Shown piece by piece: positions 1 to 64,000 of a stretch of DNA of 64,000 nucleotides (the first letter of the stretch is position 1; each line of letters opens with the position of its first letter). The notes beneath the pieces are model-generated. The model was not told where the DNA came from. It saw nothing but the letters and a program-made list of their open reading frames with translations, and did no database searches. Position numbers and translations under genes: made by a program. Origin of the DNA: Sabellastarte sp. h YS-2021 (taxonomy: Eukaryota; Annelida; Polychaeta; Sabellida; Sabellidae); NCBI GenBank assembly GCA_964017235.1, contig OZ024929.1, positions 24,549,464-24,613,463 of the forward strand. Direction: 5' to 3'.

Positions 1-1417
1 TCCCAGTGATTCCAGACTCTTTTTTTTTGGAAGGTTGATGTTTCTGTTCCTACATTGTGAATAAGTCCATGGGTACGATTGAATGGAACTAAATTTTTGG
101 TCTATGTAATTTATTGATATTGAAATGTTTTGTTATGGTGAATTCATCTATGACCATATGTTTACATGGCTGTTTGTAAATATGAAATTCTGTCACTTGT
201 TCAGGTTGGAATTGATGTTCAGGTAAAATATTTCTCTTTCAAATCATGTTAACATGCACACATAGTAAACTGTGTGTAAGTAGAACCCGATGTACAGTGA
301 ATATCAGTATTCATAGAACTAGTTTATTGGCCTGAACATCAGAAAATGCTGCAGGGTTGTCAGTATACAAACAGAAGTTAGCCATTACTAGAACCAAATC
401 CAGTGGATATTGGAGGTTCTGGTACATGGAAATTTAATTTTTTTTTTCAAATGTACACACATTTAAGATCCTCATATTTATTCTGTAGAACAGAACTACA
501 TGTACTTATAATTAAAGGAATATTTAGTTTATTTATTTACACTTAGTGGTATTATATTTTATTCTGTCTCACAAACACGACAGTTTTCTATATATTTTCC
601 AGATCTTCACATTTTTAACGAACAATGATTTAAAATATATTTCAATTATAACTTAGTTAGGTGATTTAGTTCCCGAACAAAATTCAACTTCAGGATCATG
701 TGTATTTAATTTGTATGTTCCTTTACCTGAAAACAATGTTTCTACAGGTAATGCAGTCACTGACTGTAACTTTATTTTAAGATAACGTGCAATGTCCTAA
801 AACTTTTAATTGTATCAATGCAATCTCACATTTAGTTATGATGAGCCAATGAAATTATCTAAAAGGACCTTAGTAGCCAATCGGATTTCACAGACACTGA
901 ACCAGATATAGCAATATACTAACACAAAACTACATGATACACAAGTATATACCCTAGCATTCTGTGATATGTATATGAATTATAGGTGTTTTTGCATATA
1001 TTGGTGTATTTCAAGTATTTTATAACTATGTTTATATGAACTAGTTTCTGGGTGTGTGATGTACTTTATGTAGATCTATTTATACCGTAGGTTGAATGTT
1101 TATTAGTTTTTGTACAGTGTAACTTTATTAAAAAATCAAAAGTTAAGTTCTATTTTCAGTGATGTATGCTTTATATGAATGTATACTTGTTATATATTTA
1201 GACTTTAATTGTTATTGGTACCATGTGTTGATAGTTACAACAATAAATCTATACTTACCATTGACTCGTCATTACAATCCATGCACCAAGATTGCAGACA
1301 TACAAACTGTCCTTTATCTTTAAGAACACCATCAAACCTGTTTGTGGCTCTTACGCATTTTTGGTCTCAAAAATAACAACCTCACTGTGTCAATATCTCA
1401 GAAATTTTGATCTAATT
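1..1417. other. Non-coding, AT-rich stretch
   Basis: I see no coding exon here. Every reading frame is closed at short intervals. An AATAAA hexamer at 1242-1247 could be the polyadenylation signal of a gene lying upstream of the window, so part of this may be a 3' untranslated region; nothing else supports that. Confidence 0.3.
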
Positions 1418-3170
1418 AAGCGTCCCTGAAAGGGCGCTTATTTGGTTTCGCGTCAGTTTCCTCGCCGCCACCGCATTGTGGTCTCCCTTGAATATCTCCC
1501 TTATTATTGCAAGCTTTTTAACCATATATGGCAGTTATATACCTTAGGCGTGGGAAAATTTTTCCACATGCTTAAATTTGACCTTTGATCTTTATCAAGG
1601 TCACATGATCAAAAAATAGTTTTTTCGGGTACACCCGCCCGTCATCGCAGTTCAGGAAAATCTACTGACCATAGAGGCTTGTTACTTCATACACATGTTT
1701 ACACTATCAAAAACATGAGCTGATTAGATTTTGGGAGCAATCTGATGAAAATTGACCGATTTATGAGTGATTTTCTCACAGGTACCAATCAGAAAGCTTA
1801 AAATTCATGTGAACCCCCTATTATCTTCTTAAGTATTGCATTTAGAGCCATAAAATGTATTGGGAGGTAGTAGGAAACCATATGTGGAGAGTCTAGAAAG
1901 CAAGTCAAATTTCCCCCTCGACCCCCCTGTAGGGGTCAAACTGGGCTAGCCAATTTCATCTTTTCCCCTTATATCTCCTTTATTCTTTCTTCTAGAGCTT
2001 GAGAATGTGTTAAGAGGTATTGGGAAACCATATGTGAAGAGTCTAGATAGCCGGTCATATTTACCCCCAGACCCTCCCTTATGGGTCAAACTGGGGTCAT
2101 AAAATAGCCGATTTTGTGTTTTTGCCTTTTATCTCCTTTATTCTTGCTTCTAGAGCTTTAGAATGTATTAAGAGGTATTGGGAAACCATATGTGAAGAGT
2201 CTAGATAGCTGGTCAGATTTACCCCCGGACCCCTCCTTATGGGTCAAACTGGGGGTCATAAAATAGCTGATTTTGTGTTTTTGCCTTATATCTCCTTTAT
2301 TCTTGCTTTTAGAGTTTAGAATGTAATAAGAGGTATTGGGAAACTTTGTGTGAAGAGTCTAGGTAGCTGGTCAGATTTACTCCCGTATCCCCCCTTATGG
2401 GTCAAACTGGGGTTATAAAATAGCCGATTATGTGTTTTTGCCTTTTATCTCCTTTATTCTTGCTTTTAGAGCTTTAGAATGTATTAAGAGGTATTGGGAA
2501 ACCATATGTGAAGAGTCTAGACAGCCGGTCATATTTACCCCCAGACCCTCCCTTATGGGTCAAACTGGGGTCATAAAATAGCCGATTTTGTGTTTTTGCC
2601 TTTTATCCCCTTTATTCTTGCTTTTAGAGCTTTAGAATGTATTAAGAGGTATTGGGAAACCATATGAGAAGAGTCTAGATAGCTGGTCAGAATTACCCCC
2701 AGACCCCCCCTTATGGGTCAAACTGGGGTAATAAAATAGCCGATTATGTGTTTTTGCCTCTTATCTCCTTTATTCTTGCTTTTAGAGTTTTAGAATGTAT
2801 TAAGAGGTATTGGGAAACCTTATGTGATGAGTCTAGATAGCTGGTCAGATTTACCCCCGGATCCCCCCTTATGGGTCAAACTGGGGTCATAAAATAGCCG
2901 ATTTTGTGTTTTTGCCTTTTATCTGTTTTATTCTTTTAGAGTTTTAGAATGTATTGAGAGGTATTGGGAAACCTTATGTGAAGAGTCTAGATAGCTGGTC
3001 AGATTTACCCCCCCCCCCCCCTTTATGGATTAAACTGGATTCATCAAATAGCCGATTCTGTGTTTTTGCCTTATATCTATTTTATTCTTGCTTTTAGAGA
3101 TTTACAATGTATTCAGAGGTATTGGGAAACCTTATGTGAAGAGTCTAGATAGCTGGTCAGATTTACCAGA
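1418..3170 (+). repeat. R1 element: terminal hairpin plus 158-bp tandem array
   Basis: The element opens with a near-perfect hairpin at 1418-1439 (arms AAGCG-CCCT and AGGG-CGCTT, one bulge), followed by a flank containing TTGGTTTCGCGTCAG. A tandem array then runs from about 1800 to 3170. The anchor GGGTCAAACTGG starts at 1933, 2083, 2241, 2399, 2557, 2715 and 2873, with a decayed copy at 3027, so spacing is 158 bp for five consecutive steps (150 and 154 at the ends). The last units are most diverged, and a C-run at 3008-3020 interrupts the array. The flank motif after the hairpin resembles the one next to the R4 hairpin (TTTGGTTTAGCGTTAG read on the minus strand), which suggests a common origin. 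I infer a non-autonomous hairpin-ended mobile element; no protein is encoded. Confidence 0.75.
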
Positions 3171-3261
3171 TAGATGTGTTCAAAGCATTGTGTCATAAAC
3201 TTCTTGCCTTTCTAAAGGCTCACATTTTACTATGCTTTTTTCTAAAATGTAAATAGATATA

Positions 3262-3713
3262 CCGTAAATGACCTATTTAGCGCACAGTGCGCTAAGCAAA
3301 GTCTATTTTTATTCAATATTTGTTGGGAAAAAATGTCCCTTTTAGCGCACCCACCATGAAACACTTTCCGGGATGAAGTTTCGGTCAATCCGGTAGAAAA
3401 ACGGTGTTTCGACATTTAGAAATACCCACTTCCTGTAAATATGGCGGTAGATGAAAACAAACTCGAAAGTCTTGATAAAAATGTGAATTTATTAAGTAAA
3501 AATATGTAAATTATATAGAAAAATATGTGGATATTGAGAAAAATTAAGAAAGGTAAGATTTAAGCTGAATAATCCATCATTAGTAACCTTTTATAACCAA
3601 CCGCGATTGTGCACTGTCTGATTGGTCATCCACTAGAAGTTGCCAAGTATATTGCTTTGAAAAGAGATAGGGTGCGGTTACAAGGGCGGATGCGCTAAAT
3701 AGGTCATTTACGG
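3262..3713 (+). mobile_element. MITE with perfect 23-bp terminal inverted repeats
   Basis: Positions 3262-3284 and 3691-3713 are perfect inverted repeats (23 of 23 bases, starting CCGTAAATGACCTATTTAGC). TA dinucleotides at 3260-3261 and 3714-3715 fit a TA target duplication, as in the Tc1/mariner superfamily. Inside, 3441-3509 is a short open frame of 22 codons starting MAVDENKLES, preceded by CACTTCCTGTAAAT. A diverged relative inside the DIRS copy at about 34.2 kb keeps the same ATG region. I infer that the element is an internally deleted derivative of an autonomous transposon and retains the transposase start region. The 23/23 match implies recent activity. Confidence 0.8.
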
Positions 3714-3715
3714 TA

Positions 3716-4990
3716 TATGGCATTTATAAAGCACTGTTACTCTTTAATTAAGTAGTTTTATGGTGTAACTTTCGACCTATTATAAGTATTGATGCTTTAT
3801 GTATTCTTAGCCAGAGCATTTATTCAATTAACTTTTCGCAATTTATGACCACAGAAAACAAAATAAAGCTTAAATTTTTCTTTCATGTTAATGCATGAAC
3901 TTCCACACTGTCTGCTTAACTTTCACTTCTTCTCTCAGCACGGCATGTTTTTAGTTTCAAAAACCTTTTTCTACTGTATATCATATTGCAGTGAACCTTT
4001 TTGGGACGCTTAGTTTTTGTTAGCAAAAACATTTTTCTAGTTTTAGAAGAGTTTAAAGACTGAAAATGAAAATTGCAAAAAAATTCTGTTTTAACACCCC
4101 ATTTTGGATTTTACAAGTTGATGCTTCGCACTGTTACAGTAATACTCTAAATTAGGTATTTGTGTTCCTTTCAGTGGTAATGGAAATTTTTACCCATATA
4201 ACAGGACCCTCTGTTGTGTAGGAGTGTAAATATAGAGAGTCAGAAATGTGAAAATCAGCACTGAGAAAACCCAATTATTTCCCTCACCTCTGAAGTGGAG
4301 GGGTGAGGGTAGTGTTCTCAGGTCTGTTTGTCCATTCACCTAACTCAAAAACTATATGTTGGTCCTGGGGCATACTTTCACACAAGGTGGGGTCTAACCT
4401 TGGCTTGGTCCTCCTCAGACATACAGTCTGGATGTGGATGGCAAATCCACATTTGTTTTTGTGTTTTTCATCACTGTCTGTGGCCAGATGTTTGTGCATT
4501 CTCTGATATTGCTTGGTTTTAATTATGGAACATGCTGATCTTGTGATTTTAATGACAATCTTATGCTTTTCATATCGCAGTGCCAGAGTTTCAGTCAATA
4601 ATTCCTCTTAACAATGTCTAATTTGAAGGGGTAACCAAGTTTGATGTGATGATTGTCTTGTGATGATGATTTGCTACTGTATCCTACCAATTCCTACTCC
4701 TATATCCTACTATTTCTTAGTACTATTACTTTACTACTATACCTGTCATCACTCTTGGAGGTGGAGATTTAGTTTAAATCAGAATATCTGTGATTGAGAG
4801 TAAACTTCCTGAAGGTCATTGATTTGGGTATACAGCAGAGATATCCTGACAATTCCACATGAGTGTCCTTAACTATCAAACTGACATTTGTGTGACATGA
4901 CCTATAAACTAAAGTACGCACTAGGAATTTAATGCATGTTGATAAACTCTTAAGGATACATGTACTCACATTGCCCAGGCGAATAAAATT
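3716..4990. other. No recognisable feature
   Basis: AT-rich single-copy-looking sequence. Open frames at 4284-4598 on either strand show no family resemblance and no splice context. I see nothing else to annotate. Confidence 0.3.
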
Positions 4991-4997
4991 TATTTTG

Positions 4998-5586
4998 ACC
5001 ATGGACTTTCATGGATGCCCATGGATGTCCAGGGGCACAAGTCCATGGATGTCCATGGATATCCATGTTTTGTTAAATGGCATCATGGTCAAAGACCATG
5101 GATGTACTGACCATGGTCAGAGTCCATGGTCTGTCAAAACATGGTCTAGTCCATGGACTTTAACCATGGCCATTGTCCATGGATGTCCATGTTTTGTTAA
5201 ATGGCATCATGGTCAAAGATGATGGACTTTGAAACCATGGTTTACTCCATGGACTTAACAAGTTGTCCATGGACTTTAACCATGGCCATTGTCCATGGTT
5301 GTCCATGTATATCCATGTTTTATTAAATGGCGCCATGGTCAGAGACCATGGACTCACTGACGATGGTCAGAGTCCATGGTATGTAAAAACATGATCCAGT
5401 CCATGGACTATAACCCTGGACTTTATCCACGGTCAGTGTGTATGTATGTCCATGGACATCCATGTTTTATTACATGAAACCATGGTAAGAGACCATGGAC
5501 TCAGTGACCATGGTCTAGGCCATGGACTTTGACCATGGTCAGGTTTCCATGATATAGTCCATGGACTATACATGGTTGGCCATGGA
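4998..5586. repeat. CCATGG-saturated palindromic repeat cluster 1
   Basis: By hand count about 27 copies of the six-base palindrome CCATGG lie in roughly 590 bp, where about 0.15 would be expected by chance. They are set in an irregular tandem repeat: the segment CCATGTTTT-TTA-ATGG recurs at about 5063, 5187, 5313 and 5460 (steps near 124, 126 and 147 bp). Phrases such as TCCATGGACTTTAACCATGG recur in both orientations, so the single strand can fold into many alternative hairpins. Open frames here (for example 4932-5222) merely translate the DNA repeat, giving runs rich in Trp, Met, His and Pro, and are not taken as genes. Confidence 0.8.
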
Positions 5587-5624
5587 CCCTGACAATGTTC
5601 AATATGCAAGCATGTTTGTAGATG

Positions 5625-7190
5625 TTCGAAAAAGAAATAGGTAATTAGAAGCTACATACCTTTAGTCTATTTGGAATATCAGCTTTGAAGATGTTAAATA
5701 GCCTGACATACTACACATTACTATATTTCCTTTTTAATGTAAGGTATATAATTATCCAGATTATCTGATTCAATATAGAATGTAGGAACACAGACATTTT
5801 GAATACATCTCAAGTATGTAAAACACTATTTCCTTCTTTAATCTAATTTTTACAATTATCCAAGATTATGAAATTCAATCTAACATGTAGAACACAAACA
5901 GACATTATGAATACATCTGAAATATGTAAAACACTGAATATAAAGAATATTCACCACTCATTTTATGGAAATAAATTCCAACAAAACACAGTTCTTTGTT
6001 TGAAATAAAAAAGTGAAAATGGTTTGGCTTTCTTCAATCTTGGGTACAGGAGTACTTCTTACTTTGAATTGGTGTTTATAAGTTATAGTTAGATATGAAG
6101 ACTGGCCTTCAAAACCTAGAAATTAATAAACAAAAAACAATACAATTTGGATAGGATAAATCAAGAAATAGAATAAAATTATAGACTGATACTTCATAAC
6201 TTGAGTAGGTGGCGCATCTTCCTTCATATATTTTTCACTTTAAGATGACCTGACCCTGAAGTTATCACACTCACAGGCAGCACAATAACCTTATGTGTGT
6301 ACAGTAACCTGTGGAGTGACTGACCTTAGTTTATATTTGCAACATAATCATTATCACAAATTAGTGTAATCACCCCATGTACATAAGATAGGTTCCACAT
6401 GATTTAATATAAATTGACCAATCCTAAACTGATATAAGTTGTTTTGCAAAGACACAGGTGTACTTAGACATATTTAAATTAAGGCAAACTTTTATGTTAA
6501 GATAACCTGTTACTTCTATCTGGACACCCTTTTCAGTGAACACAGCTTACAGACAAAAAAGCCATCAGTGTAGTTTCCAGCTGTGTGTTTTAAGTTGCTA
6601 GCCTTATTCTTACACAATCTTATTTATTTAAATATATGTATCATCAGGAAATTATTAGAGCGTAACTGAATATCCCTGTTACTTGAGAATAAAAACTTGT
6701 AACGTGTTATTATGTGGATAGGAAAGTTTTTTTCAGAGCTTTATGATTTGATATGTAACAGCTTAGTTATCAGCCAATTATCAAGAAAGAACAGCCTTTC
6801 AAGAAGACTATGAAATTGTGTCCACTGTATTAAATGTTTCATTATCTTCTCCATCACATAAAATCTTCCCTAGTTTGTATAACTGCACTAAAATGTGGAG
6901 ATTCAGATGAGGCACATTGTTACTTTACAGTTTTATTCATTTTTTAATATATGATACAACCAAATGGAAAAATAGTATTATTATGTTGCAATTATTTTTA
7001 TTTTTTGCCAATGTTGGTTTGCCATGATGTTTCATGTTCTAAGTATTACTTTTCCATAATATTGTAGATCCACAAATGTCACAACCAGCCTAATGTAATA
7101 TTTTCTTTTAATGTTGCAAACAAAAGTATATAATTTATATACATGAATTTAGACAGTGAGGACTGACAATTAAAGGTCATATGCTGCCTC
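5625..7190. other. Non-coding spacer between the two CCATGG clusters
   Basis: AT-rich sequence without long frames. A weak local duplication is visible around 5750-5940, where phrases like ACACAGACATTTTGAATACATCT recur at about 120 bp spacing. No gene seen. Confidence 0.35.
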
Positions 7191-7214
7191 ACATGGACTC
7201 GATCTTAACATAGA

Positions 7215-7565
7215 ATCCATGGTCAACCATAAATACTTAATTGCGGTTCACGGTCAACCATGGACCAGAGGACAGAGTCCATTGTCAACCATGGACCAGA
7301 GAACAAAGTCCATGGTTAACCATGGACCAGTGAAGAAACTCCATGGTCAACTATGGACACTTGAATGTAGTCCATGGTCAACCACGGACAACTAGACTGA
7401 GTCCATGGTCTAACATGGACACTTACATGCAGTCCATGGTCAGGACATGCAAAACCATCATGTCCATGGTTTTTGATGGTCTGGTCCTTCGTACGAGTAT
7501 GGATTTTGATGGTCGTTCATGGATATCCATGGTCGACCATCAAATACCATGCAGTCCATGGTCAT
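7215..7565. repeat. CCATGG-rich palindromic repeat cluster 2
   Basis: About 12 CCATGG sites in 350 bp, mostly within AGTCCATGGTCAACCATGGACCA-like phrases spaced about 30-45 bp. The words are related to cluster 1, but the order and spacing differ, so this is a separate array of the same type rather than a recent copy. It runs directly into a SINE-like repeat at 7626. Confidence 0.75.
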
Positions 7566-7625
7566 TCATGGTCACCATTTCGCCGGGGTACTGGATCAAA
7601 GATCAAAGCTAGGGTTCTGCATCTA

Positions 7626-7745
7626 GTTCAACAGCCAGTGCCATACTGGGACACAGGTCCTCCACTTTGTCACCTGTGGGTAACGAGCTTATAAAGAGGT
7701 GCCAGCCTATGATTAGATGCAAAACCTGCTAACCCACTAGACCAC
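7626..7745 (-). mobile_element. tRNA-derived SINE, antisense copy 1
   Basis: Read on the minus strand it begins GTGGTCTAGTGGGTTAGCAG, which looks like a tRNA A box. The other end carries the shared phrase TTCAACAGCCAG on the plus strand. Related copies lie near 11640-11735, 18785-18880, 28265-28400, 40988-41105 and 49328-49378. The family assignment rests on these repeated copies and the A/B-box-like motifs. Confidence 0.5.
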
Positions 7746-8053
7746 ATTACTGGTATAACTGCATATGTCATTGTGACACTTAAAGCCAGCTCTGGTAAAG
7801 ATAAAACAAATATAAAACAATATACTAATGGTTAAAGTAAGTGTTGCCATCTTACGATCTGTATCTCTACTCTTATAAACACTTGACAGGTGGAGTTATC
7901 AGTTGACCAGTCCAACAACTAGGATGTATTAGGCATCTTTGTTACCCCTCCAGTGTGAGAAATTTTTGTTTTTCTTTAGCTGTTAGATAAATGTCAAACT
8001 GCTAGATTGCAAGCAAGACGTTTGTTCATCACCATAAACACTAGCTCCATTTT

Positions 8054-9485
8054 TACCCCACAGCCCTTAAGGGCTGTTGGGGTATTGTTTTCACCCATGG
8101 TGTCCGGATGGTCAGGTGGGCAGCGGGAAAAAGTTTGTCTGGCCTGTATCTCAGAAACCGTAAGGTGTAGAAAGTTGATACTTAGTAGGGACATTGGTTT
8201 GGAGGTGTAGGTGTGCAACGTCATGGTCTGACCTTGATTTGACCTTGCCGTAGTGACCTTGAGTTTGAAAATTTTGTCGGGGCTATATTTCAGAAACCGT
8301 AAGGTGTAAGAAGTTGATACTTGGTAGAAACATTGGTTACGGGGTGTAGGTGTGCAATGTCATGGTGTGACCTTGATTTGACCTTTGACCTTGCCGTAGT
8401 GACCTTGACCTATAAAATCTTGTGCTGGCTATATCTTGGAAACCACAAGGTGTAGGAAGTTGATACTTGGTAAGGACATTGGTTAGGGGGTGTAGGTGTG
8501 CAGCGTCATGGTATGACACTGATTTGATCTTTGACCTTGCTGTAGTGACCTTGACCTGTAAAATCTTCTCTGGGCTATATCTTGGACATTCTAAGGTGTA
8601 GGTACTTAGTAGGGACATTGGTTAGGGGTTGTAAGTGTGCAACATCATGGTGAGACCCTGATTTGACCTTTGACCTTGCCATAGTGACCTTGACCTATAA
8701 AATCTTGTCCGGGCTATATCTCGGAAACCACAAGGTGTAGGAAGTTGATAGTTGGTAGGGACATTAGTTAGGGGGTGTAGGCATGCAACGTCATGGTCTG
8801 ACCTTGATTTGACCTTTGACCTTGCTGTAGTGACCTTGACCTATAAAATCTTGTCTGGGCTATATCTCAGAAACCGTAAAGTGTAGGAAGTTGATACTTG
8901 GTAAGGACATTGGTTAGGGGGTGTAGGTGTGCAGCGTCATGGTATGACACTGATTTGATCTTTGACCTTGCTGTAGTGACCTTGACCTGTAAAATCTTCT
9001 CTGGGCTATATCTTGGACATTCTAAGGTGTAGGTACTTAGTAGGGACATTGGTTAGGGGTTGTAGGTGTGCAACATCATGGTGAGACCCTGATTTGACCT
9101 TTGACCTTGTCATAGTGACCTTGACCTATAAAATCTTGTCCGGGCTATATCTCGGAAACCATAAGGTGTAGGAAGTTGATACTTGGTAGGGACATTGGTT
9201 AGGGGATGTAGGTGTGCATCGTCATGGTCTGACCTTGATTTGACCTTGCCGTAATGACCTTGAGTTTGAAAATCTTGAATTGTCTTGTTTTAGTACTTTA
9301 TCTTTACATATGTTTTCTTTCTCTTAGATGTTATTTTTTCTATTTAAACATTATTTGGATCTTTATATAAGTGACACACCGCTGAAAGTATCCCGGTCTT
9401 TGTACTGTTTCACTACTTCTACATGTCATGGTGTTGAAAACTATTTCCCCAGGCTGTGGGGTATGGGCATCTCTGATGCTATTTT
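8054..9485 (-). mobile_element. R2 element, complete copy (hairpin, 8-unit array, flank)
   Basis: A hairpin at 8054-8084 (13-bp stem, arms TACCCC-ACAGCCC and GGGCTGT-GGGGTA around TTAA) marks one end. An array with unit anchors at 8220, 8359, 8505, 8644, 8790, 8936, 9075 and 9221 follows. The steps are 139 or 146 bp. A higher-order duplication is visible: about 8501-8740 recurs almost unchanged at 8932-9170, a 431-bp shift. The other flank (9340-9485) ends in the palindrome GCATCTCTGATGC (9467-9479) and recurs in inverted orientation at 30208-30340 and 41290-41430. Most units contain TGACCTTTGACCT, a DR1 arrangement of AGGTCA half-sites. I infer a non-autonomous Helentron-like element about 1.43 kb long; there is no coding capacity. 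Confidence 0.75.
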
Positions 9486-9921
9486 AGACTATTGCAGTTT
9501 CCGATGTTTACCATTGTCACAGAGATGTTTTGCAGTTTGACTAAGTAAAATGTTTGTGTCCCTTTTGGCAGCTTTGATTACATTGGGATAGGCAATCAGT
9601 ATTTTCCACCTGTTGTCATGAGCTAGAATCAAACCCAACACTAAAGAGGTGATGGTCATGTGATCAATTGCCAAATTTGGAAACAAATGGATGGGTGAGC
9701 TTTCACCCTTACTATGTGGATTATACAACCTTTTAATATCATTTGGTTACTTTATCTTGTTTTAATCTTTTTTTTAGTTATTTATTTTTATATACTTTTT
9801 GGGGGGAATGGAGTTATTTACCAAACTTAAGTTATTGACAGTGTACATGGTTAGTTTCAAAAGTATTGCAATAAGCACCAACTGTACAGAACTGACTTTT
9901 ATAAACAAGTATTTCATTATT

Positions 9922-10575
9922 AGGAAAGCTAGCCTGATAGTAATTTTGGCATAGTTTCAAAACTAAATGGCCGCCATATCACATGTTTAATGTCAAATGG
10001 GTTTACCCTATTAAAAAGGTCTTATATCTCCCTTGAGAATGATCCTAGGGGTTTGGAATGTGAAAACAACTTGTAAGAAGTCATATCCTGGGAATCTTTT
10101 CTAGGTTTTGAATTTGACCTTTTACCCCTGCTTCAATTTAAATGGGGGTCATCACACTAAAACATCCATATATCTCCCTGGTTATTGGTGCTAGGGCTTC
10201 AGAATGTAAAAGCATCCCATGGGAAGTTCTGGCTAGCAAAAGCTTTGCTTGTGAACAATTTTGGCCTAATTTTGAAAAACGAAATAGCTGCCATAGCCAT
10301 TTATTTCAAAATCATTGAAATGCTCTAAAACTTAAAATATTGCAGCTAGGTTCATCACATTTACACAAAAGATATATGGCTAGGAAAGTTACCCTGACAG
10401 TAATTTATCACATATCACATGTTTAATGTCATATTTGATTATCCTTCTTTAAAATCCCTTATATCTCCCATATCATTGCTAATAGGGGTTTGGAATGTGA
10501 AAACAACTTCTAGGAAGTTATGGCCTGGAAATCTTTTCCAGTTGTTGACTTTGACCTTTGAGTTCAAACTTTAAA
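9922..10575 (+). repeat. Diverged tandem duplication, about 460-bp step
   Basis: The passage from GGAAAGCTAGCCTGATAGTAA at 9922 recurs from 10382 with the same order of landmarks (CATATCACATGTTTAATGTCA, TATATCTCCC, GGTTTGGAATGTGAAAACAAC, TTTGACCTTT). Wording and the phrase about upset of a value at -GGGTTTGGAATGT- resemble the R1 units, so this may be a distant relative of that family. Confidence 0.55.
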
Positions 10576-10719
10576 GATAAGGTTTTACCTCCCCATTTAA
10601 AAGTGAGGATCATACTTAGACAGGCCCAGTAGAATTGTCTTGCTTTAGCGTTGTATTAAAACTGATTGAATGTGTGCTTGCTAAGCAGCTATTAGAACAG
10701 GTGCCTTAATGATGCAAAA

Positions 10720-11500
10720 GAATGGATGTAAAGCAGTAAACTCAAATTGAATCCTGATAAGACTGAGTTTACAGTTTTTGGTTCCAAAAGAAAGAGGAAT
10801 ACGTTGTAAACGTGTTTCCCAACAGAGATCTTGGGCAGTCCTCTCTGCCGTGTCGAGTTGGTCATGAACCTGGCCATGTGTTTTGAATCTAATTTTTCTT
10901 GTCCAAACATGTTCAGTGTCTGCAAAAGTTGCTTTGTGCAACTCAGGGATTTCAGTGTTAGTCAGTTTCTTACTCACGATGACTATACTATTGTCAATGA
11001 TGTTGTTAGTAGTCAGTTGAATTACTATAATTCACTTTTCAGTGGTCTTTTCAAGTCCCATCTTCATAAATTACAATGTATCCAAAATGGTGCATGTGGA
11101 ATTGTATCTGACACTAGCAGAGACAATTATAACTCCTGTTATTTTTTAAACAATTGCACTGGCTTCCTGCTGAACATCACTCAGTGTATAAAAACCGTCA
11201 CACTTGTTTACACAGTTTTCTTCACACTGGTAAATTCCCCAAATATTTTGCTCCATATCTTTCTTCCTATAGTAGGTCTTATAGTACCAGGAGCAGAATG
11301 TTTGCAATTTCCTTGTTGTTCCAGAGTTTCACCCATGAACTCATAAGTCTATCAAACACATTGGTCATAGTTTTGCTTTTGATGCCCCCACTGTTTAGAA
11401 TGCTCTTCTTGATGAGATTTTCTGCATCTCCCTCTTTTGCCTCTTTCAGAAAGAAACTTAAAACCTACCTCTACATCAATCCAGAACCACCTTAGTCTTA
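10720..11500 (+). pseudogene. Decayed non-LTR retrotransposon reverse transcriptase (C-terminal part)
   Basis: Successive plus-strand frames give peptides typical of the C-terminal half of CR1/Jockey/L2-type reverse transcriptases: KLKLNPDKTEFTVFGSK near 10740, a stretch with CKSCFVQLRDF near 10920, then SQLNYYNSLFSG and KLQCIQNGACGIVSDTSR near 11020-11120. HWLPAEHH follows near 11155, and SFASFRKKLKTYLY near 11440. The frame changes several times and stops interrupt it (after the KRKRNTL motif, for example), so it is not functional. The catalytic YxDD region lies upstream in the family and is not seen here, so this is a 5'-truncated copy, as usual for LINE insertions. No poly-A tail or target duplication was identified. 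Confidence 0.75.
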
Positions 11501-11639
11501 ATCTTTCCCTCGTGTTCTCTGTGGTGCTTGACCTTTTTTGTCCCTGGATACTGAAATTTGATTGGCTGTTTTGGTGATATTGCACCTTAGGGTCCCCTTA
11601 GATAAATGAGAGATTAAGTGCTACAAAAGTCCCATTAGG

Positions 11640-11735
11640 ATCAGATTTATTGCCATTTGTGGGAGTCAAACCCACACAGAGATGACAGCTTGTGATCAGA
11701 TGTCAAACTTGCTGGCCACTCTATCACTAAGAACC
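11640..11735 (-). mobile_element. tRNA-derived SINE, partial antisense copy
   Basis: The phrase GCCATTTGTGGGAGTCAAACC and the following CTTGCTGGCCACTCTATCAC match the copies at 7.7 kb, 18.8 kb and 41.0 kb. On the minus strand GGTTTGACTCCC is B-box-like. It is partial: the TTCAACAGCCAG end is missing. Confidence 0.4.
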
Positions 11736-11739
11736 TGAT

Positions 11740-14700
11740 TATTTCATTTAAGATGGATTTTGGTTAATTCCAGAGCCATCAGGCAATGGTAATATCTTTT
11801 AATAGTTCTTTGTATACAGGATTTATTTTCAAAATTGCAAAACCAAGATGAGGCCTTTCCCTTCTCAGAGCATTGTGTGTGAGTTCTTACTATATACTGT
11901 GATGTAGCTTTGATAATAATATTATTTTAATCATATTTTCCAATCGCAGAATATACATAAACGTGGGAAATGATTCAGATTATGTGATCTATTTCGATTT
12001 TCTCAGATTTGATAAAATTCCTAATTAAGTTACTTTTATCTTTAATATTTGTTTCAACCAGATTTCAAAAAACTAATTACTTTTAACTGAAAATCATGTG
12101 ATCTCATTTGTTTTTAAAAACAGCTTTTCATTCATTATTTATTCATACAAAGACTGAAATATTCAGAAAAATGTGTTTAATCAATGACATGATCATGAGA
12201 GGTCCAGTTTTTGTGCTTCTGAGGATGTGACTTCAATTTAACAATTTAAAAGTGGTTTACTTTTTGTTTGAACTACTTGTGTAATCATGGTGACAAATCA
12301 ACACACAGACACCACTGAAAACATTTCAGTTGGAGAAAAATGGAACTCCCAATTTATGTCTGGTTTTGGTGCATAAAACCAAACAGTCTAACACACTGCC
12401 CTCAAAACATTGTGAGACAAGAAACACACCAAGCACTGTTGTTTAACAGTTTTTGTCTCCATAAAACAACTAGTTTCATATCTTCATACAATATACAAGT
12501 ATCATCGACTGTCAGACACTCTATGTGACATTATTATTTCATGCCTGATTTAGTATGGTAGTTATTTGGTTCCCTCTATCTCAAATACTTATAACATATC
12601 TCTACTGAAGGAGCCACAATGCACCAATGGCTGACTGTCGTAAGAATCATTTGTCTACATTAATTCACTTGTATGTATTGAAGACCAAACACCTTCGCTG
12701 ACTGTAATAAGAGTGTGATTTTCTGCACTTTGACAAACCTTACATAAACAATATAGGGAACTGAAAAGTTGTGGTTTTGTGAAATCAGGTGCAGATGAAG
12801 TAGGTTGCTCAAGCAAATTCTTAATAGAATAAGAATCAAATGTATCAAAATAGACTAAGGTAAAAGGCGTTCAAGGTGTTCAAATGATACTTTAAAACCA
12901 ATCATGAATGGGATTTAAGTCTCAGTAAACAGGGAGGGTAACTGAAAGCAATTTTACAGTAAATTATAACTGCTACTTTTACATTATCTGATATTTAACA
13001 GATTTGAATTGAATCATTTATTTTCCAGAATGCTTCACAAGTATACTTAACCGAAAAAGAAACTCAAGTTTTATGAAGAATAAATTAGAATATATGTTGC
13101 ATTTCTTTTTTGTCTATGCAATGGCTTATTAAAATGTTCTGATACAAGTTGTATTATTCGCTAAAATAAATTAGTGGCGTAATTTACTAGGTTTTTGATA
13201 CATATCAAATGTATTATGCTTGATTGAGCAGATTTTCGCAAAACACTGTTGTAGACACCTCTGGCTACAGAGACTACCTCTTCACCTCTCTCACGGCTGA
13301 CACAACCTTCTGTTACAGCAATGTACTTACAGATACATGCACGACCATGTTCTCATTTTGAATGGTGGTTGCAATTATTTTCCATGAAAAAAATAGTGAA
13401 ACTGTTTTTAGTTTTCAAACTGTGAATACAATGTGTTGCAGTCTTTACTAAAGCAAACTCTGAAGTAATTTTGAGAATTATTGAAACCTGAACAAATCAA
13501 TAGACAACAACTTGATCTATAGACACCTTTATAAATATGTTTACTTTCTTCATATGCGATACACCTGTTCCACTGTCACAAATTTGTAGCCACAGTCCAA
13601 AGATGGGGAACCTAAAAAAACACCATAAAATCCACTGTTTTTGGCAAACCCATAAAAAACCCACCCTTAAAATTGACAGAGGAATAAAAACACTTTTGCT
13701 CTTTCTGCTCTATCATGTTCATGTTCTTACCTTTCTCCCCTTGCCCGGATGTCTCTGAGCCTTTATATCCTTGGTTGAGGTTGGATGATAGCTTCTATTT
13801 GTAGGTCTATATATTCAGGGGATCGTATACTAGTATTCAAATATGAGCTCACACTTGACCTAATATCACAGAAATAATATGACCTAGTACTGGTCTGAAA
13901 TGTCCACAGTAAAAATAAAGCAATTAAATAGTTTTATTATTAGCAACTACAAGGTATTTGAAATATATTAATCTATTTCTAATATCCATGCCTTCAGCAG
14001 AATTATTTTCAAGTGAAATACTCTCTTGGCTTCCAACAAACACCAGATATATTAATTATGTAGGTTTCTTTGGTTTTTAGAATTTAGTGAATGGTTGGAT
14101 GTTAATTTTACATTACCTAGGACCCTCATGGGCTGTTGGGTGATGGAGAGAAGCAGTACTAGCCTGTTGCAACCCTACATTGAACTATCAGGCTTTGGCA
14201 AGCAACAGCAAACTCTTCAACTTGCATTTGTGGTTCAAACCAAAATAAAACCAAAATAACATCAGATGTCAGATGTGTGTTACCTTACATGAACCCATCT
14301 TGACTCAGAAAAAAGCAACAGTCCAACTGAATGATAGTTTAAAGGTGTTGAATATAGCTTTGGGCTTTCAGTGCATTCCACTAAAGTATGAATACATTCA
14401 AGGAAAAACTTGTGTGTGCAGAGAAATATTTGGATGGCTGTAATAAAAGAGGGTTTTATTTTTCATTCATTATTATTAGAAAGTACCATGAAAGTTTTAT
14501 ATACATTGCAGTCCCTTTGTTATATATATGTACTTAACTGGTGAACTGGACAAAATGTAATCACTTGTCAAAACAACCACTCAGAGATTTTACATGGTAC
14601 TGTATTGTTTCCAAAATATTTCCTGGGATTAAACGTACAGCTTACCCAAATTAAGACTTGGTGTAAAGCATTCAAAGAATAAGATTGATTAATAAAAATA

Positions 14701-15824
14701 TACTTGGGTGCTCTGGGGAAATGCAGCAATTAAGACTTTTGTTACAGACATAAACAATAGTCGCCATACTATGTAGTGGTAATACACCACACTTTTTTCA
14801 GGCCATGGGTTTGAAACCTGCCCCTAACTTTAGGTGAGACACTCGATATTTAACACTGGAAATCAACCACCAACTTTTCAACTGAAGGATAAGAATGGAA
14901 ACCATGATGATAGAAGCAAGTCACAAATGTGTTATAGTGCACTATTGTGCCCTCCTTATCGAGTAGAGGAAAGCTGTGGAACAGCACTGGAAACCATAAC
15001 CCTGTTGCTAATGATAACCAGGAATTAATTTTCTCATCCTGTCCAATTGCGTCTCATCATGTGAGTGCTTTCAATTAGTGCAGTGCTACAGTTCCAACCC
15101 CTACTCTACCATTATTGATATTCTATTTTGACTTTAACTGTTTTTCTAAAGTACAAATTCACTTAACAGAATTTTTAACATAATATTTCAACTTTACTAT
15201 TACATTATATACTGGTTCTTAACTTTTTGAAGAAAAATGGCAGAACATTTCCCAACATAAGACAATATATTCTGTGAGAAAAAGCAATTTAAATTAAGCA
15301 TGGTATCGTGGTTAACAATGCAAACAAAGTAAAAAAAAATCCGAGGTGTAAAGAGGGCATCAAAGGCTGAACAAAGTACTAAGTGTAAAGTCACACACAT
15401 ACACACAGCCATACATACAGAATAACAAAGGGTACTCCATACAGTCATACACACTGCTCGCCACCTTCAGGTATAAAAACCTCTAGCTTGAGGGATTTCA
15501 CCTTTAAATGTATATTGCCATACACAGAGGCATCAGGTACCAAGATAGTTCACAAGCCAAGGTGTTTTAGAAATTTGTAAAGAATTATAACTATTTTGAA
15601 AGATAAAATTGCATACTTAATATAAATATTAAAAAAATAATATACAATTAGGAATTTGCATCAACAGTTTACAAGGGATTCGATTTCTCTGTGATTGTTT
15701 TGAAAGGACAATTGGATTTTTGAAAAGAAAACCACTGAAAGTGTCATCCTTTGCTATTTACTTGACTGATCATTAATAAAGGAGATTAACAGACTCAGAA
15801 TTGTGGTAGTTTGATAAAACAAGA
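11740..15824. other. Upstream region of the NBL1-like gene, no coding feature
   Basis: AT-rich sequence with only short frames. A tRNA-like phrase near 14775-14825 (GGGTTTGAAACCTG) may be a SINE trace. I could not define a promoter or 5' exon; a non-coding first exon could be hidden here. Confidence 0.3.
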
Positions 15825-15914
15825 ATGCAAACAGCTAACATGAGGAGTTCTGGACTAACATTACTGCCGTGTCTCCTGATGCTGCTGGGTTATGGACACA
15901 CTCGTCCTCACAAG
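15825..15914 (+). CDS. NBL1: NBL1-like exon 1 (signal peptide)
   Basis: Thirty codons ending exactly before the donor GTACGG at 15915. The first ATG at 15825 and the in-frame ATG at 15840 (Met6) are both plausible starts. The hydrophobic run and the following GHTRPHK fit a cleaved signal sequence. Confidence 0.75.
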
Positions 15915-18900
15915 GTACGGTAACTAAGTACCAAAGTCAACACCGTATGGGAAATGAATAGATTGCATAAATCCTGTTATTTGACTTAAAATTGTGAGAT
16001 ATTTTTATTAATTTATTTTTATCTTTATAACAATTTTTGGCTTTTTATCTAATTTGTTACAGAAGTTCAAAAATTTTTGTTCTTAGATAATTTTAATTGG
16101 TTATCCAGAGGTGTGTTTAGGTGATCAAGAGGTGTATTTCTTGAAAATTTCGTGTAAAAATTTTAGATGTTCTGTTGTTGTACAACACGATATAATTTAT
16201 TGTGGCAGAGACTTTATTAGTATGAAAGAAATGTTATTGGTAATGTTAATATTATAATGTGTATAAAGCATCTAGAATAACTGTTGTGAAATCATTTTTA
16301 AACAATTAATTTATCTCTTATACAATGCAGCTATACAATTTGTACAGTACTGTGTTTTGTAACAGTCCAGGAAATGGATAGGCTTTGCAACCTTAGTTTT
16401 ATGTAAATATTATTGAGTTAATTATGAAAAGTGAAAATTATACACCTCACACGTTGAAGTCTATCTAAATAACCATAGTAGTAGAATTTAGTTTGTTAGT
16501 TTGGCTATTGTACAAGTAAAACACTAAAAATGTCAATATACTTTATTGTGAATGTTATATTTTGTGCAAACATATACTGAATCGGGCAATATCTAAAAAA
16601 AAAAACCCACAGTATTTCAATAAAACTGTCGCATTCTACAGAATTCAAATAGAAATATGAATAGTGTTCAAACTACAGCATTTCAAAAGATATTTTCAAC
16701 CCAAGTTTATGTTTCTATCTATTTTTCTTTTTGATTTTACAAACATGTATAGTTTAACCATAAATGTTCTCAAAAAGTTACACATTATAATTTTTTCTAA
16801 TTATCTGTAAACAATTAAAAGTAAAAATAAAAAAATGAAATAAACGAAGACGTACTGATTTTACGATTAATTAAGACAATATAAGGCATGTTATCTGGAA
16901 TTGTGAAATGTTTCACATAGTTTCCTCCACTGTGTACTGACTCTATCTGGCAAATTGGTTAAAGTGAAAAAATGGATGTTGAGTCAAGTTTTTGCATCCG
17001 CAGAAATTAAACCAGTTGCAAGAACATCTCAAATTAACTGAAAGAAACAAACAGGAATTTACTGACGTTATTTACTAATTAAACAACTTCTTACATTGGC
17101 AGATTAAGTGAGGGAATGGTATTTATGTGGTGTTACACAACTGAAGTAAAATCTTTCAACTACTTTTTTCTGGAAACTGTCTTTATCAACCAGCTTTTTC
17201 ACAAGAAGTTCTCATACAAAGCAATACAGGCTTTAACAGATTATCTTAAAAGGTATTTTTTACTATGGAAATAGTTTTACGCTATTAGAGTACCTTTGAA
17301 GCTAAATAAAAATCTGGTTATATTATCAATATGATTTAGTGAAATATACAACTTAAGACAGACTACATGTTTAAAGATTTTTCAGTGGACTTATCCTTAA
17401 TCAGAAGTGTACAGTTAATGAATGCTACATTTTTACTGTCACATTTTCTCAATTGTGAAATTTTAAGTAATTGCCTTAATTTTGACTGCTCAACCAGTTA
17501 GCCATACTAAATGCCCTAATTACTCTAAAGCCAATAAGGGTAACTGTTGCAAGCAGAAGAGATACTTCCACAACAAACTCCAGTTCCAGTTGTCATTCTT
17601 CTTTCCCATATCATCTTATTCAATTTTCTGCATTTTCCTCTGGTAATAGAGAGAAATTTCAAGCATTTCAAAATTTCCTCCTTCAGGAAAATTCACTGAC
17701 TGTAATCGCCTGTACTGCTCCTTATTCTGTGCCATTTTGTGCCTCTGTGAAGTCGTACATACATTTGTCTTTACATTTACTGTACCGTTATTATGTTAAA
17801 CAATCTGCAAGCATGTCTACCTCATTACTTGTCCTCCCCAGTTTTGATTCTGAGCTTTAGCAAAACAAGAGGTTTGATGCTGGAATTCATAGGAGATAAA
17901 GTATTCTGTCTCATTTTACCTTCTGTCTACAACTGCCAAAAATGTCAGCAGTAGTGTGATCAGGGCATAAGATTATAGGTGAAGTGATGAGTTGAAAGCT
18001 ATATTATGTATCAATCACATCTTTCCTATTATTTCCAGGTGCATAATCTACTGTGTAACTCAACATTGGTGAAAACTAAACAAATGTCTGATTACTGATA
18101 TGTATTATCCACATAATTAGTCCAAATTTACCATTTTTAAATGGATGAGTTAAAACCGAAGGTAAACACGAGATATTGATTTTATTACAGGTGCATAATG
18201 TACTGCTGTACCCAAACAAGGATGCCTGGTGTGTACCTGAGGAGATTAACATGGTCATCACTCACAAGGGATGCACTCCACTGGTAAGTATTCCCTCTGC
18301 AGTTCTAACCAACCACATCTTCTGTGACAAGGAGTATTCTTATCACTTTTAAACATACTTTCATAGTACTTAATGCTTGTGACAGCAGATTCTAAGTTGC
18401 ATGGAATAAACTCTTCCACAAATTAAATAGCCATTGGATAAGCATGGCTTCTTCATGCTCATATAATAGAATTATTTCCTGCAGATTTGACATGATGCTA
18501 CAATTACAATGTATAGCATGTCCTTAAACCTTGATATGTATTGATAGCTTGTGCGACAAATTAATTACCATGTGATTGTAAAACCAAAGCAAAATATATT
18601 ATTGAAGTATGCGATTTAATCAGGTAAACTAATTTGGCATAAATTGACTGCTGTTGACATATTGTTGCAATTAATTTGTTTCTGTGTCATTCTTAACAGT
18701 TAAAGTCTTTACATAAGGTGTTGATTGCATATTGTTTCCTGTTTTCCTATATTTCCAATGTGCCAAAGTCAAAGTTGGTGTTTATGTCCTGTTCAACAGC
18801 CAGGGTCATATTGCAACAGGTCCTCATCATTGCCACTTGTGGGGTCAAACCTACGCAGAGGTGACTGCCTGTATAGAAGTCATTTTGTTCTTGTTGTCAG

Positions 18901-21900
18901 TGTGATTTCAAAATGACCGGACTTGTTAGAGTGTAAACTTTCCCAAATCACCAAGTTACAAATACATTAGGGACCATACACAAACCTTTCATCTCAAAAA
19001 TAATGTACACTTCAATGGAATCTGCAGTTTCTAGCTGGAGACTTACATCAATGTTACCACGGGGGTAAAGTTAAAATTAGCCTACAGTCCTTTAAAAATT
19101 GTATCAGACCTATAATAAACTGAAAACTCAGATTTTCAACCTAGAAAATGTACCTCTGTTGTGAGGTAATAAGGTTAGGGTACGGTATGGTCCAAAACCC
19201 AGATTGCATATATTATCTGCCCAGAATCAGAGTTTCCACTGTGAAAATAATATCTTTTCAGAATAAATGCTGTTTCATGTTGCATAATTGCATATGTAAA
19301 ATGCAACAACTGCTGTTGCAAGTAACTGACTTTATGTATTTGATCAGGTTTTACTGATTTATCAATATTCCAATGTCTCCAATGGGATGATAGCTTGAAG
19401 ACTGTTTACACAATCAAATTTCAACCAAATCTTTACCTGGAAAGGAATTTCAATTATCCATTTAATATTTGTACTATGGCTAGGTTTTAAAATATACCAG
19501 GTATAATTGTTAAACTATTGTATTTTTTATGCAAACCAGAAAAAAATAATAAACTGTTTATTCTTATATATGGACCATTTTGTTAAATTAAAAAAAAACT
19601 CTTCTTCTCCTTTTGCGAGAAATCTGTGTAATCTTGTTATAAAGTAGGCCACCAACACATTTCAATTTACTTCAGTATGACTACCACTAACAGGGCACCG
19701 CCACACACACATTGTAATGTATTTAAAGGTTTGGCCTTTGATGCCAAAATACTTGACTTTAAACACTGACAATTGACACTTGTTAAAGAAGATATAGTGT
19801 TACAGGCTTAACATACTGTCACGTCAATCCTTGCCACTTTACATTGTCAATCAGACAAGACATTATCCTATGGGGAGAGATACCAGTGGTTACAGAGTTT
19901 TAAAACATGCACATTTTGTTATTTTCATCATGCATACCAAGTATTGAGATGGGACAATTAAAATGGTGTATTAAGTCGATCATATACTTTTTGTAAGGTA
20001 CTACATACTTGAAATATGAAGTGGCATGTCTGAAACTGTTTTTAAAATTTTTTTAAATAAATCCAGACAATGAAAAAAAATTCAGAAAAAAGTAAAATTC
20101 AATAAAAATGTAAAATACCTATATTTAATAAACATTCTATTGTCCAAAAAAACACTCTTTCCAATTGACAGGGTCTCAGTGGTATAGTGGATAACACTCC
20201 TGCCTCCCATGTTTGTGGTCGGTGGTTCAAACCCTGGACCCTATGTAGGAAAGCTGGTAGTTACTTACTGATGGTCAGCAGTTACAGGGCAGAATCTTGA
20301 CACACTGAAAGGGGGCATTACTAACAGTTGTACTTGCATATTCGAAGGCATGACAAAAACCAAAAAAAGTTTCATTTTAATAACGTGCATAATCCAAGAT
20401 ATTTGGTATATTTCGGAAAGGTCGTCAGACTTAGACCTTTGATGCTTAATATTATTACAACACTTACATATATATATCCACAACACTTATAGTTTCGCAG
20501 CCATTTAAACAGTAAAAAATTAGATCAGAGTCTATTTTATATACAACTATTTCAAATAATGAAAAAATAAGATATACTTACACATTTTCATGAGAAAATA
20601 ATTACATTTGTGTGACAATTCTAGGCCTTTTGTCAGATCTATTGATCTATTTTCAGTGAGGTTTATTTCTTGCTGCTTAACAGGGTAGACTAATGGTAAA
20701 ACTTATATGCTGGTCATAATTTCAACTCTTAGAATCATTTAAAACCTAGACAGCCCCCAAAATCTTGGTGACATTTTGGGTTCTGTTTTCTTCAGCTTTG
20801 GAAATGTATCTCGATTAAGAAGTTTAAATGACACTATTTTCATAAAGTAAGTCTTTAGTGTTTACTTTATAATTCTTAAGGTATTAAGAAAAGAAACCGT
20901 AAAGATGTTGAAAAATGACTTTTATAAATTTTAGTGTTGTGAAAGATTACACACATTAACAAATAAAAACTTATTGAAGAATCTCCATGTTTTAGACAGT
21001 GTATTAACTTAAGAACTGCAATAACCATATATACGAAGCACTAACTGCATAAAGTGTCAACACAGTTGACTTGGATCAGATTACTTACCATAAGTACCCA
21101 CCCAAGATAAGATGAAATTGGAACCATTGTGAAATCAAGTCTATCTGCATCAAATGTGGGATATTGTCAGAGCAAATACACTCTACTGGTTAATAGTGCT
21201 CAGTGGAACAAAACAAAGAGCTGGTATGAGGCCTTGAAACAGGAAGCTGTTGACATGGAGAGGCCCTGCCATTTCTTGCTAAACAATGGACAGAATGTTG
21301 TGAAACCTTACTGGGGTTAGGAGTCGACAAGTTTTAGGGTATCATCTGTTACAAGAAGGTCTATGAGAAGGTTGGTTGTATATATGCAGGGTGGAGGGGT
21401 TAATGGGAGCAGTTTTGCTGTTCTGGATAGACAGGAAGAAGAATTGGCCGATATATAGACTGGCGTATGTCATGCACCCAATAGCCGAGAGGACACTGGT
21501 TCAATGCTAGTTACAAGTGAATAAATATAGCATTTATAACTTTGTAGATGGTAATCTTTTGCACATTATTTAAGCTACCTGTGGATATTAAAAAACATCA
21601 AGTAGTTGAATAGCTATAAAACATAAGTTGATAACCGATGTAGTTTCAGTGTCCAATGACAAGAATATCCATATAAAATATTAATTTTTTTCCCTGCAAT
21701 AAAACGTGTTTATATTGAGGCGGCCAACGAAAAGAAGAAAGTACAAACATCACTATCTAGGTCACCTCAATATGAAGGCATCACGCCAATATTATGCCAA
21801 TTTTTCTTGGTTTGGCCGTGACTGCCTGCAGCGGTCCGATATAGCATTCAGATCCACATGGTAAGCTATTGTAGCACAATAAAAAAAAAAAAATTCTCAG

Positions 21901-24900
21901 CAAGAACCTTTTGAGTTGATAAACATGTAGTCACCAGTAACCCTCTTTAATTATTGGTATAACCATATCTTATTACTGATTCATAGCACCTGTGAGAACA
22001 TTCAGTAGTGATTCAAATATCCATAGTCAGGATGTGTACCAGTTGAATGTTTGACTTTATCAATTTACTAACAAACCAAATACAAAACAGCTTTATAAAA
22101 CTGTATAGCCCTTAAGGAAATATAAAGTGAGAATTACTAGCATAACAGTTATAGAGGAAATTGGCATTGGAGAAGAAATCTGCCATTATTACTGGTTTCA
22201 GTGAGGCTGCCTTGGTTTGAGAGAATGATGATGGTCTTGATATACAACAAAACCACTTTTTTCTAGTATATTCTGCTTACAGTATCTATGATCCAACCAT
22301 GTCCATGGAGAATATGGTTGGAGGATGGTTGGACATGGAATATTATAAAATGGAAAAGTATTTTGGTGTAAATCAACAAGGAAATACAAATTTGGGAGCA
22401 TGGAATTGAGTTTGTGAACTGAAATGTATGGATAATACAAAGCTAGAAAATAGAGTTACTGCTTCACAAAGGTTAGAGTAAAGCTCACCGGGACACTCAT
22501 ATACTGGCTCTTTATTGGGTTTAAGTGATAGCTTTGTGTATAAAAACTCATTTATTTTTAACAAGCACTAAACAGGGAATTTAGATGGTTTGTCTCCAAC
22601 AAAGACCAGAATGACTGTTCGGGCCTTACTTGTCTTGCCTTACTGTAATAATCATGAGTAGAGAAACTTGAAGACTGGCTTACATTCTGTTTTTCCACTT
22701 TAAAACCATATGTGTTGTCCTTTGCCAGTTGAAATCCACCTTTCTTTGTATTCATTTGTTATGCTTATTAGATTTCTTTCTTCTGTTTTTCACCAATGAT
22801 TAGTCACCTTTATTGTCATAACACTTTGAAGCGAGAGGACATGAGATTTCCACATCAACACTGCATCATTTCTCAAGTGACAGATTTGTTGATATGGAAA
22901 ACTGCTGAACTATGTGCTTCATGCGGCATTTGTTGATTTAAATAAGAGTTTTATTTTTGTTATGAAACAAGTGTATCAGATGACAATATTGTAACAAAAA
23001 TATATAGAATAGGGATAACATCTTCATTTTTGACTTCCTAAACTTGGTACTCAAAATGGAAATCTTTAAAAATCACTATCAGAATATGGTTAAAATAAAC
23101 TTATGATCATTATTATTGTCATCATCAGAATTCCTATAAATTTATTTAATTATTAAGTTCTTTAATCGGATTTGCATTTTGCTGAACTCTGTTAAATAGA
23201 ATGATATTTTAGGATGAAGTGAATATCAAGATCTCAGAGAAGCTCTCCAATGAAATTGAACCATTGTCTTAAATCCCTGATTAAGTGTTTACCTGGGGTG
23301 ATATTCAGAAAAAGTCTTAGCTGTGTCTTTGGCTTAACTTTTGAATACAAATACAGCCAACTTAAGCCTAAGATATGGCAAAGATCCTTTGTGAATACTG
23401 ACTCCGGTCATTGTAAATACAACTATATCTACCTATACTTCCTGAAGTCCATTCATTTGGCATCTTTCTGCTTGGCTTGTTTATGGATCTGAGTTAATCT
23501 TAAAATTTTTGCATTAAAATGTATGTAAGTTTGGAAATGAATCTTAATTTCAAGTGGACTGTCACAGTATGACAATATTACAACCATTGCCTTCATCATT
23601 ATTATTACATGTGAAAATAATTAACATGAATACTTAACTAAATAATAAATAGTACAGCACATTAACATATCACCATCCAAAAAAACACACACATTGAATG
23701 TATGGCTTAAAATCTTATTTAAAGAAATATCCTTGAACTCCACCCTGTTTTTAAAACCTGAAACATTTCTAACCTCTGCCACATCCTGAAACCTGCGTCC
23801 CACATTGAGAGGGTTCAACTGTGTCTGCCATTTTACCCTCTGTAAGTTTATCTGGCATACTTGGCTAGCATGTGTGGCTTGCCACAGACTGATGTCTCAC
23901 TTCACAGAAACAAAGACCTCACTTCTTCCATGACAGCCTGTCAATTCAGATTACACTCTCTGACCGCAAGGTGGAATTGTGATTTGAAAACCCTTCTGGG
24001 TTTTAACAAGTGGTCAGAAAATAACACTTCACACTACAATGGTGTCACAAAGAAGTAGAAACAGGATACTTTGAAGTCAGAGCCTTTCAACTAAACTCAA
24101 ATAATTTACTTGCTGAACTCTCTCAAAGTTTTTGCAAGTATTAGTAACTTGCACCAATCCTAGGAAGAATTTTTAAAGGGATATGAGATAGAATGAAACT
24201 GTAAAGAGAAGTTTGATGCATAAATACTGCTGAGAAATTAGGAGGAAGAATAAACTTCTATTCCAATAGAATCAACAATACAATGGAAATATAGACATGA
24301 AGAAGCTGAATGAAGTAAGAGTGGGAGAAACTTAAGTCCTAAGGCACTGGTCATTACAGTAAATTGAGAGTTAACACGGCAAGGGTCATCCAAGTAATTC
24401 CCAAAATACCCATTTAAATTGAGACAAGACACAAATGTGCAGTAGTTATTAGTATTTAACTAGTACCAAAACAATAAATAGTACTGGATAAGTAAATAGT
24501 ACTATGTAGTTATATAAATGAAAGTTAAAATAGCTAGCTAGAAATAAAAATTGACAAAATGTTTTGCTTTTCTGTAGCTTTTTTTGTTGAGATCGGGAAT
24601 TTATATATAGGGATACCTTTCAGTGGGTTTGTGATGGTTTAATTTGCAGTTAGGGGTGTGCTAGAGATGTTAAAACCAAAGCCACAGTTTAAGCAAAACT
24701 GTTTACCTGGATGATGACAAACAACACTAAAATAAAGTATTACTACCGCCTACATTGAGCGTGTATCTTTATTGTCTCAACACTCATCAGAAGAATGATC
24801 AATAAATATAAATATGTAGTAAATGTGACAAACCTCATTTCTGACTCCCCTGCAAATCTGCACTGTCATTTCCAATTGTTCTGTCATGTTTTGCCATTTC

Positions 24901-26081
24901 TTTACACTTACATCTCGGTTTTGTTACAATAAAGTAGAAAATAGGGCAGGATATTAAAATTATAATGTATATTAAGAAAAAAAAAGTCATTTTACTGAAC
25001 TGTTCTTTTTGTTTCAGACTTTCAAAAACAATGTGTGTGTTGGCCAGTGCTACTCATACAGCACGCCCAGAACTAACCCACCCAACCAAGTGGAGGAAAA
25101 GCTGAAGTACTGTGACCAGTGTAAACCTTCCAACTCCACATGGAAAGAGGTATGTATCTACAGAAACATAAACTCAAATACTGTGTCACATGTAAATCTT
25201 CAAATACAACATAGAAAGAACCAAGAGGCATGTATCTACAGAAACGCGGGCCACAGTGGCAGAGTGGTAACACTCTCGCCTCCCACCTCTGAGGCCAGGG
25301 TTCGGTTTAAATAAATAAAAAATAAAATAAATAAAGTATCTACAGAAACATAAACTCAAATACTGTGTCACATGTAAATCTACAAATACAACATGGAAAG
25401 ATGGAAAATCAAGTACTGTGACACATCTTAATCTTCCATCTCCACAGGGAAACATTTATGTATCTATAGTATCATAAAACAAATTCAAGTAACCAGTATA
25501 AACTATAGAAACTTGAATACCTTTCCAGTACGCAACAGAAGTTGGGTGAACTTCTGGTCATTATTACCAATCATCTGGAACCTATATTATCTATCCATAG
25601 GTCGTCTTTCCAGTTTTTGTTTCTGTCAGAGTTAAAATAGTTTAAGCAGGGTTTAAACGTATTCATAAACTGTATAAAAAACAGGAAAGGATCCTGTAGA
25701 TAACTCATCTTATCAATACAATAATTTCTATTTCACCAGGTGACTCTGGACTGTGACATTTCTTTTGGTTATGCAACCTTCACCAAGGAAGTGGAGATCA
25801 TAGAAGAATGTGCCTGTTCAGCCTGCCAGCCAAGCCAACAGAACAGTGGGAGCAGTCACCATGATGATGCATCACTGACAGACCAGTATGAGGTTTACGA
25901 CCAGGAGGCTTCGCGTGAGCAATACATGGAAGATGCTCGCGAGAAACTGGAGGTAGAAGATGAACAGCTCGTGGCAAGTCGTGAAGAACTGGAGAGACAC
26001 AAGGATCTGGATGCCAGGAATAACTGGCTGCAGAACCAGTACAAGAACCTAGGTGGAAGGAGGAAACATCACCGCAGATGA
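15825..26081 (+). CDS. NBL1: NBL1/DAN-like secreted cystine-knot BMP antagonist (4 exons)
   Basis: Joining 15825-15914, 18191-18283, 25018-25149 and 25740-26081 gives 218 codons; each intron is GT-AG and phase 0. Residues 1-25 are a signal peptide (hydrophobic core LTLLPCLLMLLG). Residues 44-134 form a DAN-type cystine knot with ten cysteines (44, 58, 68, 72, 93, 96, 110, 129, 131, 134). The fingerprints CVGQCYSYS, YCDQCKPSNSTW and ECACSAC match the NBL1 branch rather than gremlin or cerberus. N100-S-T is a possible glycosylation site. The family is known to bind BMP-type ligands outside the cell; that role here is inference. Residues 135-218 form an acidic, probably coiled-coil tail ending in a basic cluster (GGRRKHHRR). 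Translation may start at codon 1 or at Met6. AATAAA hexamers at 26319 and 27642 are candidate poly-A signals; the second is followed by a GT-rich tract. Confidence 0.85.
15915..18190 (+). other. NBL1-like intron 1
   Basis: AT-rich intron with no transposon I could define. The only structure seen is a false copy of the exon 2 acceptor and exon start at about 18031-18075. Confidence 0.6.
18031..18075 (+). pseudogene. Decayed duplicate of the exon 2 acceptor and 5' edge
   Basis: ATTTCCAG followed by GTGCATAATCTACTGTGTAA parallels the true acceptor TATTACAG followed by GTGCATAATGTACTGCTGTA, 152 bp downstream. In the exon 2 frame it reads VHNLLCNSTLV and meets a stop after about 19 codons; no donor follows. 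It is either a local tandem duplicate that has decayed or a chance resemblance; the unbroken match of GTGCATAAT directly after a splice acceptor favours duplication. Confidence 0.55.
18191..18283 (+). CDS. NBL1: NBL1-like exon 2
   Basis: Thirty-one codons between acceptor TTTATTACAG and donor GTAAGT. It encodes the start of the knot: W43-C44 and G57-C58 match the DAN family spacing. A decayed copy of its first 35 or so bases lies 152 bp upstream. Confidence 0.85.
18785..18880 (-). mobile_element. tRNA-derived SINE, antisense copy
   Basis: Shares TGTTCAACAGCCAGGGTCAT and GCCACTTGTGGGGTCAAACC with the copies at 7.7, 41.0 and 49.3 kb. It lies inside intron 2 of the NBL1-like gene, antisense to it. 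Confidence 0.5.
20171..20251 (+). mobile_element. tRNA-like SINE head
   Basis: GGGTCTCAGTGGTATAGTGG begins the copy and includes an A-box-like TGGTATAGTGG. GGTGGTTCAAACCCTGGACC carries a B box (GGTTCAAACC), and the terminal GGACCC can pair with the initial GGGTC. The anticodon arm does not pair, so it is not a working tRNA gene. It is related to the insertion at 25246-25335. Confidence 0.55.
23293..23406. mobile_element. Short foldback MITE (diverged)
   Basis: The start (CTGGGGTGATATTCAGAAAA) and the reverse complement of the end (CCGGAGTCAGTATTCACAAA) are similar but imperfect inverted repeats about 27 bp long. Size and end motif resemble the better-preserved 115-bp element at 60340-60454. 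The superfamily is uncertain. Confidence 0.4.
25018..25149 (+). CDS. NBL1: NBL1-like exon 3
   Basis: Forty-four codons between acceptor TTTGTTTCAG and donor GTATGT. It holds CVGQCYSYS and YCDQC, the most diagnostic DAN-family motifs. Its 3' end together with the start of the next intron is echoed three more times in the intron. Confidence 0.88.
25150..25739 (+). other. NBL1-like intron 3 with echoes of exon 3 and a SINE
   Basis: The exon 3 terminal segment and the first 10-25 intron bases recur as degenerate units at about 25175-25245, 25350-25404 and 25405-25470. Unit 2 has a stop in the exon frame and unit 4 stops early. Unit 3 stays open and keeps the YC-x-x-C spacing and TWK. A 90-bp tRNA-like insertion separates units 2 and 3. 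Confidence 0.7.
25246..25335 (+). mobile_element. tRNA-like retroposon with 14-bp target duplication
   Basis: GTATCTACAGAAAC flanks the insert on both sides (25232-25245 and 25336-25349). The insert starts GCGGGCCACAGTGGCAGAGT, containing the A box TGGCAGAGTGG. It has B-box-like GGGTTCGGTTT at about 25298 and ends in an A-rich tail of AAATAAATAAAA type. Length, tail and flanking repeats are the marks of an L1/RTE-type reverse-transcribed insertion of a tRNA-derived RNA. Confidence 0.75.
25740..26081 (+). CDS. NBL1: NBL1-like exon 4 and stop
   Basis: It begins after TTTCACCAG with GTGACTCTGGACTGT (VTLDC), finishes the knot with ECACSAC, and then codes an 84-residue tail rich in Glu, Asp and Gln. 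The tail shows heptad-like spacing (about residues 155-205) before the basic end. The stop is TGA at 26079-26081. Confidence 0.88.
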   Translation: MTLDCDISFGYATFTKEVEIIEECACSACQPSQQNSGSSHHDDASLTDQYEVYDQEASREQYMEDAREKLEVEDEQLVASREELERHKDLDARNNWLQNQYKNLGGRRKHHRR

Positions 26082-26318
26082 GGAATATTGTGTACAATAT
26101 TTGTAAATATTTTAATTAGTTCTAGAAACTTAGGGCAAAAAGGAGAAAGCATTGCAGTAGATACAGCATAATGTATAGATCATATGTATTTGTAAACAGT
26201 GAAACTAGAATTATAACCTAACTGGAAGGAAGAAGCATTGCTAGAAATGATGAAAAATAAGGCACAGTTCACAAGAGACATTAAAACAGAGTCAAACCCT
26301 GTTCAAATTTCAAGGAAC

Positions 26319-26324
26319 AATAAA
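26319..26324 (+). terminator. Candidate poly-A signal of the NBL1-like gene
   Basis: AATAAA 238 bp after the stop codon. No strong GT-rich tract follows within 40 bp, so the alternative at 27642 may be preferred. Confidence 0.3.
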
Positions 26325-27641
26325 AGATTTCCATGGATTACAGAAGCACTGCATGTTTTGTCTAAATAACTTGATAAATACATGCATGTAGGTAGGATAT
26401 TAAAATGGATAATTAGTTTGCTAGATACAGAACTGGAAGAACAATTGTAGTCACCTGCAGTTGTGACCTGAAAGTTTTGTCTTTTTAATTCAGAGTTAGA
26501 ATTATTTAGTGTAAAAGATGCCACAGTAGCTTTAAAGAAAAAAAATATTTGATTTGTATTAAATTACAGTCAAGGAAATTCAGTAGTTATTTATTATTTC
26601 CAAAGTTGGTCTCGAACATTTTATAGCAGTTAGTATATTAATGAATGTTTCCAGTTAAAAGAGTTTTCTGAAGAAAAATTAAGACAAATGTATAAAGCAA
26701 TTTGAGAGTACATTACAGCAGTATTTTCTTGATGGTTGTGTTAAACTATGTAAAGGTAATGTTAGAAAAAACAGAGGTCTCATCTTTCAGACAAATTTGG
26801 AACACAGAATACTAACAAGACTGTTGTACATTTTGTTACTTATTTAAATCTGCTTCACTACTAATAATTTACTGCATAGTTGTTTATTTTGGATGTTATT
26901 TCATAGTATGGGTATAATTTGCCAGTTTGCTATAGACTTATGGGTGTATGTTGTGTTTTCAGTGTGTTATGTCATTGTTCATTTTATTTATATGTTTGAC
27001 CATTCATGGCCTCTGGCCAAAGCTAACAAGGGTACCAAATTGGAATTACCAAAAATTGGAAGTTTTGAAATTTGCAAAAATTGGAATTATCAGATCTGCA
27101 TTACCAAGCTTGAAATTTCACTTTTTAAAAACTTCCAACAAGTGTACAGCTATTTATTGTAAAGGAAAGCAAAAGGTTTCCATATTGATCATTTCTGTTG
27201 TGGCCAGGGCATCTTCAGCTCACTTAAGATGATGTTAGTGTTCAACTGTTTGTTCCATTGTGCACTCGTCCAACATTTCTGGCAACTGTCAGGAAGGAAC
27301 ATTTAATTATACAAGATGCACGTGCTGCAAAAATAATTCACTAGTTCATAAATCTATACTAATCTAGAAACTAGCCATAAGTGAAAATTAATTCTTTACT
27401 TTTTAAACTTCAAAAATTAACAAAATTTTGTTCTAGTTAATCTGGACTTGTGCATTATTATCATATTGATGATGCTCCACACATGTATCAGTTACACCAT
27501 AACAGAAATTGTCTCTAATGTTGGTTATGTAAGCATAGAACATAAATGGTCAAAGCTTATGAATGGTCAAATGTCATAGTCCATATGTGGAATGTATCAG
27601 GACAATGAAGAAGTGTACTGACTGTTGTTTGTTTAGTTCTT

Positions 27642-27647
27642 AATAAA
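27642..27647 (+). terminator. Second candidate poly-A signal of the NBL1-like gene
   Basis: AATAAA followed about 20 bp later by TGTGTTTTGTTATTTT, a typical GT/T-rich downstream element. Use of it would give a 3' untranslated region of about 1.6 kb. Confidence 0.4.
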
Positions 27648-28817
27648 GTAGACAAATGTTATTACAGATGTGTTTTGTTATTTTCCCATTTGCATAATAC
27701 TCGGGTATCCCATCCATCTTGCCTCATGGGCCACATTCGTACTGCAGTAGAACTTTTATCATCCATATATTCTATATCATGAGCCCATGTCCATTCTCCA
27801 GAATCTGTATATCTTTATTGTATGATACGCAAATACTTCAATGTTCATGTTGAACGTTATTAAACAACACAATCTCTCTCACCGCATGGTCGGGTAATGG
27901 AGGTTGTGGTGTACACTGACACCTAGAATTCTAAAGAAACTTCTTTTCTCTTAACACCTCCATCCTGCAGGATATGTTTCACATGCTATCACTCATATTT
28001 TTCTTTCCTTGTTCCTTGATGAAAGTTTTGGGTAACTTTTCCATTAGGTCTTCCCTATGTTTCTATCACTTTATTAGTGTTTCATGGCATTACCTAAGTC
28101 CCACATAAAACAATTTAGCACTAGAAGAACCAAATCCAGTAGCACCAATATAAATTTGATTTAACTGGGTTTCAACTTTGATTTCAACACATCGGAAAGG
28201 TAAATTCACTAAGGTCAGCTGTAAGAACAGAGGAAGACAGTGCAGGCTTGTTGGTCAAAGTGTTTGGTGATTTACATCCCATGGTCAGGGTCATAGAGTT
28301 TTATTCAGGGTCATATATGCATTTTCACTTGCGAGAGTTGAACCCAAACTAATAATATGCCACTGAGGAGCTTTACTAGTTGGTTAAGCTTGTGCACTGT
28401 AATCCAATGGGAATTGGCTCATAGATCACAACTTTTCCAACTTTAGTGGAGTCCCTACTACACATTGACAACTCATCAGTCATTTACACTCCAATGTTTT
28501 CTGAAGAGTAAGAGCAAACCTTCTGTAAACATTCACATCTAAGATTTTTCCTTTTTCTTTTTTTTTTTTTGTGAACCCATTGGGCTAACCTGTAAATTTA
28601 CTACTTAATGGACCAGCTGATTCACAAACGGATATAATTTTGGCAATCTTGCCTTTTTCAAGATATGACTTTTTGGTCACAAAATTGCACGGACTGCTAA
28701 TTTCACTTCTCGCGGTCTGATTCAAATATATTTTGTTGGCAACCAGGCAGTGCTGCAAATCACAATCACGTGAAACCTCTCTTACAGAGTGAATTACTTA
28801 TGAATGAAGAGATAAGT

Positions 28818-30155
28818 AACTAGAAATAGGACGCCCTGTTGATAGTAGCTGAGACATATGAATAGAAACAGGATAGCATAGAAGAACACACATTATCATG
28901 TGTAATGTCCACCCCATGAACCTTTTGCCAGAATTGTACAGTAGTCTTACAAGACCCTGTTTCATTTGTGAAATATATCAATGATGGTTACATATTTATT
29001 AGTGTACATGTAAATTATTTCAGCTTCATGCCTTTTTGCATTGGCTGGGTCGAAAATTTTGACGAAATCACTCTATCTTGCACGGTTAAGAAGATAGAAG
29101 CAAATTTCTGTTTTTCTATTTTTGGCAAAAATTTGAAAATTCAAAATGCCCGCCATTTTTGGGAAGAGGAAAATTTTTTGAAAATTGCCAAGAGTACATT
29201 TCTTAGATACCCTGTGGGTCGAATATTTCACCGAAATAACTCTATTTTGCACGGTTAAGGCAAATTTGTGTTTTTCCATTTTGGGCCAAAATTCGAAAAT
29301 TCAAAATGGCCGCCATATGTGGGGAGGGGAAAATTTTTTGAAAATTGCAAAGAGTACATTCCTTAGATACCCTGTGGGTTGAAAATTTCGACGAAATCGC
29401 TCTATCTCGCATGGTTAAGGAGATAGAAGCAAATTTGTGTTTTGCCATTTTTGGCAAATATTCGAAAATTCAAAATGGCCGCCATTTTTGGGGAGGGGAA
29501 AATTTTTTGAAAACTGCAAAGATTACATTCCTTAGATACCCTGTGGGTCGAAAATTTCGACGAAATCGCTCTATCTCGCACAGTTAAGGAGATAGAAGCA
29601 AATTTGTGTTTTGCCATTTTTGGGGAGGGGAAAATTTTTTGAAAATTGCAAAGAGTACATTCCGTAGATACCCTGTGCGTCGAAAATTTCGACGAAATCG
29701 CTCTATCTCGCACAGTTAAGGAGATAGAAGCAAATTTGTGTTTAGGAGATATGAGCACATTTGCCTTTTTCAGTATTCAAAATAGCCAATTACTCATTTA
29801 TTTAATTAATTACTCACTCATCTATGAAGCAATTACCCCCAAAAGCAATCCCATACAAGCTATTAACCCAATGAACCTCCATACCAAATTTCAGAAAGAT
29901 AGGTTTAATAGCATTCCTTAAAATGTCTGGAAACCAAAGAGATACTCAAAAGTAGCAAAGTAGCTATTACTCAGTTAGCTATAGAGCTATCATCACCAAA
30001 AGCACTCCCATACAAGCTATTAACCCAATAAACCTGCATGCCAAATTTGGTAAAGATAGGATAAGAACTGTTGCCTAAAATGTCTGGAAACCAAGTGGGA
30101 CGCCGGACGGCGGAAAAAGCAAAAATAATATGTCCACCCCCAGTGGGTGGACATA
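28818..30155 (+). mobile_element. R3 element, copy 1 (169-bp array, hairpin end)
   Basis: It begins AACTAGAAATAGGACGCCCT, identical to the start of copy 2 at 55066. It carries ATGTCCACCC at 28915-28924 and ends in the hairpin TGTCCACCC-GGGTGGACA at 30131-30153, so the left motif is an inverted copy of the end. Between them lie about four units with AAATGGCCGCCAT anchors at 29151, 29311 and 29480. A fourth unit, shortened by a deletion, follows near 29610. After the array, flank sequence includes GACGCCGGACGGCGGAAAAA. Subterminal inverted repeats plus a terminal hairpin are known for Helentron-type non-autonomous elements; assignment to them is inference. Confidence 0.7.
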
Positions 30156-30207
30156 ATAATGAGACTGCATAAATAGATTGCTGTTTGCAGGAGAGATCTC
30201 AACATGT

Positions 30208-32085
30208 AAAAATAGCATCAGAGATGCCCGTACCCCATAGACAGGGGAAATAGTGTTGGACACATTGAAGAATAGAAGAGATGAAAAAAGTAAAAAAGTT
30301 AAGTACTCCTTCAGAAAAACTAGTGTGGGGGTTGAGGTGCAGGAGACATAAAACCTAACATAACAAAGAGAAAATGTATGCCAGACAACGTATCAAAACA
30401 AGACAATTCAATAACAAAACTAGACCTACGCATCGGAGAACTCATGCAAATGTGTATCCCCCAGAAAGACAACTCACAAAAACAGCCACTGAACCATCGT
30501 TTGACCTTGAAGGAGGGGCCAAAGGTCAAATCTGACATCAGAAGATTCCCAGCCCACAATATCCTGCAAGTTGGTTTCACATTGCGAACCTCTAGGATCA
30601 ATAATAAGCGAGTTATAAGCCCTTTTAAGTTTAGCTGTTCTCGTTTGACCTTGAAGGAGGGGTCCAAGGTCAAATCCAACCACATCAAAAAATTCCCAGC
30701 CAATGATTTCCTATAAGGTGGTTTCACATTGCAAACCTCTAGGACCAATAATAAGCAAGTTATAAGCACTTTTAACTTTGGCTATCCTCGTCTGACCTTG
30801 AAGGAGGGGTCTAAGGTCAAATCTGACCACATCAAAAGATTCCCAGCCCATGATTTCCTATAAATTGGTTTACCATCCCAAACCTCTAGGACCAATAACA
30901 AGCGAGTTACAAGCACTTTTAAGTTTGACTATTCTCGTTTGACCTTGAAGGAGGGGTCCAAGGTCAAATCCGACCACACCAGAAGATTCCCAGCTTATGA
31001 TTTCCAAAAGGTTGGTTTACCATCCCAAATGTCTTGAACCAATAATAAGCGAGTTATGAGCACTTTTAACTTTGGCTATCCTCGTTTGACCTTGAAGGAG
31101 GGGCCCAAGGTCAAATCCGATCACACCAGAAGATTCCCAGTTCATGATTTCCTATAGGTTGGTTTACCATCCCAAGTGTCTTGGACCAATAATAAGCGAG
31201 TTATAAGCACTTTTAACTTTGGCTATCCTCGTCAAATCTGATTCGCAGCACATGATTTCCTATAGGTTGGTGTCACATTGCAAACCTCTAGGACCAATAA
31301 TAAGGGAGATATAAGCACTGTTAAAGTCTGCTATGTGGGTTACTTTGGCACTGTGGATGACCTTGAATTAAGAGCTTCAAGGTCAAATGTCTGCAAGGTT
31401 GTAGAGGACATATATATCTGTTATACATATCACCTATGAAGACATTCAACCTTCTACCTATGAGAAAAATGTAGATGATTTTCAAAGAAATGCCCGCGGC
31501 GGCCATCTTGTTTTTCAGAATGACGCTTTCCTTCCCAGAGAAGCTTACCCCCAATGAAGATATCCTGCAAATTTGGTGAACCTAGCTGATGTAGTTTTCC
31601 TCTGAGAGCGTTAACGCCGAAAATCTCTCTACACGCAGCGGCGGCGTAGCTAACGCTAAACCAAAGTATCCACCGGATGCCTCCGGTGGATACAATTATA
31701 GCATTAATATGTAAAGCAAAAGCTATGATCTCTAAATTTATTAATTGATCCATTTCTTAACTGAAGTATATCTGTCAACAATTACTATAATAGTTACAAT
31801 TACGTAAAATAAATAAAACAATCAGTTGCCGCAATTCATATGGCTTTGTGCTAGAATAAATATGACTCAAAGGTGGCAACTGAAAACATTCTTGCAGAGC
31901 CAAGGTGAAACATCAATCCTAGGCCACATCATGATCACCTACAACCTCCAACCAATATACCTACAATGTAATAACTTCCTATATCTTACAGTTTCCAAGA
32001 TTTAGCCTGGACAAGATTTTGAAGATCAAGGTCACTACAGCAAGTTCAAAGGTTAAATGTCTAGATATGTACACTTATATTATGA
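30208..32085 (+). mobile_element. R2 element interrupted by an R4 array element
   Basis: The R2 left flank (palindrome GCATCAGAGATGC at 30215-30227) is followed to about 30410 by sequence shared with 41.3-41.5 kb. R2-type sequence resumes at about 31700 and includes a single array unit at about 31890-32070 (ACCTCCAACCAATAT and TCAAGGTCACTACAG). The R4 element at 30420-31693 sits between the two parts. I infer nested insertion. Confidence 0.55.
30420..31693 (+). mobile_element. R4 element, copy 1 (146-bp array, perfect 12-bp hairpin)
   Basis: Starts near ACTAGACCTACGCATCGGAG, which recurs at 61680. Array anchors TTGACCTTGAAGGAGGGG start at about 30501, 30645, 30792, 30939 and 31085 (steps 144-147 bp); a truncated unit follows. 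The right flank from 31300 matches 41.75-42.2 kb and 62.7 kb. It ends in the hairpin at 31666-31693, arms GTATCCACCGGA and TCCGGTGGATAC, all 12 pairs intact. Each unit carries TGACCTTGA and, about 15 bp on, AAGGTCAAA. Confidence 0.7.
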
Positions 32086-32497
32086 AGGTGCCCTGGTAAA
32101 GTGAAGTTAAAAAGCCCTGGCAAAGTGAAGTTAAAAGCCATATCTCATATAATACCACGCAGGACCCATCACTGAATCGGATTGAGCCCAGACCCAACAG
32201 GGCTGAAACCTTGGATTTGAATGGGCCGACTTAAGATAAAGGGAGGAATGGATTTGAACCTTGACTGACATTTGGCCTTATGGGGGGAATGCTAGCAGTT
32301 AGCAGAACTAGCAGATCAACAAATGTTAAGATGTACACCATGCATACTAGTACAGGCATTTCTAAACCAAAGGTGGGAATGGGTTTGAACACAGGGATGG
32401 TTGATAGAGTATGTCAGACAAAACAGAAAGGTCTTGGGTTTCATGCTAACATGACAAAAAAATTGCAAATTTAATAAGTAAATTACATTTTGATAAG

Positions 32498-32680
32498 TTA
32501 ACACCCCATCCAATTGACAATTACTAATCCGGTCGGTGCAGACTGGCCCGCAAACGACAGAAAAAGTCGCCCTGTATGTAACCATACTGGCCACCGGTCC
32601 CACTGTGCATTCACCAGGTGGCGCATCGTATTTCCTTCCTGTCTAGACAGCGTGACGTCATAGCATCTTTTTTGTTGTCT
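32498..32680. repeat. DIRS copy S, right inverted terminal repeat
   Basis: Inverted counterpart of 35460-35641. It contains an intact TGACGTCA palindrome at 32653-32660 at its inner edge. Confidence 0.75.
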
Positions 32681-32889
32681 AAACCTATCAAGACCCCTAG
32701 TAAGCTGATAGCGGGGCCGGTTCGGATGTGCTTCCCTTTCCATTGGACAGGGTATTAACTTAGAAAAATTTTATTTACTTATTCAATTTGCAATTTTATT
32801 GTGTTAATACATCCTACTCAACGGACAATTGCTGAATAACTACCGCTTGGTCAGCAGTAAGTTACTAGGGACTTAAGTGAAGTCATAAA

Positions 32890-33905
32890 CTAACAAAAAA
32901 TTTCCTCCAGGCCTGGGTTGACCTTAAGGTCAGGAAACCCTATAAGGCCATGATCAGTTACTAGCCGCCGGTTAACTGGGGCTATACCAATGTTGCCCCC
33001 CCTTGTTTTTACAGACCTGCTCTGAGGTAGGGGAAGAGACGTGTGAGTTTGCTGACAAACTCTGCTCCAAGGAAACTCCCGACTGGAAGGCCTTAGAAAC
33101 AGCAAAAGCCATTACATCATGGGCTTTAACCTGATGTAAGGCGAGGACCTCCTGATCAGAGAGCTCAGAACATAGGATCACAGTCTGCTTGATCCATGAG
33201 ATAGTGGCAGGTGAGATGTTTTTGTCTAAGCCTTTCTTAAAGGAGACAAAGACTAACTCTTGGTTCTGTCCGAAATTTGAGGTCCTGTCCAATAGTAGCG
33301 CAATGCTCTGACCGGACACAGGGACCTATCAGACTTGAAGAACCTATCCACAGTTGGGGCCAGGGCTGATATAACCACTGGAGATACACTGCCTGCACCC
33401 TCTTTGGCTAGTTGGTTCTTTGAAAGAAAGCTGGGTGATGGGAACAGGGACACCCTTGACCAGTCTGACTGGTGTCTGATGTTCTTATTTTGCCAAGCAT
33501 GTATCTCACTTCTGCGTTTGCCCGACCCTAGGGCCAAGAGGAAAACAGTCTTAAAGGTCAAATGCTTCAAAAAGGCCTCTTTAATTGGTTCAAATGGAGC
33601 CTTTTTCAGCTGGTGCAACACCAGGGAGAGGTTCCAGGAGGGGATCCCCCTCTGTCCTTTGGTTCTGTCTCTGTGGAAACTATCCAGGAGATGAGCGAGA
33701 TTTTCATCTCTGCTGACATTAATGGGTGAATTTCCCAGTTTATCAGCAATGGCTGACCTGTAACCATTAATGGTACTGGGCTGTAACTTCCTGTCCTGGA
33801 ACAGATACATAAGGAAGTCAGCTACTGACTTTTTAGCTGGTGTCCTAAAGTCCACCTGATTACCGAGGCACCACTTTGTAAAAATGGTCCACTTTGCCTC
33901 ATAGA
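32890..33905 (-). pseudogene. DIRS tyrosine recombinase, broken
   Basis: Frames at 33253-33855 and 32972-33319 (minus) together cover most of a DIRS-type tyrosine recombinase. The N-terminal arm-binding region has LQPSTINGYRSAIADKLGN. The first catalytic arginine lies in SGKRRSEIHAW. The HxxR box reads AHDVMAFAVSKAF, with Met in place of the catalytic Arg. The expected tyrosine region near SANSHVSSPTS is not recognisable. A frameshift separates the two frames near 33300. It is therefore inactive. It lies last in the element, the normal DIRS position. Confidence 0.8.
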
Positions 33906-33984
33906 CTGATCTGGTTGATCCTCTCTGAGGAGCCTCAATTCATGCTGCCACTGCCTCAGAGAAGCCCTGCTCCTTGATTGCTAG

Positions 33985-34405
33985 TGGGTGGATGATTAGA
34001 CGTCTGCTCGATTAATTGTCGGTGACAGTGTAGAATCACGGTCGGTCACTGAAGTTTTCTAATGATCGATTATTAAGCTTATATCTTACCTTTCCTGATT
34101 TATATCAATATCCACGTATTTTAAAAATATTTAAGGTATTTTTACTTAATAAACTGAATTTTGTCTTGAATTTCAAGTTCGTTTATGTCTACCACCATAT
34201 TTACAGGAAGTGGGTGCTTTAGTAGATTCTAAATGTCGGAACAACGTTATTCTTACCAGATTGACCTATACTTTATCCCGGAAAGTGTTTAAATAATAAA
34301 CAATAGTGGAGTAAAACAATCGAATATGGGTCGATCATCGCTCGGAAAAATGGACAAATAATCGACCATGAAAATTGGGAGGCGATTCTCAACACTATAA
34401 TGACT
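33985..34405 (-). mobile_element. MITE inserted in the DIRS copy, relative of the 3.3-kb MITE
   Basis: The DIRS similarity with 37.4-37.5 kb breaks near 33985 and resumes near 34405 at GGCTCTAGGAGCCA. Read on the minus strand the insert contains AAACACTTTCCGGGAT, CCCACTTCCTGTAAATATGG and a short ATG frame starting MVVDINELE, as in the element at 3262-3713. Its ends differ from that copy: a weak inverted repeat (CGATTAATTGTC / GACAAATAATCG) at about 34009-34020 and 34353-34364. Confidence 0.6.
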
Positions 34406-34536
34406 GCTGAGGCTCTAGGAGCCACGCATGCAGATTTAAGTTTGACAGATTCCTGTGTGGAGTTTGACTGAATGGTTGCGTGAGCAGGTTGTCCAAGCAG
34501 GTTGGGCAGGCTGTGGAATTTGGCTGGACATGGCCA

Positions 34537-35200
34537 CTAGATCCCAGAACCAGGGCATGTGGGCCACCCCAGAGCAATCAGATTGATTATCCTGCATGGG
34601 TCATCCTGCAATTTCTCCACCACTTTGCCCAAGATGGCTGCTGGTGGGTCCAGATCCTCCCATGGCCGACTGAATGCATTGACTGCCCAGGCCTGGGGGT
34701 CCAGCACTGGTGAGACAAACAGGGCTAGCTTGTTGTTGATCCTTGTTGCAGAAAGGTCCATTTGAGGTTGGTGCCACCTGTTGCATATTGCCTCGAAGAC
34801 CTCTGGAAGGAGAGACAACTCTGTTTGAATTGTCTGGCCTAGCCTGGATAACTTGTCTGCTACCATGTTCAGCCAGCCCGGTATGTCTTGGGCTTTGAGA
34901 GTAACCTGTTTGCTGGAACACCAGGTCAGGATTTTCCACAGAAGGGCAGACAGACGGCCCGATTTCATCCCCCCCCATTTTTGTTTATATAGGCAACCAC
35001 TGTGGTGTTGTCTGTGGCTATAAGAACTATGTGGTTCTGGCAGAGGTCTTCAAACTCTTTAGGGCCAAAAAGACCAACTTCAATTCCAGGTAATTTATGT
35101 GTAGCTTGCTTTCTGGAAGGGACCAGGTTCCCCTTGCAATGTGATCATTTGATACGTCTGTAAACAGCTTCAGAGCTGGGTGTGATGGTCAACCTTGAAG
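34537..35200 (-). pseudogene. DIRS RNase H C-terminal part and linker, broken
   Basis: The frame at 34537-34968 reads DIPGWLNMVADKLSRLGQ and then a linker with NKLALFVSPVLDPQAWAV, closely parallel to the longer DIRS copy at 37353-37930. The preceding RNase H body (35000-35200) is in another frame. No reverse transcriptase precedes it; the sequence jumps to the gag start region. Confidence 0.7.
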
Positions 35201-35459
35201 CACATTGCCTTCCTCCAGTCACCAATATAAATGAGGGTGTAGAGACTTGGGGACTGCATCTAGCACAATGCGCATGCTTATCAAACCCAGCCATAATGTG
35301 GCCACAACATCTCTTTTCTGTCCAGGTGAAGACATAATAGGCTATGAACTCTAAGAAACACTTTGTAGTAAAATAAAGTTTGTTCTATGAAATATTGCTT
35401 GAGAATACTTAACTTCAAAAACTTGCACAAATTTCCATCTGCACAGATCACGCGTCAAA

Positions 35460-35641
35460 CGAAAAAGGTGCCATAACGTCATACTGTCTAGACAGGAAGG
35501 AAGTACGATGCGCCACCTGGCGAACGCACAGTGTGCCCGGCCCGGCCAGTATGGTTACATACAGGACGACTTTTTCTGTCGTTTGGTGGGGCGGTCTTTG
35601 CCTACCGGATTAGTAATTGTCCATTGGATAGGATGTATTAA
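35460..35641. repeat. DIRS copy S, left inverted terminal repeat
   Basis: Inverted counterpart of 32498-32680. The palindrome at its inner edge is mutated (TAACGTCA). Confidence 0.75.
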
Positions 35642-35854
35642 TGCAATAAAAGTCAATTTTTGTTTATTTGGGGATTTTTATTTTTTTTTTTGTCTTTCTC
35701 ATTTCTCTTTATTCTTTTGGGGTTAATTTTTCATTCTTCCATTATTTTCTTCTTTTTTGCAATGTCTTGAGCCACCTTTTCATATTGACAATGTCTGTTT
35801 TTTTCAAATCATATTCATCTGGAACGCAAACTGTTGCTGTACCCATAAAGTACT

Positions 35855-36470
35855 GTTTTAGGTTTTCCCTTTGCAATCTGGTTCTTCTGAACCCCTCTGA
35901 CCATGCCCATCATTTGGGTTGTCGTCTTGTAGCATTGTGCATTCTCCACAAGTCAAAGGGCTCAACACAGTCTAGTTAAACACCTGTTCCGGAATGTTCA
36001 TATTTCAGTGGGAGTATGGATTCATTAACAATATCTTGAGGGTAAAGGCAATGTCACCCATAAATAAGTAAGGGAGGGCACTGTCTCCTGGAACAATAGA
36101 TTCCTACCTTGGGATGCCTAGCTGGTTGGTTAGAACAGCTTCATAAGGCTGGAATTGGTTGAAGATGGCTGCATCTGAGTTGGCTCCATCGGAGCTAAGG
36201 TCCACCCACAGAAGCTTATAATCCCTGTCTACCAGGGCTAACATGACAATAGAATGGAAGCCTTTATGGTTGAAGTAATGGCTACCGCCAATTCTAAAAC
36301 ATCTGGTGGCTGTACGTTTCCAGTCTAAAGCTCTCAGGGCATGTGGCATGTTCCATCTTTCTCTGAAGACCCTCATTACATCTAGCGATACCTGTGGTGT
36401 ATTGGGAGCTGCTTCAATCTCACCCTGGTAGTCGTCTCTGATGGCCTCATGATAAGATAAGGCATAAATA
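35855..36470 (-). pseudogene. PIF/Harbinger (HARBI1-like) transposase remnant
   Basis: The open part at 36104-36376 contains ERWNMPHALRALDWK, GGSHYFNHKGFHSIVMLALVD, DYKLLWVDLSSDGANSDAAIF and LGIPR. These are the DDE-domain landmarks of PIF/Harbinger nucleases, with the first two acidic residues in the LVD/WVD and SDAAIF regions. Downstream after a stop the same frame gives LPYLFMGDIAFTLKILLMNPYS, the family's GDxAFPL block with the third acidic position, followed by further stops. Upstream, RDDYQGEIEAAPNTP fits the lead-in. The coding is broken and no terminal repeats were found. It sits about 260 bp downstream of the AIMP1 stop codon. Confidence 0.8.
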
Positions 36471-36727
36471 TCAGATTATGGCATTAAATCAGGTCTATAC
36501 TAACCAGACTGAAAACACAGACAATAAAACAAGGACAGCATCTGGTGACTTGCATATATTTTGAAATAACATGAGATTTTAAACACAAAGGAAATTCACT
36601 CTACCAACAGCCAAAGCAGCTGTATTAAATTCCATTAGCTGTAATACTTTCCAAATATGTCATCAATTCATTGATTCACTACATAATGAACACCTGTTAT
36701 ATTTCTACCCAATTGTCTATGTTTCTT

Positions 36728-36897
36728 TTATTTAATTTGGGTGTCCCTCATGGTTGGTACTGTACACAGTCCCTCAATGCCCTTGACCTTCCAAGGCACG
36801 CCTTTGTAAGTGGCCACGCCCTCTGGACTGATTCTCAAGTCTGGCTGCACCTGTTCAAATATCTTCTTCTTGGGATTTAGCTGAGTATCCGGGGTAC
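36728..36897 (-). CDS. AIMP1: AIMP1 terminal exon
   Basis: Acceptor TTATTTCAG ends at 36898; the exon opens with GTACCCCGG, completing the split Gly codon. It runs 170 bp to TAA at 36728-36730. No plus-strand reading of this segment is convincing. Confidence 0.9.
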
Positions 36898-39800
36898 CTG
36901 AAATAAGAAAGGTAACTCAAATGAACCCAAGTCAAAGATATGAAATTAAATAGAAAATTTAATAGGTAAATTAACTTTTTATAAGTTAATACCTTACCTA
37001 ACAGACTCCCGCTACATGCCGGTCCGCAAAACGTCAGAAAAAGATGTCCTGGGTACATCCCTGGTCGGACCGGTAGCGCCCTCTCCACTCACTAGAGGGC
37101 TAATGCTTCCTGTACTCGCCAGGTGGCCATGGCCTCAACACCCTTTGGGTCTGTCTGTGTGGAAGCTATCGAGCAATCTGTTGAGGTTCTCATTCTTGCT
37201 GATATTTACAGTAAAGTTTCCTACCTTGTCAGCAATGGCCGATCTGTACCCATCTATAGTGCTGGGTTGTAACTTCCTGTCCTGAAACAGGTGTAGGAGA
37301 AAATCGGCAATCTGTTCTACAGATGGTGAATGGAAGTCCACCTGATGCGCCTTTACACCATCGAAAACGGCCCACTTTGCTTCATAGACAAATCGGATAG
37401 ACCGTCTTTGAGGAGCTTCAATTCTCGTTGCCACTTGGTCAGAGAAACCTTGTTCCCGGATATTTTTGGCTCTAGGAGCCAGGCATGAAGGTTCAGATTT
37501 TGCAGATCCCAGTGAAGGTTGGCGTTGAACGGTTGGGACAGGAGAACCGGTTGGTTGGGAAGACAAACTGGGATTTGAGATGACATCTCCACCAGATCCC
37601 AGAACCAGGGCATGTTCGGCCAGCCCGGGGCTACTACTATCATCCTGTTGTACCGATGGCTGAGAGCCTTTGTCAGAACATTTGTCAGGAGGGGAACTGG
37701 GGGAATGGCATACAGGTCCAGATCCTCCCATGACAGGGTCAAAGCATCCACGGCCCATGCTTTGGGATTGGGGACTGGGGACACAAACTGAGGTAGTTTG
37801 CAATTATACCTCGTCGCAAATAGGTCCACGTTGGGAAGATGCCATCTGTGGCACATCTGAGCAAAGACATCCGGGTGAAGAGACCACTCCGTCTGAATGA
37901 CCTAACGGTGTCGGGACAGTTTGTCGGCTATCACATTGAGCCAGCCCGGAATGTGACGCGCTCTCAGGCAAATTTCCCTGAGATTGCACCAAGACAGGAG
38001 TCTCCAAAGGAGAGCACATAGAGAGACTGACCACATGCCTCCCTCCTTGTTTATGTAAGCTACCACCGTGGTGTTGTCGGTTGCAACTAAAACTACCCGA
38101 CCCTGGCAGAGGGGTTCGAAGGCCTTTAGGGCCAACAAAACCGCTTTCAATTCCAGGAAATTGATATGCAGTCTGCTTTCCGGCACAGACCAACCGCCCC
38201 TTGCGGTATAGTCTAAATGTGCACCCCAACCTTCGTTTGATGCGTCTGTAAAGATCTGAACCGTGTGACGAAGGGAGTGCAAGTTTTGGCCTGGCAGGTC
38301 GTTTTCCTCTTTTAACCACCAAAGCAGGTGGGGATGAAGGGATCTGGGGATCGGGATGACTTTCTCCAAGGATTCCGGGATGTGCCAATGGTTCTTCAGG
38401 TGCCATTGGATGGGTCTCATGTGGAGACGTCCAGAAGAAAGCTGTTTTTCCGTCTTACCGAACTGTCTTACCGAACAACTGGACCTCTCCAGTATGGAAT
38501 TGATTTTGGAGTTCAGAGCTTCCCATCTTTCCGGGGTGGGTCTGACTACTCCTTGGATCAAATCGTACTGGTAGCCCACGAAATTGAAGATCTGTTTGGG
38601 TTCTAGCTCTGATTTCTTGAGGTTCATGACCCAACCCAATTCCTGACACAAGGCTAGAAGGGTTTGGGTATCTTGAAAACATGTCTCTTTGTCCCTTGCC
38701 CGGATCAGCCAGTCATCCAGGTACTGGTGCATTCGGATGTTCCTTGCCTGAGCCATGAGTTTCACCTCCTTGACCACAATCCTGAACTCCATGGCCTGTA
38801 GGAGCTGTAGAGAGGCCAAACGGGAGAGCTCGAAACTGGAAGGTTTGGTCCTGATAATGGAACCGGAGGAACTTCCTTGAGTTTGGACTGATGTGAAAGT
38901 AGGCGTCGCTGAAGTCGAGCGACATCACCCACTCTCCTTGTTGTAAAGATAGACGAATTGACTCGGGGGTTTCCATTTTGAAAGTTTTGACCTTGAGGAA
39001 CCGGTTGAGGGCACTGAGATCTAAGATTGGCCACCATTTTTGATTTGGTTTGGGGACAATGAAAAGCCTGTTGTAAAACCCCAGAGAGGACTGAACCCAT
39101 ACTTTTTCTACAGCTTGTTTCTGAAGGAGGGAATGCAATGCCTCCTGCAGGTAGCTGTTCCTGAGGGGATTGGCATATCCGCTCCTTATCAGAGGTACCC
39201 TGGTGAGAGGAGGTTTTAGCCCAAATGGAAGATTGTACCCTTCTTTCAGGATCGATACTACCCTTGGACTTGAACCCTTTTGGGCCCACACCTGCCAAAA
39301 CTTTTGCAGTCGGGCCCCCACAGGCAGACCTTCTTCAGCACTGAGGACATTTGTCACAGGAGGGGCAGAAGGAGACAAATCTACAGAAAAAGCATCTTTC
39401 ACAGGCTTTATTAGGCCATTTTCTGAATTTACACTGGAACTTACACCTTTCTTTTGGGTGGCCCGTTCAAAAACACAGAAAGTGCAGGAGTTGCAACATT
39501 TATGTAATTTACATTTTGACTCCTCACAAGAACATTTAGAACACACAGAACATTTAGCATCTTTCAAACAAACTGAACAATGCTTCAAAGGTCCTGGGTT
39601 TGAACAAAATTTACACAGTAATTGTCATTTTTTGTTATTCCCTTTGAAAGCCTTGGGGTTACGACCTCCTGAGGAGGCACCTCTACCCCTACCCCTGCTG
39701 TTACGATTCCTTCCAAAGGAGCGCCAGGCTGGGACTTCTGAGTCTTGAGCGGTAGGAGCCGGCCTCCCGGTAGGAGCCGATTCCCGGTTGCGGTTGCAAC

Positions 39801-42800
39801 CGCCCTGGTAAGGTTGATACCCATTCTGTTTCCTTGACCCGTATCCGCCATGGCCCGATCTGTCTCAAATTTGGCAATTTCCTCCTCAGCCCTATGGACC
39901 ATATCATCCGGGAAAAGACCAGAGGAATTGAGAGGGCTATTACGCAGAGCACACCAAGTGTCCGGCTTTATGCCTTTTTTAGGTGATCCAAGTAGGCATC
40001 CCGTCTAAGGAGCATAATGTTCTCTATCTGCACAAACAGGATATCCGCTAGGAAACAGTGTGAGGCAGGAAATGTGAGGAAGATAAAACCCCTGTAGGTG
40101 GGGGATGAGTAACCTTCAATTGGACCGGGGAAAACACCGGTGCAATATTTCCTACTGTTGAAACAGGTTGAGCAGAATTAGGGTTAGAACCCGTGGTTAG
40201 CAAAGCCTCAATATGAGCAAATTGAGTAGACCACTCATCTTTTAAGTCAGATATTTCCTTCTTAAATGAGTCTTCCACAGAAACATTACTTGGTGAAGAA
40301 GCAACAGAGGCTACAGACTGATTTAAGTCCACGGGGACCTACCACACTGACCTGTGACGGATCAATCAAAACATCACTTTTGGAAGATTTCTTTTCCTTC
40401 CAAAGTTTATAAGTGGGCGTGGCCAGTTGTTTCCGCTGCTCTGGTGTCAGCATCAAGCAAGCTGCGCAGTCGTCCTTCCCTTGTACACAGGGGTCTGATC
40501 CAGAACCCTTCTCTGCAACGTGCACAACGAACGTGAGTATCAAAGCCGGCCATGATGTGGCCGCAGCTTCCTTTTCTCTGGCCGGACGATGCCATGATAT
40601 CCAAAAACAAACGTCACAGTAATATAAGCACCTCACACAAATAACAGTATATAAACTGAATTTAACCCTTGACTTGAAAAAACACTTTCAAGAAGTTTCG
40701 CACCAAACGAAAAAGAGGCCATGACGTCATGGCCACCTGGCGAGTACAGGAAGCATTAGCCCTCTAGTGAGTGGAGAGGGCGGTACCGGTCCGACCGGAG
40801 ATATACCCAGGACGTCTTTTTCTGACGTTTGGCAGACTGGCTCGCGCCGGCATATAGCAGGAGTCTGTTAGGTAAGAAGTATTAACCCAATAAAAATTTG
40901 GATTAATTTTTCTACGAATTATTTCTCTAAAAATTTAGATAGGCATCTAGTCTGTGATGACAAGGAAGGTCAAAGTAAGAGCTGTACATCCCACTCAACA
41001 GTCAGGGTCACACTGGGACAGGCCCTCACTATTGCCACTTGTGGGAGTCAAGTCCACACAGAAGTATTAGATACTAAACTTGCTAACCATAAGGCTACCA
41101 AGGACATCTTTATAGAGACAAATAAACTGAAGCCTAACTATGAGTAAGTTTTGCATCCCTCTATACAAGCCCTGTCCTCCGAAACTGCAACCAATGGAAA
41201 CAAACTTTTTTGATATCCAATTAAAGTCTCAGATTCAATCTCAGCATCTTTAACACAACTTGTTTTGGAACAAATACTGTATAAGTTAAGAAAAGAGCAT
41301 CAGAGATGCCCGTAGCCCACAGCCTGGGGAAGCAGTTTTCAACACCATGAGATATAGAAGTAGTAAAACAGTACAAAGATCAGGATACTTTCAGTGCAGT
41401 GTTAGCTATGTTTAAGTAGAGAAAATAAGTTCTAAGAGAAAGAAAATGTGTGTAAAGATACAGTATTAAAATAAGACAATTCAATAGCAACATGACAGCA
41501 TTAATCAGAAAACTAAAAATTATGAAGCTGTAAAATTTATTAATTGGAGAATAGCTGTCAATGGAAATAGCACAATTATGTATGTACATATAAGAATATT
41601 AATAAGTTGTAGCAATCAATATATTATTGTATTGCATTTGTGGCCAGTTGCAAGATGCATCCACCGTAAAATGACAAGTAACATGGTTTTGAAGATAAAC
41701 AGCATTTTAATAATTGAGCTATAAGAACTTTTGGCTTTTTCCCATTGCAAACCTCTAGGACCAATAACAAGGGAGATATAGGCACTTTTAAAGTCCGCTC
41801 CGCGGGCTACTTCGGCACTCTGCGGATGACTTTGAATTAAGAGCTTCAAGGTCAAATGTCTGCAAGGGGGAAGGGGACATGTATATCTATTATACATATC
41901 ATCTATGAGGAAATACAACCTTCTACCTATGAGAACAAGCCATTAGAAAAAGGTAGATACTTTTCAAAGGTATGTCCGCAGCGCCCATCTTGTTTTACAG
42001 AATGAGGCTAATTTCAGTCCCAGAGAAGCTTACCTCCCAATGAAGATATCCTTAAGCACTTTTAAATTTGGCTCTCCTCCTTTGACCTTGAAGGAATGGC
42101 CCAAGGCCAAATTTGGTGAACCTAGCTGGCGTAATTTTCCACAAGAGTGTGTTAACGTCAAAAATATCTCTATGCGTGGCGGCGGCGGCAGCATAGCAAA
42201 CGCTAAACCATAGTATCCACAGGATGCCTCCAGTGGATACAATAATACGGGAGAAAAGGCACTTTTTATGACTAACAAAGAAATGCCCGTGGCAGCCACA
42301 TTGTTTTTCAAAATGAGGCCAAAAATATTCCCAGGAAAGATATTATGGTTATGAATATCTCCTGCAAATTTAAGAAGTCTTGCTATAATATTTTCTTCGT
42401 TAGAGCGTTAACGGTGAAATCTCTCTACACACTGCTGTGGCGGCGGAATAATGAAGCTATTTGGTGGATATAAATATGGCAGGTGAACACACTTCGGCAG
42501 AGCCAATGTTAAAGGTCCGAAACCTGATACACCTACACCCTGTAACCAATGTCCCTACCAAGTGACAACCTTCTACGCCTTACAGAATCCAAGAAATAGA
42601 CAAGATTTTAAAACTCAAGGTCACTACGACAAGGCTAAAGGTCAAATCAAGATTACACCATGATGTTGCACACCTACAACCCACAATCAATGTTCCTAAC
42701 AAGCAAGAATTTCCTACATCTTACGGTTGCTGAGATAAAGCCTGGATAAGACTGTATAGGTCAAGGTCACTACAACAAAGTCAAAGGTCAAATCAAGGTC

Positions 42801-43701
42801 ACATTATGACGTTGCATACCTACAACCTCTAACCTATGTCTCTAATAAGTATCAACTTATTACATCTAACGGTTTCCGAGATATAGCCTGGAAAAGATTT
42901 TAAAGGTCAAGGTCACTATGGAAAAGGTCAAATCAAGGTTAGCCTATAATGCTGCACAACTATGACCCCCAACCAATATTACTACCAAGTATCAATTTCC
43001 TACACCTTACGGTTTCCATGATAGAGCCCAGACAAGATTTTCAAACTCAAGGTCACTATGGCAAGGTCAAATCAAGATCATATTATGACATTGCACACTT
43101 AAAACCAGCAACCAATGTCCCTCCCAAGTATCAACTATCTACTACACCTTACAGTTTCCGACATATTGCCCGGACAAGATTTTATAGGTCAAGGTCACTA
43201 TGGCAAGGTCACAGGTCATATCAAGGTAACAACCTGACCTTGCACATCTACAACCCCCAACCAATGTCAATACCAAGTATCAACTTCCTGCACCTTATGG
43301 TTCAAGATATTGCCCAGACAAATTTTTAGAGGTCAAGGTCACTACGGCAAGGTCATAGGTCAAATCAAGGTCACTTCCTACACCTTATGGTTTCTGAGAT
43401 ACAGCTCAGACCAATATTTCCTGCAGCCTGCCTGCCCATGCACCCGCCCGCCCATCCGGACACCACGGGTTAAAATAATACCCCAACAGCCCTCAAGGTT
43501 CTACCGTACTTGAAAATAGTTACACCACTCACCTTCATAACCCTCCACATACACCTTGTCCCCTACACTGACACCAGTAGGTGGCTCTATGATCTCTACT
43601 TTTTCTGGCGTACTGCCGCACATGATCATCCCCTCGGAGTAAATACCTCGCATCTTGGCCGGCTTCAAGTTACACATGAAAATAGCGATACGGTCACGCA
43701 T
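36728..43701 (-). CDS. AIMP1: AIMP1 (EMAPII-type tRNA-binding protein), last two exons
   Basis: Two minus-strand exons, 43533-43701 and 36728-36897, join in frame through a split Gly codon (G + GT). Together they encode 112 residues of the C-terminal EMAPII/tRNA-binding domain. CNLKPAKMRG, EGMIMCGSTPEKVEIIEPP and GDKVYVEGYEG come from the first exon. LNPKKKIFEQVQPDL, GVATYKGVPW and the terminus TMRDTQIK come from the second. The end resembles AIMP1 (family ends in TMSNSGIK-like sequence) more than the tyrosyl-tRNA synthetase C-domain. In animals AIMP1 is a scaffold of the multi-tRNA synthetase complex and can be released as the cytokine EMAPII. Upstream exons, including the rest of the tRNA-binding fold, were not found up to 47.7 kb. 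The 6.6-kb intron is nearly all mobile DNA. The stop codon overlaps an AATAAA hexamer (36727-36732). Confidence 0.88.
36988..37133. repeat. DIRS copy L, right inverted terminal repeat
   Basis: Reverse complement of 40733-40886 with a few substitutions and small indels. It lies about 90 bp from the AIMP1 splice acceptor. Confidence 0.85.
37135..37856 (-). pseudogene. DIRS tyrosine recombinase N-terminal part, truncated
   Basis: Two overlapping frames carry the linker (VDLFATRYNCKLPQFVSPVP) and the recombinase core-binding region (QDRKLQPSTIDGYRSAIADK, NLNRLLDSFHTDRPKGC). The sequence ends there at the terminal repeat, so the catalytic Arg, HxxR and Tyr are absent. Copy S at 33253-33855 continues past the corresponding point. 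Confidence 0.8.
37902..39588 (-). pseudogene. DIRS reverse transcriptase-RNase H, frameshifted
   Basis: The 38713-39588 frame has a Cys-rich N-terminal segment (about residues 1-45, KHCSVCLKDAKCSVC), then RT blocks: FIVPKPNQKWWPILDLSALN, MSLDFSDAYFHI and LPFGLSTAPT. A frameshift near 38830 moves coding to the 37902-38819 frame. That frame has the catalytic YLDDWL box, GWVMNLKKSELEP and the RNase H blocks IFTDASNEGWGAHLD, INFLELKAVLLAL, VATDNTTVVAYIN and HIPGWLNVIADKLSR. The catalytic aspartates of both domains look present; only the frame is broken. Positions between gag and the recombinase are as expected for DIRS. Confidence 0.88.
39590..40600 (-). pseudogene. DIRS gag-like ORF, broken
   Basis: It opens with MASSGQRKGSCGHIM, then a short Cys/His segment (HVRCARC, then KDDCAACLMLTPEQRKQL in another frame). 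It continues through 40048-40332 (EISDLKDEWSTQFAHIEALL, possibly coiled coil) and a Gly/Arg/Pro-rich end at 39585-39902. At least three frame changes are visible, so no intact product is made. The Cys/His N-terminus is usual for DIRS ORF1; function is inferred from position. Confidence 0.65.
40733..40886. repeat. DIRS copy L, left inverted terminal repeat
   Basis: Counterpart of 36988-37133. An intact TGACGTCA palindrome (40722-40729) lies at its inner edge, as in copy S. Confidence 0.85.
40988..41105 (-). mobile_element. tRNA-derived SINE, antisense copy in the AIMP1 intron
   Basis: ACTCAACAGTCAGGGTCACA, GCCACTTGTGGGAGTCAAG and CTTGCTAACCATAAGGCTAC align with the copies at 7.7, 11.7 and 18.8 kb in the same order. 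Confidence 0.5.
41290..43497 (-). mobile_element. R2 element with R4 segment (composite) in the AIMP1 intron
   Basis: R2 flank with GCATCAGAGATGC (41297-41309) and flank sequence to about 41690. An R4 right-end segment follows at 41730-42240, with its hairpin at 42213-42240 (11 of 12 pairs). A second R4-like tail lies at 42290-42475, and an R2 array at 42490-43450. The array anchor TCAAGGTCAC sits at 42614, 42761, 42907, 43048, 43189 and 43333. The element ends at about 43497 with half of the R2 terminal hairpin (minus strand GAGGGCTGTTGGGGTATT); the other arm is missing. Orientation is opposite to the 8-kb copy on the plus strand. Confidence 0.65.
43533..43701 (-). CDS. AIMP1: AIMP1 penultimate exon
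   Basis: Flanked by acceptor TTTTCCAG (43702-43709) and donor GTGAGT (43532-43527); 169 bp. The ATG at its first base aligns with an internal residue of the family (before the RDRIAIF strand), so it is not taken as the start codon. Confidence 0.9.
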
Positions 43702-45037
43702 CTGGAAAACAGGGACAGAATGACAGGCATTTTAACACATAGTAGTTGGGATAAATCATATACAGAAAGGTGTGCTTCACTTCTGTAGGCTGCTGCATAA
43801 ATAAATACAGACATACTGTTACATATCTGTAAAACGAAGAATGACAGGTGTATTAACGTTTGTTGAATTAATACAATGAATTGAACATATAGTTATCACT
43901 GCTATGTACATATACATATGGAAAACCTAGAAAAAAAACTTTACTGGTTACCTCAAATGTTAAGAAAAAAGATGGTGACCCAACTGCATGTCTGCAAAAC
44001 ATATGCAGCAAGAACAAAGCTACTTGAACTTTTGTCTAACAAAAGGTATAGATACATGAAGAGAAAAACATTACTTTATTTCCAAAATAAATAGTTCTGT
44101 GAAAGTTTTAACTTCACAAAAGTTTAATAAAGAGGCTTTAATGCGTACATTTTAGTTTTTATAAACTTTCCCTGAAATTCTGCATCAGACCGTTGTGAGT
44201 TATGTTAAGTACGACTTTAAAGAGGTCCTTATGATTTACACAAGACACTTTTGATAAACAACATTTTATTGATGCAATAAGCCAATATGCAGATTATATT
44301 CCCATGGGAATGCAACAATGTTAAAGTTATGGTTGTACATGTTAATTACATCTCGTAAAACAGTTAACTTCATATCAATATAGGCCCCGAGTGCCTTTCA
44401 CATGTCATCATGTGCTGTATATGAGCCCACACAGAGGGAATACCACATTAGTTAACAACTCTCTGACATCTCGAATGTTGGAAAGCAAGCCTTCAGAATT
44501 CACTCTATAGATTGGTTAACATTACATTGTCATAGGTTCACTACTGTGGTTTTTGTTCTGGGATGAAAATCCATAAAGTTTCGCATTTGTCACAGATGTT
44601 ATTAACAAGAATCAACACACCCATCTGGCTGTTGAGGCATTATGTATCACCTGTTTGACAGTTAAATCCCTTATGAATAGTTCACTGTAGTAATATGTAC
44701 ATTAATTATCTGGTACTTCTTATGCATTTGTCATGTTATTTATTTCACTATCACTTCTGACAGAAGAATCAATCATTCTAATTGGTCTTTAACCCTTCAA
44801 CTTTGGGTTTAACTCCAAAAGTTTAAAATATCTCTCTTTCAAATTGGTAAAAATCTTTATGTTCAGTCAGTTCACATGCAGATGTAGTTGAATTTAAACA
44901 CAGTGGAGCCTTAGTGCTAAAAACAGCCAGCTACTTTCTTATATTATACACTCGAGCCTCTATCATCCAACCTTCTAAGGCTTCTATTCTCCAAATATTC
45001 AATTTTATGAAATCATTCGCACTTTCCTAAGTTTGTA
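43702..45037. other. No feature recognised (upstream AIMP1 intron?)
   Basis: Searched on the minus strand for the preceding AIMP1 exon (first half of the tRNA-binding fold) without success. AT-rich, with only short frames. It probably belongs to an AIMP1 intron. Confidence 0.35.
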
Positions 45038-45851
45038 CAGTAGAACCTCGATTATCCGCCCCTCTATCATCTGAATCTCTGGATTAAACAAACCAAAATC
45101 TTGTCTCCCTACTGGCAGTACATATAATGCACAGTCCAGCATGAGCGATAATACAGGATTTTACACATTCATGGAAACCATTAATTCTAGTAATTTATAA
45201 AACATACCGTCCATTGAAAAAGCCGAACTTCTTTTATCTTTAATGCCATTGTTTCAATTGGGGAGGGATTAATTCATTTATGCGGCCCCACTCCACAACT
45301 TCTTTCATAATGCATCAATCACTGAAAGCGTGTTCAACTGGGTGTTGCATTATTAATCTTCCAGAGTAGATGAATTCACAGACTAACATGCATTGAAATA
45401 ATGTCAAGAAGGCATTACACATACCAACCAAACCTAACCAATCACTGAAGACGAAATCACTTGGGGTTTTACAATGAATAATCTCCCGGAGCTTTTTAAT
45501 GGACAAAATACATGACTACATTTATCAAAAATGAAACGTGAATTATGTGTGTACCACCGAACACACCCAGCTCATGTCCACATAATATTGTAAACAAGGT
45601 AAATATATACAGATGTGAAGGAAATAAGTCACAATTAGAAGGTCAGTAGGTTATATTGCATAAATATATTAAACTGCTTTATCAGTGACCACCCAGGTGT
45701 ATGTTAAAACATAAAATGATATTCCCTCAATTATCGTCCACCTGGTAACCCTTAGATGGTGAATTTTGAGTTCATTCATCTATCCGAACCCCTCGATTAT
45801 CTGACCGGATTGTTTGTCTCCCAAACAGTTCAGATAATTGAGGTTCTACTG
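45038..45851. mobile_element. Non-autonomous pogo/Tc1-like element
   Basis: Ends CAGTAGAACCTCGATTATCC (45038 on) and, read on the minus strand, CAGTAGAACCTCAATTATCT (from 45851) are inverted repeats with about two mismatches in 20. TA dinucleotides at 45036-45037 and 45852-45853 give the target duplication. The interior (814 bp in all) has no transposase frame. Sub-terminal GATTATCTGA-like words recur inside both ends. Confidence 0.75.
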
Positions 45852-45853
45852 TA

Positions 45854-47748
45854 TTTCCATATGATTCCATTGTACCATTACTTTTCCATGAATCTTCTAC
45901 TGTACAAATACATCTTACTTTCCCTTTATGGTTCAATAATATAATTACTTCTGTATATCAATTGAGAAAAAAATTACATTTGATCTCTTCTCAGCCACAG
46001 TAAAGTTTCACCCTACTGATATATTAACTCCACCTTTACTACATGGAAGGGTAAACTTCAGATTATACAACAGGCATTTTCCAGACTGCAGATTTAAATA
46101 CACAGTAAATGAACATGATAAAAGTGTAAAAGTGCAATGACTAGAAACTTTAATGATAAAACTTTTTTGGTTTTTATTGTTGATTTAGATTATTGCTTTT
46201 TAAAAAAGTGCTGCAAAAATTGATTTCAATGTACCATGGTTTCACAATCAATACAATAATGGAGCAAAGTTGTTGGTCACCCTTGTGTCGTTTCAAATGA
46301 CTCGTTTCCATAATCTCCTAATTTCATATTAAATAAAATTGACGTATTTTAGACTTTTTCTCACTTTCAGTAATTTCCAGGTGAAACATTATGATAGGCC
46401 TTTTGATGTGGTGGTAGAAATTAGTGTATACCAATTAATAAAGCTTTCTACTATAAACTATAATCAAGTAATACCAGCTTTCCACTAATGGCAATAAGCG
46501 TGATTTGAACCCAATTCTTCAGAAGTGGGCATTCAGTTTGTCACCATGACACCAGTGCAGATTACATTATGTGGGCTCAGTTTAAGTTGGGAATATTTTT
46601 ATTAAACTTTCAAATAAACATTGCCTTGCCCTATGTTTGTGTTGAGAGATTCTTAATTTACTTTTATGCCACATCAACTTTTGTCAGTACACGAGAAAAA
46701 TGTCCCATCAGTGGAGACGCACCTATCCCCAATACTTGCATGCCACTTGATGGATTAACACAGACCTACAGTTTCTTATAATTGTGTTAAGTTGTTCTTA
46801 ATCTAATAAAGTCTGTTGAAAAAGTTGTTTTATGTTGTCAGTATTTTATATAAAAAAATTAAATGAAAAATTGATGGGCAATTTTCCTACCCACCTCTTT
46901 AGCTGATGGGCAATTTGCCAGATGGGATTCACCCGACGGGCATTTTTCCTGATGGTTTTTTTCCATTCGAAGTACAAGTAAGCCATACTTTTATTATTTA
47001 TTCTTAAAGAAAAAAAAAAGTAAATTTTCTAGGTCACATGTTACTAATAGACATTGTACTTATGTACCATTTGATATCTTTAGAAATTCCAAAACTCTGA
47101 GAAATGTTACTATATTGAAAACCCTTTTATTGAGAACCAATAAACTAGTAGACATACTAGACACATGCATTCACAAAACTAAGCTAATTCTCCCCCTCCT
47201 CTCATCTTTGTGTCAGTAGCCTTCTCAGGTCAATACAAATACTACAGTGTATTTTGTTGTGAGATGTTGACAATAGTCTTTCTTCCCCAAATGTGTACTT
47301 GTAGTCTTGATCAGAACAGGCCAGTACAGCAGGACTTATACCGTTAGAGAGAAATAACTTAACATGAAAATGCATTGTTTGTTTAAACCACTCAGATAAT
47401 GTGCACTCAAATCACACTGTCAGCATTATAACAAGCTTATATAAGTCACAAGATACCACTAAATGTGGGGTATTTCATATATGGATATTTGCACAAAGTT
47501 TTTACACCTTATTTTGCATTGGACTACAGTATAAAACCAGTGGAGTATCAAGATAAGCTAGCAGTTTTCCCACATGTGCCAAGTTGTTCACTAAATCTTA
47601 TGGTATATTGCTTTAAAAAAGTGGTTCATAAATACTTAGACATAAAAGTGTTTACTTGAATTGTGTTTACCACTAGAATTTTGTGGAATAAAATAGGAAG
47701 CTATATTTACTGGCAGATAATAAACATCTGAATTGTATCAATTTTACA
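45854..47748. other. Region upstream of sulfotransferase 1
   Basis: No exon found. At 46873-46960 the word GATGGGCAATTT and variants (GACGGGCATTTTTCC) recur about four times at 25-40 bp spacing. A tRNA-like antisense trace (GATTTGAACCCAATTCTTCAG) lies at 46502. Confidence 0.35.
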
Positions 47749-48633
47749 ATGGAGCAAAATAATAACAAGGTGTACCTGAAGGATGGAGAGGGGAGTTCTT
47801 ATGCAGTGGCAGAACATCATGTGGAAGGAAACAAGTATTTCCTCTACACAAAGTTCATTCCTCCCAAGGAACTGTTTCCCAGACTGGAAGAGTATCAGGT
47901 TCGTCCTGGAGACACTTGGTTGCTGACCTACCACAAGGCGGGAACCCACTGGGTCTATGAGATCATGGGAGTCTTGTTATGCGGAGAACTCAAACCTCTG
48001 CCTGACACCAAGATTGTGGGATTTGTAGAGTTCACACCTTCAGCCATGTTTCAGGAGGCCCCGGGACTTTACAGTGCCCACATGAATGAGAAGTACCTGC
48101 CCAAGTGTATCTTTGAAAAGGGTAAATCAGTGGTGGTTGTCCGTAATCCAAAGTCTGTGGCCACGTCTGCATATCACTTCTGTGTGGATAGACCTGCCAT
48201 GGAATATTCTGGAACATTCAATGGGTTTCTGTCCGAGTTCAACCGGATTGGAGCATTTGGTGAATACTGTGGTACCTGGTGTGACTACTACCTACCCTTG
48301 TGGAAGAAACATAAAGACAACCCCAATGTGCTGTTTGTGTTCTTTGAGGACCTGAAAAAGGACACTGTGCCCCAGATTAAGAGAATCGCTGACTTCCTAG
48401 GTGTGGACCGAGATTTGGCCTTTTGTGAGGGAGTTGCCGAATTGTCATCCTTTGACAAGATGAAGCAATACACCGGGAAGAAAGAAAAGAGTGCACTGAC
48501 CCTCCACAGGAAAGGAACCATTGATGACTGGAAGAACAAGTTCACAGTCCAACAAAATGAAGAATTTGACAAGGAATGGGAAGAGAAGATGAAGGAATGC
48601 CCGGACCTTAGAGACTTGATACAGTTCTCATGA
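47749..48633 (+). CDS. Cytosolic sulfotransferase 1 (SULT family), intronless
   Basis: Transfers a sulfonate group from PAPS to hydroxyl or amine acceptors in the cytosol; the acceptor cannot be told from sequence. The 294 codons form a single exon. The 5'-phosphosulfate loop is YHKAGTHWVYEI (residues 61-72). His111 in SAHMNEKYLP is the likely catalytic base, although the usual Thr before it is Ala here. RNPKSVATSAYHF (132-144) is the 3'-phosphate binding segment, and RKGTIDDWKNKFTVQQNEEFD (254-274) is the C-terminal PAPS motif with the dimerisation-type end. Length is normal for the family (about 290). Start chosen at the first in-frame Met, preceded by TTTTACA and matching the start of the paralogue. 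AATAAA at 49122 may be its poly-A signal. Vertebrate SULT genes have several introns; none here. Confidence 0.92.
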   Translation: MEQNNNKVYLKDGEGSSYAVAEHHVEGNKYFLYTKFIPPKELFPRLEEYQVRPGDTWLLTYHKAGTHWVYEIMGVLLCGELKPLPDTKIVGFVEFTPSAMFQEAPGLYSAHMNEKYLPKCIFEKGKSVVVVRNPKSVATSAYHFCVDRPAMEYSGTFNGFLSEFNRIGAFGEYCGTWCDYYLPLWKKHKDNPNVLFVFFEDLKKDTVPQIKRIADFLGVDRDLAFCEGVAELSSFDKMKQYTGKKEKSALTLHRKGTIDDWKNKFTVQQNEEFDKEWEEKMKECPDLRDLIQFS

Positions 48634-49121
48634 ATTCAATGACTTTACAAATCCTTTAGATTTCTCATAATATTTCATTTTGCTTTGGAAAGACTTAATG
48701 ATATTACACAGATATTTCTGTAATATTAAATGATTGAAACAGGATTTTTTTTTCAGTCAAAAGCTATATCTCTACTCTAGTGAGGTTCATGGGACTGAAG
48801 ATAAACATTTTTAATTAATGTGTTGCATTAATCACTTACCATGATGTTTAAGTAGAAATAACCTGCTCAAATTGCATGTAAATCTGAGAAATTTCAAATG
48901 GTTATTAATAATTTGCTATATAATATGTATCATTATATTGAATTTGAAAATATAACCTGTGTGGCAAATTCTAAAGCTTGTACATAAGATGTGTATGGCT
49001 TGATGTCTCTTCATTCATTGCTGTTGATTTTTACACATTTAACTTCTTTAGAATGGAGTCTTTCACACATTTATTCATTAATTGTGTAATGCCAAATACA
49101 ACTTATCCAGGATATTTGACC

Positions 49122-49127
49122 AATAAA
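49122..49127 (+). terminator. Candidate poly-A signal of sulfotransferase 1
   Basis: First plain AATAAA downstream of the stop, 488 bp away. No other support. Confidence 0.3.
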
Positions 49128-49327
49128 TAGGCTAGCACATAATATGTATATTGTAAATGTTCTGCATCTATGCTGGTCTACTAGGTTAAAGTGCTTTAGA
49201 TTTCAATGTCACCAACAACACATTGTATGGATCACATTTAGAGGGGCAGTTTGCTGGATTGATTGATGAATTTGGTTAATTAAACACTCTATAGGTCACA
49301 TCAATGGGTAGTCGAGGTCTGGTCAAA

Positions 49328-49378
49328 GTGGGGGTTTCACGTCCTGTTCAACAGCCAGGGTCATACTGGGTCAGGTTG
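49328..49378 (-). mobile_element. tRNA-derived SINE fragment
   Basis: GTCCTGTTCAACAGCCAGGG and TCATACTGGGTCAGG match one end of the SINE copies at 7.7, 18.8 and 41.0 kb; the tRNA-like end is absent. Confidence 0.4.
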
Positions 49379-52300
49379 AATCGAATATACCAGGGTAAGT
49401 CTACCACCAAAATATTCCATACGAAGGCCTAGTTGAGATATGAACCATAATTGTAGAGGTCACACGTGGTACAGTTGTTTGCACCATGAAGGTCAAAGGT
49501 GAGGTCGGTCATTTCTTTCACTAGATTAGGGTGTTAAACCTAGACCAGTTTCAAATTTTTCAGCTAATTTAATTTAGCCCTCTTGTAAATTTAGTCACTC
49601 CTGTGTTCAGGTATAACATTTTGCATTTGTTAGTTGTTTTATGTAATATTGTGATTTTGCAGATAAAAATGACTAAAATAATTCAAATACAACATTGATA
49701 TGTATGATCAGTTTTTTTGTCTTTTAAAAAAAAAAAATAATATTTTGCATGTTTTTTTCAGCTTCTTATGAAGTGTTGCCCAATAAGTCATAACTTGGTA
49801 TTTAATGTCTTGATAGAAGTTGATACTGATAATGTATTTCTTGTGGTATAAAACTTTAAACATATTTGTTTAAATTTCCTTTCATCTGCCTGTTGAAGAT
49901 ACAAATATTTTCTATTACACAAAAATGATGCAAACATCCTCTAAAGTGCTGATGTGTCACAATAAATTCTGCAAAAATAATTGTGACAATACTGACACAC
50001 TCCAAGAACTAAAAAAAAACATTTTTTTTAAAGACCTGAGTACTTTTTAATGTATGCAACAAAATAGCCCTTTTTCCTCAAAACACTTCTTATATTGTGT
50101 AAATACTGTAAAATGTGAAGTGATCTGAGATGGCGTACCTGGCCAATTCACATAAAATTAAATTGTCTTCCTAAGCATGAATTGGTACTTATTCAGTTAA
50201 TCACACAAAACAGAATTTTTTGGAATTCTGTTTACTAATGTGGCTTTTAATTTTTTTAATCCAATCTAATTGTAATTTATGGTGCTTAATCTCTGTACAA
50301 AAAGATTTTTAGAGTTAGGAGCAGAAACATAACCATAAATGAAAATTCACTGTCATTCAACGCATTGTTAGAGACTATAGCACAACAGACATTTTGAGTG
50401 GCAGAAAGAACAGCAGTCCATATAAATTACAACTGATAAAGTTTTATGCTATGAACCACTAAGCAACTCTTAACTTGAGCCTTGATCCTGACACTCCCTC
50501 GACAGATATTTGAACCATGACCTCATGCATGGAAGTGGAGTGTCCCCATAAGCCTCCTTGTCTTAATACGCTTTTCATCACAATAAGTCCATAAAAACTC
50601 AGAAAGATCAAATGGGAGTTATACATAGTCTAGTAACTTCAGATTTTACCTTAATTATTTCATGCACATGTAAAGGTCAGATCGACTATGAAGATAATGA
50701 GTTTGAATTTTATATTAAAAAAAATAATACTTAATGGCTTCAAAAGCTGGCCAAATACTTGATGGCTTACAAGACCAGAGAACAGATTTGTCCTGCACTT
50801 AAATTGCACCAGATAAAAGACTGCCCACTTTAAATGTTGCACACAAAAGTGAGACAGCATCACCTGACAAAACATTATCTTGTGAAATACAATTTTGATA
50901 TAATGCATTTTTTCGGTGCAGGTCATATGATTCACTTGAAACATTTTATGCCCACAGACCATGCAGTGAAAGTTCAACTCAGTAACAAAAGTGAGGCCAA
51001 TGAACAAACCCTACAAGTGAACTTTTTCTGATATTTCTTAGAACACCATTGGGCCATTGAATTTCAGACTGCCTTATAACAGTATTTGTTAAAATTCAGC
51101 ATATGTGCAGAACAACTGAACAATCTGATGGAGGAAGCTTGTACAGAAGTGTATGTGGACACATTTGGATTCTACACTAGTGCAAGAACGTTAACTGTTC
51201 AGCAAGTCTGCACTCCATGATCCATAAAATTTGTAGACTTACTTTACCCATTCAAAAGATTTTCTGTATGAATATTTCAGTAAAAAAGAATACACCAGTT
51301 CAATGAAAAAAAATCTGACATATTTTATTCACAACCATAGCTTTCAATAATAAATTTCCAATGTACAGGAGTTTCTCATCTACTAGAATGTTAAAGATAT
51401 CTACATATTTCAAGCAATACTGACTTTTTGCAACAGACTAGATATTGTGTCTCAAAATTCACAGAGAATTCTCCTGTAACAAGTACTTGGATAAAGATGC
51501 CATTTGATCCTGAAGACACATCAAACTGTAAAATCTTGCCACCAAAAATTTACACCCTATAACTCCTAAACGCTTGTTGGTTAAATCTAAATACAGGATT
51601 TCCCATACATGTTTTTTCATATTCCAAACCCACTTAATAAATGAAACAGAAGACCTTTATGGTAAGACCACCCCATCTGAACTTGTAAAAGGGTCAAAGT
51701 CATTTCTGATCCAACCAAGAGGTAAGTGCATGAACAAACATTCTCAAGGTACTGGATATAAATATATTATGGTTTTCTCAAGCTCCACTGCTATCATAGA
51801 CTTTCATCAAGTCCTTTTGTCTAAGGTATTATATGAGGACTGAATGACTTTTTTACCAGAATGTGGGGCTGACAAAAGTTTGTATTTCTCTAGACAGAAG
51901 CTTTTTTACTCATCAAATGGGTTTATAATGATTTCATGTATGTCAGATTTGCTGGAATGAGAAATACAAAGACTTGGAGCAAGTCTACTGCAAATATAAA
52001 TGGCTTTCAACTTTTCACTACATGTATTTTAAGAACCACAAACTAAAATATGTCAAACTTTGCTAAAAGGGGTCTGTATGGGGGACTAATTTATGGATAA
52101 ACTTGAACAAAAAGTTTTTTTGGTCACAATTTGAAATTCTGACAAAGTTTTTCACAAACTGCAATTGGAGTCAAAATTTTCTTGATTTTCCATCTATGTT
52201 TCTATTTTTTTTCTAACAACAAGGCCCCTTTGATAAGGTTTCCCACATACTTTTTAAACAAAGTTAGTTAGCAACCATTTATGTTTTATTTTTCCTCAAT

Positions 52301-52619
52301 ATCAAAACCCTTTTTGATAAGCTTCATGTATCTACTCACTATTTTTTGTGATCAAGTCAATTAAGAATTGTAAGAAGAAGTGTTCAAAAAAATGTAAACG
52401 GAGCAACATCACTTGTCAGAATAAAATCTGAAATCATAATAACTTTATTTTGAAATGTATTTTCATGAAGTTTTGCACTTTTACTTGCATTTTGTTATGC
52501 TTGATAATATGATAAGGCAATCTGACAAATAAAGTTATGTATTAAATAAAGTTTACTTAATCAATCCTTTGTCATCTTTATCCATAATAGTTGCAATCCC
52601 TCAATAAAAATAACAAAAG

Positions 52620-52980
52620 GATTAGACTTTCTGATAGATTACCTTTTCTGATTCAAAGGAAATCAGAAACTCCAATCTGTAAGAATTTTAAAGTTTGAAA
52701 TCTCAACATCAAACTCATACCTCAGAGCAATCTCGCAACAAAAAAAAAGAACAGAATTGGACGTCTGATGGATTAGACTTTCTAATACAGGAGAATCAGA
52801 AAATCCAATCCACCAGAATTTGAAATTATGTCCTTACTTAAATTCATACCTCAGGGATCAGAGCAATTTTCTAATCAAATAACAAGATTGGACTTTCCGA
52901 CATCAGAACTTCCAATTGGAGTTTGTGATTTCAGGATTTGAAATTCTGATGGATCAGACTTTCTGATACAACATATGTCT
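52620..52980. repeat. Degenerate tandem repeat, about 3 units
   Basis: Phrases GATTAGACTTTCTGATA, GATTAGACTTTCTAATA and GATCAGACTTTCTGATA, each with a following or preceding TCAGAA-CTCCAAT and CATACCTCAG, recur at roughly 140-160 bp. The units are strongly diverged. Confidence 0.4.
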
Positions 52981-53549
52981 ATATATCTACTATAAACAGT
53001 AACAAAAAGATAATGAAAACAATGACCTATATAAGGTTTAGTTCAAAATGTGAAAAAAGTCAAAATTAACCTTCTTGAGGTTGCAATTTACTCAATAATT
53101 GAAGGTCAAAGTCACCAAATATAGACTTCTTTCCTTCACCCATACATAGCCACTCACAAAATTTGAGAACTCTAGGCCAAACACTCTTTGAGATATCACA
53201 TCTGAAAGCAAATCTCTGTGGTGGCCACATTGTAAGTTCAGAACCAATATACCTCTAACTTTGGTCTAAGAAAAATTATGCAATGTCTCATATAATTTGC
53301 ACTGAAGTAACTGTGAATACATATATACTGTGCATGGACAGTTGTACAGTCTCTAACTTCTGATCTTATGAAATAAGTGATATTTGAAATATTTTTATGG
53401 CTGGTAAGATTACCAATCTTTTTGTTTTGCGAGAATGCAGCTATTCACTAATATTTCCAATATCAAATTTAAAGTCAAAAAAACACTTTGACAGAAACTC
53501 TAAATCCTTTTACATCCTATATTTTTATACTGTAACTATTTAAGTAAAT

Positions 53550-54434
53550 TCATGAGAACTGTATCAAGTCTCTAAGGTCCGGGCATTCCTTCATCTTCTC
53601 TTCCCATTCCTTGTCAAACTCTTCATTTTGTTGGACTGTAAACTTGTTCTTCCAGTCATCAATGGTTCCCTTCCTGTGGAGGGTCAGTGCACTCTTTTCT
53701 TTCTTCCCGGTGCTCTTCTTCATTTTATCAAAAGAAGAGAGATCAGCTACTCCCTGACAGAAAGCCAAATCTCGGTCCACACCTAGGAAGTCAGCGATTC
53801 TCTTAATCTGGGGCACAGTGTCCTTTTTCAGGTCCTCAAAGAACACAAACAGCACATTGGGGTTGTTTTTATGTTTCTTCCACAAGGGTAGGTAGTAGTC
53901 ACACCAGGTACCACAGTATTCACCAAATGCTCCAATTCGGTTGAACTCAGACAGATACCCATTGAATGCTCCAGAATATTCCATGGCAGGTCTATCCACA
54001 CAGAAGTGATATGCAGACGTGGCCACAGACTTTGGATTACGGACAACCACCACTGATTTACCCTTCCCAAAGATGCACTGGGGCAGGTACTTCTCATTCA
54101 TGTGGGTACTGTAAAGTCCCGGGGCCTCCTGAAACATGGCTGAAGGTGTGAACTCTACAAATCCCACAATCTTGGAGTCAGGCAGAGGTTTAAGTTCTCC
54201 GCGTAACAAGACTCCCATGATCTCATAGACCCAGTGGGTTCCCGCCTTGTGGTAGGTCAGCAACCAAGTGTCTCCAGGACGAACCTGATACTCTTCCAGT
54301 CTGGGAAACAGTTCCTTGGGAGGAATGAACTTTGTGTAGAGGAAATATTTGCTTCCTTCTAGATGATGTTCTGTCACTGCATAAGAACTCCCCTCTCCAT
54401 CCTTCAGGTACACCTTGTTGTTTTCCCCTTCCAT
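53550..54434 (-). CDS. Cytosolic sulfotransferase 2 (SULT family), intronless
   Basis: Paralogue of the gene at 47749-48633, same length (294) and same motifs: YHKAGTHWVYEI, His111 now preceded by the family-typical Thr (STHMNEKYLP), RNPKSVATSAYHF and RKGTIDDWKNKFTVQQNEEFD. Hand alignment gives 17 amino-acid and 43 nucleotide differences over 885 bases. Differences are uneven: codons 2-5 hold seven and codons 227-241 hold fourteen, while codons 30-77, 124-155 and 191-223 have none. Similarity stops within a few bases of the start and stop codons. Upstream on the minus strand is an AT-rich run (TATATATACACAAATATATT). Catalytic and PAPS-binding residues are all present, so I expect an active enzyme; its substrate is unknown. 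Confidence 0.92.
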   Translation of the reverse strand: MEGENNKVYLKDGEGSSYAVTEHHLEGSKYFLYTKFIPPKELFPRLEEYQVRPGDTWLLTYHKAGTHWVYEIMGVLLRGELKPLPDSKIVGFVEFTPSAMFQEAPGLYSTHMNEKYLPQCIFGKGKSVVVVRNPKSVATSAYHFCVDRPAMEYSGAFNGYLSEFNRIGAFGEYCGTWCDYYLPLWKKHKNNPNVLFVFFEDLKKDTVPQIKRIADFLGVDRDLAFCQGVADLSSFDKMKKSTGKKEKSALTLHRKGTIDDWKNKFTVQQNEEFDKEWEEKMKECPDLRDLIQFS

Positions 54435-55065
54435 TTTAATATATTTGTGTATATATATGTTCCTCTAATATACAGTTTGTGTTGGATAGATTATATATTC
54501 CATAAATAAACTGGAATATGAAGGTGTAAATACTGTCACTCCAGTACACAAAAATATCTTATCATTTATCATCCACTTGAAAAAGAACAAACTCTTAGCT
54601 TCACACAGAAACAAATAATACAACCTCTGTTTGTAGTTTTAGAAAGTTCAATAGTGTGCTTTAACCAGTAGTTAAAATTTGCATGGAGTGGGTTATATGT
54701 TCAGTATCTGTAAACATTCATATGTATGATGATAAAATGTTTCAGTATGTTGTGCTAGCCTTTATGCCTGTCTTGGTGGCCCTAAACAAGGATAAGTGAA
54801 GGCTTTATTCTGCAAAGCAAACTCACTACATTTATCATTGAGCTACACATTTGCAGAAAATTGTGTGAACAAAAGTGAAAGCATCTGCAGTATTGATTAA
54901 GCTTCACTTTATCAATATTTGAAATGTGTAAATGTGTTAATGGCGATTTTATTTTTTTTATTTTTGAAGCGCAGGCATGCACACAGTTTATCATATATTT
55001 CTTGTACTACATTTCTTATACCATATTTGATAATTCACACATATTTTTGTTAATCACTATGTTCT
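54435..55065. other. Upstream flank of sulfotransferase 2
   Basis: AT-rich, no coding feature. It shows no similarity to the upstream flank of sulfotransferase 1. No TATA box or other site could be singled out. Confidence 0.35.
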
Positions 55066-57108
55066 AACTAGAAATAGGACGCCCTGTTGCTTGTAGCTGC
55101 GACATATGAATAGAAACATGATAGCATAGAAGAACACACATTATCATGTGTAATGTCCACCCTATCAACCTTTTGCTAAGAAGATAGAAGCAAATTCCTG
55201 TTTATCTATTTTTGGCAAAAATTCGAAAATTCAAAATGGCCGCCATTTTTGGGAAAAGGAAATTTTTTTTGAAAATTGCCAAGAGTACATTTCTTAGATA
55301 GCCTATGGGTCGAAAATTTCAACGAAATAACTCTATTTTGCACGGTTAAGGCCAGTTTGTGTTTTTCCATTTTTGGCAAAAATTTGAAAATTCAAAATGG
55401 CCGCCATATGTGGTGAGGGGAAAATTTTTGGAAAATTGCAAAGAGTACATTTCTTAGATACCCCTTGGGTCGAAAATTTCCCCGAAATCGCTCTATCTCG
55501 CATGGTTAAGGAGATAGAAGCAAATTTGTGTTTTGCCATTGTTGGTAAAAATTCGAAATTCAAAATGGCCGCCATTTTTGGGGAGGGGAAAATTTTTTGA
55601 AAATTGCAAAGATTACATTTTCTTAGATACCCTGTGGGTCGAAAATTTTGACGAAATCGCTCTATCTCGCATGGTTAAGGAGATAGAAGCAAATTTGTGT
55701 TTTGCCATTTTTGGCAAAAATTCGAAAATTCAAAATGGCCTCCATTTTTGGGGAGGGGAAAATTTTTTGAAAAGTGCAAAGATTACACTCCTTAGATACC
55801 CTGTGGGTCGAAAATTTCGACGAAATCGCTCTATCTCGCACGGTTAAGGAGATAGAAGCAAATTTGTGTTTTGCCATTTTTGGCAAAAATTCGAAAATTC
55901 AAAATGGCCGCCATTTTTGGGGAGGGCAAAATTTTTGGAAAATTGCAAAGAGTACACTCCTTAGATACCCTATGGGTCGAAAATTTCGACAAAATCGCTC
56001 TATCTCACACAGTTAAGGAGATAGAAGCAAATTTGTGTATTGCCATTTTTGGCAAAAATTCTAAAATTCAAAATGGCCGCCATGTTTGGGGAGGGGAAAA
56101 TTTTTTGAAAATTGTAAAGATTACATTCCTTAAATACCCTGTGGGACGAAAATTTCGACGAAATCGCTCTATCTCGCACGGTTAAGGAGATAGAAGCAAA
56201 TTTGTGTTTTGCCATTTTTGGCAAAAATTCGAAAATTCAAAATGGCCGCCATTTTTGGGGAGGGCAAAATTTTTGGAAAATTGCAAAGAGTACATTCCTT
56301 AGATACCCTGTCGGTCGAAAATTTCGACAAAATCGCTCTATCTCACACAGTTAAGGAGATAGAAGCAAATTTGTGTTTTGCCATTTTTGGCAAAAATTCT
56401 AAAATTCAAAATGGCCGCCATTTTTGGGGAGGGGAAAATTTTTTGAAAATTGCAAAGAGTACATTCCTTAGATACCCTGTGACTCAAAAATTCTGTCCAA
56501 ATCGCTCTATCTCTTACGGTTTCTGAGATATTAAGATTTTTTCGTTTTTCGCAAAAATTCAAGATGGCCGCCAAAAGTGGCGAAAATTGAAAATTTTCAA
56601 TTTTGTACAGAATACTCTTCTACTACCCTGTGAGTCAAAAATTCTGTCGAAATCGCTCTATCTCTTACGGTTTCTGAGATATTAGCAAATTACTCAAAAG
56701 TAGTACTGAAAATACACAATGAAGTACCTAAATGGCTATTACTCATGTACTGACAAAGCTATCAGTCCCAAATGCAATACCAAGCGAGCTATGGACATAA
56801 CAATCTTGTATTCAAAATTGTAGTAAAATATCTTTAATTATCTTGGCTTAAATGCACGGAAACCAATGGGTACTGAAAATAGCTGTACTTAAGTATTACT
56901 CAGTAAGCAAAAGAGGTACAACAGCCAAAAGCAATCCCAAGCAAGCTACTGACCCAATAAGCCTGCATACCAAATTTGGTGACAATAGCTCTAATACTTT
57001 TCCTTTAAATGAGCGGAAACCATGCGTGACGCCGGACATCGGACGCCGGACATCGGACGGCGAAAAAAGCAAAAATAATATATCCACCCCCCAGGGGGGT
57101 GGACATAA
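55066..57108 (+). mobile_element. R3 element, copy 2 (longer 169-bp array)
   Basis: Same start (AACTAGAAATAGGACGCCCT) and subterminal ATGTCCACCC (55153-55162) as copy 1. Unit anchors lie at 55241, 55402, 55570, 55740, 55909, 56078, 56247, 56416 and 56569: steps 161, 168, 170, then 169 four times, then 153. Outer units are more diverged. The right flank carries GACGCCGGACATCGGACG twice in short tandem. The end is a hairpin at about 57081-57106 (arms ATCCACCCCCC and GGGGGGTGGACAT). Copy 2 has about nine units against four in copy 1, so array length changed after or during spread. Confidence 0.75.
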
Positions 57109-57170
57109 TTCTAATTCGACTTTTATAGTGCTTAATTTCCACTGAGTAGTGGACTCTAAGGCACAACAAG
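57109..57170 (+). repeat. Interspersed repeat, copy 1
   Basis: TTCTAATTCGACTTTTATAG, then GTGCTTAATTTCC and GGACTCTAAGGCACAAC. Matched at 59178-59241 with about 10 differences; a more diverged trace lies at 50262-50300. Family unknown; SINE-sized. Confidence 0.45.
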
Positions 57171-57701
57171 ACAATAGCAAGATGCAAATTCAAATTCCAG
57201 GGACAGAAATAGGTCGGCACCACAGAGAAGCCATAAGAGAGCACAATATGTAGTAATTTGTTACATATATTCTGCAGCACCACCTTGTGGCGTAGAAATG
57301 TATGCATGGACAAGAGCCATCTTGTAATGTACTGCTGGGACAAAACACCCAATAACATTGTAACATTGCCATCGTAGTGTCTTGTACTCACACGTACCAG
57401 TTGAAGTAAGTCAAATAACTAATTCTCAATATTGCATTCACTTAACAAATTAAAAAGGTCATAAGTGTAACACATGAAGGAGAAAGATGTATTTATCTTC
57501 TATCAATAAAAACAGAATAATATATACCTTTCTACTTTTGGGAGTTTCTAACAGACTGAATAATTACTGCTGTCTCAACTCCATTAAGACCTTGAGAATG
57601 TTTGTTGCTGGCATGCTCACAATTACACTCTATGATCTGACCAGAGGTCCACCAGTCAGAAACTATTAAACTATGGAACGAGCTTCATATATATTCTGTA
57701 T
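57171..57701. other. No feature recognised
   Basis: Short frames only; no family resemblance. Confidence 0.3.
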
Positions 57702-58204
57702 TAGGGATGGGTCGGTATGAAAAATATGTACATCGGGAGGTCGCCAATGCAAAACCGTACCGAATTCGGGACTCCGCGTTTTAGTACACCCCAAACAAAC
57801 ATGGATGTTTCCTCATAACAACGTCGCATATAAAAGCTCCTAAATGCACAAAATATGTGATGAAAACGTATAATATCTTTATATTTCTGGTTTCTGTCCA
57901 ATATTTTAAGTTTTCCTTCATTTATATGAGTTGACAAATGAAATTGAGGTTGTAAAGTGTCGTAACCAAAACATGGCAGTTCTGCTCAATGCATCGATGT
58001 AAAAGTAATCGATGTAAATGGACGAAAATATGGGATAAAAGCTTATAATTTCTTCAGATTTGGGGTACCGGTATGTTTCTAATATTTTAACTCTTCCTTC
58101 CATTATATGTGTTAGCAAGCGAGGTGGCGGTTTTAAAATCTCATCACGGTATTTCACTAAAATGCTCTCGATACCGAGATACCGGACCTACCGACCCATC
58201 CCTA
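57702..58204. mobile_element. hAT-like MITE
   Basis: Terminal inverted repeats TAGGGATGGGTCGGTA (57702-57717) and its exact reverse complement (58189-58204), 16 of 16. The eight bases outside the ends (TTCTGTAT and TTCAGTAA) agree at six positions, fitting the 8-bp target duplication of hAT elements after some decay. 503 bp, no transposase. Confidence 0.7.
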
Positions 58205-60339
58205 TTCAGTAATCAGTATATGAACAAAAAATTAAAATTTCACCCAAAAATTGAACCACAGAGGGAAAAAGAATTTCATCTCAAAAAGAAGGCTGAAAAG
58301 GTTATCATGCCATTTTTTTGTCTTAACTAAACATTTTTTCTTGAAAAAAAGAGAAGAACATGATTTTTTTTCAGTCAAGCAGAAAAAGGTAAAAACCATT
58401 TTCAAATGGTTCCCCTGGTATACATGATTATACATGGCTTGACAAAATAACATGTCATAACTCAATAATCACCTTCAGAAGCATCCCCTTTATGTAGAAT
58501 AAACTAGAATTGCCTTTTAATCTATTTTCATTGAATATCAGTTTCTTATCTGATAAATTCTGGAAAGGATCAAATCATATTCTGACCCAATATTTGATGT
58601 AAATATCAGACTCCAAGTAATCTTTAAATGTTAAAATATTTAACATCTACTCCGTTGAACCTTGCAAGACACTTCACTTGGACATATCCCACTGACTGTA
58701 CTTTAACAGCATTCTATGATTTTCGGCATTGATCACAAGATTTCTCATAATTTCTGGGACATTCTGGTGATGAGTATAAAACCTTTTAAGATGTGATATG
58801 CAAGAGAAGTTCTGTCAAATGCCATCCTGATGTTCATAGTTCAATACATCAACCCTGTCCCAATGTAATTTGTTTGCCTAATGCCAATTGCAGAGCATCA
58901 GATTGGTGATGGCAATTCTGCCTAATCTCCCAGGAAATTTGTTGCTGAATATAAATGGGGTAATTTCTGCCTGTGCTTGACATATCAGAGCGTTTCCATA
59001 TTCACTGTACAACTAATGAAGGAAAAATCCATCTTGTCAATTTCCTGGTGGCTTGTAAAAATTATTCTTAAGGACTTTCTATTTTTTTTTTTCATAACGT
59101 CAGATTTCTTATTTATTATCCAAGTAATATGAATAGTTAATATTACAGATTTAAAGACATTCAACAAATGAAAAGGGTAATTCTAATTGGACTTTTATAG
59201 CGCTTAATCTCCCCAAATAAGAGGACTCTAAGGCGCAACTAAGGAAAAAGCAGACATCAAAATTTAGGGTACTCAATAATTATATTCAAACTTTATTTTT
59301 TTTTTAAAATCTGATACCTTTAATACTAGCTTTTAGTTTAGTGTTTCCTACAAGCAGCAAGACAATTTAAGTGACTAAAACATATCACCTTTGCTTCAGC
59401 AAAAAGTAAGAACAAAGCATTACACAAGAAATATGAGAGACAAAATATTTCACTTTTGCTGTGGGAAAAATGGGATGAAAAACTGTGAGAAAAGATGGTA
59501 GGTTGGTCATACCCCCCTTGCCTCAGTTATTCTACACAGTTTCTTACAATACATGTGCATTCAATGGAAAGAGGACAAGTGACAAATGATTCTACGCACA
59601 AACTGAAAAAATATTTATCCCCAAGTTATTTGGAGGACCTAAATCATCCACCATAAAATGTCTGTCAGGGGTTTTGATGCATCAAAACAGACAAGACTAC
59701 TATAATTTCCTTAATTTCTAGACACAATTATAATAAAATAACTGAGAACTACATCTAAGTGCCACGCTTTTTACATTTTTCTTAAAATTTGTTGAAATAC
59801 ACACAAAGGAAAAAAACTTTGACAATACAGACATAACTTCTTATATTAAATCTCTCAAACCTCGTGACAACACTTGAAAATTGTGAATGGATGTCTTGTG
59901 ACACAAAATTTTATGCATGAAAGCCCCAGTCTATACAATGAGTTTGCACTCCCATGTTTTGCAGGCATTCATACCCCTTTTCACGAGACCACTTAATCTG
60001 TATCTGTATAACTTTGACCGGTGACAGAAGTCTCAGTTGCAACACATTTCCTGTGCATTGAAATGCTCTTTCTTAGAAATCTGGTCCAATGTTGAATAAA
60101 CAAATTTATCTTGAATTAATTTTATAATTCACCATTCAGAGTAACTCTTCTTTTTGTATGAATATGTATATACTCAGATTAACTCATTAAAACATTTTGG
60201 AGCAAATAATTTGGTTTTACGAAAAGTATTCTGCTAGCTTTTCATATTACAGTGTATATATTAATTTCTTAAAGCACTTCCAAAACATTCTTTAAACAGG
60301 AAAGGATACAAGACAGACTGAAGAAAAACCAAAACATCT
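58205..60339. other. No gene; one interspersed repeat copy
   Basis: AT-rich. Contains the second copy of the 57.1-kb interspersed repeat (59178-59241). The phrase CAATGAGTTTGCACTCCCAT, TTTTGCAGGC near 59935 recurs near 61000 with few changes, a dispersed duplication of about 45 bp. Confidence 0.35.
59178..59241 (+). repeat. Interspersed repeat, copy 2
   Basis: TTCTAATTGGACTTTTATAG, GCGCTTAATCTCC and GGACTCTAAGGCGCAAC; see copy 1 at 57109. Confidence 0.45.
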
Positions 60340-60454
60340 GGGCCATATTTTACAAAGGTCTTGGTTAACCTTTAGGCTTACATTGGTGATATTTGTACAT
60401 AAAAGTCAAGCCAAAATCATTTGGAGACAGTAAGACCTTTTACAAATACGGCCC
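60340..60454. mobile_element. Short foldback MITE (115 bp)
   Basis: Start GGGCCATATTTTACAAAGGT and reverse complement of the end GGGCCGTATTTGTAAAAGGT form inverted repeats of about 23 bp with few mismatches. The end sequence resembles PIF/Harbinger-type MITEs, but no clear 3-bp target duplication is seen, so the class is open. Confidence 0.55.
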
Positions 60455-61142
60455 CTGGTCAAACTTGGCACAAAGAATCAGAGAATACGGGCCTGTATGC
60501 AACAAACCAATCCAATACAATATGCTCAGATACCAACCCTTTTTACACTCGGAAAAAATACAAACAATTTTTAAATTGGACTGGCAAAAAGGATGTTCCC
60601 TCCATTTTAACTAGAGGTCTATGCTCTATGCTGACACCTACCAATCTAGTAAAAGAGAATTCTTCAAAACAAAAGTATTTTCAAATTGGTTTGTATCATT
60701 TTATTTCATACTCAGGATGTGTCAATACTCTATACTACATTTACCATAGTTTAATTTTATTATCATGTTGTCCTTTGTACATTTGGGTCTTTATAGAACT
60801 GACACCTGTTTGTCAATCAATTGTTATTGGTTAATTGATGCAACTACTTTGGGTTAAAATGTTATTTATTTAAATAGGATGAGACAATTAACTCTTTCAG
60901 AAGACATTTAGAAGTAGAAAGTGGTTTTTGGTGAGCAGAATGAAGCACCCCAGGCTTCAAATTTCTTGGACAATCAATATGAAACTCAGTGTAGCCAATG
61001 AGTTTGTACTCCTATGTTTTGCAGGCCTTCACTTGTGCTTTTGAACAGACCATATATTACTTTGGCTGGAAATACTGCTAGTAATATTATTCCACAAGAT
61101 TTAGTTTGTCTAGTAGCTTATATATCCTCTAGCTATTGTAGT

Positions 61143-61400
61143 TTTTAAGCGTGAGCTCTAGCGAGGCACACGCTTCTTGAGATCACTTTTGTTTCCCCTT
61201 TTTTTGTCTCCGGACTTTCATGAATTGTGGCGTAGCGTGATGAGTAGCCATCACTTCACTGAAGTTAAGCAGCAATGGGCTACGTTAGTACTGGAATGGG
61301 TGACCACTTCAGTGCACTACTCGTGTCTCTGATGACAATGCGGCTAGTGCTAGTAGACTGAAACCCCTTTTGGCCTTTTCTTTTTTTTTTGTTTTCACAG
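61143..61400 (+). mobile_element. 5S rRNA-derived SINE or retropseudogene
   Basis: From about 61226 to 61328 the order of blocks follows 5S rRNA: GAAGTTAAGCAGC (box A region), then GTTAGTACTGGAATGGGTGACC (intermediate element and box C region). The outer stem is degenerate and the length about 100. A body ending in a T/CT-rich run follows to about 61400. An imperfect hairpin (AAGCGTG-CACGCTT) lies just upstream at 61148-61176. Divergence from real 5S is too high for a working gene, and no array is present. Confidence 0.65.
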
Positions 61401-61679
61401 TCAAGCACTAAGATGTTAAACCTGTTTGTATCAGACTGTAACCTAAACAAGCTAATATGGTTTAACTGCACTGTGGTGAAGAAATGAAAACTTTTATTGA
61501 CAAAATACTAGTATCTATAATATCTTTATATATTTCTTTTGTTATCTGATTAAACTTGGTTAACTGCACTTCTAGTCTTCTACAGAATATATTTTTGGTA
61601 AATTGGAGTCAAGATTATGTTTAACTGCGAAGAATTTTTCAGTAATAATTCCATGTACTCTTGAGTACTCTAAGACTGA

Positions 61680-62793
61680 ACTAGACCTACGCATCGGAGA
61701 ACCGATGCAAATTTGTATCCACTGGAAAGACAAATCACCAAAGCCAGTGAACCATTGTTTGACCTTGAAGGAGGGGCCAAAGGTCAAATTTAACATCAGA
61801 AGATTCCAAGCCCAAGATTTCCTATGAGTTGGTTTCACACTGCAAACCTCTAGGATCAATAATAAGCAAGTTATAAGCACTTTTAGGTTTGGCCGTCCTC
61901 GTTTGATGTTGAAGGAGGGGCTCAAGGTCAAATCTGACCACATCAAAAGATTTCAAGCCCATGATTTCCTATAAATCCTCTAGGACCAATAATAAGTGAG
62001 TTATAAGCACTTTTCAGTTTGGCTATCCTCGTTTGACCTTGAAGGAGGGGCCCAAGATCAAATCAGTCCACACCAGAAGATTCCCAGCCCATGATTTCCT
62101 ATATTTTGGTTTACCATCCCAAACCTCTAGGATCAATAATAAGCGAGTTATAAGCACTTTTAACTTTGACTATCCTCGTTTGACCTTGAAGGAGGGGCCC
62201 AAGGTCAAATCCGACCACACCAGAAGATTCCCAGTCCATGATTTCCTATAGGTTGGTTTACCATCCCAAACCTCTAGGATCAATATTATAATAAGCGAAT
62301 TTTTAGCATTTTTAAGTTTGGCTATCCTCGTTTGACCTTGAAGGAGGGGCCCAAGGTCAAATCTGACCACATCAAAAGATTTCCAGCCCATGATTTCCTG
62401 TAGGTTGGTTTACCATCCCAAACCTCTATGACTAATAATAAGCGAGTTATAAGCACTTTTAAGTTTTTCTATCCTCATTTGACCTTGACAGAGGGGCCCA
62501 AGGTCAAATCCGACTACACTAGATGATTCCCAGCCCATGATTTCCTATGTCTTGGTTTACCATCCCAAACCTCTAGGACCAATAATAAGCGAGTTATTAG
62601 TAAGTGTGGCTATCCTCGTTTGACCTTGAAGGAGGGGTCCAAGGTTAAATCTGACAACATCAGAAGATTCGCAGCACATGATTTCCTATAGGTTGGTTTC
62701 ACATTGCAAACCTTTAGGACCAATAATAAGGGAGATATAGGCACTTTTACAGTCCGTTATGTGGGTTACTTTGACACTCCGTGGATGACCTTG
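61680..62793 (+). mobile_element. R4 element, copy 3 (7-unit array, 3' truncated)
   Basis: It starts with ACTAGACCTACGCATCGGAG as in the copy at 30420. Array anchors lie at 61759, 61903, 62033, 62180, 62332, 62479 and 62620 (steps 130-152, mostly 141-147). The right flank begins at about 62700 (GGGAGATATAGGCACTTTTA) and matches copies 1 and 2, but the similarity stops near 62793 before the terminal hairpin. Confidence 0.7.
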
Positions 62794-64000
62794 AATTGGG
62801 AATTCTGTGGGCCAGAAATCCACTTTTAGTGGCCCTCGACCTCTTCGCCCACCCCTTCTGCAACTGTTTTTGGTGTCACTTTATTCAAAGATACGTGTAC
62901 CTGCCAAATCCACTTGTTTCAATTTCAGCGAACCTACATGTGTTAATTTACAACACCTTTTGGTGATGGTGCCCCCGATCAAATCTTAGTGCAAAAGTAC
63001 CAGACTTGGCCTAATGTAAAACAACTCGCAAGTAATATTTATACTGTTTAACCACTAAAGCACTCTTACAAGGTTTATGTTTTTGCCAGCCGAAATAATT
63101 AAATGTTAGTGGTGATCTGGATCAACATTTGAATCCAGGAATTTTTTAAATGATTTTTTTATCACTGCACTCAATAGCCATGCCTCAAGAATATTTTGCA
63201 CTGTCTGAGTGATTTTCTAGTTGTGATACATAATCCATATTATTTTCTGAAAAAATTAGAAAACTGCAGTAACCATCCAGTTATTGATATATCACCCTAT
63301 GGTATACCTGACACCATCTGACTCTATAGATACCACATTATTAGTTCAATCTGTGTTATCCTGTTCTTATTTTCTTAGAAAATCCCACATTTTGGAAGCA
63401 TTTTTGCCTGCATTAAACTCCATCTGTTTAAATGTCCTCAGTGCCAGTTTTACCTCTTATGTTTCACCATGACCATCCATGAAAAACCAGACACATAACT
63501 ACTTTTCACTTAGTATTTTGCTTGAGAGAGTGCCCGGATTCATACCCTATTAATACTAGGGCTGTTATCATTGGAGATTTCTGAAAATCGAGTATCACTT
63601 GTTAGAAGCGAGTTAAACTTGAGTTGAACTCGAGAAAATGAAAAAAAGTATAAATAAAATAACATAATGTTCAAATATTATCACTAGTTGTGTTTAGAGC
63701 CATTTTATTGCAAGGGTATATATATTTTATGCCGGTTAAATTGTACAGGTATATATGTGCATTTCTTGGAACAGCCATGTCAGTGAGGTAATAAAATGGC
63801 CATTAATTACTGGTGTTTAAGTTTCAGTGGTTTCATCATTTGCAAAAAAATGTCAATTTGTAACAAGGTTATTCTATCAGTATTTATTTCTTTTAAACTA
63901 GAGTTTAAATTGAGTAAATCTATGTTACCTCCAAATATCGCCCACTGAGTTACGACTCAAGTTATGGTCAACTCGTCACATTACTAATTAATATATAACG
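62794..64000. other. No gene recognised
   Basis: Short unassigned frames only. From 63559 (TAGGGCTGTTATCATTGGAG) the sequence looks like the start of a hAT-type element, but no matching inverted end is found before the window ends. Confidence 0.3.

What the first reader, a model, noticed from the sequence alone, without database searches (positions are those of the whole stretch)
1418..62793. Four different tandem-array families mounted on one hairpin-ended chassis
R1 (158 bp), R2 (139/146 bp), R3 (169 bp) and R4 (146 bp) have unrelated unit sequences but the same layout. Each has a palindromic hairpin with a stem of about 9-13 bp at one end (1418-1439; 8054-8084; 30131-30153 and 57081-57106; 31666-31693 and 42213-42240). 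A short T-rich flank with a CG-rich patch follows, then a tandem array, then another flank. R1 and R4 share the post-hairpin motif TTTGGTTT(C/A)GCGT(C/T)AG. R3 also has an inverted copy of its hairpin arm near the other end. Subterminal inverted repeats, a terminal hairpin and a central array of about 160 bp are known features of non-autonomous Helentron-type elements (HINE, CvA/pearl group) in bivalves. Seeing four unit types on one plan suggests that arrays are exchanged or captured while the mobile ends are kept.
Basis: partly seen in the sequence, partly recalled or inferred. Interest (0 to 1): 0.72.

Follow-up and report, generated by a model that had tools for sequence, protein, structure and literature searches.

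The report
Helentron ends carrying interchangeable repeat arrays
The repeat blocks in this window are copies of non-coding rolling-circle jumping genes, probably in a clam; their ends and repeat arrays usually stay together, but one young family joins one family's ends to another family's array, and a protein-coding relative is still present in the genome.

Summary
R1-R4 are real and are mobile elements: HINEs, the non-autonomous form of Helentron rolling-circle transposons. The hairpins lie at insertion boundaries; empty sites were found for all four families (R3's match is short). 'Unrelated units' is wrong in part: R1 and R4 units are homologous, and arrays of eight families, one of them in an autonomous Helentron, share a ~30-44 bp box, one per unit. 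R4's 5' end resembles R1's and R3's; R2's resembles none detectably. In the sampled copies heads stay with their own arrays, but a young family (RX; its tail at 40 listed places with at most about one mismatch; one copy read end to end) has R1-type ends around R4-type arrays, so re-pairing has happened. An autonomous Helentron (DUF6570, Rep, PIF1, endonuclease-like tail) with the same plan and its own array has deletion derivatives; its 3' end is letter-identical at 40 listed places. It is not the partner of R1-R4, whose partners were not found. HINEs with tandem arrays, and related flanks with unrelated arrays, are published in oyster.

The parts
1417..4043 (+). R1 HINE: 5' palindromic subTIR hairpin 1418-1439, head flank to ~1817, R1 array 1818-3167, tail 3168-3261 and 3714-4043 ending CTAG|TT (interrupted by another inverted-repeat element at 3262-3713)
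8050..9490 (+). R2 HINE, complete: 5' hairpin 8054-8084, array 8129-9277, tail with inverted subTIR and GCATCTCTGATGC palindrome
28820..30157 (-). R3 HINE, complete: 5' hairpin 30126-30158, array 29046-29743, 3' end CTAG at 28820
30209..32058 (-). old R2 element (tail piece 30209-30296, array piece 31901-32058) apparently split by the R4 element
   Evidence: empty-site match (81%) to an R2 flank
30421..31696 (-). R4 HINE, complete, nested in R2: 5' hairpin 31666-31693, array 30497-31324, tail with inverted subTIR and a palindrome that is imperfect in this copy, CTAG|TT
41291..43498 (-). R2 element (tail 41291-41481, array 42529-43419, head 43443-43498) with R4 pieces 41738-42442 inside (hairpin 42213-42240)
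55068..57110 (-). R3 HINE, complete: 5' hairpin 57079-57107, array 55177-56681, 3' end CTAG at 55068
61682..62797 (-). R4 HINE lacking its 5' hairpin end: tail 61686-61757, array 61757-62749, last 35 nt of the head flank

Best explanation
R1-R4 are HINEs, short non-coding Helentrons copied by rolling-circle replication. Shown: T-rich, TT-type target without a clear target duplication; palindromic 5' subTIR at the left end; array; inverted 3' subTIR and a second palindrome at the right end; nested and head-to-tail copies. Shown for a sister family in the same genome (A): a 12.3-kb element with one open 2245-codon frame (DUF6570, Rep, PIF1, endonuclease-like tail) and its own ~164-187-bp array has internal-deletion derivatives that keep both ends and the array. 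Inferred: a Rep-helicase-endonuclease like A's nicks and copies whatever lies between matching ends, so cargo is free to vary. Arrays mostly diverge together with their ends, but one young family (RX) has R4-type arrays between R1-type ends, most simply by recombination or template switching between related arrays. So the chassis is the Helentron end set, and arrays can be re-paired with it.
For: Sharp edges at the hairpin in scored copies of R1-R4. Spanning empty-site matches for 11 of 44 tested complete elements, 8 of which I hold as clean, at least one each for R1, R2, R3, R4 and A; RX empty site in an A element, no substitutions. subTIR pairs: R1 10, R2 12, R4 12 bp exact; R3 11 of 12, A 10-11 of 12. 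CTAG at the 3' end in 25 of 27 readable R1, R3 and R4 copies. Similar heads R1-R4 and R3-R4 (0 of 500 shuffles each). A: domains, five places at 97-100% over 1,100 bp, ends. Deletion derivatives: L089 (98.1% and 99.5% to the autonomous 5' and 3' parts), L035. A's 170-bp 3' end is 100% identical at 40 listed places, 28 of them without a PIF1 match within 10 kb on the 5' side. RX: head 77.5% to R1 over 218 bp, tail 85% to R1 over 40 bp, R4 arrays; 45 RX units have median 93.2% identity to the R4 consensus against 93.9% for 179 units of R4 elements.
Against: No autonomous element with R1-R4 ends was found: of 24 PF14214 matches, 4 are family A, 11 others were examined on 3 kb of their 3' side only, 9 not at all. 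R3's palindrome lies ~68 nt from its 3' end, outside the 8-35 bp reported for mite HINEs, and R2's is closer than 8. R1, R3, R4 and RX end in CTAG, a Helitron or proto-Helentron trait. RX was read at both ends in one copy only; two more copies were seen to have the R4-type array. R1 and R4 arrays are homologous, so the exchange is between relatives, not unrelated arrays. In the annotated sample (which does not include RX) 87 of 87 heads with an adjacent array had their own family's array, but that sample was chosen by similarity to the window copies.
Confidence: 0.87

Rival explanations
1. Pure co-descent: ends and arrays always evolve together, and RX is an old intermediate, not a product of exchange.
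For: 87 of 87 heads with an adjacent array carry their own family's array (RX not in that sample); R1 and R4 arrays and heads are both similar.
Against: RX units are about as close to the R4 consensus (median 93.2%) as R4's own units (93.9%), while R1 and R4 consensus units share only 93 of 161 positions; RX's head matches R1 (score 231) and not R4 (28; R2 28, R3 24). Descent alone does not easily give R1 ends with an R4 array.
Confidence: 0.1
2. Arrays are foreign satellite DNA captured independently by each family ('filler DNA').
For: R2 and R3 units show little overall similarity to R1 and R4; the oyster authors discuss capture and replacement (PMC7492417, first part of the discussion read).
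Against: A shared box, one per unit, recovered blind in six families (its information content exceeds all 60 shuffled sets), and an array in the autonomous element itself, suggest a common inherited unit.
Confidence: 0.27
3. Ordinary MITEs or satellites: TIR elements moved by a DDE transposase, with satellite cores.
For: Such bivalve elements were first described as MITEs (Pearl, as told in PMC7492417).
Against: Subterminal rather than terminal inverted repeats, second palindrome, TT target without a clear duplication, an autonomous Rep-PIF1 element with the same layout.
Confidence: 0.03

Closest known systems
Cg_HINE elements of the Pacific oyster (PMC7492417; abstract, introduction, results sections on repeats, elements, grouping and insertion sites, and first part of the discussion read)
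   Same: Arrays of ~140-180 bp units between modules with subTIRs; TT insertion; one array orientation; a group with related flanks but unrelated repeats; double arrays.
   Different: Here the 5' subTIR is itself a palindrome; an autonomous relative with matching deletion derivatives is found (the oyster study could not relate autonomous elements to its HINEs); an explicit re-paired young family; a box shared by arrays that look unrelated.
HINE-Mo and Helentrons of mite and Culex (PMC4067079, passages read)
   Same: Palindromic subTIRs near the 5' end, inverted copy and separate palindrome near the 3' end, T runs of variable number, non-autonomous derivatives of a Rep/helicase/endonuclease element.
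   Different: R1, R3, R4 and RX end in CTAG, which that paper reports for a proto-Helentron of Phytophthora; R3's tail is longer.
DINE-1 of Drosophila (PMC2374699 and PMC4067079, passages read)
   Same: subTIRs, GTCY microsatellite (in A), variable central repeats, 3' stem-loop, TT target.
   Different: DINE-1 has a conserved core outside the array and no palindromic subTIR; its central repeats are reported not to share homology among species.
BIV160 / Cg170 satellites of bivalves (as described in PMC5139131, passages read)
   Same: A large divergent satellite family sharing two conserved motifs, linked to Helitron-type elements.
   Different: Motif letters were not available to compare with the box found here.

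Membership tests
HINE / Helentron | subterminal inverted repeats of ~11-15 bp | tested here: met
   R1 10, R2 12, R4 12 bp exact; R3 11 of 12, A 10-11 of 12
HINE / Helentron | short palindrome near the 3' end, 8-35 bp from it | tested here: inconclusive
   R1 and R4 ~10 nt: met; R2 ~4-5 nt and R3 ~68 nt: outside the range (sequence)
HINE / Helentron | insertion in T-rich/TT sites without target duplication | tested here: met
   empty sites; extra Ts make a TT duplication hard to tell from Ts belonging to the element
HINE / Helentron | ends shared with an autonomous Rep/helicase/endonuclease element of the genome | tested here: inconclusive
   met for family A; for R1-R4 no partner in the 3 kb read at 11 other Rep loci, of 24 matches
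Helentron (autonomous, family A) | Rep, PIF1 helicase and AP-type endonuclease in one frame | tested here: met
   PF14214 and PF05970 in the same 2245-codon frame; PF03372 in that frame E 1.4e-4 but 22.2 bits against a 24.5 cut-off
canonical Helitron | 5' TC and 3' CTRR, palindrome ~11 bp from the 3' end, A|T target, no subTIRs | tested here: not met
   3' CTAG present in R1, R3 and R4 (25 of 27 readable copies) but no 5' TC, and subTIRs present; CTAG absent in R2 and A
HINE / Helentron | transposition by a rolling-circle, single-strand mechanism | not testable with these tools
   inferred from protein domains and head-to-tail copies (L024)

The most novel reading that the evidence does not exclude
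The arrays are not passive passengers: Helentron arrays here, that of the autonomous element included, are built around one ancient ~30-44 bp box (about TATCTCgaAAAcCGTttGacnnATngaaTTcAAACTTGg), one per unit and in one orientation relative to the ends in every family whose ends were read. It would be a cis-acting part (for example a helicase or host-factor loading site, or a preferred recombination point) that both keeps arrays on the chassis and lets arrays be exchanged, as in RX.
Probability: 0.27. Interest if true: 0.72.

Novelty: new member of a known kind. Interest (0 to 1): 0.5.

Why it matters
Oyster genomes are full of short satellite-like arrays on HINEs, but there no autonomous partner could be tied to them and most arrays were held to be unrelated (PMC7492417). 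Here one genome offers an autonomous Helentron with near-identical deletion derivatives (recent activity), a young family joining one end type to another array type, and a box common to arrays that look unrelated. That makes 'are HINE arrays cargo or working parts?' testable.

Tried and rejected
Rejected: autonomous partner for R2 in L080 and L088; both have an R2-like tail and array in reverse orientation ~0.8 kb after the endonuclease frame, but the R2 3' end points at the frame, so the coding region lies outside it; old nested copies are likelier. Rejected: R3-like and R4-like pieces in L081 as ends of that Rep element; they look nested (by eye).

Against or limiting the box: phases were first chosen by eye (one search is mildly circular); R5 also gives a reverse-strand match (p 0.027 at width 30, 0.0075 at width 44), R8 one at width 44 (p 0.03), R3 is weak at width 44 (p 0.06). 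R8, R9 and three other arrays gave no significant forward match. Orientation relative to element ends is known only for R1-R4 and A (and R5 by eye in L081); the strands of R6 and R7 are simply those fetched, so 'same strand' says nothing for them. Box copies were not found in heads or tails: seven forward tests p 0.21-0.98; two of seven reverse tests p 0.033 and 0.017. Of 66 unit pairs, 7 same-strand and 4 opposite-strand comparisons had 3 or fewer of 300 shuffles as good, one opposite pair (R8 and a coding tandem repeat) 0 of 300, so weak single pairs such as R2-A or R1-R3 prove nothing alone. Exact box patterns gave 0 matches in viral contigs and an A-type pattern with up to 3 mismatches 0 in the window. 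Recalled, not tested: a similar sentence beside GTCY repeats in arthropod elements. Of the 11 empty-site matches, I hold 8 as clean; L024 is a tandem self-match, L055 and L030 are weak.
Full report
What was checked. The window lies in a 1.786-Gb genome of 647 contigs, with contigs of 75-194 Mb among those hit. A bivalve, perhaps a venerid clam such as Mercenaria, is my inference from recall of genome sizes and from element type; no call names the species.

Ends. Searches of the genome with an R1 query (1,001 bp, part of the array included), an R2 head, an R4 head and the R3 head region each scored 40 candidates of 2,038-5,358 found in the first look (counts are lower bounds). Taken on the T-rich strand the plan is: TT - palindromic subTIR - head flank with GC-rich patch - array - flank - inverted subTIR - second palindrome - end. 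R1: TAAGCGTCCC / GGGACGCTTA and GTTTTTGTTAGCAAAAAC. R2: TACCCCACAGCC / GGCTGTGGGGTA and GCATCTCTGATGC. R4: TGTATCCACCGG / CCGGTGGATACA and GCATCGGTTCTCCGATGC. R3: TTATGTCCACCC / GGGTGGACATTA and ACACATGATAATGTGT. That is the layout reported for mite and Culex HINEs, with subTIRs 2-4 nt from the 5' end and T runs of variable number (PMC4067079, passages read). R1, R3 and R4 end in CTAG|TT in 25 of 27 readable copies (one R4 copy cut by its locus end left out).

Insertion boundaries. Of 45 complete elements found in the sampled DNA, 44 could be trimmed and tested, and 11 had an uninterrupted match spanning the joined flanks. I hold 8 as clean, among them R4 within an R4 array (L047), R1 in L006, R2 in L017, R3 at 55068-57110 (48 bp only) and the A derivative in L035. 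No clear target duplication is seen; T runs leave one or two Ts ambiguous.

Units. R1 and R4 consensus units align in register over their length (score 84, 0 of 300 shuffles; 93 of 161 positions identical). R3-R7 and A-R6 are likewise similar (0 of 300). A ~30-44 bp box (about TATCTCGAAAACCGTTTGACC.ATNGAATTCAAACTTGG) was first seen by eye. Leave-one-out matrices found it as the best site at the expected place in 8 of 8 families (width 30: p 0.0025 to 0.03), with no significant forward match in R8, R9 or three other arrays. At width 44 R3 is weak (p 0.06), and R5 and R8 give reverse matches. A blind search in six families (R1, R2, R3, A, R5, R6) with both strands allowed returned the same site in all six in an 800-start run (information content 25.47); a 150-start run scored 24.84 against a largest value of 24.37 in 60 shuffled sets run with 150 starts. 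Orientation relative to the ends is known for R1-R4 and A, where it agrees, and by eye for R5 in L081; for R6 and R7 it is not known. The box was not found in forward direction in heads or tails. While checking this report I cut the odds of the novel case from 0.30 to 0.27 because of the narrower orientation evidence, and raised the capture rival from 0.25 to 0.27.

Heads and tails between families. In the first 110 bp (R2 85, A 65; R3 a single copy), R1-R4 and R3-R4 are similar (0 of 500 shuffles each); R1-R3 is not directly (303 of 500), and the pairs with R2 or A are not significant (30 to 429 of 500). Of ten tail pairs only R2-A stands out (5 of 500).

Pairing. In 335 kb of annotated DNA (before RX was fetched), 87 of 87 heads with an adjacent array had the array of their own family (A 6, some of them internal head copies; R1 8; R2 38; R3 2; R4 33); 3 heads had none and 1 lay at a locus edge. 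R2 and R4 loci were fetched with head-only queries, but the best-scoring copies were taken, so divergent pairings are under-sampled.

Re-pairing. A stretch fetched for another purpose (L091) held an R4-type array followed by an R1-type tail. The 246-bp tail region is present at 40 listed places, all printed as 100%; the bit scores (444 and 440) imply about one mismatch at most (1521 candidates). Following one copy upstream on contig C1 gave a ~5.9-kb element, RX: R1-type 5' end (77.5% over 218 bp), R4-type array, ~1.8 kb of other sequence, a second R4-type array, R1-type 3' end (85% over 40 bp). The 45 RX units have median 93.2% identity to the R4 consensus against 93.9% (179 units) for R4 elements. 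The RX copy on C1 sits in an A element, and another A copy gives the empty site: no substitutions, with gaps for T-run length and for five element bases that the script left in.

Autonomous relative. PF14214 has 24 matches. One family, A, has five places at 97-100% over 1,100 bp. Its C3 copy spans about 168666685-168678958 (3.1 kb of the middle not read by me): palindromic subTIR, GTCY microsatellite and ~164-187-bp array, then one frame reported as 2245 codons with DUF6570 and Rep, PIF1 and an endonuclease-like tail (22.2 bits, under Pfam's cut-off), then the 3' end shared by three copies. The frames reported at the other PF14214 matches of A are shorter. L089 is a derivative that joins the autonomous 5' part (98.1% over 1.35 kb) to its last 207 bp (99.5%); L035 holds an older 517-bp one. 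The 170-bp 3' end is 100% identical at 40 listed places (1201 candidates); 12 of 40 have a PIF1 match within 10 kb on the 5' side and 28 do not. So A was active recently and has non-autonomous offspring of the R1-R4 plan. A's ends differ from R1-R4. In 3 kb on the 3' side of 11 other Rep matches, no in-line R1-R4 end was accepted; in 3 of these 11 I saw no endonuclease-like frame, so the stretch may have missed the element. 9 matches were not examined.

Literature. Searches on Helentron with bivalve/tandem repeats, mini-me core, Pearl/conserved motif, mollusc/rolling-circle, clam/autonomous, HINE/autonomous partner, and Mercenaria with Helitron (listings only) showed no title or abstract start describing an autonomous partner of array-bearing HINEs in a bivalve. 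The oyster study reports that it could not relate autonomous elements to its HINEs, and describes related flanks with unrelated repeats (PMC7492417). A related paper says that BIV160 and Cg170 monomers share two conserved motifs (PMC5139131, passages); I could not compare letters. A later oyster paper was seen in passages only (PMC11136912). Most subscription papers are not in the library.

Verdict. Known kind, HINE; new members with three additions of interest: an autonomous relative with near-identical derivatives, a re-paired young family, and a shared array box. The function of the box and the mechanism of exchange are inference.

Noticed in passing
window 3262-3713: An inverted-repeat element (CCGTAAATGACCTATTTAGCGC at both ends, TATA apparently duplicated) sits in the R1 tail; R1 copies such as L006 lack it.
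   Followed up: partly
L080 and L088 (reverse strand), ~0.8 kb after the endonuclease frame: Two diverged Rep-helicase-endonuclease loci each have an R2-like tail and array in reverse orientation at a similar distance; chance nesting or a structural part is unresolved.
   Followed up: partly
L024 1300-1590, L017 1430-1590: R2 elements joined head-to-tail with no flank between, as expected from read-through in rolling-circle copying.
   Followed up: no
L062, L029, L038, L078: R4-type and R5-type arrays lie side by side in one orientation, suggesting elements with two arrays or old nesting.
   Followed up: no
L093 (reverse strand) ~110-1400: The middle of RX holds ~1.2 kb bounded by inverted TGACGTCA-type repeats and a tRNA-like B-box stretch (by eye): captured DNA or a nested element.
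   Followed up: no
window 5044-5516 and 7252-7442: Clusters of CCATGG palindromes and 31-bp ACCATGGACCAGTGG repeats, unrelated to R1-R4.
   Followed up: no
R3 head flank (window 56692-57110) and L081: The long R3 5' flank looks by eye like degenerate R5-type units (CTGAGTAATAGCTACTTT), so R3 elements may hold two arrays.
   Followed up: no
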